Assembly (NCBI GenBank): GCA_032622095.1
Contig: CP136062.1
Coordinates: forward strand, 2,666,001 to 2,730,000
Direction: 5' to 3'
Source: Siphonodentalium dalli
Lineage: Eukaryota; Mollusca; Scaphopoda; Gadilida; Siphonodentaliidae
DNA: 64,000 nucleotides
Shown: positions 1 to 64,000 of the stretch, one piece after another
How positions within the stretch are numbered: position 1 is the stretch's first letter
Layout: every line of letters begins with the position of its first letter
Notes under the pieces: generated by a model
The model's input: only the letters and a program-made list of their open reading frames with translations
Database searches by the model: none
Told to the model about the DNA's origin: nothing
Position numbers and translations under genes: made by a program

Positions 1-119
1 CGGCCCAATGTTTCAAGACAGAGTTATAGCCCTTATTCGATTATTTTTCATTATTATTATTATACTACAGTATTTTTCAACGCCCAAATCTCTGAATGTA
101 TTAGTACTAGAAAACTCAA

Positions 120-389
120 GTTTGGTAAGTGTGTTGGGGTAAATGAGTTCTATGCCTTTGGCTCATAACGGATATTGTCCGCATTTACCCCGTGGAGTTA
201 TCTCCCTTTATATGAAAAAATGTCATTTTATTATCTCGGAAATTATAAGGAGCAGAGCATCGAAAATTGGACCGTATGTACACCTCGGTATGCCCTTCTG
301 CCCACCGGCATCAAAACTTGTGTCCGCGCTTTCCCTGAAGAGTTACCGCCCATAAACAGGGACACACTATACACCGGGATGAATAAACC

Positions 390-392
<3 letters not shown>
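120..392 (+). repeat. Decayed relative of the A leader / array monomer
   Basis: This stretch aligns by eye with the 5' part of the A blocks. Shared landmarks, in order, are GAGTTATCTCCCT, a variant of TATGTGAAAAA, TATAAGGAG, CGAAAATTGG versus TGAAATTTGG, and a second GAGTTA...CCC box. Divergence is far higher than among A1-A4, so it is an old copy. Short ORFs across it look incidental. Confidence 0.5.

Positions 393-422
<30 letters not shown>
393..422 (+). repeat. Poly-T tract (30 T)
   Basis: An uninterrupted run of about 30 T lies just after the A-like relic. It could be the tail of a minus-strand retroposon or a simple homopolymer expansion. No flanking target duplication was seen to decide between these. 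Confidence 0.9.
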
Positions 423-426
<4 letters not shown>

Positions 427-539
427 GTACAGAGCTCTAAAAATTTTATTGCATATTCCGAATTGGATGAAAGATTCGGACTCGAAGATACCGCTTAAAA
501 ATGTTTTTACCCCGGACTTTCCGCGTTACGGGGTATGGA

Positions 540-1310
540 AATATTGCAACTATTTTTCCCGCCAAATCCAAACCGGCTGATTAAAGAGCAAGATAATGTC
601 GTAGCAAGAACGGTGACATACTTTATGTACGTGCCTGAAGTTTGACGGCTATACTGTAAATGTAACATGCCCAACGGAGAATGCGTGTCAGGGTGGGTTG
701 AGACTTTAGGAAAATTCCATGAAAATTGCAAAGGGGGGGAAATTCAAACATCGAGATAATTGTTTTTAACGAGTCCATCTGATGGCTAGTGTTCACGCGC
801 ATCTAGAGCGCAATTTTCTAATTTTCAGATGGAACGGTTTACTCGTGACAACGCTATATATCATAAATATGTATACTTATGTAGTCTATCACTAGTCGAT
901 TTTTAGCCCCAAATCCAAACGGGCTAATGTAGGAGCGAATTTCTCGCAGGACCATGTAAGCCGGTATACTGCAGGTACGCCTACAAAATTTGACCGCTCT
1001 ACTATAAACGCAACCTGCTCAAGGGAATGTTAGTGTCGGGTGGGGTCAGATTTGGCAAATTCCACCGAAGATCGAATGGGGAAAATTACTCCGAAAATCA
1101 GATATTGAGATAAAAACTTTCCGACGAGTGGATGTCATAAGTAGTATCTAAACGCAAGATTAGTACGCTTTTTAAAGATTTAGATTGAACGGTTTAACGC
1201 TGGTAGTGTATAACGTTGTAACGGATGATATATATTATTCTAAATAAAACCCTCTCTTCATGACGCAAATTCAAACGGACTTGTCAAGAAGCAAGGCAAA
1301 TGCTTGAACA
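540..1310 (+). repeat. Three diverged ~350 bp direct repeat units
   Basis: The landmark CCAAATCCAAAC recurs at about 562 and 909, and as GCAAATTCAAAC at 1265, giving spacings of 347 and 356 bp. Each copy is followed in order by an ACATGC/ACCATG box, a CGGTATACT-like box, a 'ctactataaa.g.aacct' box and a GGGTGGG box. The units are heavily diverged. A fourth relative is at about 44870-45740. Confidence 0.6.
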
Positions 1311-1364
1311 TGCTCACCGATATACTATATAGGTATGCCCGCTCTACTATAAAAGTAACCTATT

Positions 1365-1725
1365 GTCACGATTTGACCTGTCCAAAACACTCCCCGGACA
1401 AAAGTTTCCCTAGGTATAAAATTTCGTCGAAATCCGTTCGCTTTACTCGATTTTACCTTGAACTGACCATTTCGAAGGTCAATGTCAGGTCGGGGTCACG
1501 ATTTGACCCACCCAAAAGACTCCCCGGACAAAAGTACTCCTAGGCATCAAATTTGGTTGAAATCCGTCTGTTTTACCAGATTTGACCATGGATTGACATT
1601 TTTGAAGGTCAACGTCATGTCGCGGTCACGATTTGACCCGTCCAAAACACTCCCTGGACAAAAGTACCCATATTTATCAAATTTTGTCAAAATCCGTCCA
1701 GCAGTTTTCCCGGTCATAGCTAACA
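1365..1725 (+). repeat. 130 bp tandem repeat, three copies
   Basis: GTCACGATTTGACC recurs at 1365, 1495 and 1625, a spacing of exactly 130 bp. Each copy continues with CCAAAA.ACTCCC.GGACAA and then AAATCCGT. The third copy breaks off into AACAGACAACCAAACAGAC. Two in-frame ORFs of 79 and 93 aa across it reflect the periodicity; I see no protein family in them. Confidence 0.85.
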
Positions 1726-1876
1726 GACAACCAAACAGACAGAAGTCCCAAAATATATATTAAATTTAGAAATGTTAATGCAAGTGCACCATCAGATCAT
1801 AAGACACCAATACGTTGTCGCATGAAGAGGAACACACATATACGCATAGCACTCACATGGGATGGGATGGTATACC

Positions 1877-1914
1877 ATGGAAGTATATCTGATTCCATGG
1901 AATCTGACCTCTAG
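1877..1914 (+). other. Hairpin-CTAG terminus T0 (end of upstream unit)
   Basis: ATGGAAGTAT (1877-1886) is followed by the perfect palindrome GATTCCATGGAATC (1891-1904), 6 nt, then CTAG (1911-1914) and TTAT. The order matches the termini at 10160, 22464 and 47286, but the hairpin stem sequence is different. A hairpin about 10 nt from a terminal CTAG with T after it fits a Helitron 3' end; that assignment is inference. Confidence 0.6.
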
Positions 1915-3308
1915 TTATTATTATTATTCTTCTTAGCAATTTTATAATGAGCATAGCTCAGTCAATACAAGAGTTAGAAAGCTAAAACTTTGAATGTATA
2001 TATATGTATACAAACTCTAGTGCTTAGGCCTATTGAGAATCATGTCCTCACTTGATTTGCAGAGTTATCTCCCTCTATGTGAAAAATTGGTGTTTTCAGA
2101 ACTCCGAAAATATAAGGAGTACAGCACTGAAATTTGGTCGATAGATACATCTTGATATCGACTGAATCGTGAGCACATCAAAAACTTTGTCCGTCTTTCC
2201 TCTCCAGAGTTATCTCCCATATATATGTCAACCTCGAAATGTTCTGATCGCCTGTTCTCACATAGCAAGAAAGATAGCTGGATTTAGTTTCTATGCTAGT
2301 GCTGGCCGTTGTCAATATACTTCACAAAAATAATTTGGACAGGGTCGGACTTACATTTTTTGGTTAGGGTGGGGGCGAAATTTTCGCAATTTTATTTTTG
2401 CGATGATTTCAACCATTTTTACTACCATGTATCTTTAGGACGTACTAATGATCCTCCTGAAAGAATTTTGTAAATCGGTTGAGAAATGTCCAAGTTACAG
2501 ACCATCGAATATTGTATTCATACATTGGCTGAGGAGAAAGTGGTTGTGACCACAACTCCTCATAGACGACGCACATGAGCAGGATTTGGTTTATGTGAGC
2601 GTGTTATTCATAGAGAGAAGACGAACTGGTGCAATTTTTACCAAGATCCAAAAATATTTGTCCCTATTAGGGAGGGGGGCAAAAATTGTCATTTTTTTAT
2701 CGTCTCAGATTCGAACCAAAATTGTTGTGAAGTATCTATAGGACGTTCTGAGAGTACTCAAGAAAGAATTTTGTAAATCGGTTGAAAAATGTAGAAATTT
2801 TGGCCCATTAATTCTTATCAAGTTTACAGAAGATGCACTATGGATTTAAATTCCTACAACCAATCGTCACTTTTTTGGTGTCATTCGATGGGGAATTTCT
2901 AGTACTTCTAAACGATTACCTACTTGCCGTATTATGTCGATGGAAGCCAGAGATAATCGAAATGTATATACTGAACAGCATACATATAGGCCTACATAGT
3001 AGAATATCGCCACAATATCTTACTAAAACCCTACTATATAATAAAGGGGCATCAATTGCGAACACAATCACGCAAAAATTAGCTCGATATCTCGAAAATT
3101 GGCCGAGATATGGTGACTTTTCTACCCGCGTCACCCAATTCCGAGGTATGGGTGGGGGTCACACCAGAACGTTCCAACTGAACACAGAAATGTCAAGAAA
3201 CCATAATATCGACATACCAATCAATTCCGCGCGATTTCATTATTATACTTCCATGTTTTACATGGAAGTATATTGTTTTTGTGATTTTTATTTTTCTCTA
3301 TTATTATT
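1915..3308 (+). repeat. Leader block A1 (diverged monomer, 1.39 kb)
   Basis: A1 begins directly after CTAG with a TTATTATT tract. It reads identically to A2, A3 and A4 wherever I compared them, with constant offsets (8246 bp to A2, 20550 bp to A4), so there are no net indels. Internally it contains two related segments carrying AAGAATTTTGTAAATCGGTTGA and is a diverged member of the B/C/D monomer family. It ends with a 27 bp palindrome (3245-3271) about 60 bp before the first array monomer. A 197 aa ORF (2833-3426) crosses its end into the array; I do not recognise it and treat it as repeat-borne. Confidence 0.9.
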
Positions 3309-6300
3309 ATACTTCCATATTTTAATATGGAAGTATATTGTTATTCAATTTTTTATTTTTCACTATTATTATTATTATTTATTATTCTTAATATATTTTG
3401 AAACCCTTATATCTCAGAAAGTTTAAAAGTTAAAGCATTGAAATTTGGTAGGTATATGCACCATGCCAAGATGCATGGTAATGGAGCATTTAGGTTTGTC
3501 CCCTAACTTGCTTACCAGAGTTATGGCCCTTAAACCAAAATTTTGGAAAAAGTTTGTGCGCAGATTTTCTCCTGTAAGAAGTCAAGCAGCTGAATTCGGT
3601 TCTCGTAATCGTGTTAACTAAGGAAAGGGCACGAATCGGGGAAATTTTCACCAAGGTCCGAAAACAATTTGTTGACCCGGGGAGGGGTGCAAAATTTGTC
3701 AATTTTGTTCTTGTCACCGATTCCAACCATTTTTACTGTCGGGTATCTATACGATGTACTGATGCTACTCGTGAAAGAATTTTGTAAATCGGGTGAGAAA
3801 TGACCAAGTTATAACACATCGAAAAATGTACTAATAAAGTCCATGTGTAGAAAGTGCTTGTGTCCCGATCTTCTCCTAGACGAAGCGCAACAGCTGGATT
3901 TGCTCTATGTGAGCGTCTTAAACATAGACAGAAGACCAAACCAGGACATTTTGACAAAGGTCCGCTCAATTTTTCCTGGGCTAAGGGAGGGGCAAAATAT
4001 GTCAATTTTTTTTTTGTCGCCGATTTGAACCAAAATGGTTGTGAAGTATCTGTAGGATGTACTAAGTATTATCGTGTGTGAATTTTGTGAATCGGTTGAC
4101 AAATGTAGAAATGGTGGCCCTTTCCTTTTTTCAAGTTTACAGGGAAAGCACTATGAATTTATATTTCTTCAACCAATCGTGACGTGTTTGGTATCATTCG
4201 ATGGGGAATTTTTAGCTCTTTTAAACGATTATTCATTTGCTGCATTATGTCGAATGAGTCCGGAGATATTCAAAAAAGTATGAACCAGAAACATACATAT
4301 TGGCCTACATAGTAAAATATCGGCGCAATACCTCACCAAAACCCTGGTAAATATTATAGGGGCATAAAATACGAACACAATGGCGCAAATATTAGCTCGA
4401 TATCTCGAAAATTGGCCGATATATGGCGACTTTTCTACCCGCGTCATCAAATTTCGAGGCATGGGTGGGGGTCACACCAGAACGTTCCAACTGAACACAG
4501 AAATGTCAATAAACCATACTATCGACATTCCAATCAATTCCGAGCGATTCCCTTATTATACTTCCATATTTTAATATGGAAGTATATTGTTATTCAATTT
4601 TTTATTTTTCACTATTATTATTATTATTTATTATTCTTAATATATTTTGAAACCCTTATATCTCAGAAAGTTTAAAAGTTAAAGCATTGAAATTTGGTAG
4701 GTATATGCACCATGCCAAGATGCATGGTAATGGAGCATTTAGGTTTGTCCCCTAACTTGCTTACCAGAGTTATGGCCCTTAAACCAAAATTTTGGAAAAA
4801 GTTTGTGCGCAGATTTTCTCCTGTAAGAAGTCAAGCAGCTGAATTCGGTTCTCGTAATCGTGTTAACTAAGGAAAGGGCACGAATCGGGGAAATTTTCAC
4901 CAAGGTCCGAAAACAATTTGTTGACCCGGGGAGGGGTGCAAAATTTGTCAATTTTGTTCTTGTCACCGATTCCAACCATTTTTACTGTCGGGTATCTATA
5001 CGATGTACTGATGCTACTCGTGAAAGAAGTTTGTAAATCGGGTGAGAAATGACCAAGTTATAACACATCGAAAAATGTACTAATAAAGTCCATGTGTAGA
5101 AAGTGCTTGTGTCCCGATCTTCTCCTAGACGAAGCGCAACAGCTGGATTTGCTCTATGTGAGCGTCTTAAACATAGACAGAAGACCAAACCAGGACATTT
5201 TGACAAAGGTCCGCTCAATTTTTCCTGGGCTAAGGGAGGGGCAAAATATGTCAATTTTTTTTTTGTCGCCGATTTGAACCAAAATGGTTGTGAAGTATCT
5301 GTAGGATGTACTAAGTATTATCGTGTGTGAATTTTGTGAATCGGTTGACAAATGTAGAAATGGTGGCCCTTTCCTTTTTTCAAGTTTACAGGGAAAGCAC
5401 TATGAATTTATATTTCTTCAACCAATCGTGACGTGTTTGGTATCATTCGATGGGGAATTTTTAGCTCTTTTAAACGATTATTCATTTGCTGCATTATGTC
5501 GAATGAGTCCGGAGATATTCAAAAAAGTATGAACCAGAAACATACATATTGGCCTACATAGTAAAATATCGGCGCAATACCTCACCAAAACCCTGGTAAA
5601 TATTATAGGGGCATAAAATACGAACACAATGGCGCAAATATTAGCTCGATATCTCGAAAATTGGCCGATATATGGCGACTTTTCTACCCGCGTCATCAAA
5701 TTTCGAGGCATGGGTGGGGGTCACACCAGAACGTTCCAACTGAACACAGAAATGTCAATAAACCATACTATCGACATTCCAATCAATTCCGAGCGATTCC
5801 CTTATTATACTTCCATATTTTAATATGGAAGTATATTGTTATTCAATTTTTTATTTTTCACTATTATTATTATTATTTATTATTCTTAATATATTTTGAA
5901 ACCCTTATATCTCAGAAAGTTTAAAAGTTAAAGCATTGAAATTTGGTAGGTATATGCACCATGCCAAGATGCATGGTAATGGAGCATTTAGGTTTGTCCC
6001 CTAACTTGCTTACCAGAGTTATGGCCCTTAAACCAAAATTTTGGAAAAAGTTTGTGCGCAGATTTTCTCCTGTAAGAAGTCAAGCAGCTGAATTCGGTTC
6101 TCGTAATCGTGTTAACTAAGGAAAGGGCACGAATCGGGGAAATTTTCACCAAGGTCCGAAAACAATTTGTTGACCCGGGGAGGGGTGCAAAATTTGTCAA
6201 TTTTGTTCTTGTCACCGATTCCAACCATTTTTACTGTCGGGTATCTATACGATGTACTGATGCTACTCGTGAAAGAATTTTGTAAATCGGGTGAGAAATG

Positions 6301-6454
6301 ACCAAGTTATAACACATCGAAAAATGTACTAATAAAGTCCATGTGTAGAAAGTGCTTGTGTCCCGATCTTCTCCTAGACGAAGCGCAACAGCTGGATTTG
6401 CTCTATGTGAGCGTCTTAAACATAGACAGAAGACCAAACCAGGACATTTTGACA
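3309..6454 (+). repeat. Array B: 1249 bp monomer, about 2.5 copies
   Basis: Monomers start with the palindromic header ATACTTCCAT...ATGGAAGTAT at 3309, 4558 and 5807. The third is cut after about 647 bp, just past AGACCAAACCAGGACATT, where X1 begins. The copies are nearly identical; one difference I saw is TTT/GTT near 3780 versus 5029. Short ORFs of 61-90 aa recur on both strands of each copy and overlap each other, as expected from homogenised repeats rather than genes. Confidence 0.95.
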
Positions 6455-7745
6455 ATGTCAAAAATTACACAAATGACCACTGGCGATATATTTCAACATC
6501 CATTCATGTTGGCGCACTGTATTAAGTGTTGTATTGGCTAATGGGTAATCACTCAAAACAAAGTCGGCTGTCTGTCTTGCCGACCGGTCGTGATTATGCG
6601 GTTTTATCACGATGCGGCTTAAAAATGACATATTTTGAGTCCAAAAACGGTCGAAATTCATTAGTTTTAGAATAGTAGTTCGTTTTGTTTTCACTTTTTT
6701 TAAAACCCCCATTTTTTACAAAAATAATTCTCGACTTTGACATTTGAGAATTAACAGAACTGTGGTGTCCGGCGTATAGTGTTATAACACTTCTCAGCAT
6801 GGACCACGTTTTCATAAAGCACAATCCGTCTTATGCGCGGACTTTCGCTTGCAGTTCTCAATTCAATTGAAACTATTTTCTATCCGTTCACGCGCCCGTA
6901 AACCATTTTAATATATGATATATTCAAATTGAATGAATGGGAGTCAGCGTGTCCCGTCCGACGCCCCAACCTTGCCACCCCTTAGTCGCTAATTTTGGTA
7001 TCATAATTTCGGAACGTGACACTTTGCGGTTTGGTATTGGTTCACCATCTGACATAGTGCATACTTTTGTTGAATTCAGATCTGACCATTTAAAAATTGT
7101 CTCTTTATCATCTGTATGTGTCACGAGTGAAAATATATGACTTTATTGTCCGACTGTTAAGACCGCCGATTGCATATTTCGCATTAATTGGACGAGACGT
7201 AATGTAAAGTCTTATAACTTACGAATAGGCGACAACGTCGACGTCGTACATTCGTTCGCTACTCGGAAAATATACAATAAATGCCTTAAAGCGCCGACTA
7301 ATTCACCACCTGCGGGTATACAAGAATATGAATCACACCAAAATTAAGCGAATTGCATATGGAATGTGCAGGTATAAGCTGCCATGCATATATCATTTCC
7401 AGAATGCTACCATTTCATGACAATCTATTTGTTAAAATACGGCACCTTAAACTGTTGGGAACATCGCGATATAGGCAAGCGAGCAAAGAGAGTTTAATGT
7501 CATCATACCATACGCTATTTCGCTGTTCCGAAATGGGTGGTCGATCAATGTAGCATAATTACATTGAACGACATATATAAGTATGTTTTTGTGTGAATAA
7601 CGATTGTTAACTTGGTATCATGAACTTATGCATGACTGTGAAGACTTGCAATAACATATTAAATGGTAAAATACGCGCATTCATATCCGTATATTCTCAA
7701 AAATATCCGTCTATTTTACAAGCTCGACATGCTATATTTGTTTAT

Positions 7746-8262
7746 GGTATACCAGGGGGGGGGGGGTGAAAACAAAAATTCCGGCACGTATGCCGGGGTG
7801 GGTGGGTGATCAAATCCACCAACAAGCAATTTTTTCCGCAACTAAAAAAAATTATTTCCTGCTTGTTTTTTAGTGTTTTAGCAACTGTAAACTGACTGCA
7901 GGCAGTTATCGTGTTGTATTTTGTTGCAAATTTTTAAATCCAAGATGGCCGCTGGCAGCCATGTTTTTTTGGCCGAATGACCTCAAAAGGACTCATTCCT
8001 ATTTACATGTCCATGTCAACATCCATGATAAATAGTATGCACAGAAATTCGTATACAGCTGTTTACAGTGAATTCCCCCCCGCAAATCTCTGTTTTAGTG
8101 TTAAAGGGGGGGGGTGGGTGTCAAAAAATGGTCGGAAAAAACTGCCGAAAACGGAAAAAAAAATTTGCGAAGGGGGTGGGTGGGTACAAAAAATGATCGA
8201 AAGGGAAAAAATGCCATACGTGCCTGAAATTCTTGTCCGACCCCCCCCCCCCCTGGGTATAC
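7746..8262. mobile_element. GC-terminal MITE-like element (copy in X1)
   Basis: The left end GGTATACCA plus 12 G and the right end, a C run plus TGGGTATAC, are inverted copies. The similarity continues inward for about 50 bp (AAAATTCCGGCACGTATGCC on the left; its inverted, slightly altered version at about 8210-8235). Because GGTATACC is itself nearly palindromic, the target duplication (TA, GTATA or GGTATAC) cannot be resolved from the ends. The interior is non-coding and has GGGTGGGTGGG tracts. The X2 counterpart is 20086-20592. Confidence 0.55.
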
Positions 8263-8575
8263 TACCGTTTCAACACATCGGCTATTTATCATTTTGCTGG
8301 TGAGAAGGCGTATGTTCAGTTTGGTGCTATTTATGTACACAGAAAAGGCACCATTACTCGGGAAAGCAACATACCGAAATGCATATAGATGTACGCGAAT
8401 CATGTTACGTTCTCACACAATGCAGCTTTCCCAAATCCGCGCTCTTTAAAATAGAATTGGCTGCATGACTGGCCTACTTCTGATGGCACAGTGTGTTGCG
8501 CACCTGTCCGATTAAGTCGCTTTGAACCAAAAATGTATACAAAATTCGCACAAGCTGTGGAAAAGTTCGCGATCT

Positions 8576-8617
8576 TGGACAGTCAGTACAATCGGTTGGA
8601 CAGTCAGTACAATCGGT
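8576..8617 (+). repeat. 21 bp tandem duplication
   Basis: TGGACAGTCAGTACAATCGG plus T occurs twice in a row. The same two-copy arrangement is in X2 at 20912-20953, so it predates the X1/X2 duplication. Confidence 0.9.
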
Positions 8618-9453
8618 ATAAACGTTTGTAATGACATAACGTGTCTTGACAGCATTACCTGTTATGCTATTTTGATATGTTTCTAAATTATATTTAATGC
8701 TTGATTCCTGATACACATATATAGTGACATTTCAGTGATCTTTCTAGAGCGTTCCCGAGCATGATAGAACTTCAAATAAAATATATTCGCCTTTGTCCCA
8801 TTCTGGTGATTTGGGCTCGTTTTTAGCATGTTACTAATTTTATAATAAGGCGTAATCAAGACATGTGTTATCAGTTGTGTGAGTGATTGCCATTCGCGCA
8901 TAATTATTTCATAAATAAATATATCCGCTGCACGTAGATATAACCGTCACTTATAGTACTGGCCGTTGAAATCACTGACCCGACAAACTGATAAACCAAG
9001 ACTTAACACTTGGCAAATTACAGATCGGCATTGATTTAAAACTTCGCACTTCATTGTGGACAGACTATAACTATCCGTATATTTCACGAGAATATACCAT
9101 CCCATAGCAGTTATAATTTTTAACATCTCAAGTCTTTAATTTGGAATATAGGCACAAGAGATAGACACATGTGTGCATGTGGAACCCGTGCATGTTCTTT
9201 ATTCCCGTTGCCAATTAAATATATATATTGTACACATGTGGGTATGTATACTAATAAAACCGAACTGTGTGTGTGTTCATTTGTTTGTCGGTCTGACCTG
9301 CTATTGGTGCCCAACCGGTTGGATCATGACAAACTAAAATTGGAACACACGGTGAATTGTCACGTGGAGTGTCATGGGATAGGTGCATCTGACGTCGTGT
9401 GATTTAATTTGGAATTCATGAATAATTTAATAACATGCTTACATCTATATCTA

Positions 9454-9623
9454 CAGTATGCCCTAAGTAATCGACTCCTTAAACATGGAAGAATTATGGG
9501 TAATATTTCAGGATTTAGCGGGAAATATAGCCTGCTGACATTCATCCGAAAGCTCTCCTGAATCCCGAAAAGTTACCCATAATTCTGCTGTGTTTAAGGG
9601 GTCGATTACATAGGGCATTACTG
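9454..9623. mobile_element. Tc1/mariner-type MITE (copy in X1)
   Basis: The element starts CAGTATGCCCTAAGTAATCG and ends with the inverted counterpart CGATTACATAGGGCATTACTG. TA flanks each side (9452-9453 and 9624-9625). The arms pair for about 60 bp each, including AGAATTATGGGTAA, so nearly the whole 170 bp folds back. CAGT termini with TA duplication are typical of Tc1/mariner derivatives. The X2 copy is at 21757-21925. Confidence 0.7.
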
Positions 9624-10118
9624 TATATCTGCGAATTTATGTCTGTCTGCCTGTGTCTGTCTTCTACAGAAATTACAGGAGACCATCTAGATGATACCAA
9701 AGGGTCTACTAGGGGTCACTTTTACGAGAAATATAATTTCAAAAGTAGCCTCATTCTTAATATTTTATTTTTGCGAACTGATGTGTTTATGATAAACATG
9801 TATCATAATATAAGGTCTGAAGTATGCATGGGTGTAACTAAATAAATACTTCAATAGTTGTGGAACGGATTAATCGAGATAAACAAAATTACGATCGAAA
9901 AGGTGAGCCACTACTTATATTCCATGACTTTTTAAAGTTATAGATATAGTTAGAATTATTGTGGTTATGGTTACGGCTAGAGCATGATTATGCTTATAGA
10001 AACATTTAGTATTGGGACATGGTACGGGTTGCCGATAGGTATGGTTATGTTAAGATTTGGGTTATGGGAAAGGTAATGATTGAGAGGGGATTTGGATTGG
10101 AATATATATGATAATTAT

Positions 10119-10160
10119 ATGGAAGTATCAAACTTCCAATAGGAAGTTTAAAAATTCTAG
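10119..10160 (+). other. Hairpin-CTAG terminus T1 (end of unit 1)
   Basis: ATGGAAGTAT (10119-10128) is followed by an 8 bp stem AAACTTCC / GGAAGTTT with loop AATA (10130-10149), then AAAAATT and CTAG (10157-10160), and then TTAT. From the stem to the end is 11 nt, the spacing usual for Helitron 3' ends. Confidence 0.65.
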
Positions 10161-11552
10161 TTATTATTATTATTCTTCTTAGCAATTTTATAATGAGCAT
10201 AGCTCAGTCAATACAAGAGTTAGAAAGCTAAAACTTTGAATGTATATATATGTATACAAACTCTAGTGCTTAGGCCTATTGAGAATCATGTCCTCACTTG
10301 ATTTGCAGAGTTATCTCCCTCTATGTGAAAAATTGGTGTTTTCAGAACTCCGAAAATATAAGGAGTACAGCACTGAAATTTGGTCGATAGATACATCTTG
10401 ATATCGACTGAATCGTGAGCACATCAAAAACTTTGTCCGTCTTTCCTCTCCAGAGTTATCTCCCATATATATGTCAACCTCGAAATGTTCTGATCGCCTG
10501 TTCTCACATAGCAAGAAAGATAGCTGGATTTAGTTTCTATGCTAGTGCTGGCCGTTGTCAATATACTTCACAAAAATAATTTGGACAGGGTCGGACTTAC
10601 ATTTTTTGGTTAGGGTGGGGGCGAAATTTTCGCAATTTTATTTTTGCGATGATTTCAACCATTTTTACTACCATGTATCTTTAGGACGTACTAATGATCC
10701 TCCTGAAAGAATTTTGTAAATCGGTTGAGAAATGTCCAAGTTACAGACCATCGAATATTGTATTCATACATTGGCTGAGGAGAAAGTGGTTGTGACCACA
10801 ACTCCTCATAGACGACGCACATGAGCAGGATTTGGTTTATGTGAGCGTGTTATTCATAGAGAGAAGACGAACTGGTGCAATTTTTACCAAGATCCAAAAA
10901 TATTTGTCCCTATTAGGGAGGGGGGCAAAAATTGTCATTTTTTTATCGTCTCAGATTCGAACCAAAATTGTTGTGAAGTATCTATAGGACGTTCTGAGAG
11001 TACTCAAGAAAGAATTTTGTAAATCGGTTGAAAAATGTAGAAATTTTGGCCCATTAATTCTTATCAAGTTTACAGAAGATGCACTATGGATTTAAATTCC
11101 TACAACCAATCGTCACTTTTTTGGTGTCATTCGATGGGGAATTTCTAGTACTTCTAAACGATTACCTACTTGCCGTATTATGTCGATGGAAGCCAGAGAT
11201 AATCGAAATGTATATACTGAACAGCATACATATAGGCCTACATAGTAGAATATCGCCACAATATCTTACTAAAACCCTACTATATAATAAAGGGGCATCA
11301 ATTGCGAACACAATCACGCAAAAATTAGCTCGATATCTCGAAAATTGGCCGAGATATGGTGACTTTTCTACCCGCGTCACCCAATTCCGAGGTATGGGTG
11401 GGGGTCACACCAGAACGTTCCAACTGAACACAGAAATGTCAAGAAACCATAATATCGACATACCAATCAATTCCGCGCGATTTCATTATTATACTTCCAT
11501 GTTTTACATGGAAGTATATTGTTTTTGTGATTTTTATTTTTCTCTATTATTA
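10161..11552 (+). repeat. Leader block A2
   Basis: A2 begins just after CTAG with the same TTATTATT tract as A1 and shows no difference from A1 where I compared them. It runs directly into A3 through a longer ATT tract, without an intervening CTAG. The repeat-borne ORF here is 168 aa instead of 197 aa because of that junction. Confidence 0.9.
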
Positions 11553-12946
11553 TTATTATTATTATTCTTCTTAGCAATTTTATAATGAGCATAGCTCAGT
11601 CAATACAAGAGTTAGAAAGCTAAAACTTTGAATGTATATATATGTATACAAACTCTAGTGCTTAGGCCTATTGAGAATCATGTCCTCACTTGATTTGCAG
11701 AGTTATCTCCCTCTATGTGAAAAATTGGTGTTTTCAGAACTCCGAAAATATAAGGAGTACAGCACTGAAATTTGGTCGATAGATACATCTTGATATCGAC
11801 TGAATCGTGAGCACATCAAAAACTTTGTCCGTCTTTCCTCTCCAGAGTTATCTCCCATATATATGTCAACCTCGAAATGTTCTGATCGCCTGTTCTCACA
11901 TAGCAAGAAAGATAGCTGGATTTAGTTTCTATGCTAGTGCTGGCCGTTGTCAATATACTTCACAAAAATAATTTGGACAGGGTCGGACTTACATTTTTTG
12001 GTTAGGGTGGGGGCGAAATTTTCGCAATTTTATTTTTGCGATGATTTCAACCATTTTTACTACCATGTATCTTTAGGACGTACTAATGATCCTCCTGAAA
12101 GAATTTTGTAAATCGGTTGAGAAATGTCCAAGTTACAGACCATCGAATATTGTATTCATACATTGGCTGAGGAGAAAGTGGTTGTGACCACAACTCCTCA
12201 TAGACGACGCACATGAGCAGGATTTGGTTTATGTGAGCGTGTTATTCATAGAGAGAAGACGAACTGGTGCAATTTTTACCAAGATCCAAAAATATTTGTC
12301 CCTATTAGGGAGGGGGGCAAAAATTGTCATTTTTTTATCGTCTCAGATTCGAACCAAAATTGTTGTGAAGTATCTATAGGACGTTCTGAGAGTACTCAAG
12401 AAAGAATTTTGTAAATCGGTTGAAAAATGTAGAAATTTTGGCCCATTAATTCTTATCAAGTTTACAGAAGATGCACTATGGATTTAAATTCCTACAACCA
12501 ATCGTCACTTTTTTGGTGTCATTCGATGGGGAATTTCTAGTACTTCTAAACGATTACCTACTTGCCGTATTATGTCGATGGAAGCCAGAGATAATCGAAA
12601 TGTATATACTGAACAGCATACATATAGGCCTACATAGTAGAATATCGCCACAATATCTTACTAAAACCCTACTATATAATAAAGGGGCATCAATTGCGAA
12701 CACAATCACGCAAAAATTAGCTCGATATCTCGAAAATTGGCCGAGATATGGTGACTTTTCTACCCGCGTCACCCAATTCCGAGGTATGGGTGGGGGTCAC
12801 ACCAGAACGTTCCAACTGAACACAGAAATGTCAAGAAACCATAATATCGACATACCAATCAATTCCGCGCGATTTCATTATTATACTTCCATGTTTTACA
12901 TGGAAGTATATTGTTTTTGTGATTTTTATTTTTCTCTATTATTATT
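11553..12946 (+). repeat. Leader block A3
   Basis: A3 is a tandem second copy of the leader, exactly 1392 bp downstream of A2. It is followed by array C. The longest ORF of the window (250 aa, 12471-13223) is created here by fusion of the A reading frame with the first C monomer. It is not conserved as a unit in other arrays. Confidence 0.9.
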
Positions 12947-15900
12947 ATACTTCCATATTTTAATATGGAAGTATATTGTTATTCAATTTTTTATTTTTCC
13001 TATTATTATTATGCTTCTTAATATATTTTGTAACTCTTATATCTCAGAAAGTTTAAAAGGTGGAACATTGAAATTTGGTAGGTTTACGTACCTTGCCAAG
13101 CTACATGGAATCGAAGCATTTAGGTTTATGTCCCAACTTGCTTTCCAGAGTTATGCCCCTTACAAATTTTTTTTGGAAAATGGTTGTGGCCAGATCTTCT
13201 CCTATAAAAAGCAAAGCAGCTGAATTCGGTTCTCGTAATCGTGTTAACTAACGAAAGGGTACAAATCGGGGAAATTTTCACCAAGGTCCGAAAACAATTT
13301 TTGACCTGGGGAGGGGTGCAAAATTTGTCAAATTTTTTCTTGTCACCGATTCCAACCATTTTTACTGTCGTGTATCTATACGACGTTCTGATGCTAATCG
13401 TGAAAGAATTTTGTAAATCGGTTGAGAAATGGCCAAGTTATAAAACATCAAAAAATGTACTAATAAAGTCCATGTGTAGAAAGTGCTTGTGCCCAGATCT
13501 TCTCCTAGACGAAGCGCAACAGCTGGATTTGGTCTATGTGAGCGCCTTAAACATAGACAGAAGACCAAACCACGAAATTTTGACAAAGGTCCGCTCAAAT
13601 TTTTCCGGGCTAGGGGAGGGGCAAAATTTGTCAATTTTTTTTTGTCGCCGATTTAAACCAAAATGGTTGTGAGGTATATATAAGATGTACTGAGTGTCAT
13701 TATGAGTGAATTTTATGAATCGGTTGACAAATGTAGAAATTGTGGCCCCTTCCTTTTCTTCAAGTTTACAGAAAATGCACTATGAATTTAAATTCCTTCA
13801 ACCAATCGTCACGTATTTGGTGTCATTCAGTGGGGAAATTAGTGTAGTACTTCTAAACGATTACCCACTTGCCGTAACATGTTGATGGAGGCCAGAGATA
13901 TTCGAAAAGTATGTACTGAACAACATACATATTGGCCTACATAGTAAAATATCGCCACAATACCTCACCAGAACCCTGCTAAATATTAAAGGGGCATCAA
14001 ATACGAACACAATGACGTAAAAATTAGCTCGATATCTCGAAAATTGGACGATATATGGCGAATTTTCTACCCGCGTCGTCAAATTTCGAGGCATGGGTGG
14101 GGGTCACAACAGAACGTTCCAACTGAACACAGAAATGTCAATAAACCATACTATCGACATTCCAATCAATTCCGCGCGATTCCCTTATTATACTTCCATA
14201 TTTTAATATGGAAGTATATTGTTATTCAATTTTTTATTTTTCCTATTATTATTATGCTTCTTAATATATTTTGTAACTCTTATATCTCAGAAAGTTTAAA
14301 AGGTGGAACATTGAAATTTGGTAGGTTTACGTACCTTGCCAAGCTACATGGAATCGAAGCATTTAGGTTTATGTCCCAACTTGCTTTCCAGAGTTATGCC
14401 CCTTACAAATTTTTTTTGGAAAATGGTTGTGGCCAGATCTTCTCCTATAAAAAGCAAAGCAGCTGAATTCGGTTCTCGTAATCGTGTTAACTAACGAAAG
14501 GGTACAAATCGGGGAAATTTTCACCAAGGTCCGAAAACAATTTTTGACCTGGGGAGGGGTGCAAAATTTGTCAAATTTTTTCTTGTCACCGATTCCAACC
14601 ATTTTTACTGTCGTGTATCTATACGACGTTCTGATGCTAATCGTGAAAGAATTTTGTAAATCGGTTGAGAAATGGCCAAGTTATAAAACATCAAAAAATG
14701 TACTAATAAAGTCCATGTGTAGAAAGTGCTTGTGCCCAGATCTTCTCCTAGACGAAGCGCAACAGCTGGATTTGGTCTATGTGAGCGCCTTAAACATAGA
14801 CAGAAGACCAAACCACGAAATTTTGACAAAGGTCCGCTCAAATTTTTCCGGGCTAGGGGAGGGGCAAAATTTGTCAATTTTTTTTTGTCGCCGATTTAAA
14901 CCAAAATGGTTGTGAGGTATATATAAGATGTACTGAGTGTCATTATGAGTGAATTTTATGAATCGGTTGACAAATGTAGAAATTGTGGCCCCTTCCTTTT
15001 CTTCAAGTTTACAGAAAATGCACTATGAATTTAAATTCCTTCAACCAATCGTCACGTATTTGGTGTCATTCAGTGGGGAAATTTTAGTACTTCTAAACGA
15101 TTACCCACTTGCCGTAACATGTTGATGGAGGCCAGAGATATTCGAAAAGTATGTACTGAACAACATACATATTGGCCTACATAGTAAAATATCGCCACAA
15201 TACCTCACCAGAACCCTGCTAAATATTAAAGGGGCATCAAATACGAACACATTGACGTAAAAATTAGCTCGATATCTCGAAAATTGGACGATATATGGCG
15301 AATTTTCTACCCGCGTCGTCAAATTTCGAGGCATGGGTGGGGGTCACAACAGAACGTTCCAACTGAACACAGAAATGTCAATAAACCATACTATCGACAT
15401 TCCAATCAATTCCGCGCGATTCCCTTATTATACTTCCATATTTTAATATGGAAGTATATTGTTATTCAATTTTTTATTTTTCCTATTATTATTATGCTTC
15501 TTAATATATTTTGTAACTCTTATATCTCAGAAAGTTTAAAAGGTGGAACATTGAAATTTGGTAGGTTTACGTACCTTGCCAAGCTACATGGAATCGAAGC
15601 ATTTAGGTTTATGTCCCAACTTGCTTTCCAGAGTTATGCCCCTTACAAATTTTTTTTGGAAAATGGTTGTGGCCAGATCTTCTCCTATAAAAAGCAAAGC
15701 AGCTGAATTCGGTTCTCGTAATCGTGTTAACTAACGAAAGGGTACAAATCGGGGAAATTTTCACCAAGGTCCGAAAACAATTTTTGACCTGGGGAGGGGT
15801 GCAAAATTTGTCAAATTTTTTCTTGTCACCGATTCCAACCATTTTTACTGTCGTGTATCTATACGACGTTCTGATGCTAATCGTGAAAGAATTTTGTAAA

Positions 15901-18535
15901 TCGGTTGAGAAATGGCCAAGTTATAAAACATCAAAAAATGTACTAATAAAGTCCATGTGTAGAAAGTGCTTGTGCCCAGATCTTCTCCTAGACGAAGCGC
16001 AACAGCTGGATTTGGTCTATGTGAGCGCCTTAAACATAGACAGAAGACCAAACCACGAAATTTTGACAAAGGTCCGCTCAAATTTTTCCGGGCTAGGGGA
16101 GGGGCAAAATTTGTCAATTTTTTTTTGTCGCCGATTTAAACCAAAATGGTTGTGAGGTATATATAAGATGTACTGAGTGTCATTATGAGTGAATTTTATG
16201 AATCGGTTGACAAATGTAGAAATTGTGGCCCCTTCCTTTTCTTCAAGTTTACAGAAAATGCACTATGAATTTAAATTCCTTCAACCAATCGTCACGTATT
16301 TGGTGTCATTCAGTGGGGAAATTTTAGTACTTCTAAACGATTACCCACTTGCCGTAACATGTTGATGGAGGCCAGAGATATTCGAAAAGTATGTACTGAA
16401 CAACATACATATTGGCCTACATAGTAAAATATCGCCACAATACCTCACCAGAACCCTGCTAAATATTAAAGGGGCATCAAATACGAACACAATGACGTAA
16501 AAATTAGCTCGATATCTCGAAAATTGGACGATATATGGCGAATTTTCTACCCGCGTCGTCAAATTTCGAGGCATGGGTGGGGGTCACAACAGAACGTTCC
16601 AACTGAACACAGAAATGTCAATAAACCATACTATCGACATTCCAATCAATTCCGCGCGATTCCCTTATTATACTTCCATATTTTAATATGGAAGTATATT
16701 GTTATTCAATTTTTTATTTTTCCTATTATTATTATGCTTCTTAATATATTTTGTAACTCTTATATCTCAGAAAGTTTAAAAGGTGGAACATTGAAATTTG
16801 GTAGGTTTACGTACCTTGCCAAGCTACATGGAATCGAAGCATTTAGGTTTATGTCCCAACTTGCTTTCCAGAGTTATGCCCCTTACAAATTTTTTTTGGA
16901 AAATGGTTGTGGCCAGATCTTCTCCTATAAAAAGCAAAGCAGCTGAATTCGGTTCTCGTAATCGTGTTAACTAACGAAAGGGTACAAATCGGGGAAATTT
17001 TCACCAAGGTCCGAAAACAATTTTTGACCTGGGGAGGGGTGCAAAATTTGTCAAATTTTTTCTTGTCACCGATTCCAACCATTTTTACTGTCGTGTATCT
17101 ATACGACGTTCTGATGCTAATCGTGAAAGAATTTTGTAAATCGGTTGAGAAATGGCCAAGTTATAAAACATCAAAAAATGTACTAATAAAGTCCATGTGT
17201 AGAAAGTGCTTGTGCCCAGATCTTCTCCTAGACGAAGCGCAACAGCTGGATTTGGTCTATGTGAGCGCCTTAAACATAGACAGAAGACCAAACCACGAAA
17301 TTTTGACAAAGGTCCGCTCAAATTTTTCCGGGCTAGGGGAGGGGCAAAATTTGTCAATTTTTTTTTGTCGCCGATTTAAACCAAAATGGTTGTGAGGTAT
17401 ATATAAGATGTACTGAGTGTCATTATGAGTGAATTTTATGAATCGGTTGACAAATGTAGAAATTGTGGCCCCTTCCTTTTCTTCAAGTTTACAGAAAATG
17501 CACTATGAATTTAAATTCCTTCAACCAATCGTCACGTATTTGGTGTCATTCAGTGGGGAAATTTTAGTACTTCTAAACGATTACCCACTTGCCGTAACAT
17601 GTTGATGGAGGCCAGAGATATTCGAAAAGTATGTACTGAACAACATACATATTGGCCTACATAGTAAAATATCGCCACAATACCTCACCAGAACCCTGCT
17701 AAATATTAAAGGGGCATCAAATACGAACACAATGACGTAAAAATTAGCTCGATATCTCGAAAATTGGACGATATATGGCGAATTTTCTACCCGCGTCGTC
17801 AAATTTCGAGGCATGGGTGGGGGTCACAACAGAACGTTCCAACTGAACACAGAAATGTCAATAAACCATACTATCGACATTCCAATCAATTCCGCGCGAT
17901 TCCCTTATTATACTTCCATATTTTAATATGGAAGTATATTGTTATTCAATTTTTTATTTTTCCTATTATTATTATGCTTCTTAATATATTTTGTAACTCT
18001 TATATCTCAGAAAGTTTAAAAGGTGGAACATTGAAATTTGGTAGGTTTACGTACCTTGCCAAGCTACATGGAATCGAAGCATTTAGGTTTATGTCCCAAC
18101 TTGCTTTCCAGAGTTATGCCCCTTACAAATTTTTTTTGGAAAATGGTTGTGGCCAGATCTTCTCCTATAAAAAGCAAAGCAGCTGAATTCGGTTCTCGTA
18201 ATCGTGTTAACTAACGAAAGGGTACAAATCGGGGAAATTTTCACCAAGGTCCGAAAACAATTTTTGACCTGGGGAGGGGTGCAAAATTTGTCAAATTTTT
18301 TCTTGTCACCGATTCCAACCATTTTTACTGTCGTGTATCTATACGACGTTCTGATGCTAATCGTGAAAGAATTTTGTAAATCGGTTGAGAAATGGCCAAG
18401 TTATAAAACATCAAAAAATGTACTAATAAAGTCCATGTGTAGAAAGTGCTTGTGCCCAGATCTTCTCCTAGACGAAGCGCAACAGCTGGATTTGGTCTAT
18501 GTGAGCGCCTTAAACATAGACAGAAGACCAAACCA
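12947..18535 (+). repeat. Array C: 1240 bp monomer, about 4.5 copies
   Basis: Palindromic headers start at 12947, 14190, 15430, 16670 and 17910. The first monomer is 1243 bp because of a GTG/TAG-type insertion near 13840; the others are 1240 bp. Copies are almost identical; AACGTT-type single changes such as ACATTGACG (15248) versus ACAATGACG are rare. The last copy stops after about 626 bp at AAGACCAAACCA, the phase at which arrays B and D also stop. Recurrent ORFs (143, 140 and 90 aa) overlap on opposite strands. Confidence 0.95.
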
Positions 18536-19632
18536 GAAACTGCCAATGTCCAAAATTACACCAATGACCACTGGCGATATATTTCAACATCCATTCCCGT
18601 TCGGCGCACTGCGTTAATTGTTATATTGGCTAATGGGTAATCACTCTATGTCGGCTGTCTGTCGTGTAAGTCGGCCGTGATTCTGCGGTTTTATCACGGT
18701 GCGGCTTAAAATTGACATATTTTGAGTCCAAAACGCTCAAAATTCATTAGTTTTAGAATAGTAGTTCGTTTTGTTTTCACTTTTTTTTAAACACCCATTT
18801 TTTACAAAAATAATTCTCGACTTTGACATTTGAGAATTAACAGAACTGTGGTGTCCGTCGTATATTGTTATAACACTTCTCTGCATGGACCACGTTTTCA
18901 TAAAGCACAATCCGTCTAATGCGCGGACTTTCGCTTGCAGTTCTCAATTTAATTGAAACTTATTTCTATCCGTTCACGCGCCCGTAACCATTTTAATATA
19001 TGATATATTCAAATTGAATGAATGGGAGTCAGCGTATCCCGTCCGACGCCCCAACCTTGCCACCCCTTAGTCGCTAATTTTGATATCATAATTTCGGAAC
19101 GTGACACTTTGCGGTTTGGTATTGGTTTACCATCTGACATAGTGCATACTTTTGTTGAATTCAGATCTGACCATATAAAAACTGTCTATTTATCATCTGT
19201 ATGTGTCACGAGTGAAAATATATGACTTTATTGTCCGACTGTTAAGACCGCCGATTGCATATTTCGCATTAATTGGACGAGACGTAATGTAAAGTCTTAT
19301 AACTTACGAATAGGCGACAACGTCGACGTCGTACATTCGTTCGCTACTCGGAAAATATACAATAAATGCCTTAAAGCGCCGACTAATTCACCACCTGCGT
19401 GTATTCAAGAATATGAATCACACCAAAATTAAGCGAATTGCATATGGAATGTGTAGGTATAAGCTGCCATGTATATATCATTTCCAGAATGCTACCATTT
19501 CATGACAATCTATTTGTTAAAATAAAACGCCTTAAACTGTTGGGAACGTCGCGATATAGGCAAGCGAGCAAAGAGAGTTTAATGTCATCATACCATACGC
19601 TATTTCGCTGTTCCGAAATGGGTGATCATTCG

Positions 19633-19891
19633 ATCGCTTCTCGGCCTTTTGGCTCGAGCCCGTGCTGTGAGATACGTCCCCGACGATGGCTGGCCATCGG
19701 ACGGGACTTCCACGGTGTGGGTTCGCAGCCTGAGGAGGACGAGTGGTCGTGACTGACTGACGGACTTCCGCTTTAGCGGGGACTGACCCCGACCGGCAAT
19801 TTGACCATCTCGTAAGGGTGGGTCACCTCTTTCGGGGTGCTCCAGCCGATATGAGTGGTCCGCAATAGCCCCGGGTTAAAAAAATAATAAA
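19633..19891 (+). mobile_element. U2 snRNA-headed SINE-like insertion
   Basis: The first 22 nt (19633-19654, starting ATCGCTTCTC) match the 5' end of metazoan U2 snRNA exactly. GATACGTCC (19671-19679) recalls U2 positions 63-71, with the intervening branch-site region missing, so this is not a working U2 gene. Further on is a box-B-like GGTTCGCAGCC (19720-19730, one mismatch to GGTTCGANNCC). Two adjacent hairpins follow: CCGC-TTTA-GCGG (19768-19779) and GGGG-ACTGA-CCCC. The 3' end is A-rich (19877-19891). The equivalent place in X1 (7540-7554) has about 15 unrelated bases instead. No clear target duplication was found. SINEs with snRNA-derived heads are known from other animals; the assignment here is inference. 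Confidence 0.65.
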
Positions 19892-20085
19892 ATAATTACA
19901 TTGAACGACATATATACGTATGTTTTTGTGTGAATAATAACGATTGTTAACTTGGTATTATGAGCTTATGCATGACTGTGAAGACTTGCAATAACATATT
20001 AAATGGTAAAATACGCGCATTCATATCCGTATATTCCCAAGAATATCCGTCTATTTTACAAGCTTGACATGCTATATCTGTTGAT

Positions 20086-20592
20086 GGTATACCAGGGGGG
20101 GGTGAAAAAAAAATCCGGCACGTATGCCGGGGGTGGGTGATCAAAGCCACCAACAAGCAATTTTTTCCGCAACTAAAAAAAAAATTTCCTGCTTGTTTTT
20201 TAGTGTTTTGGCAACTGTAAACTGACTGCAGGCAGTTATCGTGTTGTATTTTGTTGCAAATTTTTAAATCCAAGATGGCCGCTGGCAGCCATGTTTTTTT
20301 GGCCGAATGACCTCAAAATGACCCATTCCTATTTACATGTCCATGTTAACATCCATGATAAATAGTATGCACAGAAATTCATATACAGCTGTTTACAGAG
20401 AATTTCCCCCCGCAAATCTCTGTTTTAGTGTTAAAAATGGGGGTGGGTGTCAAAAAATGGTCGGAAAAAACTGCCGAAAACGGAAAAAAAATTGGCGAAG
20501 GGGTGGGTGGGTGGGTACAAAAAATGATCGAAAGGGATAAAATGCCATACGTGCTTGAAATTTTTTTCCGACCCCCCCCCCCCTTGGTATAC
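20086..20592. mobile_element. GC-terminal MITE-like element (copy in X2)
   Basis: This is the counterpart of 7746-8262, with the same GGTATACCAGGG and inverted CCCTTGGTATAC ends. Homopolymer runs differ in length from X1, and the inner GGGT tract has gained one repeat. Confidence 0.55.
20500..20515 (+). other. Predicted G-quadruplex motif
   Basis: GGGGTGGGTGGGTGGG has four G tracts with single-T loops, a strong intramolecular quadruplex pattern. The X1 equivalent (8172-8184) has only three tracts. Confidence 0.6.
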
Positions 20593-20911
20593 TACCGTTT
20601 CAACACATCGGCTATTTATCATTTTGCTGGTAAGAAGGCGTATGTTCAGTTTGGTGCTAATTATGTACACAGAAAAGGCACCATTACTCGGGAAAGCAAC
20701 ATACCGAAATGCATATAGATGTACGCGAATCATGTTACGTTCTCACACAATGCAGCTTTCCCAAATCCGCGCTCTTTAAAATAGAATTGGCTGCATGACT
20801 GGCCTACTTCTGATGGCACAGTGTGTTACGCACCTGTCCGATTAAGTCACGGTCGCTTTGAACCAAAAATGTATACAAAATTCGCACAAGCTGTGGAAAA
20901 GTTCGCGATCT

Positions 20912-20953
20912 TGGACAGTCAGTACAATCGGTTGGACAGTCAGTACAATCGGT
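20912..20953 (+). repeat. 21 bp tandem duplication (X2 copy)
   Basis: Same two-copy repeat as at 8576-8617. Confidence 0.9.
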
Positions 20954-21756
20954 ATAAACGTTTGTAATGACATAACGTGTCTTGACAGCATTGCCTGTTA
21001 TGCTATATTGATATGTTTCTAAATTATATTTAATGCTTGATTCCTGATACACATATATAGTGACATTTCAGTGATCTTTCTAGAGCGTTCCCGAGCATGA
21101 TAGAACTTCAAGTAAAACATATTCGCCTTTGTCCCATTCTGGTGATTTGGGCTCGTTTTTATCATGTTACTAATTTTATAATAAGACGTAATCAAGACAT
21201 GTGTTATCAGTTGTGTGAGTGATTGCCATTCGCGCATAATTATTTCATAAATAAATATATCCGCTGCACGTAGATATAACCGTCACTTATAGTACTGGCC
21301 GTTGAAATCACTGACCCGACAAACTGATAAACCAAGACTTAACACTTGGCAAATTACAGATCGGCATTGATTTAAAACTTCGCACTTCATTGTGGACAGA
21401 CTATAACTATCCGTATATTTCACGAGAATATACCATCCCATAGCAGTTATAGTTTTTAACATCTCAAGTCTTTAATTTGGAATATAGGCACAATAGATAG
21501 ACACATGCGTGCATGTGGAACCCGTGCATGTTCTTTATTCCCGTTGCCAATTAAATATATATATTGTACACATGTGGGTATGTATACTAATAAAACCGAA
21601 CTGTGTGTGTGTTCATTTGTTTGTCGGTCTGACCTGCTATTGGTGCCTAACCGGTTGAGATGCCACGTGGAGTGTCATGGGATAGGTGCATCTGACGTCG
21701 TGTGATTTAATTTGGAATTCATTAATAATTTAATAACATGCTTACATCTATATCTA

Positions 21757-21925
21757 CAGTATGCCCTAAGTAATCGACTCCTTAAACATAGCAGAATTAT
21801 GGGTAATATTTCAGGATTTAGTGGGAAATATAGCCTGCTGACATTCATCCGAAAGCTCTCCTGAATCCCGAAAAGTTACCCATAATTCTGCTGTGTTAAG
21901 GGGTCGATTACATAGGGAATTACTG
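21757..21925. mobile_element. Tc1/mariner-type MITE (copy in X2)
   Basis: CAGTATGCCC...CTG termini are flanked by TA, orthologous to 9454-9623. It has small changes in the arms (for example GGGAAT in place of GGGCAT), so the insertion is older than the X1/X2 split. Confidence 0.7.
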
Positions 21926-22422
21926 TATATTTGCGAATTTCTGTCTGTCTGCCTGTGTCTGTCGTCTACAAAAATTACAGGAGACCATCTAGATGATACC
22001 AAAGGGTCTACTAGGGGTCACTTTTTACGAGAAATATAATTTCAAAAGTTGCCTCATTCTTAATCTTTTATTTTTGCGAACTGATGTGTTTATGATGTTC
22101 ATGTATCATAATATAAGGTCTGAAGTATGCATGGTTGTAACTAAATAAATACTTCAATAGTTGTGGAACGGATTAATCGAGATAAACAAAATTACGATCG
22201 AAAAGGTGAGCCACTACTTATATTCCATGACTTTTTAAAGTTATAGATATAGTTAGAATTATTGTGGTTATGGTTACGGCTAGAACATGGTTATGCTTAT
22301 AGAAACATTTAGTATTGGGACATGGTACGGGTTGCCGATAGGTATGGTTACGATTAAGATTTGGGCTATGGGAAAGGTAATGATTGAGAGGGGATTTGGA
22401 TTGGAATATATATGATAATTAT

Positions 22423-22464
22423 ATGGAAGTATCAAACTTCCAATAGGAAGTTTAAAAATTCTAG
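22423..22464 (+). other. Hairpin-CTAG terminus T2 (end of unit 2)
   Basis: ATGGAAGTAT (22423-22432) is followed by stem AAACTTCC / GGAAGTTT (22434-22453), AAAAATT and CTAG (22461-22464), and then TTAT. It reads the same as T1. Confidence 0.65.
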
Positions 22465-23858
22465 TTATTATTATTATTCTTCTTAGCAATTTTATAATGA
22501 GCATAGCTCAGTCAATACAAGAGTTAGAAAGCTAAAACTTTGAATGTATATATATGTATACAAACTCTAGTGCTTAGGCCTATTGAGAATCATGTCCTCA
22601 CTTGATTTGCAGAGTTATCTCCCTCTATGTGAAAAATTGGTGTTTTCAGAACTCCGAAAATATAAGGAGTACAGCACTGAAATTTGGTCGATAGATACAT
22701 CTTGATATCGACTGAATCGTGAGCACATCAAAAACTTTGTCCGTCTTTCCTCTCCAGAGTTATCTCCCATATATATGTCAACCTCGAAATGTTCTGATCG
22801 CCTGTTCTCACATAGCAAGAAAGATAGCTGGATTTAGTTTCTATGCTAGTGCTGGCCGTTGTCAATATACTTCACAAAAATAATTTGGACAGGGTCGGAC
22901 TTACATTTTTTGGTTAGGGTGGGGGCGAAATTTTCGCAATTTTATTTTTGCGATGATTTCAACCATTTTTACTACCATGTATCTTTAGGACGTACTAATG
23001 ATCCTCCTGAAAGAATTTTGTAAATCGGTTGAGAAATGTCCAAGTTACAGACCATCGAATATTGTATTCATACATTGGCTGAGGAGAAAGTGGTTGTGAC
23101 CACAACTCCTCATAGACGACGCACATGAGCAGGATTTGGTTTATGTGAGCGTGTTATTCATAGAGAGAAGACGAACTGGTGCAATTTTTACCAAGATCCA
23201 AAAATATTTGTCCCTATTAGGGAGGGGGGCAAAAATTGTCATTTTTTTATCGTCTCAGATTCGAACCAAAATTGTTGTGAAGTATCTATAGGACGTTCTG
23301 AGAGTACTCAAGAAAGAATTTTGTAAATCGGTTGAAAAATGTAGAAATTTTGGCCCATTAATTCTTATCAAGTTTACAGAAGATGCACTATGGATTTAAA
23401 TTCCTACAACCAATCGTCACTTTTTTGGTGTCATTCGATGGGGAATTTCTAGTACTTCTAAACGATTACCTACTTGCCGTATTATGTCGATGGAAGCCAG
23501 AGATAATCGAAATGTATATACTGAACAGCATACATATAGGCCTACATAGTAGAATATCGCCACAATATCTTACTAAAACCCTACTATATAATAAAGGGGC
23601 ATCAATTGCGAACACAATCACGCAAAAATTAGCTCGATATCTCGAAAATTGGCCGAGATATGGTGACTTTTCTACCCGCGTCACCCAATTCCGAGGTATG
23701 GGTGGGGGTCACACCAGAACGTTCCAACTGAACACAGAAATGTCAAGAAACCATAATATCGACATACCAATCAATTCCGCGCGATTTCATTATTATACTT
23801 CCATGTTTTACATGGAAGTATATTGTTTTTGTGATTTTTATTTTTCTCTATTATTATT
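22465..23858 (+). repeat. Leader block A4
   Basis: A4 reads as identical to A1 at a constant offset of 20550 bp. Identity continues up to the palindromic header of array D and then stops being exact, because the D header has ATGGATGTAT in place of ATGGAAGTAT. Confidence 0.9.
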
Positions 23859-26800
23859 ATACTTCCATATTTTAATATGGATGTATATTGTTATTCAATT
23901 TTTTATTTTTATTTTTCATTATTTATTCTACTTCTTAATATATTTTGTAACCCTTATATCTCAGAAAGTTAAAAAGATAAATCATTGAAATTTGGTAGGT
24001 ATATGCACCTTGCCAAGTTACAACTGAATGAAACATTTAGGTTTATGTCCTAACTTGCTTTCCAGAGTTATGGCCCTTAATCAAAAATTTTGGAAAAAGT
24101 TTGTGCCCAGATCTTCTCCTATAAGAAGCCAAGCAGCTGAATTCGGGTTACGTAACCGTGTTAACTGACGAAAGGGTACGAATCGGGGAAATTTTCACCA
24201 AGGTCCGAAATCAATTTGTTGAACTGGGGAGGGGTGCAAAATTTGTCAATTTTTTTCTTGTCACCGATTCCAACCATTTTACTGTCGTGTATCTATACGA
24301 CGTACTGATGCTACTCGTGAAAGAATTTTGTAAATCGATTGAGAAATGGCCAAGTTATAACACATCGAAAAATGTACTAATAAAGTCCATGTGTAGAAAG
24401 TGCTTGTGCCCAGATCTTCTCCTAGACGAAGCGCAACAGCTGGATTTGGTCTATGTGAGCGTCTTAAACATAGACAGAAGACCAAACCAGGAAATGCTGA
24501 CAAAGGTCCGCTCAAATTTTTCCGGGCTAGGGGAGGGGCAAAATTTTTCAATTTTGTTTTTGTCGCCGATTTGAACCAAAATGGTTGTGAAGTATCTATA
24601 TGATGTACTGAGTGTCATTGTGAGTGAATTTTATGAATCGGTTGACAAATGTAGAAATTGTGACCCCTTCCTTTTGTTCAAGTTTACAGAAAATGCACTA
24701 TGAATTTAAATTCCTTCAACCGATCGTCACGTGTTTGGTGTCATTCGATGGGGAATTTCTAGTACTTCAAAACGATTACCTACTTGCGGTATTATGACGA
24801 TGGAGGCCGGAGATATTCGAAAAGTATGTACTGAACAACATACATATTGGCCTACATAGTAGAATATCGCCACAATACCTTACCAAAACCCTGCTAAATA
24901 TTAAAGGGGCATCGAATATGAACACAATGACGCAAAAATTATCTCGATATCGCGAAAATTGGCCGAGATATGGCGAATTTTCTACCCGCGTCACCAAATT
25001 TCGAGGCATGGGTGGGGGTCACACCAGAACGTTCCAACTGAACACAGAAATGTCAATAAACTATACTATAGACATTCCAATCAATTCCGCGCGATTCCCT
25101 TATTATACTTCCATATTTTAATATGGATGTATATTGTTATTCAATTTTTTATTTTTATTTTTCATTATTTATTCTACTTCTTAATATATTTTGTAACCCT
25201 TATATCTCAGAAAGTTAAAAAGATAAATCATTGAAATTTGGTAGGTATATGCACCTTGCCAAGTTACAACTGAATGAAACATTTAGGTTTATGTCCTAAC
25301 TTGCTTTCCAGAGTTATGGCCCTTAATCAAAAATTTTGGAAAAAGTTTGTGCCCAGATCTTCTCCTATAAGAAGCCAAGCAGCTGAATTCGGGTTACGTA
25401 ACCGTGTTAACTGACGAAAGGGTACGAATCGGGGAAATTTTCACCAAGGTCCGAAATCAATTTGTTGAACTGGGGAGGGGTGCAAAATTTGTCAATTTTT
25501 TTCTTGTCACCGATTCCAACCATTTTTACTGTCGTGTATCTATACGACGTACTGATGCTACTCGTGAAAGAATTTTGTAAATCGATTGAGAAATGGCCAA
25601 GTTATAACACATCGAAAAATGTACTAATAAAGTCCATGTGTAGAAAGTGCTTGTGCCCAGATCTTCTCCTAGACGAAGCGCAACAGCTGGATTTGGTCTA
25701 TGTGAGCGTCTTAAACATAGACAGAAGACCAAACCAGGAAATGCTGACAAAGGTCCGCTCAAATTTTTCCGGGCTAGGGGAGGGGCAAAATTTTTCAATT
25801 TTGTTTTTGTCGCCGATTTGAACCAAAATGGTTGTGAAGTATCTATATGATGTACTGAGTGTCATTGTGAGTGAATTTTATGAATCGGTTGACAAATGTA
25901 GAAATTGTGACCCCTTCCTTTTGTTCAAGTTTACAGAAAATGCACTATGAATTTAAATTCCTTCAACCGATCGTCACGTGTTTGGTGTCATTCGATGGGG
26001 AATTTCTAGTACTTCAAAACGATTACCTACTTGCGGTATTATGACGATGGAGGCCGGAGATATTCGAAAAGTATGTACTGAACAACATACATATTGGCCT
26101 ACATAGTAGAATATCGCCACAATACCTTACCAAAACCCTGCTAAATATTAAAGGGGCATCGAATATGAACACAATGACGCAAAAATTATCTCGATATCGC
26201 GAAAATTGGCCGAGATATGGCGAATTTTCTACCCGCGTCACCAAATTTCGAGGCATGGGTGGGGGTCACACCAGAACGTTCCAACTGAACACAGAAATGT
26301 CAATAAACTATACTATAGACATTCCAATCAATTCCGCGCGATTCCCTTATTATACTTCCATATTTTAATATGGATGTATATTGTTATTCAATTTTTTATT
26401 TTTATTTTTCATTATTTATTCTACTTCTTAATATATTTTGTAACCCTTATATCTCAGAAAGTTAAAAAGATAAATCATTGAAATTTGGTAGGTATATGCA
26501 CCTTGCCAAGTTACAACTGAATGAAATATTTAGGTTTATGTCCTAACTTGCTTTCCAGAGTTATGGCCCTTAATCAAAAATTTTGGAAAAAGTTTGTGCC
26601 CAGATCTTCTCCTATAAGAAGCCAAGCAGCTGAATTCGGGTTACGTAACCGTGTTAACTGACGAAAGGGTACGAATCGGGGAAATTTTCACCAAGGTCCG
26701 AAATCAATTTGTTGAACTGGGGAGGGGTGCAAAATTTGTCAATTTTTTTCTTGTCACCGATTCCAACCATTTTTACTGTCGTGTATCTATACGGCGTACT

Positions 26801-29800
26801 GATGCTACTCGTGAAAGAATTTTGTAAATCGATTGAGAAATGGCCAAGTTATAACACATCGAAAAATGTACTAATAAAGTCCATGTGTAGAAAGTGCTTG
26901 TGCCCAGATCTTCTCCTAGACGAAGCGCAACAGCTGGATTTGGTCTATGTGAGCGTCTTAAACATAGACAGAAGACCAAACCAGGAAATGCTGACAAAGG
27001 TCCGCTCAAATTTTTCCGGGCTAGGGGAGGGGCAAAATTTTTCAATTTTGTTTTTGTCGCCGATTTGAACCAAAATGGTTGTGAAGTATCTATATGATGT
27101 ACTGAGTGTCATTGTGAGTGAATTTTATGAATCGGTTGACAAATGTAGAAATTGTGACCCCTTCCTTTTGTTCAAGTTTACAGAAAATGCACTATGAATT
27201 TAAATTCCTTCAACCGATCGTCACGTGTTTGGTGTCATTCGATGGGGAATTTCTAGTACTTCAAAACGATTACCTACTTGCGGTATTATGACGATGGAGG
27301 CCGGAGATATTCGAAAAGTATGTACTGAACAACATACATATTGGCCTACATAGTAGAATATCGCCACAATACCTTACCAAAACCCTGCTAAATATTAAAG
27401 GGGCATCGAATATGAACACAATGACGCAAAAATTATCTCGATATCGCGAAAATTGGCCGAGATATGGCGAATTTTCTACCCGCGTCACCAAATTTCGAGG
27501 CATGGGTGGGGGTCACACCAGAACGTTCCAACTGAACACAGAAATGTCAATAAACTATACTATAGACATTCCAATCAATTCCGCGCGATTCCCTTATTAT
27601 ACTTCCATATTTTAATATGGATGTATATTGTTATTCAATTTTTTATTTTTATTTTTCATTATTTATTCTACTTCTTAATATATTTTGTAACCCTTATATC
27701 TCAGAAAGTTAAAAAGATAAATCATTGAAATTTGGTAGGTATATGCACCTTGCCAAGTTACAACTGAATGAAACATTTAGGTTTATGTCCTAACTTGCTT
27801 TCCAGAGTTATGGCCCTTAATCAAAAATTTTGGAAAAAGTTTGTGCCCAGATCTTCTCCTATAAGAAGCCAAGCAGCTGAATTCGGGTTACGTAACCGTG
27901 TTAACTGACGAAAGGGTACGAATCGGGGAAATTTTCACCAAGGTCCGAAATCAATTTGTTGAACTGGGGAGGGGTGCAAAATTTGTCAATTTTTTTCTTG
28001 TCACCGATTCCAACCATTTTTACTGTCGTGTATCTATACGACGTACTGATGCTACTCGTGAAAGAATTTTGTAAATCGATTGAGAAATGGCCAAGTTATA
28101 ACACATCGAAAAATGTACTAATAAAGTCCATGTGTAGAAAGTGCTTGTGCCCAGATCTTCTCCTAGACGAAGCGCAACAGCTGGATTTGGTCTATGTAAG
28201 CGTCTTAAACATAGACAGAAGACCAAACCAGGAAATGCTGACAAAGGTCCGCTCAAATTTTTCCGGGCTAGGGGAGGGGCAAAATTTTTCAATTTTGTTT
28301 TTGTCGCCGATTTGAACCAAAATGGTTGTGAAGTATCTATATGATGTACTGAGTGTCATTGTGAGTGAATTTTATGAATCGGTTGACAAATGTAGAAATT
28401 GTGACCCCTTCCTTTTGTTCAAGTTTACAGAAAATGCACTATGAATTTAAATTCCTTCAACCGATCGTCACGTGTTTGGTGTCATTCGATGGGGAATTTC
28501 TAGTACTTCAAAACGATTACCTACTTGCGGTATTATGACGATGGAGGCCGGAGATATTCGAAAAGTATGTACTGAACAACATACATATTGGCCTACATAG
28601 TAGAATATCGCCACAATACCTTACCAAAACCCTGCTAAATATTAAAGGGGCATCGAATATGAACACAATGACGCAAAAATTATCTCGATATCGCGAAAAT
28701 TGGCCGAGATATGGCGAATTTTCTACCCGCGTCACCAAATTTCGAGGCATGGGTGGGGGTCACACCAGAACGTTCCAACTGAACACAGAAATGTCAATAA
28801 ACTATACTATAGACATTCCAATCAATTCCGCGCGATTCCCTTATTATACTTCCATATTTTAATATGGATGTATATTGTTATTCAATTTTTTATTTTTATT
28901 TTTCATTATTTATTCTACTTCTTAATATATTTTGTAACCCTTATATCTCAGAAAGTTAAAAAGATAAATCATTGAAATTTGGTAGGTATATGCACCTTGC
29001 CAAGTTACAACTGAATGAAACATTTAGGTTTATGTCCTAACTTGCTTTCCAGAGTTATGGCCCTTAATCAAAAATTTTGGAAAAAGTTTGTGCCCAGATC
29101 TTCTCCTATAAGAAGCCAAGCAGCTGAATTCGGGTTACGTAACCGTGTTAACTGACGAAAGGGTACGAATCGGGGAAATTTTCACCAAGGTCCGAAATCA
29201 ATTTGTTGAACTGGGGAGGGGTGCAAAATTTGTCAATTTTTTTCTTGTCACCGATTCCAACCATTTTTACTGTCGTGTATCTATACGACGTACTGATGCT
29301 ACTCGTGAAAGAATTTTGTAAATCGATTGAGAAATGGCCAAGTTATAACACATCGAAAAATGTACTAATAAAGTCCATGTGTAGAAAGTGCTTGTGCCCA
29401 GATCTTCTCCTAGACGAAGCGCAACAGCTGGATTTGGTCTATGTGAGCGTCTTAAACATAGACAGAAGACCAAACCAGGAAATGCTGACAAAGGTCCGCT
29501 CAAATTTTTCCGGGCTAGGGGAGGGGCAAAATTTTTCAATTTTGTTTTTGTCGCCGATTTGAACCAAAATGGTTGTGAAGTATCTATATGATGTACTGAG
29601 TGTCATTGTGAGTGAATTTTATGAATCGGTTGACAAATGTAGAAATTGTGACCCCTTCCTTTTGTTCAAGTTTACAGAAAATGCACTATGAATTTAAATT
29701 CCTTCAACCGATCGTCACGTGTTTGGTGTCATTCGATGGGGAATTTCTAGTACTTCAAAACGATTACCTACTTGCGGTATTATGACGATGGAGGCCGGAG

Positions 29801-32800
29801 ATATTCGAAAAGTATGTACTGAACAACATACATATTGGCCTACATAGTAGAATATCGCCACAATACCTTACCAAAACCCTGCTAAATATTAAAGGGGCAT
29901 CGAATATGAACACAATGACGCAAAAATTATCTCGATATCGCGAAAATTGGCCGAGATATGGCGAATTTTCTACCCGCGTCACCAAATTTCGAGGCATGGG
30001 TGGGGGTCACACCAGAACGTTCCAACTGAACACAGAAATGTCAATAAACTATACTATAGACATTCCAATCAATTCCGCGCGATTCCCTTATTATACTTCC
30101 ATATTTTAATATGGATGTATATTGTTATTCAATTTTTTATTTTTATTTTTCATTATTTATTCTACTTCTTAATATATTTTGTAACCCTTATATCTCAGAA
30201 AGTTAAAAAGATAAATCATTGAAATTTGGTAGGTATATGCACCTTGCCAAGTTACAACTGAATGAAACATTTAGGTTTATGTCCTAACTTGCTTTCCAGA
30301 GTTATGGCCCTTAATCAAAAATTTTGGAAAAAGTTTGTGCCCAGATCTTCTCCTATAAGAAGCCAAGCAGCTGAATTCGGGTTACGTAACCGTGTTAACT
30401 GACGAAAGGGTACGAATCGGGGAAATTTTCACCAAGGTCCGAAATCAATTTGTTGAACTGGGGAGGGGTGCAAAATTTGTCAATTTTTTTCTTGTCACCG
30501 ATTCCAACCATTTTTACTGTCGTGTATCTATACGACGTACTGATGCTACTCGTGAAAGAATTTTGTAAATCGATTGAGAAATGGCCAAGTTATAACACAT
30601 CGAAAAATGTACTAATAAAGTCCATGTGTAGAAAGTGCTTGTGCCCAGATCTTCTCCTAGACGAAGCGCAACAGCTGGATTTGGTCTATGTGAGCGTCTT
30701 AAACATAGACAGAAGACCAAACCAGGAAATGCTGACAAAGGTCCGCTCAAATTTTTCCGGGCTAGGGGAGGGGCAAAATTTTTCAATTTTGTTTTTGTCG
30801 CCGATTTGAACCAAAATGGTTGTGAAGTATCTATATGATGTACTGAGTGTCATTGTGAGTGAATTTTATGAATCGGTTGACAAATGTAGAAATTGTGACC
30901 CCTTCCTTTTGTTCAAGTTTACAGAAAATGCACTATGAATTTAAATTCCTTCAACCGATCGTCACGTGTTTGGTGTCATTCGATGGGGAATTTCTAGTAC
31001 TTCAAAACGATTACCTACTTGCGGTATTATGACGATGGAGGCCGGAGATATTCGAAAAGTATGTACTGAACAACATACATATTGGCCTACATAGTAGAAT
31101 ATCGCCACAATACCTTACCAAAACCCTGCTAAATATTAAAGGGGCATCGAATATGAACACAATGACGCAAAAATTATCTCGATATCGCGAAAATTGGCCG
31201 AGATATGGCGAATTTTCTACCCGCGTCACCAAATTTCGAGGCATGGGTGGGGGTCACACCAGAACGTTCCAACTGAACACAGAAATGTCAATAAACTATA
31301 CTATAGACATTCCAATCAATTCCGCGCGATTCCCTTATTATACTTCCATATTTTAATATGGATGTATATTGTTATTCAATTTTTTATTTTTATTTTTCAT
31401 TATTTATTCTACTTCTTAATATATTTTGTAACCCTTATATCTCAGAAAGTTAAAAAGATAAATCATTGAAATTTGGTAGGTATATGCACCTTGCCAAGTT
31501 ACAACTGAATGAAACATTTAGGTTTATGTCCTAACTTGCTTTCCAGAGTTATGGCCCTTAATCAAAAATTTTGGAAAAAGTTTGTGCCCAGATCTTCTCC
31601 TATAAGAAGCCAAGCAGCTGAATTCGGGTTACGTAACCGTGTTAACTGACGAAAGGGTACGAATCGGGGAAATTTTCACCAAGGTCCGAAATCAATTTGT
31701 TGAACTGGGGAGGGGTGCAAAATTTGTCAATTTTTTTCTTGTCACCGATTCCAACCATTTTTACTGTCGTGTATCTATACGACGTACTGATGCTACTCGT
31801 GAAAGAATTTTGTAAATCGATTGAGAAATGGCCAAGTTATAACACATCGAAAAATGTACTAATAAAGTCCATGTGTAGAAAGTGCTTGTGCCCAGATCTT
31901 CTCCTAGACGAAGCGCAACAGCTGGATTTGGTCTATGTGAGCGTCTTAAACATAGACAGAAGACCAAACCAGGAAATGCTGACAAAGGTCCGCTCAAATT
32001 TTTCCGGGCTAGGGGAGGGGCAAAATTTTTCAATTTTGTTTTTGTCGCCGATTTGAACCAAAATGGTTGTGAAGTATCTATATGATGTACTGAGTGTCAT
32101 TGTGAGTGAATTTTATGAATCGGTTGACAAATGTAGAAATTGTGACCCCTTCCTTTTGTTCAAGTTTACAGAAAATGCACTATGAATTTAAATTCCTTCA
32201 ACCGATCGTCACGTGTTTGGTGTCATTCGATGGGGAATTTCTAGTACTTCAAAACGATTACCTACTTGCGGTATTATGACGATGGAGGCCGGAGATATTC
32301 GAAAAGTATGTACTGAACAACATACATATTGGCCTACATAGTAGAATATCGCCACAATACCTTACCAAAACCCTGCTAAATATTAAAGGGGCATCGAATA
32401 TGAACACAATGACGCAAAAATTATCTCGATATCGCGAAAATTGGCCGAGATATGGCGAATTTTCTACCCGCGTCACCAAATTTCGAGGCATGGGTGGGGG
32501 TCACACCAGAACGTTCCAACTGAACACAGAAATGTCAATAAACTATACTATAGACATTCCAATCAATTCCGCGCGATTCCCTTATTATACTTCCATATTT
32601 TAATATGGATGTATATTGTTATTCAATTTTTTATTTTTATTTTTCATTATTTATTCTACTTCTTAATATATTTTGTAACCCTTATATCTCAGAAAGTTAA
32701 AAAGATAAATCATTGAAATTTGGTAGGTATATGCACCTTGCCAAGTTACAACTGAATGAAACATTTAGGTTTATGTCCTAACTTGCTTTCCAGAGTTATG

Positions 32801-35800
32801 GCCCTTAATCAAAAATTTTGGAAAAAGTTTGTGCCCAGATCTTCTCCTATAAGAAGCCAAGCAGCTGAATTCGGGTTACGTAACCGTGTTAACTGACGAA
32901 AGGGTACGAATCGGGGAAATTTTCACCAAGGTCCGAAATCAATTTGTTGAACTGGGGAGGGGTGCAAAATTTGTCAATTTTTTTCTTGTCACCGATTCCA
33001 ACCATTTTTACTGTCGTGTATCTATACGACGTACTGATGCTACTCGTGAAAGAATTTTGTAAATCGATTGAGAAATGGCCAAGTTATAACACATCGAAAA
33101 ATGTACTAATAAAGTCCATGTGTAGAAAGTGCTTGTGCCCAGATCTTCTCCTAGACGAAGCGCAACAGCTGGATTTGGTCTATGTGAGCGTCTTAAACAT
33201 AGACAGAAGACCAAACCAGGAAATGCTGACAAAGGTCCGCTCAAATTTTTCCGGGCTAGGGGAGGGGCAAAATTTTTCAATTTTGTTTTTGTCGCCGATT
33301 TGAACCAAAATGGTTGTGAAGTATCTATATGATGTACTGAGTGTCATTGTGAGTGAATTTTATGAATCGGTTGACAAATGTAGAAATTGTGACCCCTTCC
33401 TTTTGTTCAAGTTTACAGAAAATGCACTATGAATTTAAATTCCTTCAACCGATCGTCACGTGTTTGGTGTCATTCGATGGGGAATTTCTAGTACTTCAAA
33501 ACGATTACCTACTTGCGGTATTATGACGATGGAGGCCGGAGATATTCGAAAAGTATGTACTGAACAACATACATATTGGCCTACATAGTAGAATATCGCC
33601 ACAATACCTTACCAAAACCCTGCTAAATATTAAAGGGGCATCGAATATGAACACAATGACGCAAAAATTATCTCGATATCGCGAAAATTGGCCGAGATAT
33701 GGCGAATTTTCTACCCGCGTCACCAAATTTCGAGGCATGGGTGGGGGTCACACCAGAACGTTCCAACTGAACACAGAAATGTCAATAAACTATACTATAG
33801 ACATTCCAATCAATTCCGCGCGATTCCCTTATTATACTTCCATATTTTAATATGGATGTATATTGTTATTCAATTTTTTATTTTTATTTTTCATTATTTA
33901 TTCTACTTCTTAATATATTTTGTAACCCTTATATCTCAGAAAGTTAAAAAGATAAATCATTGAAATTTGGTAGGTATATGCACCTTGCCAAGTTACAACT
34001 GAATGAAACATTTAGGTTTATGTCCTAACTTGCTTTCCAGAGTTATGGCCCTTAATCAAAAATTTTGGAAAAAGTTTGTGCCCAGATCTTCTCCTATAAG
34101 AAGCCAAGCAGCTGAATTCGGGTTACGTAACCGTGTTAACTGACGAAAGGGTACGAATCGGGGAAATTTTCACCAAGGTCCGAAATCAATTTGTTGAACT
34201 GGGGAGGGGTGCAAAATTTGTCAATTTTTTTCTTGTCACCGATTCCAACCATTTTTACTGTCGTGTATCTATACGACGTACTGATGCTACTCGTGAAAGA
34301 ATTTTGTAAATCGATTGAGAAATGGCCAAGTTATAACACATCGAAAAATGTACTAATAAAGTCCATGTGTAGAAAGTGCTTGTGCCCAGATCTTCTCCTA
34401 GACGAAGCGCAACAGCTGGATTTGGTCTATGTGAGCGTCTTAAACATAGACAGAAGACCAAACCAGGAAATGCTGACAAAGGTCCGCTCAAATTTTTCCG
34501 GGCTAGGGGAGGGGCAAAATTTTTCAATTTTGTTTTTGTCGCCGATTTGAACCAAAATGGTTGTGAAGTATCTATATGATGTACTGAGTGTCATTGTGAG
34601 TGAATTTTATGAATCGGTTGACAAATGTAGAAATTGTGACCCCTTCCTTTTGTTCAAGTTTACAGAAAATGCACTATGAATTTAAATTCCTTCAACCGAT
34701 CGTCACGTGTTTGGTGTCATTCGATGGGGAATTTCTAGTACTTCAAAACGATTACCTACTTGCGGTATTATGACGATGGAGGCCGGAGATATTCGAAAAG
34801 TATGTACTGAACAACATACATATTGGCCTACATAGTAGAATATCGCCACAATACCTTACCAAAACCCTGCTAAATATTAAAGGGGCATCGAATATGAACA
34901 CAATGACGCAAAAATTATCTCGATATCGCGAAAATTGGCCGAGATATGGCGAATTTTCTACCCGCGTCACCAAATTTCGAGGCATGGGTGGGGGTCACAC
35001 CAGAACGTTCCAACTGAACACAGAAATGTCAATAAACTATACTATAGACATTCCAATCAATTCCGCGCGATTCCCTTATTATACTTCCATATTTTAATAT
35101 GGATGTATATTGTTATTCAATTTTTTATTTTTATTTTTCATTATTTATTCTACTTCTTAATATATTTTGTAACCCTTATATCTCAGAAAGTTAAAAAGAT
35201 AAATCATTGAAATTTGGTAGGTATATGCACCTTGCCAAGTTACAACTGAATGAAACATTTAGGTTTATGTCCTAACTTGCTTTCCAGAGTTATGGCCCTT
35301 AATCAAAAATTTTGGAAAAAGTTTGTGCCCAGATCTTCTCCTATAAGAAGCCAAGCAGCTGAATTCGGGTTACGTAACCGTGTTAACTGACGAAAGGGTA
35401 CGAATCGGGGAAATTTTCACCAAGGTCCGAAATCAATTTGTTGAACTGGGGAGGGGTGCAAAATTTGTCAATTTTTTTCTTGTCACCGATTCCAACCATT
35501 TTTACTGTCGTGTATCTATACGACGTACTGATGCTACTCGTGAAAGAATTTTGTAAATCGATTGAGAAATGGCCAAGTTATAACACATCGAAAAATGTAC
35601 TAATAAAGTCCATGTGTAGAAAGTGCTTGTGCCCAGATCTTCTCCTAGACGAAGCGCAACAGCTGGATTTGGTCTATGTGAGCGTCTTAAACATAGACAG
35701 AAGACCAAACCAGGAAATGCTGACAAAGGTCCGCTCAAATTTTTCCGGGCTAGGGGAGGGGCAAAATTTTTCAATTTTGTTTTTGTCGCCGATTTGAACC

Positions 35801-38800
35801 AAAATGGTTGTGAAGTATCTATATGATGTACTGAGTGTCATTGTGAGTGAATTTTATGAATCGGTTGACAATGTAGAAATTGTGACCCCTTCCTTTTGTT
35901 CAAGTTTACAGAAAATGCACTATGAATTTAAATTCCTTCAACCGATCGTCACGTGTTTGGTGTCATTCGATGGGGAATTTCTAGTACTTCAAAACGATTA
36001 CCTACTTGCGGTATTATGACGATGGAGGCCGGAGATATTCGAAAAGTATGTACTGAACAACATACATATTGGCCTACATAGTAGAATATCGCCACAATAC
36101 CTTACCAAAACCCTGCTAAATATTAAAGGGGCATCGAATATGAACACAATGACGCAAAAATTATCTCGATATCGCGAAAATTGGCCGAGATATGGCGAAT
36201 TTTCTACCCGCGTCACCAAATTTCGAGGCATGGGTGGGGGGTCACACCAGAACGTTCCAACTGAACACAGAAATGTCAATAAACTATACTATAGACATTC
36301 CAATCAATTCCGCGCGATTCCCTTATTATACTTCCATATTTTAATATGGATGTATATTGTTATTCAATTTTTTATTTTTATTTTTCATTATTTATTCTAC
36401 TTCTTAATATATTTTGTAACCCTTATATCTCAGAAAGTTAAAAAGATAAATCATTGAAATTTGGTAGGTATATGCACCTTGCCAAGTTACAACTGAATGA
36501 AACATTTAGGTTTATGTCCTAACTTGCTTTCCAGAGTTATGGCCCTTAATCAAAAATTTTGGAAAAAGTTTGTGCCCAGATCTTCTCCTATAAGAAGCCA
36601 AGCAGCTGAATTCGGGTTACGTAACCGTGTTAACTGACGAAAGGGTACGAATCGGGGAAATTTTCACCAAGGTCCGAAATCAATTTGTTGAACTGGGGAG
36701 GGGTGCAAAATTTGTCAATTTTTTTCTTGTCACCGATTCCAACCATTTTTACTGTCGTGTATCTATACGACGTACTGATGCTACTCGTGAAAGAATTTTG
36801 TAAATCGATTGAGAAATGGCCAAGTTATAACACATCGAAAAATGTACTAATAAAGTCCATGTGTAGAAAGTGCTTGTGCCCAGATCTTCTCCTAGACGAA
36901 GCGCAACAGCTGGATTTGGTCTATGTGAGCGTCTTAAACATAGACAGAAGACCAAACCAGGAAATGCTGACAAAGGTCCGCTCAAATTTTTCCGGGCTAG
37001 GGGAGGGGCAAAATTTTTCAATTTTGTTTTTGTCGCCGATTTGAACCAAAATGGTTGTGAAGTATCTATATGATGTACTGAGTGTCATTGTGAGTGAATT
37101 TTATGAATCGGTTGACAAATGTAGAAATTGTGACCCCTTCCTTTTGTTCAAGTTTACAGAAAATGCACTATGAATTTAAATTCCTTCAACCGATCGTCAC
37201 GTGTTTGGTGTCATTCGATGGGGAATTTCTAGTACTTCAAAACGATTACCTACTTGCGGTATTATGACGATGGAGGCCGGAGATATTCGAAAAGTATGTA
37301 CTGAACAACATACATATTGGCCTACATAGTAGAATATCGCCACAATACCTTACCAAAACCCTGCTAAATATTAAAGGGGCATCGAATATGAACACAATGA
37401 CGCAAAAATTATCTCGATATCGCGAAAATTGGCCGAGATATGGCGAATTTTCTACCCGCGTCACCAAATTTCGAGGCATGGGTGGGGGTCACACCAGAAC
37501 GTTCCAACTGAACACAGAAATGTCAATAAACTATACTATAGACATTCCAATCAATTCCGCGCGATTCCCTTATTATACTTCCATATTTTAATATGGATGT
37601 ATATTGTTATTCAATTTTTTATTTTTATTTTTCATTATTTATTCTACTTCTTAATATATTTTGTAACCCTTATATCTCAGAAAGTTAAAAAGATAAATCA
37701 TTGAAATTTGGTAGGTATATGCACCTTGCCAAGTTACAACTGAATGAAACATTTAGGTTTATGTCCTAACTTGCTTTCCAGAGTTATGGCCCTTAATCAA
37801 AAATTTTGGAAAAAGTTTGTGCCCAGATCTTCTCCTATAAGAAGCCAAGCAGCTGAATTCGGGTTACGTAACCGTGTTAACTGACGAAAGGGTACGAATC
37901 GGGGAAATTTTCACCAAGGTCCGAAATCAATTTGTTGAACTGGGGAGGGGTGCAAAATTTGTCAATTTTTTTCTTGTCACCGATTCCAACCATTTTTACT
38001 GTCGTGTATCTATACGACGTACTGATGCTACTCGTGAAAGAATTTTGTAAATCGATTGAGAAATGGCCAAGTTATAACACATCGAAAAATGTACTAATAA
38101 AGTCCATGTGTAGAAAGTGCTTGTGCCCAGATCTTCTCCTAGACGAAGCGCAACAGCTGGATTTGGTCTATGTGAGCGTCTTAAACATAGACAGAAGACC
38201 AAACCAGGAAATGCTGACAAAGGTCCGCTCAAATTTTTCCGGGCTAGGGGAGGGGCAAAATTTTTCAATTTTGTTTTTGTCGCCGATTTGAACCAAAATG
38301 GTTGTGAAGTATCTATATGATGTACTGAGTGTCATTGTGAGTGAATTTTATGAATCGGTTGACAAATGTAGAAATTGTGACCCCTTCCTTTTGTTCAAGT
38401 TTACAGAAAATGCACTATGAATTTAAATTCCTTCAACCGATCGTCACGTGTTTGGTGTCATTCGATGGGGAATTTCTAGTACTTCAAAACGATTACCTAC
38501 TTGCGGTATTATGACGATGGAGGCCGGAGATATTCGAAAAGTATGTACTGAACAACATACATATTGGCCTACATAGTAGAATATCGCCACAATACCTTAC
38601 CAAAACCCTGCTAAATATTAAAGGGGCATCGAATATGAACACAATGACGCAAAAATTATCTCGATATCGCGAAAATTGGCCGAGATATGGCGAATTTTCT
38701 ACCCGCGTCACCAAATTTCGAGGCATGGGTGGGGGTCACACCAGAACGTTCCAACTGAACACAGAAATGTCAATAAACTATACTATAGACATTCCAATCA

Positions 38801-41800
38801 ATTCCGCGCGATTCCCTTATTATACTTCCATATTTTAATATGGATGTATATTGTTATTCAATTTTTTATTTTTATTTTTCATTATTTATTCTACTTCTTA
38901 ATATATTTTGTAACCCTTATATCTCAGAAAGTTAAAAGATAAATCATTGAAATTTGGTAGGTATATGCACCTTGCCAAGTTACAACTGAATGAAACATTT
39001 AGGTTTATGTCCTAACTTGCTTTCCAGAGTTATGGCCCTTAATCAAAAATTTTGGAAAAAGTTTGTGCCCAGATCTTCTCCTATAAGAAGCCAAGCAGCT
39101 GAATTCGGGTTACGTAACCGTGTTAACTGACGAAAGGGTACGAATCGGGGAAATTTTCACCAAGGTCCGAAATCAATTTGTTGAACTGGGGAGGGGTGCA
39201 AAATTTGTCAATTTTTTTCTTGTCACCGATTCCAACCATTTTTACTGTCGTGTATCTATACGACGTACTGATGCTACTCGTGAAAGAATTTTGTAAATCG
39301 ATTGAGAAATGGCCAAGTTATAACACATCGAAAAATGTACTAATAAAGTCCATGTGTAGAAAGTGCTTGTGCCCAGATCTTCTCCTAGACGAAGCGCAAC
39401 AGCTGGATTTGGTCTATGTGAGCGTCTTAAACATAGACAGAAGACCAAACCAGGAAATGCTGACAAAGGTCCGCTCAAATTTTTCCGGGCTAGGGGAGGG
39501 GCAAAATTTTTCAATTTTGTTTTTGTCGCCGATTTGAACCAAAATGGTTGTGAAGTATCTATATGATGTACTGAGTGTCATTGTGAGTGAATTTTATGAA
39601 TCGGTTGACAAATGTAGAAATTGTGACCCCTTCCTTTTGTTCAAGTTTACAGAAAATGCACTATGAATTTAAATTCCTTCAACCGATCGTCACGTGTTTG
39701 GTGTCATTCGATGGGGAATTTCTAGTACTTCAAAACGATTACCTACTTGCGGTATTATGACGATGGAGGCCGGAGATATTCGAAAAGTATGTACTGAACA
39801 ACATACATATTGGCCTACATAGTAGAATATCGCCACAATACCTTACCAAAACCCTGCTAAATATTAAAGGGGCATCGAATATGAACACAATGACGCAAAA
39901 ATTATCTCGATATCGCGAAAATTGGCCGAGATATGGCGAATTTTCTACCCGCGTCACCAAATTTCGAGGCATGGGTGGGGGTCACACCAGAACGTTCCAA
40001 CTGAACACAGAAATGTCAATAAACTATACTATAGACATTCCAATCAATTCCGCGCGATTCCCTTATTATACTTCCATATTTTAATATGGATGTATATTGT
40101 TATTCAATTTTTTATTTTTATTTTTCATTATTTATTCTACTTCTTAATATATTTTGTAACCCTTATATCTCAGAAAGTTAAAAAGATAAATCATTGAAAT
40201 TTGGTAGGTATATGCACCTTGCCAAGTTACAACTGAATGAAACATTTAGGTTTATGTCCTAACTTGCTTTCCAGAGTTATGGCCCTTAATCAAAAATTTT
40301 GGAAAAAGTTTGTGCCCAGATCTTCTCCTATAAGAAGCCAAGCAGCTGAATTCGGGTTACGTAACCGTGTTAACTGACGAAAGGGTACGAATCGGGGAAA
40401 TTTTCACCAAGGTCCGAAATCAATTTGTTGAACTGGGGAGGGGTGCAAAATTTGTCAATTTTTTTCTTGTCACCGATTCCAACCATTTTTACTGTCGTGT
40501 ATCTATACGACGTACTGATGCTACTCGTGAAAGAATTTTGTAAATCGATTGAGAAATGGCCAAGTTATAACACATCGAAAAATGTACTAATAAAGTCCAT
40601 GTGTAGAAAGTGCTTGTGCCCAGATCTTCTCCTAGACGAAGCGCAACAGCTGGATTTGGTCTATGTGAGCGTCTTAAACATAGACAGAAGACCAAACCAG
40701 GAAATGCTGACAAAGGTCCGCTCAAATTTTTCCGGGCTAGGGGAGGGGCAAAATTTTTCAATTTTGTTTTTGTCGCCGATTTGAACCAAAATGGTTGTGA
40801 AGTATCTATATGATGTACTGAGTGTCATTGTGAGTGAATTTTATGAATCGGTTGACAAATGTAGAAATTGTGACCCCTTCCTTTTGTTCAAGTTTACAGA
40901 AAATGCACTATGAATTTAAATTCCTTCAACCGATCGTCACGTGTTTGGTGTCATTCGATGGGGAATTTCTAGTACTTCAAAACGATTACCTACTTGCGGT
41001 ATTATGACGATGGAGGCCGGAGATATTCGAAAAGTATGTACTGAACAACATACATATTGGCCTACATAGTAGAATATCGCCACAATACCTTACCAAAACC
41101 CTGCTAAATATTAAAGGGGCATCGAATATGAACACAATGACGCAAAAATTATCTCGATATCGCGAAAATTGGCCGAGATATGGCGAATTGTCTACCCGCG
41201 TCACCAAATTTCGAGGCATGGGTGGGGGTCACACCAGAACGTTCCAACTGAACACAGAAATGTCAATAAACTATACTATAGACATTCCAATCAATTCCGC
41301 GCGATTCCCTTATTATACTTCCATATTTTAATATGGATGTATATTGTTATTCAATTTTTTATTTTTATTTTTCATTATTTATTCTACTTCTTAATATATT
41401 TTGTAACCCTTATATCTCAGAAAGTTAAAAAGATAAATCATTGAAATTTGGTAGGTATATGCACCTTGCCAAGTTACAACTGAATGAAACATTTAGGTTT
41501 ATGTCCTAACTTGCTTTCCAGAGTTATGGCCCTTAATCAAAAATTTTGGAAAAAGTTTGTGCCCAGATCTTCTCCTATAAGAAGCCAAGCAGCTGAATTC
41601 GGGTTACGTAACCGTGTTAACTGACGAAAGGGTACGAATCGGGGAAATTTTCACCAAGGTCCGAAATCAATTTGTTGAACTGGGGAGGGGTGCAAAATTT
41701 GTCAATTTTTTTCTTGTCACCGATTCCAACCATTTTTACTGTCGTGTATCTATACGACGTACTGATGCTACTCGTGAAAGAATTTTGTAAATCGATTGAG

Positions 41801-41964
41801 AAATGGCCAAGTTATAACACATCGAAAAATGTACTAATAAAGTCCATGTGTAGAAAGTGCTTGTGCCCAGATCTTCTCCTAGACGAAGCGCAACAGCTGG
41901 ATTTGGTCTATGTGAGCGTCTTAAACATAGACAGAAGACCAAACCAGACAAAGGTCCGCTCAAA
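23859..41964 (+). repeat. Array D: 1247 bp monomer, 14 full copies plus a half copy
   Basis: Headers occur at 23859, 25105, 26352, 27599, 28846, 30093, 31340, 32587, 33834, 35081, 36328, 37575, 38822, 40068 and 41315. Across 18 kb I noticed only four substitutions (26527, 26794, 28198, 41190) and four single-base indels (near 24280, 35870, 36240 and 38935). The last copy stops after about 630-650 bp, with a 9 bp deletion (GGAAATGCT missing) near 41946 and then unrelated sequence after CGCTCAAA. Each monomer has an internal ~304 bp direct duplication. The recurrent ORFs (119, 91, 90, 77 and 67 aa) lie on both strands. Confidence 0.97.
25320..25930 (+). repeat. Internal 304 bp duplication inside the monomer (example copy)
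   Basis: GCCCAGATCTTCTCCTA occurs at 25351 and again at 25655, 304 bp apart. It is followed in both halves by AAGC..AGCAGCTG-like, CAAGGTCCG / AAAGGTCCG, GGGGAGGGG, and GAATTTT.T.AATCG.TTGA boxes. The monomer is thus built on an older dimer; the same arrangement is present in B, C and, more diverged, in A. Confidence 0.8.
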
Positions 41965-42374
41965 CCTAACCCCGTTAACAAACTGTTAACTAAGAAATTG
42001 TCTATTCAAAGTATAATACACGAACTATGAACGAATGTTGTACATGCTCACGTGTTATTCAACAAACTAGCCGTGTCAAAGACGCGGCTGTACGTTCATC
42101 CCGTCTTATTCAAATACCGATTCATATATTTCTCGTTTTGCTACACACGAAACGGAGTCGACTTTTGGGGAAACCAGAGGCCAAATGGGTCCAAATCAAC
42201 CTGTTCCAAAAAGTCGTTCATTTTGTTTTCACTTTTTGAAAAAGGCTTCATTATTTCAACCTAAACTTTTGGACTTAGAAAATTATTTTTTTCTCAGTCA
42301 AGTGAAAAGAGCTCTTCACAAAATTTCCGCTTATATATATAATATATATTTTCTATATATACGCCAAAAATTTG

Positions 42375-42480
42375 TCACTCCCCTCTCTCCTTCCTCCGGC
42401 TACCCCATCCTCCCGCGGATGGAACCTAGCTCCGATTCGAACACACCCGTCTCGCGGGCTAGACTCATTCCTCTACGTGG
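42375..42480 (-). other. Possible tRNA-derived SINE fragment
   Basis: On the minus strand a GC-rich stretch contains GTTCGAATC (42434-42442 on the plus strand as GATTCGAAC), a box-B-like sequence. Just upstream of it is a stem GTCT...AGAC resembling an anticodon arm. No convincing box A or tRNA cloverleaf was found, so the call is weak. Confidence 0.25.
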
Positions 42481-43554
42481 GAACCGATAGAACTCCCATC
42501 GAATTCCAACAATCATTTCCAAAGTGGTATATTGGTATGAGTACATATCGGAGCTGTTATAAACCAAATAACTTGGATTTGAATATAAACCCACCGATTC
42601 GTAAATTTTGTAGCCCATGGTGTGTGCTAAATTATCATTTTATCGTGTATAGTGTGTCATGAACTATCTGCGGGCGTGCATTTCACTTTTGTATTTTCTT
42701 TCGCATCTTCAACGCACTGCATCTCATATACAACCAAACAAAATACAAAAATTACATTAATGGGATCAAACAAGGCTTAGTTATACTATGTAATCTTATA
42801 CAAACGTAAAGACGACGTATATCCAATTATTTCATTTGCGATAACAACGATAAACACATAGAAAAATGCAAACATCATCATTTTCGTAATAACAATTTGT
42901 ATATTGTTATACACCGTAGGATATTGCAAATGGACATTCAATTCTTTCCGTTAGTATATGTCTGCCAAACTAGAAATGACTCCCTTTATACTTTCACATA
43001 ATAAAACACCACTGGTAGGTTCGTGCGCCGTGATATAAGTCTTGTCAACAAGCAAACGTGAAACAAACGCTCATTATTCCTACCATATAGGGAATGCACT
43101 TACAGAGAACGCTCTTTTCTGTTCGGTTACGTTCATACCCCATGTGAATTGCTTTGTGTGTTGTTGTTTATCGTGACTGTTGAATATACCGTGAAATTCA
43201 TTTTATTCTTCGGATTCAACGTTCATTGATCGCGATACATGTTATGTGCTTGTTTGAACCACTTATCTGCCCATGTGGTACAAGTCTTGTGAGAATGGGA
43301 CGGATATTTTCGGAGTTAGTAACATCCAACATAGGGAAATCGTCAAATTGGAGTCGTGTTTCCATGTTGGAATTCTGCAAATGAGCAGTGCTAAAGAAAA
43401 CGACATTAAAACATTCTCATTAATCTTCCGATTATACGTGCATTAATGTGGAGTGTTCAGGTACCATTTATATTATAATTATTACCTTATTATACCCATG
43501 CAATCAGTTGTGGGTGGGGTGGGAATTGTATATGCCTACATGAATCAGCTTGTT

Positions 43555-43573
43555 CGTCCGTCCGTCCGTCCGT
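43555..43573 (+). repeat. Short TCCG microsatellite
   Basis: About four and a half TCCG repeats, with further degenerate GTCCG copies near 43640. Confidence 0.85.
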
Positions 43574-43990
43574 TCATCAATATATATATCTAATTGTCCC
43601 CGATAGATTTGGGAGGAATATAGTAATCAACATGTCTGTCCGTGCGTCCGTCTGAGATGATTGATAACTTTAGTATTAGTTAACTGATTCGTAAGTGACA
43701 TGTCCGTGATATTTCTACAATGCGAGAGTTTGGGTATAGTAGAACTTCATTTATCCAAATATTCGCTTTTATCACATTCTGGTGAATGTAATGATTTCAT
43801 AGAGATGTGAGGAATTAATGGACTGTCCCGTTATGCAGAAGGATACAGCAGGGCGCTCTCTAAACTACAGTCAGAACAAGACGCGTAATTTGTTGGATGA
43901 CATATGTGACCCAGTTCGCCATAACATTAACAAGCTGAGCAACGTGGTCGCCATGTTGCGATGTAAGGAATATATGTAGTATTTTGTATA

Positions 43991-44222
43991 TACCTATTGC
44001 ACAGGGGCCTGTAACGCGTTCCCGCCCCTTTACTCTGCCCATATACGCCGCTTCTATATACCCGCCCACATACTCGCCGACGCGTTAATGGTAGTATAAT
44101 AAGGACCTTATTATACTACCATTAACGTGAAGCAGGCGCGTATACAGCAGCGGTGTATATGGGCAGCGCAAAGGGGGGATGGGAAACTGAGCGCGTTACA
44201 TGGCCCTGTGATCTATTGGATA
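43991..44222. mobile_element. Foldback (long inverted repeat) element, ~115 bp arms
   Basis: The two arms are inverted copies meeting at 44105 with essentially no loop. The inner 24 bp on each side (GTTAATGGTAGTATAATAAG and its complement) are perfect. The arms stay alignable outward through CTGCCCATATAC.CCG and TGTAACGCG to CACAGGG. The outer parts carry mismatches and small gaps, so the structure is old on the outside. It could be a foldback MITE or a hairpin-RNA source; no target duplication was identified. Confidence 0.7.
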
Positions 44223-44329
44223 AATAAAGGGATATACAGTGGACCAATGTACTCTCCAAGCCACCAATCACCTCAAGGGCTGGCATTTTCCCCATATTCT
44301 CAGTGTTGAATAAGTCGGTATACTATACA

Positions 44330-44680
44330 CAGTTATGCATTGGATTCATTATGTTAAGCCATCTTGAATTTGTCATTGCTTGCTTTATGTAGTTATGGCC
44401 CTTAAACCGACCTCTCACATGTGTCGACAATTTATTGTAGAGTATCACCGGAATGCTTTGAGGTAGCGGAACGGGACAAATTATCTTCATTTATAAAAAA
44501 AGTGGCTGTTGTCATAATATTGACGGGGAGGGGTGTTCAATGTTCAAATTCTCTCCAATTGCGACCAAACTTTAATGGAATGCATGTTCTACCTGACATC
44601 CCGATATCGATGCCGTGAACATTTTGTAATTGGTTTAAAATTGACCGAGTTACCGTTGAAAAATATTGAACAAATTAATG
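44330..44680 (+). repeat. Decayed array monomer relic in X3
   Basis: The order of landmarks follows the B/C/D monomer: TTGCTTT, AGTTATGGCCCTTAAAC, GACGGGGAGGGGTG, a CCAAACTTTA box, then GTGAACATTTTGTAATTGG corresponding to GTGAAAGAATTTTGTAAATCG. Identity is low. It suggests the array family has long been associated with these segments. Confidence 0.45.
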
Positions 44681-44681
44681 A

Positions 44682-44685
44682 CCCC

Positions 44686-44745
<60 letters not shown>
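44682..44745 (+). repeat. CT microsatellite
   Basis: A C run followed by about 28 CT dinucleotides with a single TTT interruption. Confidence 0.98.
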
Positions 44746-44748
<3 letters not shown>

Positions 44749-44869
44749 ATTGAGGAACATGGCGAATAGAGGAGCCAAATATTTATTGCATTTTCCAGAT
44801 GAGAAGAGTGATTCGGACCGAAATGTTCCACTTGAAAGTGTTTTGTCCCAGCTGTTACCAATGTATTGC

Positions 44870-45740
44870 TGGGACAAAAATATCCGATATTTTTCCTGCC
44901 AAATCAAAACGGGCGAATGAAGGAGGGAAGTTATAGGTGGATTATCTCTTTGTAAACATGTATTATATAGTTACCGGGGTATAAAATATTAGAAATGAAT
45001 CGAAGACTCCTGTCCAGAAATGCTTCTTTCGATTAATATTGATTTGATTGCGAATATTTTCTGCTAAAAAAAGGTGTGGTTGTTTAGTTAATGAACAATA
45101 GTGGTTACTGTTAACATATACCAGAAATGTTATTGTGTAATTTTATCACAAATACACGTTAATTATACTCTTTATCGCTTATAACTATGGAATAAAACAA
45201 TACAATCAATCAATCTGGGATATTTGATGTTCGGTACGTAGCTATAAAAACAACCTAATGCTACCTATCTTTATATGATATCGCTTGAATTGTCTGTTCT
45301 AAAAATAGACAAATAAATTGTCCCAATTAATCATCTCATTTCATTATAAAATATTCGAAATAAAATAGATAGTAATTGATAGAAGCCTTTCCGGGCAGGG
45401 TTATTCAAATCATAGTTATTATTCTAGACCCATGCAACTATTTCAAATTTGTTATTTAAAGAGATAATCCATCTTTAATGCAGGGACATGTACGTCGGTA
45501 TACTATCGGATTGCCCACCAAGATTGACCACAAAGCAACCTGCCCAACGAAGAGCTCGCTTCGGGAGGGTTCAGACTTTATGAAAATTCCGCAGAAACTT
45601 AGAGAGGGGGGGGGGGGGGTCAAATTCGCCAATTCAGATAAAACTAAACCGAAGAGAGGATGTGCAGGGTAGTAGTACTTACGTGCAACTTTAGTGCGAT
45701 TTTCTAAGTTTTTTTTGCGAACGAGTATAGAATGTTGCAC
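44870..45740 (+). repeat. Diverged relative of the ~350 bp repeats at 540-1310
   Basis: CCAAATCAAAACGGGC at 44899 and, further on, GGGACATGTACGTCGGTATACT...GCAACCTGCCCAACG...GGGAGGGTTCAGACTTTATGAAAATTCCG match the units near the window start in order. A run of about 14 G at 45606 replaces the GGGGGG of the first copy. Insertions separate the two matching parts. Confidence 0.5.
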
Positions 45741-47244
45741 GGACGTTTATTATATATACTATCACCGTCATAATCAAGTAATAATATTACCACCAGACGG
45801 GTGCTTGGCTTTTATTATACTCTGTCTCCATCATGATCGAGTACAACTATTAATATTATAAGTAGAGAACTATATCGTGCATCAGGTTTTATATATCAGG
45901 CATGTTTGTGATCGCTTCAGTTCATAAACTAGGTGTATACATACACAAAGTGCATACATGTTGTCAGTCACGGCCGTTATAATCGCGCCCTCGCGCCAGG
46001 TGTGGATCGACCTTTACTCACTTAGCTTTAAATAATGATTGTCACCAGGAGGTGTGTTTCCACTGGCCGTTGAAATAACTGACCCGACAAATTGATAAAC
46101 CGACACGGGCAAATTACAGATCGGCATTGATTTAAAATTTCGCACTTCTGTATTGGACAGACTATAACTCTCTGTATCTTTCACGAGAAAATACCATCCA
46201 ATTGCAGATGTAATTTTTAACATCTCATGTCTTTTATTTGAAATATAGGTACAAGACAGAAACACATGCGTGTATACAGAACTCGCACGTGTTCTTTATT
46301 CCCGTTGCCAATTAAATATATATATATATTGTACACATTTATGCATTTATACTAATAAAACCCAATTGTGTGTGTGTTCGTTTGTTTGTCTGTCTGCCGG
46401 GCTATTGGCGACCAACCGGTTGGATCATGGCAAAAGAAAATTGGTACACATGGTAAATTCTCAAATGGAGTGTCATCGGATAGGTACAACTGACGTCAAA
46501 TGGTTTAAATTGGCATTCATGAATAATTTAATATATAATTAATTACATACCTATTATGATCGGACCCACGGAGCTGAAAATTAGTGCACATGTTTAAATT
46601 GTCCAGGGAAATGCTATCCGTTAGGTGCTTTGCCATCATATGACTTGAGGTGGGACAAATAAATGATATCAACAAAGATACACATCAAATAGCGTTTATT
46701 ATCAGCTTGGAAGATTGTGGGGAAATTGCTACAGATGGGTAACTAGACCATGATATTGCCATGGGGCAGGTGCCGTGGATCTCAGATGACTTAAGCAGCA
46801 CTAATCATTAGCAATAAAGATCGTTTATCTTTAGCTTCGAATAAATGGATGGAGAAATTGGTAGCTTCCCAGAGGTGTCTCATGGAATATGTGTGGTTTA
46901 TCTCAGTACAAATCGACACATGTGTAACTTGATCCAGGTAACCGTTAGAGAAATAATTAGGGTTTGTGTTTGGGTTAGTTTTATTGTTAGTGTTATGGAT
47001 TATGTCAGGGATGTGAATAGTATAGTCAGGGCTAAAGGTTGGGTAAGGGTTGACTATTGTTATATACATAGTTAGAATAGTAGATGCGGTTATGGTTACG
47101 ACTAGAGCACGGTTATGCTTATGAAAACATTTCGCCTTAAGATACAGTATGGGATGCCGATAGGTATGGTTATGGTTAAGGTTTGGGTTATGGGAAAGGT
47201 AATGATTGAGAAGGGGTTTGGATTGGAAAATATATGACAATTAT

Positions 47245-47286
47245 ATGGAAGTATCAAACTTCCAATTGGAAGTTTAAAATTTCTAG
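47245..47286 (+). other. Hairpin-CTAG terminus T3 (end of unit 3)
   Basis: ATGGAAGTAT (47245-47254) is followed by stem AAACTTCC / GGAAGTTT with loop AATT (47256-47275), AAAATTT and CTAG (47283-47286), and then TTATACTTCC. The loop differs from T1 and T2 but the stem is kept. Confidence 0.65.
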
Positions 47287-47288
47287 TT

Positions 47289-47392
47289 ATACTTCCATGT
47301 TTTAACATGGAAGTATATTGTAATTCTTCTGGCTTTTATTATACTTCCATGTTTTAACATGGAAGTATATTGTAATTCTTCTGGCTTTTATT
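47289..47392 (+). repeat. Tandem pair of 52 bp palindromic headers
   Basis: ATACTTCCATG-TTTT-AACATGGAAGTAT followed by ATTGTAATTCTTCTGGC is present twice at a 52 bp period. Single copies are at 50795 and 53192. At 49402, 55189, 56580, 60113 and 63646 the header has lost the palindrome and keeps only the TAATTCTTC part. Confidence 0.9.
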
Positions 47393-48930
47393 TTTTTTTT
47401 TTTTCTTATTCCTATTATTCCATAACGTGCCTTAATCTCCGGAACGGCTGGACCGATTCACTTGCTGTTTTCGGTTTCAGTATATAACTTTGGAAGATCT
47501 CGGTAAATGGCCTATTGAGAATTTCGTCCGACCTTGACCTTCGGAGTTATCGCCATTTTGTTGATTTTTGGGGGTTTTTCGCGACACAAAAGTAACTTGC
47601 GAAATCGATGTTTGATCTCTTATATCGTCGAAACGGCTTAACCGATTGATTTGAAATTTGGTACTTGCATAGCCATTGAGTATACAAAGTCGATGTACAA
47701 ATTGGGAATTTCGTGTGACCTTGACCTTTGGAAACAACGCTCTTTATCGGTTTTATTGTTGTGACCGTATCTCCTCCGAAACGGCTTGAGATATCGATTT
47801 CGGACTTTTTTCGTTATTTGCGCATGTATGTGTGTTATGAACCACCGAAAAATTATAGGGTTCGCACTTCCGGTTTAAAAGTTCGCTACTGGTCGAAGGA
47901 TAAAAGAACGCTCTTTATAGGGAATCTAGAACGGCTTGAGATATTGAGTTGGGATTTTTTGCGTTATGTGCAGCAAACCCTGCGCTGTCGAACGATATAT
48001 ATAATTAACGGATATCACTTCCGGTTCGGGAGAGCGGGCGTGTGGGTATGTATCTCAAAACTATTTTAGCGCATATTTTGATAACATTTGGTAGACGTCA
48101 TCAGTAGATGCCACTGATTGCTATGCAACTCGAATTTTAAAAATCGGACATAAACTTCGAGAGTTTTGGCTGTTTAAAAACCTGGTTTATTTCCGACCTT
48201 GACCTTCAGAGTTATCGACATTTTGTTTATTTTTGGGGGCGTCTTCGCGCCACTAAAATGACTTGCAAAATCGAGGTTTGATTTCTTATATCGCCGAAAC
48301 GGCTTGGCCGATTGATTTGAAATTCGGAACCTTCTTAGCCATTGCGCATTGGCAGTCGATGAAATAATAGGGAATTTCGTCTGACCTTGACCTTTGGGTA
48401 CAACGCTCTTTATCGGTTTTATTGTTGTGAAGAGATCTCCTCCTAAACGGCTTGAGATATCGGGTTCGGACTTTTTTCATTATTTGCGCATGTATGTGTG
48501 TCATGAACCGCCGAAAAATGATATGGTTCGCACTTCCGGTTTAAAAGTTCGCTACTGATCGAAGAATAAAACGACGCTCTTTATATGAAATCCAGAACGG
48601 CTTGAGATATTGAGTTGGGACTTTTTGCATGATGTGCACCAAACTCTGCGCTCTCGAACGATATATATAGTTAACGGATGTCACTTCCGGTTCGGGAGAA
48701 CGGGCGTGTGGGTACGTGTCTCAAAACTATTTTGGCGCAGATTTTGATGAAATTTGTTGGACATAATCTTTAGTTGTCGCTGACCACTACTCCGCTCAGA
48801 TTTTTAAATTCGGACTTAAACTTCTCGAGTTATGGCTGCTTAAAAACCTGATTTTTATGGGGTTTTCGGACCCCTAGAATGACTTGCAAAATTGCAAGTC
48901 ATTCTACATATATACGTTCTACATTCTACA

Positions 48931-49151
48931 TATATACGAGAGCCAGCGGCGCATAAGATACTATAGGTGGCGGGATGAGATGGTGGTGGGTACTACCTAT
49001 ATACGAGAGCCTGCATGCGGCGCATAAGAAACTATGGGTGGCGTGATGGGTGGGTGGGTACTACGGTACTACCTATATACGAGCGCCTGCGACGCATAAG
49101 ATACTATGGGTGGCGGGATGGGACGGTGGGTGGGTACTACCTATATATGAT
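48931..49151 (+). repeat. 67-76 bp minisatellite, about three copies
   Basis: TATATACGAG recurs at 48931, 48998 and 49074, with a final TATATATG at 49142. Each unit has GCGCATAAGA.ACTAT and a run of GGTGG / GGGTGGG. It sits inside a subunit of E1, and the subunit sequence resumes at CACTTCCGGTTTGG. Confidence 0.85.
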
Positions 49152-49401
49152 AATTTTTACTGATTTCACTTCCGGTTTGGAAGCACGGGCGTGTTGGTAT
49201 GTATCTCAAAATGTTTTTGGTGCAGATATTGATGAAATTTGGTGGATATAATCTGCGGTTGCCGAGTATTGCTATGAGCTACAGTATCACCATACTGACA
49301 TGTGTCTCCTGAAAACTGACGCTTTATCAGGTGACACAATTTACCGTCATTGGCGAACATGGAAGTATCGAAATTGCTGTGCAATTACAGTTTCATTCTA
49401 G

Positions 49402-50792
49402 TATTATATTTCTAATTCTTCCGTTTTTTTTTCAATAACATCCTTATATCTCAGGAACGGCTGGACCGATTCACCTGCTGTTTTCGGTTTCGGATATAAC
49501 TTTGAAATATCTAGTAAAATGGCCTATCGAGAATTTTGTCCGACCTTGACCTTCGGAGTTATCGCCATTTTACTGATTTTTGGGGGGTTTTCACGCCACT
49601 AAAATGACTTGAAAAATCGAGGTTTGAGTTCTTATATCGTTAAAATGGCTTGACCGATTAATTTGAAATTTGGTACTTTCATAGCCATTGAGTATACGAA
49701 GTCGATGTACAGATAGCGAATTTTGTCTGACCTTGACCTTTCGCAACGACGCTCTTTATCGGTTTTATTGTTGTGAACGTATCTCCTCCTAAACGGCTTG
49801 AGATATCGAGTTCGGACTTTTTTCATTATTTGCGCATGTATGTGTGTTATGAACCGCCGAAAAATAATAGGGTTCGCACTTCCGGTTTAAAAGTTCGCTA
49901 CTGGTCGAAGAATAAAAGAACGCTCTTTATATGAAATCCAGAACAGCTCGAGATATTGAGTTGGGACTTTTTGCATGATGTGCAGCAAAGTCTGCGCTCT
50001 CGAACGATATATATAGTTAACGGATTTCACTTCCGGTTCGGGAGAACGGGCGTGTGGGTATGTATCTTAAAACTATTTTGGCGCAGATTTTGATGAAATT
50101 TGTTGGACATAATCTTTAGTTGTCGCTGACCACTACTCTGCTCAGATTTTTTAAATCGGACTTAAACTTCTCGAGTTATGGCTGCTTAAAAACCTGATTT
50201 GTATGGGGTTTTCGGAGCCCTAGAATGACTTGCAAACCTGCAAAATCGATGTTTGATTTCTTATATCGCTGAAACGACTGGGCCAATTGATTTAAAATGA
50301 TGTACCTCCATAGCCATTGGGCATTCGCAGTCGATGCACAAATAAGGAATTTCGTCTGACCTTGACCTTTGGAAATAACGCTCTTTATCTGTTTTATTGT
50401 TGTTAACGTATCTCCTCCTAAACGGCTTGAGATATCGGGTTCGGACATTTTTCATTATTTGCGCATGCACATCTGTTATGAACCAACGAAACATGATAGG
50501 GGTCGCACTCCCGGTTTACAAGTTAACTATGGTCGAATAATAAAAGGACGCTCTTTATACGAAATCCAGAATGGTTTGATATATTGAGTTGGGACTTTTG
50601 CGTACCTGCATAGCCATTGAACATACCCAGTCGATGCACTAATATGGAATTTTGTATGACCTTGAGCTTAAGAAACAACTATGAGCTACAGTATCTCCAT
50701 ACTGATATGGACGCTCTATCAGATGACACAATTTCAGTCATTGGTGAACATGGAAGTATCGAAATTGCTGTGCAATTACAGTTTCATTCTAG
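49402..50792 (+). mobile_element. Small unit E2 (two subunits, 1391 bp)
   Basis: E2 begins TATTATATTTC after CTAG and ends with ATGGAAGTAT (50750), AATTGC / GCAATT and CTAG (50789-50792). Its closing block is slightly shortened. It has the same length as E5. Confidence 0.5.
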
Positions 50793-53189
50793 TTATACTT
50801 CCATGTGTTAACATGGAAGTATATTGTAATTCTTCTGGCTTTTATTTTTCTTATTCTTATTATTCCAATAACACCCTTATATCTCGGGAACGGCTGAACC
50901 GATTCACCTGCGGTTTTTTTCTTCAGAATAAAACCTTGGAAGATCTCGGTAAATAGCCTATTGAGAATTTCGTACGACCTTGACCTTCGGAGTTATCGCC
51001 ATTTTGTTGATATTTGGGGGTTTTTCGCGACACAAAAGTAACTTGCGAAATCGATGTTTGATGTCTTATATCGTTGAAACGGCTTGACCGATTGATTTGA
51101 AATTTGGTACTTGCATAGCCATTGCGTATACGAAGTCGATGTATTAATAGGGAGTTCGTCTGACCTTGACCTTTGGAAACAACGCTCTTTATCGGTTTTA
51201 TTGTTGTTATCGTATCTCCTCCTAAACGGCTAGAGATATCGAGTTCGGACTTTTTCATTATTTGCGCATGTATGTGTGTTATGAACCGCCGAAAAATTAT
51301 AGGGTTCGCACTTCCGGTTTAAAAGTTCGCTACTGGTCGAAGAATAAAACAACGCTCTTTATATGGAATCTAGAACGGCTTGAGATATTGAGTTGGGACT
51401 TTTTGCATTATGTGCAGAAAACTCTGCGCTATCGAACGATATATATAGTTAACGGATATCACTTCCGGTTCGGGAGAGCGGACGTGTGGGTATGTATCTC
51501 AAAACTATTTTAGCGCATATTTTGATGACATTTGGTAGACATCATCAGTAGATGCCACTGATTGCTATGCAACTCGAATTTTAAAAATCGGACATAAACT
51601 TCGATAGTTATGGCTGTTTAAAAACCTGGTTTATTTCCGACCTTGACCTTCAGAGTTATCGACATTTTGTTGATTTTTGGGGGGTCTTCGCGCAACTAAA
51701 ATGACTTGCAAAATCGAGGTTTGATTTCTTATATCGCCGAAACGGCTTGTCCGATTGATTTGAAATTCGGAACCTTCTTAGGCATTGCGCATTGGCAGTC
51801 GATGAACTAATAGGGAATTTCGTGTGACCTTGACCTTTGGAAACAATGCTCTTTATCGGTTTTATTGTTGTAAACCTATCTCCTCATAAACGGCATGAGA
51901 TATCGGGTTCGGACTTTTTTTCATTATTTGCGCATATATGCGTGTTATGAACCAACGAAAAATGATAGGGTTCGCACTTCCGGTTTAAAAGTTCGCTACT
52001 GGTCGAAGCATAAAACAACGCTCTTTATGCGAAATCCAGAAGGGATTGAGATATTGAGTTGGGACTTTTTGCATGATGTGCAGCAAAGTCTGCGCTCTCT
52101 AATGATATATATAGTTAATGGATATCCCTTCCGGTTCGGGAGAACGGGCGTGTGGGTATGTATCTCAAAACTATTTTAGCGCATATATTTATGAAAATTG
52201 GTATGTATTATCTTTATTAGGCGCTGATCAATATTCCACTCGAAATTTAAAAATCGGACTTAAACTTCTGGAGTTATGGCTTCTTTAATACCTTATTTTT
52301 GGGGGGTTTTCGCGCCACCAGAATTACTTGAAAATGGAGGTTTGATTTCTTATATCGTCAAAACGGCTTTGCCAATTGATTTGAATTTTCGTACCTGCAT
52401 AGCCATTGAGCACCCGCAGTCGAGTCGCTAACATGAAAAGTGGTATGACCTTGACCTTAGGAAATAACGCTTTTTATCTGTTTTATTGTTATTAGGGTAT
52501 CTTCTCCGAAACGGCTTGACATATCGGGTTCCGACCTTTTTCATTATTTGCGCCTGTATGTGTTTTCTAAAACACTGAAAGTGATAGAGGTAGCACTTCC
52601 GGTTAAAAAGTTTCCTACTGGTAGAAGAATAAAACAACGCTCTTTATACGGAACACAGAAGGGCTTGAGATATTGAGTTGGGACTTTTTGCATTATGTGC
52701 ATCAGTGTCTGCGCTCTATAATGCTATATAAAGTTTACTGATGTCACTTCCGGTTCGTGAGAACTGGCGTGTGGGTATGTATCTCAAAACTATTTTGGCG
52801 CAGATTTTGATCAAATTTGTTGGACATAAACTTTAGTTGTCGCTGACCACTACTCCGCTCATATTTTTAAAATCGGACTTAAACTTCTCGAGTTATGGTT
52901 GCTTAAAAACCTCGTGTTATGGATTTTCGGACCCCTACAATGACTTGCAAAATTGCAAAATCAATGTTTGATTTCTTATACCGTCGAAACGGCTTGGCCA
53001 ATTGATTTTGTACATGCATGGCCATTGAGTATTTATAGAATCTGTGTTTGCCGAGTATTACTATGAGCTGCAGTGTCACCATACTGATATGTGTCTCCTG
53101 AAAACTGACGCTTTATCAGGTGACACAATTTCCGTCATTGGCGAACATGGAAGTATCGAAATTGCTGTGCAATTACAGTTTCATTCTAG
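50793..53189 (+). mobile_element. Small unit E3 (three subunits, 2397 bp)
   Basis: E3 begins with a full palindromic header (50795) and ends at CTAG 53186-53189 after the closing block. Its three subunits are mutually diverged; the third carries several mismatches in the GACCTTGACC and GAGATAT boxes. Confidence 0.5.
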
Positions 53190-55188
53190 TTATACTTCCA
53201 TGTTTTAACATGGAAGTATATTGTAATTCTTCTGGCTTTTATTCTTCTTCTTCTTATTCCAATAACATGTCTTAATCTCCGGAACGGCTGGACCGATTCA
53301 CCTACTGTTTTCGGCTTTAGTATATAACTTTGGAAGTTCTCTGAAAATGGCCCATTGAGAATTTCGTCCGACCTTGACCTTCGGAGTTATCGCCATTTTG
53401 TTGATTTTTTTGGATTTTTCGAGTCATTAAATGACTTGCAAAATCGAGGTTTGATTTCTTATATCGTCAAAATAACTTGACCGAATGATTTGAAATTTGG
53501 TACCTGCATAGCCATTGAGTATACGAAGTCGATGCACAAATAGGGAATTTCGTGTGACCTTGAACTTTGGAAACAACGCTCTTTATTTGTTTTATTGTTG
53601 TTATCGTATCTCCTCCTAAACGGCTTGAGATATCGAGTTCGGACTTTTTTCATGATTTGCGCATGTATGTGTGTTATGAACCGCCGAAAAATTATAGGGT
53701 TCGCACTTCCGGTTTAAAAGTTCGCTACTGGTCGAAGGATAAAACAACACTCTTTATAGGAAATCTAGAACGGTTTGAGATATTGAGTTGGGACTTTTTG
53801 CATGGTGTGCAGCAAACTCTGCGCTCTCGAATGATATATAACATTAACGGATATCTCTTCCGGTTTGGGAGAACGGGCGTGTGGGTATGTATCTCAAAAC
53901 TATTTTGGCACAGATTTTGATGAAATTTAGTGGACATGATCTTTAGCTGTCGCTGACCACTACTCCGTTCAGATTTTTAAAATAGGACTTAAGATTCTCG
54001 AGTTATGGCTGCTTAAAAACCTGATTTTTATGGGGTTTTCGGACCCCTAGAATGACTTGCAAAACTGCAAAATCGATGTTTGATTTCTTATATCGTTCAA
54101 ACGGCTTTGCCAATTGATTTGAAATTTTGTACCTGTATAGCCATTGAGCATTCGCAGTCGATGCATCAATAAGGAATTTTGTCTGACCTTGACCTTTGGA
54201 AACAACGCTATTTATCTGTTTTATTGTTGTTAACGTATCTCCTTCTAAACGGCTTGAGATATCTGGTTCGGACTTTTTTCAATATTTGCGCATGCACATG
54301 TGTTACTATCCACCGAAAAATAATAGGGGTCGCCCTTCCGGTTTTAAAGTTGACCCTGGGTTGAATAATAAAAGAACGCTCTTTATACGAAATCCAGAAC
54401 GGCTTGAGATATTGAGTTGGGACTTTTTGCGTTATGTGCATCCAACTGTGCGATGTATAAAGATAAATATAGTTAACGGATTTCACTTCCGGTTCTGGAG
54501 AACGGGCGTGTGGGTATGTACATCAAAACTGTTTTGGTGCAGATTATGATGAAATTAGGTGGATATAATCTCTAGTTGCCGCTGATCACTATCCCACTTG
54601 AATTTTTAAAATCGGGCTAAAACTTCTTGAGTTATGGCTGCTTAAATACCTGATTTTTGGGGAGGTTTTGTGCCACCATAATGATTTGCAAATCGAGATT
54701 TGATTTCTTATATCGTCAAAACGGCTCAGCCAATTGATTTGAAGTGTTGTACCTGCATAGCTATTGAGCATACGCAGTCGATAGACTAATAGAGAATTTC
54801 GTCTGACCTACTTCTTTTGGGAACAACGCCCTTTATCGTTGTTATTATTTTTAAGGTATCTCCCCCAAAACGGCTGGATATATCGGGTTCGGACTTTTTG
54901 CATTATGTGCATCAGATTCTGCGCTGTATAATGATGTATATAGGTTACGGTTTTTACTTCCTATTTGGGGGAAATGGCGTGTTGGTATGTATCTCAAATT
55001 GTTTTTGGTGCAGATTTTGGTGGAATTTGGTGGATAGAACCTGTGGTGACCGAGTATTACTATGAGCTATAGTATCACCATACTGATATGTGTCTCCTGA
55101 CAACTGACACTTTATCAGGTGACACAATTTCCGCCATTGGGGAACATGGAAGTATCGAAATTGCTGTGCAATTACAGTTTCATTCTAG
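53190..55188 (+). mobile_element. Small unit E4 (three subunits, 1999 bp)
   Basis: E4 begins with a palindromic header (53192) and ends at CTAG 55185-55188. Its third subunit is shortened and runs directly into the closing block. Confidence 0.5.
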
Positions 55189-56579
55189 TATTATATTTCT
55201 AATTCTTCCGTTTTTTATTATTTTTTTTTCAATAACATGCCTTAATCTCCGGAACGGCTAGACCGATTTACCTGGTGTTTTCGGCTTTAGTATATAACTT
55301 TGAAAGTTCTCTGAAAATGGCCCATTGAGAATTTCGTCCGACCTTGACCTTCGGAGTTATCGCCATTTTGTTGATTTTTGGGGGTTTTTCGCGACACAAA
55401 AGTAACTTGCAAAATCGATGTTTGAATTCTTATATTGTCGAAATGGCTTGACCGATTGATTTGAAATTTGGTACCTGCATAGCCATGGATTATACGAAGT
55501 CGATGCACAAATAGGGAATTTCGTGTGACCTTGAACTTTGGAAATAACGCTCTTTATCGGTTTTATTGTTGTGAACGTATCTCCTCTGAAACGGCTTGAG
55601 ATATCGATTTCGGACTTTTTTCGTTATTTGCGCATGTATGTGTGTTATGAACCGCCGAAAAATTATAGGGTTCGCACTTCCGGTTTAAAAGTTCGCTACT
55701 GGTCGAAGGATAAAACAACGCTCTTTATATGGAATCTAGAACGGCTTGAGATATTGAGTTGGGACTTATTGCATTATGTGCAGCAAACTCTGCGCTATCG
55801 AACGATATATATAGTTAACGGATATCACTTCCGGTTCGGGAGAGCGGGCGTGTGGGTATGTATCTCAAAACTATTTTAGCGCATATTTTGATGACATTTG
55901 GTAGACGTCATCAGTAGATGCCACTGGTTGCTATGCAACTCGAATTTTAAACATCGGACATAAACTTCGAGAGTTATGGCTGTTTAAAAACCTGGTTTAT
56001 TTCCGACCTTGACCTTGACCTTCAGTGTTATCGACATTTTGTTGATTTTTGGGGGGTCTTCGTGCAACTAAAATGACTTGCAAAATCGATGTTTGATATC
56101 TTATATCGCCGAAACGGCTTGGCCGATTGATTTGAAATTCGGAACCCTTTTAGCCATTGCGCATTGGCAGTCGATGAACTAATAGGGAACTTCGTCTGAC
56201 CTTGACCTTTGGGTACAACGCTCTTTATCGGTTTTAATGTTGTGAAGAGATCTCCTCCTAAACGGCTTGAGATATCGGGTTCGGACTTTTTTCATTATTT
56301 GCGCATGTATGTGTCATGAACCGTCGAAAAATGATATGGTTCGCACTTATATATAGGGTACTGATTTGACTTCCGGTTTGGGAGAACTGGCGAGTGGGTG
56401 CAGAATTTGATGAAATTTGGTGGATAAAATACTGTGGTTGTTGACTAGTACTATGGTATATAGTATCACAATACTCGCATGTGTCTGCTGACAACTAACT
56501 CGTTAACGGACGACACAAGTTCCCGTCATTGGCAACATGGAAGTATCGAAATTGCTGTGCAATTACAGTTTCATTCTAG
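55189..56579 (+). mobile_element. Small unit E5 (two subunits, 1391 bp)
   Basis: E5 begins with the palindrome-less header and ends at CTAG 56576-56579. A deletion near 56350 joins an internal subunit position to a late one. GACCTTGACC is extended to three half-sites at 56005. Confidence 0.5.
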
Positions 56580-59500
56580 TATTATATTTCTAATTCTTCT
56601 GGGCTTTTTCCGATAACATGCCTTAATCTCCGGAACGGCTGGACCGATTTACCTGCTGTTTTCGACTTTAGTATATAACTTTGGAAGTTCTCTGAAAATA
56701 GCCTATTGAGAATTTCGTCCGACCTTGACCTTCGGAGTTATCGCCATTTTGTTGATTTTTGGGGTTTTTTCGCGACACAAAAGTAACTTGCGAAATCGGT
56801 GTTTGATCTCTTATATCGTCGAAACGGTTTGACCGATTGATTTGAAATTTGGTACTTGCATAGCCATTGAGTATACGAAGTCAATGTACAAATGGGGAAT
56901 TTCGTCTGACCTTGACCTTTGGAAACAACGCTCTTTATCGGTTTTATTGTTGTTATCGTATCTCCTCCTAAACGGCTTGAGATATCGAGTTCGGACTTTT
57001 TTCGTTATTTGCGCATGTATGTGTGTTATGAACCGCCGAAAATGTATAGGGTTCGCACTTCCGGTTTAAAAGTTCGCTACTGGTCGAAGGATAAAACAAC
57101 GCTCTTTATAGGGAATCTAGAACGGCTTGAGATATTGAGTTGGGACTTTTTGCATTATGTGCAGCAAACTCTGCGCTATCGAACGATATATATAGTTAAC
57201 GGATATTACTTCCGGTTCGGGAGAGCGGGCGTGTGGGTATGAATCTTAAAACTATTTTAGCGCATATTTTGATGACATTTGGTAGACGTGATCAGTAGAT
57301 GCCACTGATTGCTATGCAACTCGAATTTTAAAAATCGGAAATAAACTTCGATAGTTATGGCTGTTTAAAAACCTGGTTTATTTCCGACCTTGACCTTCAG
57401 AGTTATCGACATTTTGTTGATTTTTGGGGGGTCTTCGCGCCACTAAAATGACTTGCAAAATCGAGGTTTGATTTCTTATATCGCCGATACGGCTTGGCCG
57501 ATTGATTTGAAATTCGGGACCTTCTTAGCCATTGCGCATTGGCAGTCGATGAACTAATAGGGAACTTCGTCTGACCTTGACCTTTGAGTACAACGCTCTT
57601 TATCGGTTTTATTGTTGTGAAGAGATCTCCTCCTAAACGGCTTGAGATATCGGGTTCGGACTTTTTTCATTATTTTCTCATGTTTGTGTGTTATGAACTG
57701 CCGAAAAATGATAGGGTTCGCACTTCCGGTTTAAAAGTTCGCTACTGGTCGAAGGATAAAACAACGCTCTTCATATGCAATCCAGAAGGGCTTGAGATAT
57801 CGAGTTGGGACCTTTTGCATGATGTGCAGCAAACTCTGCGCTCTCTAATGATATATATAGTTGATGGATTTCACTTCCGGTTTGGGAGAACGGGCGTGTG
57901 GGTATGTATCTCAAAAACTATTTTGGCGCAGATTTTGATGAAATTTGGTGGACATCATCACTAGCTGCCGCTGAGAACTATGCCACTTGAATTTTTTTAA
58001 TCGGACTTACACTTCTAGTTATTCTTCTTATTCCAATAACATGCCTTAATCTCCGGAACGGCTGGACCGATCCACCTGCTGTTTTCGGCTTTAGTATATA
58101 ACTTTGGAAGTTCTCTGAAAATGACCCATTGAGAATTTCGTCCGACCTTGAACTTCGGAGTTATTGCCATTTTGTTGATTTTTTGGGGTTTTTCGCAACA
58201 CAAAAGTGACTTGCGAAATCGATGTTTGATCTCTTATATCGTTGAAACGGTTTGACCAATTAATTTGAAATTTGGTACTTGCATAGCCATTGAGTATACA
58301 AAGTCGAGGCACAACTAGGGAATTTCGTGTGACCTCGAACTTTGGAAACAATGCTCTCTATCTGTTTTATTGTTGTGAACGTATCTCCTCCGAAACGGCT
58401 TGAGACATCGAGTTCGGACTTTTTCATTATTTGCGCATGTATGTGTGTTATGAACCGCCGAAAAATGATAGGGTTCGCACTTCCGGTTTAAAAGTTCGCT
58501 ACTGTTCGAAGTATAAAACAACGCTCTTTATAGGGAATCTAGAACGGCTTGAGATATTGAGTTGGATCTTTTTGCATTATGTGCCGCCAACTCTGCGCTC
58601 TCGAACGATATATATAGTTAACCGATTTCACTTCCGGTTCTGGAGAGCGGGCGTGTGGGTATGTATCTCAAAACTATTTTAGCGCATATTTTGATGACAT
58701 TTGGTAGACGTCATCAGTAGATGCCACTGATTGCTATACAACTCGAATTTTAAAAATCGGACATAAACTTCGATAGTTATGGCTGTTTAAAAACCTGGTT
58801 TATTTCCGACCTTGACCTTCAGAGTTATCGACATTTTGTTGATTTTTGGGGGTTCTTCGCGCAACTAAAATCGATGTTTGATTTCTTATATCGCCGAAAC
58901 GGCTTGGCCGATTGATTTGAAATTGGGAACCCTTTTAGCCATTGAGCATTGGCAGTCGATGAACTAATAGGGAATTTCGTGTGACCTTGACCTTGGGAAA
59001 CAACGCTCTTTATATGTTTTATTGTTGTTCCAATATCTCCTCCGAAACGGCTTGAGATATCGGGTTCGGACTTTTTTCATTATTTGCTCACTTAAGTGTG
59101 TTATGTATCGGCGAAAAATGATAGGGTTCGCACTTCCGGTTTAAAAGTTCGCTACTGGTCGAAGAATAAAAGAACGCTCTTTATATGAAATCCAGAAGGG
59201 CTTGAGATATCGAGTTGGGACTTTTTGCATGATGTGCAGCAAACTCTGCGCTCTTTAATGATATATATAGTTAATGGATTTCACTTCCGGTTTGGGAGAA
59301 AGGGCTGTGGGTATGTATCTCAAAAACTATTTTGGCGCAGATTTTAATGAAATTTGGTGGACATCATCACTAGTTTCCGCTGATCACTATGCCACTTGAA
59401 TTTTTAAAACGGACTTAAACTTCTAGAGTTACGGCTGCTTGAAAACGATATTTTTATGGGGTTTTTTACGCCCCTAAAATGCCTTGCAAAATTGCAAAAT

Positions 59501-60112
59501 CGATGTTTGATTTCTCTTGTAGAAACGGCTCAGCCAATTGATTTGAAATTTCACACCTGCATAGTCATTTAGTTTGACCTTGACCTTTGGAAACAACGCT
59601 CTTTATCTGTTTTATTGTTGTTCCAGTATCTCCTCCGAAACGGCTTGAGATATCGAGTTCGGACTTTTTTCATTATTTGCGCATGTATCTGTGTTATGTA
59701 CCACCGAAAAATGATAGGGTTCGCACTTCCAGTTTAAAAGTTCGCTACTGGTCCAAGAATAAAAGAACGCTATTTATATGCAATTCAGAAGGGGTTGAGA
59801 TATCGAGTTGGGACTTTTTGCATGATGTGCAGCAAACTCTGCGCTCTCTAATGATATATATATATAGTTAACGGATTTCACTTCCGGTTTGGGAGAACGG
59901 GCGTGTTGGTATGTATCTCAAATTGTTTTTGGTGCAGATTTTGATGGAATTTGGTGGATAGAATCTGTGGTTGCCGAGTATTACCATCAGCTACAGTATC
60001 ACCATACTGATATGTGTCTCCGGAAAACTGACACTTTATCAGGTGACACAATTTCCGTCATTGTCGAACATGGAAGTATCGAAATTGCTGTGCAATTACA
60101 GTTTCATTCTAG
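56580..60112 (+). mobile_element. Small unit E6 (five subunits, 3533 bp)
   Basis: E6 has five subunits, the third starting with a fresh internal copy of the ATGCCTTAATCTCCGG opening at about 58040. It ends at CTAG 60109-60112. E6 and E7 are the same length with no net indels. I count roughly a dozen substitutions between them (for example 57697, 58404 and 59033). Confidence 0.55.
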
Positions 60113-63100
60113 TATTATATTTCTAATTCTTCTGGGCTTTTTCCGATAACATGCCTTAATCTCCGGAACGGCTGGACCGATTTACCTGCTGTTTTCGGCT
60201 TTAGTATATAACTTTGGAAGTTCTCTGAAAATAGCCTATTGAGAATTTCGTCCGACCTTGACCTTCGGAGTTATCGCCATTTTGTTGATTTTTGGGGGTT
60301 TTTCGCGACACAAAAGTAACTTGCGAAATCGATGTTTGATCTCTTATATCGTCGAAACGGTTTGACCGATTGATTTGAAATTTGGTACTTGCATAGCCAT
60401 TGAGTATACGAAGTCAATGTACAAATGGGGAATTTCGTCTGACCTTGACCTTTGGAAACAACGCTCTTTATCGGTTTTATTGTTGTTATCGTATCTCCTC
60501 CTAAACGGCTTGAGATATCGAGTTCGGACTTTTTTCGTTATTTGCGCATGTATGTGTGTTATGAACCGCCGAAAATGTATAGGGTTCGCACTTCCGGTTT
60601 AAAAGTTCGCTACTGGTCGAAGGATAAAACAACGCTCTTTATAGGGAATCTAGAACGGCTTGAGATATTGAGTTGGGACTTTTTGCATTATGTGCAGCAA
60701 ACTCTGCGCTATCGAACGATATATATAGTTAACGGATATTACTTCCGGTTCGGGAGAGCGGGCGTGTGGGTATGAATCTTAAAACTATTTTAGCGCATAT
60801 TTTGATGACATTTGGTAGACGTGATCAGTAGATGCCACTGATTGCTATGCAACTCGAATTTTAAAAATCGGAAATAAACTTCGATAGTTATGGCTGTTTA
60901 AAAACCTGGTTTATTTCCGACCTTGACCTTCAGAGTTATCGACATTTTGTTGATTTTTGGGGGGTCTTCGCGCCACTAAAATGACTTGCAAAATCGAGGT
61001 TTGATTTCTTATATCGCCGATACGGCTTGGCCGATTGATTTGAAATTCGGGACCTTCTTAGCCATTGCGCATTGGCAGTCGATGAACTAATAGGGAACTT
61101 CGTCTGACCTTGACCTTTGAGTACAACGCTCTTTATCGGTTTTATTGTTGTGAAGAGATCTCCTCCTAAACGGCTTGAGATATCGGGTTCGGACTTTTTT
61201 CATTATTTTCTCATGTTTGTGTGTTATGAACCGCCGAAAAATGATAGGGTTCGCACTTCCGGTTTAAAAGTTCGCTACTGGTCGAAGGATAAAACAACGC
61301 TCTTCATATGCAATCCAGAAGGGCTTGAGATATCGAGTTGGGACCTTTTGCATGATGTGCAGCAAACTCTGCGCTCTCTAATGATATATATAGTTGATGG
61401 ATTTCACTTCCGGTTTGGGAGAACGGGCGTGTGGGTATGTATCTCAAAAACTATTTTGGCGCAGATTTTGATGAAATTTGGTGGACATCATCACTAGCTG
61501 CCGCTGAGAACTATGCCACTTGAATTTTTTTAATCGGACTTACACTTCTAGTTATTCTTCTTATTCCAATAACATGCCTTAATCTCCGGAACGGCTGGAC
61601 CGATCCACCTGCTGTTTTCGGCTTTAGTATATAACTTTGGAAGTTCTCTGAAAATGACCCATTGAGAATTTCGTCCGACCTTGAACTTCGGAGTTATTGC
61701 CATTTTGTTGATTTTTTGGGGTTTTTCGCAACACAAAAGTGACTTGCGAAATCGATGTTTGATCTCTTATATCGTTGAAACGGTTTGACCAATTAATTTG
61801 AAATTTGGTACTTGCATAGCCATTGAGTATACAAAGTCGAGGCACAACTAGGGAATTTCGTGTGACCTCGAACTTTGGAAACAATGCTCTCTATCTGTTT
61901 TATTGTTGTGAACGTATCTCCTCCGAAACGGCTTGAGATATCGAGTTCGGACTTTTTCATTATTTGCGCATGTATGTGTGTTATGAACCGCCGAAAAATG
62001 ATAGGGTTCGCACTTCCGGTTTAAAAGTTCGCTACTGTTCGAAGTATAAAACAACGCTCTTTATAGGGAATCTAGAACGGCTTGAGATATTGAGTTGGAT
62101 CTTTTTGCATTATGTGCCGCCAACTCTGCGCTCTCGAACGATATATATAGTTAACCGATTTCACTTCCGGTTCTGGAGAGCGGGCGTGTGGGTATGTATC
62201 TCAAAACTATTTTAGCGCATATTTTGATGACATTTGGTAGACGTCATCAGTAGATGCCACTGATTGCTATACAACTCGAATTTTAAAAATCGGACATAAA
62301 CTGCGATAGTTATGGCTGTTTAAAAACCTGGTTTATTTCCGACCTTGACCTTCAGAGTTATCGACATTTTGTTGATTTTTGGGGGGTCTTCGCGCAACTA
62401 AAATCGATGTTTGATTTCTTATATCGCCGAAACGGCTTGGCCGATTGATTTGAAATTGGGAACCCTTTTAGCCATTGAGCATTGGCAGTCGATGAACTAA
62501 TAGGGAATTTCGTGTGACCTTGACCTTGGGAAACAACGCTCTTTATATGTTTTATTGTTGTTCCAGTATCTCCTCCGAAACGGCTTGAGATATCGGGTTC
62601 GGACTTTTTTCATTATTTGCTCACTTAAGTGTGTTATGTATCGGCGAAAAATGATAGGGTTCGCACTTCCGGTTTAAAAGTTCGCTACTGGTCGAAGAAT
62701 AAAAGAACGCTCTTTATATGAAATCCAGAAGGGCTTGAGATATCGAGTTGGGACTTTTTGCATGATGTGCAGCAAACTCTGCGCTCTTTAATGATATATA
62801 TAGTTAATGGATTTCACTTCCGGTTTGGGAGAAAGGGCTGTGGGTATGTATCTCAAAAACTATTTTGGCGCAGATTTTAATGAAATTTGGTGGACATCAT
62901 CACTAGTTTCCGCTGATCACTATGCCACTTGAATTTTTAAAACGGACTTAAACTTCTAGAGTTACGGCTGCTTGAAAACGATATTTTTATGGGTTTTTTT
63001 ACGCCCCTAAAATGCCTTGCAAAATTGCAAAATCGATGTTTGATTTCTCTTGTAGAAACGGCTCAGCCAATTGATTTGAAATTTCACACCTGCATAGTCA

Positions 63101-63645
63101 TTTAGTTTGACCTTGACCTTTGGAAACAACGCTCTTTATCTGTTTTATTGTTGTTCCAGTATCTCCTCCGAAACGGCTTGAGATATCGAGTTCGGACTTT
63201 TTTCATTATTTGCGCATGTATCTGTGTTATGTACCACCGAAAAATGATAGGGTTCGCACTTCCAGTTTAAAAGTTCGCTACTGGTCCAAGAATAAAAGAA
63301 CGCTATTTATATGCAATTCAGAAGGGGTTGAGATATCGAGTTGGGACTTTTTGCATGATGTGCAGCAAACTCTGCGCTCTCTAATGATATATATATATAG
63401 TTAACGGATTTCACTTCCGGTTTGGGAGAACGGGCGTGTTGGTATGTATCTCAAATTGTTTTTGATGCAGATTTTGATGGAATTTGGTGGATAGAATCTG
63501 TGGTTGCCGAGTATTACCATCAGCTACAGTATCACCATACTGATATGTGTCTCCTGAAAACTGACACTTTATCAGGTGACACAATTTCCGTCATTGTCGA
63601 ACATGGAAGTATCGAAATTGCTGTGCAATTACAGTTTCATTCTAG
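60113..63645 (+). mobile_element. Small unit E7 (near-identical tandem copy of E6)
   Basis: All E6 landmarks recur at +3533 bp, and the copy boundary coincides exactly with CTAG|T. The unit ends at CTAG 63642-63645. The age of the pair is clearly lower than that of the subunits inside it. Confidence 0.6.
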
Positions 63646-64000
63646 TATTATATTTCTAATTCTTCTGGGCTTTTTCCGATAACATGCCTTAATCTCCGGA
63701 ACGACTGGACCGATTCGCCTACTGTTTTCGGCTTTAGTATATAACTTTGGAAGTTCTCTGAAAATGGCCCATTGAGAATTTCGTCCGACCTTGACCTTCG
63801 GAGTTATCGCCATTTTGTTGATTTTTGGGGGTTTTTCGCGACACAAAAGTAACTTGCGAAATCGAGGTTTGAATTCTTATATCGTCGAAACGGCTTGACC
63901 GGTTGATTTGAAATTTGGTACCTGTATAGCCATTGAGTATACGAAGACGATGCACAAATAGGGAATTTCGTGTGACCTTGAACTTTGGAAACAACGCTCT
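63646..64000 (+). mobile_element. Small unit E8 (partial, runs off the window)
   Basis: E8 opens like E6 and E7 (TATTATATTTC, then TCTCCGGAACGACTGG) but diverges within 100 bp, so it is not a third copy of the 3533 bp unit. Confidence 0.5.

Follow-up and report, generated by a model that had tools for sequence, protein, structure and literature searches.

Gapless transposon-satellite arrays in a scaphopod genome probably grew by serial insertion of Helitron2-like elements at TTA targets

The window (i.e., the whole 64,000-nucleotide stretch of contig CP136062.1 of Siphonodentalium dalli that was analyzed) contains 11 junctions composed of ATGGAAGTAT, a spacer of 24, 28, or 29 nt that includes an inverted repeat, and CTAG followed by T. 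The segments after CTAG start at positions 1915, 10161, 22465, 47287, 49402, 50793, 53190, 55189, 56580, 60113, and 63646, and all 11 junctions of one kind reported in the original prediction were thus recovered by position. Allowing one mismatch at most, ATGGAAGTAT was found 79 times in the window (6.7 expected; none of 100 shuffled sequences reached 79). The claim that each next unit begins at the base after CTAG also held elsewhere in the genome, where T followed all 100 listed B-family ends (among 263 found) and all 82 E-family ends found (counted by eye). Fractions for the B-end pattern search (263 matches) refer to the 100 matches listed, on contigs C1 to C3, and those for a further pattern search (231 matches) refer to the 100 listed on contigs C1 to C4. 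Both end-pattern searches demand W at the last position and count no flanks with C or G there; the window's own TTATTATTATTATTC is therefore uncounted in the E-end search. BLAST comparisons used rows above set lengths or identities only.

All features of the window lie on the forward strand. Positions 1 to 1914 hold the 3' part of an element (E0) that shows no 5' end within the window and has a third type of 3' end (ATGGAAGTAT-GATTCCATGGAATC-CTAG). It is followed by a 1,392-bp monomer of a satellite, L, which is the host of the insertions (1915 to 3306; it matches the remaining L copies in the comparison at 100% identity), and by the HINE-type element E1 (3307 to 10160), which has three 5' modules (starting at 3307, 4556, and 5805) and one 3' end (CAAACTTCC-AATA-GGAAGTTT...CTAG). 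Two L monomers (10161 to 11552 and 11553 to 12944), whose docking tract at 11547 to 11564, (TTA)6, is intact and unoccupied, precede E2 (12945 to 22464; HINE type, five 5' modules, one 3' end), and one L monomer (22465 to 23856) precedes E3 (23857 to 47286; HINE type, 23.4 kb, one 3' end), whose fifteen 5' modules are monomers of about 1,247 bp that are 99.8 to 99.9% identical. Large units 1 and 3 of the original prediction therefore open with 1,392 bp of L and unit 2 with 2 × 1,392 bp. Once L was found, positions 1915, 10161, and 22465 were rejected as element starts; the true starts are 3307, 12945, and 23857. The earlier estimate of 2 to about 15 internal repeat copies roughly agrees with the module numbers (i.e., 3, 5, and 15).

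The small units belong to the B family. A 52-bp stub (47287 to 47338), a copy of a 5' end placed before the 5' end of the next element, probably belonged to a resident element that subsequent insertions divided; a candidate for the rest of that element starts at G000:C2:2736212, and its pairing with the stub is tentative. U4 (47339 to 49401), U6 (50793 to 53189), and U7 (53190 to 55188) are B-family elements, the latter two with a full 5' palindrome, while U5 (49402 to 50792) and U8 (55189 to 56579) are 3' segments. U9 and U10 (56580 to 63645; 3,533 bp each, 99.69% identical) form a local tandem duplication, and U11 (63646 to 64000; 94 to 95% like U9/U10) is the start of a segment in an array that runs past the end of the window. 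Five segments (49402, 55189, 56580, 60113, and 63646) begin at TATTATATTTC, a site that lies inside the autonomous element described below. Accordingly, the junctions between the predicted three large and eight small units stand, but the statement that nothing lies between them does not, given the L monomers, the stub, and the segments with internal starts.

The elements carry a TT-ATACTTCCATR palindrome at the 5' end and ATGGAAGTAT, a hairpin, and CTAG at the 3' end, and they are inserted at TTA^TTA with no target duplication; the nick position is ambiguous (A^T or T^T). Seven of the eight isolated or short-array loci that were read start with TTATACTTCC after a host TTA or TAA, and all eight end at CTAG|TT; the eighth start (I09) is damaged, and this locus was for that reason excluded from the empty-site construct. 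Among the host-flanked 5' ends listed, 67 of 69 are preceded by TTA or TAA (about 6% expected, as calculated from composition). An exact empty site was found for I13, whose joined flanks have gapless 100% matches over the whole 220-bp construct at 6 of the 40 places scored. The joined flanks of I04 match at 97 to 98% over 220 bp, and the empty sites of I12 are 3 to 7 bp longer than its joined flanks. No empty site was found for I03, I08, I10, or I18 among the 40 places scored.

Canonical Helitrons have a 5' TC terminus, a 3' CTRR terminus with a hairpin, A^T insertion, and no inverted repeats. The present elements begin with TTATAC and carry inverted repeats, while CTAG fits CTRR and insertion at A^T is compatible with the data. 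The Helitron-like nature of the units, as originally proposed, was borne out in the form of the Helentron/HINE type on the basis of ends, target, and missing target duplication. The subTIRs are ATACTTCCATG and CATGGAAGTAT in the B family and ATACTTCCATA and TATGGAAGTAT in the E family, each with at least 11 identical bp and located 2 nt from the 5' end, within the distance of about 2 to 4 nt known for Helentrons/HINEs. The 3' subTIR lies 38 to 43 nt from the 3' terminus when measured from the start of ATGGAAGTAT and 28 to 33 nt when measured from its end; about 38 to 60 bp is given for Helentrons/HINEs in a passage that leaves the edge meant unstated. In Helentrons/HINEs, an inverted repeat comes immediately behind the 5' subTIR (DINE-1 and Cg_HINE) or the subTIR is itself palindromic; the present elements share this trait, with a 5' inverted repeat that has a 13-bp stem (folding z, -7.3 and -7.9). 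A palindrome is located near the 3' terminus in all three end types, within the Helentron/HINE range of about 8 to 35 bp; folding of the 3' hairpin is significant for E (z, -4.3), whereas the signal is weak in B (z, -1.2) and also in E0 (z, -0.55), where the hairpin taken alone does not reach significance. The non-autonomous elements contain 36 stop-to-stop ORFs that reach 120 aa; the 10 that were scanned gave no Pfam family above its cut-off and two sub-threshold matches, in agreement with the lack of coding capacity that characterizes non-autonomous Helentrons/HINEs.

A search for an autonomous relative with Rep/helicase revealed an element of 39.5 kb that shares both end types and contains an open frame of 2,739 aa, with OTU, DUF6570, Helitron_like_N, and PIF1 among its seven Pfam hits and an HxH (HWH) motif. 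No endonuclease family is among these seven hits. Since the frame is without an endonuclease family and OTU is present, its predicted domains place the family as Helitron2-like rather than as a strict Helentron, in which an AP endonuclease domain is fused to Rep/helicase. Two copies on contig C1 (P1 and P2) match both ends and a copy on C2 matches the 3' end only; the autonomous elements are 38 to 39.5 kb where measured, and P1 and P2 differ from each other in their 5' halves. A 250-aa Rep piece has 15 matches that round to 100% identity, and 11 of these 15 copies have the 3' marker. One match is located 36.5 kb beyond the right end of the window, and the element that contains it is joined head to tail, through its 3' end, to the next unit. 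In addition, a near-identical Rep lies 11 to 15 kb upstream, on the same strand, of 11 of the 12 CTATCAGATCAG|TATTATATTTC markers. These autonomous relatives most likely supply mobility to the other elements, which would be mobilized in trans. Two other candidates (C8:82475387 and C8:4875782) were rejected as partners because the 20 kb inspected around each of them contained no matching ends; they are relatives with 58% and 61% identity in the Rep piece.

The L satellite also exists free of elements: its intact L-L junction occurs 26 times in the genome (once within the window), and seven such junctions are consecutive on contig C8 at a spacing of exactly 1,392 bp. Docking tracts of the form (TTA)n occur in three satellites, two of which are about 80% alike. 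The flanks of E1 (TA(TTA)2 on the left and (TTA)4TTC on the right) sum to the intact TA(TTA)6TTC, and the TTA counts of E1, E2, and E3 (2 + 4 = 6 in each case), of the autonomous elements P1 (1 + 5 = 6) and P2 (3 + 5 = 8), and of C9b, a two-unit array (4 + 5 = 9), all equal that of a neighboring intact monomer; a second neighboring monomer of P2 has 3 TTA. The L, P1/P2, and C9b satellites have 4 to 5 TTA on the right of the insertion, whatever the tract length; I08, with 11 TTA on the right, departs from this rule.

The original prediction explained the arrays as concatemers produced by missed termination in rolling-circle replication and inserted whole, and the junctions do match a joined-end circle exactly. 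We compared neighboring units in a set of 26 sequences (after removal of 60 bp from the 5' side and 45 bp from the 3' side), using shared 14-mers as a fraction of the smaller set so that repeat number carries little weight. Adjacent pairs (n = 13; median, 0.302) were as dissimilar as pairs from different loci (n = 294; median, 0.294; maximum, 0.71); same-locus non-adjacent pairs (n = 18; median, 0.321) were counted in neither group. Eleven of the 13 adjacent pairs (0.16 to 0.51) fall inside the range of unrelated copies. C5c_b/C5c_c (0.70), which could be cited for a concatemer, is unexceptional because the unrelated pair I08/I12 reaches 0.71. Only U9/U10 (0.97) clearly stands out as the copies of one template that a concatemer would yield in succession. 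Most neighbors also bear different 3' subfamily tags, and 3 of the 32 listed junctions of a B end with TTATACTT hold two extra bases (TA) between the units, which likewise speaks against concatemers. Because neighbors resemble each other no more closely than unrelated copies do, and because the empty-site (TTA)n count is preserved around insertions of one or two units in three satellites, missed termination is not supported for most junctions, and we consider it very unlikely as the source of the arrays.

Seven of the 18 array units find their best match within their own array, which indicates that local duplication is common; U9/U10, the near-identical E3 modules, and a spacing series on C3 (1588-1556-1694) that recurs about 92 kb away fit the idea that unequal crossing-over and segmental duplication built the arrays and that transposition merely seeded them. 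However, window neighbors are mostly about 80 to 94% identical, and several units have their nearer relatives among isolated copies at other loci rather than in the adjoining units (for example, I09 for U5 and I03 for U7); we regard this explanation of the arrays as a whole as unlikely. Such repeats are hard to assemble, and dispersed copies might have been strung together artificially; nevertheless, 47 of the 100 listed B ends (contigs C1 to C3) abut another element start, and small arrays lie in other DNA with exact flanks, one of them in a satellite whose tract count is preserved, which makes an assembly artifact extremely unlikely.

The segments that begin at TATTATATTTC raise the question of joint movement. 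The TATTATATTTC-start pattern gave no match with W at the far position and 51 with S there. The 51 listed occurrences are preceded by GTTTCATTCTAG (34), CTATCAGATCAG (12), CTTCCGGTTTAA (3; this text occurs inside B elements), CCGTGCCCCTAG (1), and GAACATACCCAG (1), with no clear host TTA/TAA flank at any of them. U5-type segments show no 5' end of their own and are therefore unlikely to have come in as independent units. Under end bypass, a process named for Helitrons (in the available parts of PMC5148889 and PMC6431247), transposition that has begun at the 5' end of a first unit passes over the CTAG of that unit and stops at the CTAG of the next, so that multi-unit blocks move together and composites such as C9b would have arrived in one step. 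The TTA count conserved around the C9b block and the start of its second unit at TATTATATTTC, without a free 5' end, agree with this, but the same unit pair was seen at no second locus among the few loci read, and end bypass is in our view unlikely.

The arrays are probably best explained by serial insertion of TSD-free Helentron/HINE (Helitron2-like) elements, supplemented by local duplication and by expansion with multiple 5' ends and a single 3' end. We prefer serial insertion because each 5' boundary recreates the target. An element of the form TTATAC(TTCCATR palindrome)...(ATGGAAGTAT)-hairpin-CTAG would insert between TTA (or TAA) and TT and, because it brings its own TTA, would leave TTA|TTATAC at its 5' boundary. 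As this is again a target, a later element could dock at the same edge and shift the resident to the right, giving a gapless CTAG|TTATAC. The (TTA)n tracts of satellites and a TTN microsatellite just inside the 5' ends of the elements provide further docking sites, and repeated use of the same TTA-rich site, whether in satellites or at the front ends of elements, would yield gapless head-to-tail stacks. Insertion at the 3' edge of a resident (CTAG^TTA) would produce an identical junction, and the sole reason to favor docking on the 5' side is that the host sequence on the left is TWA in 67 of 69 cases. Further points that weigh against the model are the commonness of local duplication, the U5-type segments, the longer empty sites of I12, and the absence of an empty site for I03, I08, I10, and I18 among the places scored. 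Single units such as U9/U10 would later have been copied by local duplication, and in E1 to E3 the 5' module alone appears to have multiplied to 3, 5, and 15 copies per 3' end.

Tandem and self-inserted Helitrons have already been published, and the present case is a well-resolved variant. As far as the available part of the source describes them, HINE/DINE-1/Helentrons have subTIRs of at least 11 bp located 2 nt from the 5' end, a 5' inverted repeat, and a 3' palindrome (Thomas, Vadnagara and Pritham 2014, PMC4067079). The present elements share these features, including the subTIR position, together with a T-rich target, no target duplication, central repeats, and a Rep/helicase partner; they differ in a TTA^TTA-like target, no endonuclease domain, an autonomous element of 38 to 39.5 kb, and many-unit gapless arrays. 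In the portion available, Cg_HINE elements of the Pacific oyster and Pearl elements have the same combination of subTIR, microsatellite, satellite-like central repeats, and 3' subTIR/palindrome, with empty sites in other repeats (PMC7492417), but their repeats average 140 to 180 bp whereas the modules here are about 1.25 kb including the 5' end, and no autonomous partner could be linked to them, whereas both end types link a partner to the present elements. FoHeli of Fusarium oxysporum, as partly accessible in PMC5148889, is likewise of the Helitron2 type, with asymmetric inverted repeats, self-insertion, and multiple 5' termini with one 3' terminus, and one copy lies 2 bp upstream of the 5' end of another; those are single cases, whereas in the present genome a further unit directly adjoins 47 of the 100 B ends listed, and insertion can be separated from concatemer formation. 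Plant centromeric tandem Helitrons, known to us through a partial secondary account, have multiple 5' ends and single 3' ends attributed to aberrant rolling-circle replication (Xiong et al. 2016 via PMC12628747), a structure shared by E1 to E3 only, while the B array units here keep their 3' ends. The same account describes double insertion as a satellite source, with site preference yielding tandem copies (McGurk and Barbash via PMC12628747); the elements in that model make target duplications, whereas here there are none and the element's own first bases restore the target.

Discussions of the origins of satellites and tandem arrays have usually relied on loci that are old and no longer sharp. 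In the present case, exact empty sites in satellites, together with subfamily tags, tract sums, and 15 near-identical Rep copies, allow insertion and concatenation to be distinguished at base resolution, and satellite-carrying HINEs are linked to an autonomous partner, a link that the oyster study could not make (PMC7492417, as far as available). Since a docking site is restored at the 5' boundary by the first bases of the element in combination with the host TTA, it is plausible that a TSD-free transposon endlessly feeds its own tandem arrays, with satellites whose monomers all contain the same TTA tract serving as phase-fixed landing platforms. The arrays would also collect the autonomous members of the family, and the locus may therefore be a self-growing nursery of transposons and satellites.

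The window (G000:C2:2666001-2730000) belongs to an assembly that comprises 2.23 Gb in nine contigs, and the Wnt genes in it mark the source as an animal. All eleven CTAG|T junctions claimed in the original prediction were found where it had placed them. They carry three types of 3' end (i.e., E0, n = 1; E, n = 3; B, n = 7), each with a 3' subTIR followed by hairpin-CTAG. A 43-mer of the B-type end has 262 exact copies genome-wide (backwards control, 0). A T follows the B-type end in 100 of 100 matches listed (of 263) and the E-type end in all 82 cases found (counted by eye); another element start adjoins 47 of the 100 B ends among the matches listed. Right of the window, the array includes one pair of units on the opposite strand (L050:1500-1960), which again has a CTAG|TTATAC join.

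CTAG|TT is the terminus in all eight isolated or short-array loci, as was expected of isolated copies, and the 5' start TTATACTTCC lies directly behind host TTA or TAA in seven of the eight. Among 100 matches listed, 69 of the 5' ends are host flanked (TTA, 54; TAA, 13; TGA, 1; TAT, 1), 23 are preceded by CTAG (with TA intervening in 3), and 8 are preceded by an apparent duplicate of the element's initial 52 bp. Empty sites, likewise expected to lack target duplications, were recovered for two loci: the joined flanks of I13 matched at 100%, gapless, over the full 220-bp construct at six of 40 scored places, and those of I04 matched at 97 to 98% over 220 bp. For I12, the matching places exceed the joined flanks by 3 to 7 bp, and no empty sites of the remaining loci were found among the matches listed (40 scored). 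On the basis of the locus ends, the 5' flanks, and the empty sites, we therefore conclude that the element runs from TTATAC to CTAG and occupies a TTA^TTA-like site without target duplication. Shared bases leave two candidate nick positions, A^T and T^T.

The boundaries originally proposed for the three large units were wrong, their initial 1,392-bp stretches being monomers of a satellite (L). These stretches are 100% identical among the three units and with one copy on contig C1, while the sequences behind them diverge by 3 to 11% where alignable. Intact L junctions, TA(TTA)6TTC, occur 26 times genome-wide (once inside the window), including seven in succession on contig C8 at a spacing of 1,392 bp. 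The left edge TA(TTA)2|TTATACTTCC and the right edge CTAG|(TTA)4TTC each occur three times in the window, and their TTA counts sum to the empty TA(TTA)6TTC at window positions 11545-11567. From coordinates, the L stretches between elements measure exactly 1,392, 2 x 1,392, and 1,392 bp. Therefore, L is a satellite in which three elements are docked at one phase, namely, E1 (3307-10160), E2 (12945-22464), and E3 (23857-47286), each with one 3' end and with 3, 5, and 15 five-prime modules, respectively. The E3 modules are 99.8 to 99.9% identical, which requires later amplification. This multiple-5'/single-3' architecture resembles that of plant centromeric Helitrons as reviewed in PMC12628747, and it also fits the elements of PMC5148889, where it is explained by self-insertion. 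E3 additionally holds a (CT)29 tract (44688-44745) and, near its 3' end, a sub-threshold hAT dimerisation match (46791-47240, minus strand; E = 0.0073), possibly a nested hAT fragment. The leftmost element, E0, contains a 130-bp tandem repeat (1365-1699).

PF14214 has at least 151 matches. Two of them, on C1, sit between same-strand B-type ends and define P1 (39.5 kb) and P2 (about 38.1 kb), i.e., autonomous Rep/helicase relatives sharing these ends, as the original prediction had sought. P1 lies at the upper end of the Helitron sizes encountered in the literature searched, since maize Helitrons with captured gene fragments reach up to 39 kb (review, PMC6431247). It is inside the (TTA)n of a second satellite, with 1 TTA on the left and 5 on the right (sum, 6, as in two neighbouring monomers); the P2 tract (3 + 5 = 8) equals that of one neighbour, and another neighbour has 3. 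In L, the P1/P2 satellite, and the satellite at L048, docking leaves 4 to 5 TTA on the right at any tract length, and the register looks as if counted from the right-hand border. The 2,739-aa frame of P1 carries OTU, DUF6570, Helitron_like_N, and PIF1 domains and the HxH motif PHWH; no endonuclease domain was found in it. The fetched P2 frames (1,219 and 1,471 aa) abut at a piece boundary and form part of a 2,691-aa open frame. P1 and P2 agree at 90% over about the first 1.5 kb, at 93 to 99.6% over much of the coding part, and at 97% over the last 3 kb. In between, where the fetched P2 parts cover up to 3 kb and 13.8 to 19.9 kb, only two stretches of ~300 bp matched under the filter used. The P1 5' half (about C1:214394000-214413000) hardly matches P2 where both were read and contains no ORF of 150 aa; the 5' halves possibly hold exchanged or captured cargo. 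A 250-aa Rep piece has fifteen matches with identity rounding to 100%; for an internal 3' marker with 12 copies, one of these matches lies 11 to 15 kb upstream in 11 cases. For the Rep copy at C2:2766510, which lies 36.5 kb beyond the right edge of the window, the 3' end runs directly into a following unit as CTAG|TTATACTTCC, so at least one autonomous element is also an array member. A 68- to 72-bp tandem repeat before a B 3' end (48926-49147) is present in the autonomous element too (L040:8999-9475). A second large PF14214 group in the assembly (frames of about 1,600 aa, some with identical scores) probably represents canonical-type Helitrons.

The units were originally read as Helitron-like rolling-circle concatemers. 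Their Helitron-like nature stands, but concatemers are not supported for most junctions, as neighbours are as unlike as unrelated loci (median shared 14-mers, 0.302 for 13 adjacent pairs versus 0.294 for 294 unrelated pairs). Only one adjacent pair, U9/U10 (B-family units in the right part of the window), stands out clearly (0.97); U8/U9 share 0.51, and C5c_b/C5c_c, in an array elsewhere, share 0.70, a value equaled by one unrelated pair (I08/I12, 0.71). The best match lies within the same array for 7 of 18 array units. Also against concatemers, the window units carry differing tags before the 3' subTIR (U4 and U6, GGCGAAC; U5, GGTGAAC; U7, GGGGAAC; U8, GGCAAC; U9 and U10, GTCGAAC). Four of these five tags recur in copies outside the window, where GGGGAAC was not seen. 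Host flanks are exact around the three-unit array I10, and the tract count is conserved around C9b, a two-unit array in a satellite. A 5' stub precedes the next element's 5' end in I10, in C9a, and in the window, and is later followed by a truncated unit starting within the TTN microsatellite; these would be residents split by later insertions, with a putative pairing of stub and remainder. Array segments at 49402, 55189, 56580, 60113, and 63646 begin with TATTATATTTCTAATTC, which the autonomous element holds as an internal site (L040:7729) ~2 kb short of its 3' end, with CTATCAGATCAG preceding it. One spacing series (1588, 1556, 1694) occurs twice on contig C3, ~92 kb apart (27645889-27650758 and 27737868-27742737), and is a large-scale duplication of array segments. 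Together with U9/U10, it shows local duplication on top of insertion.

Thus, the concatemer mechanism should be replaced, most likely by serial self-targeted insertion with local duplication on top. The ends, the site, the lack of duplication, the partner, and the unlikeness of neighbours were observed directly, and the insertion route is one that we infer. TTA|TTATAC, found at the 5' edge of a resident, contains a TTA^TTA site of its own, and so an arriving circle or strand would attach there, with its CTAG joined to TTATAC; the resident would be pushed rightward, and the fresh left edge would again be a target. Insertion may instead occur at the resident's 3' edge (CTAG^TTA), and end bypass may have moved certain blocks as a single piece. 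Serial self-targeted insertion would correspond to the double-insertion way of making tandems, described in PMC12628747 for elements with target duplications; in the present case, the element's own first bases would instead fill that role.

By the features in PMC4067079 and PMC7492417, the element type is HINE/Helentron-like; strictly, it is Helitron2-like, since no endonuclease was found. Its 3' subTIR distance matches the HINE/Helentron value solely when counted from the outer edge. Tandem Helitrons and self-insertion have already been published (PMC5148889; PMC5876387), and no description of target rebuilding by a TSD-free element was found in the literature searched, in which subscription journals were mostly outside coverage. 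The original observation was real, its large-unit parse was wrong, and its mechanism most likely differs; the locus is a variant, resolved in detail, of an element kind already known.
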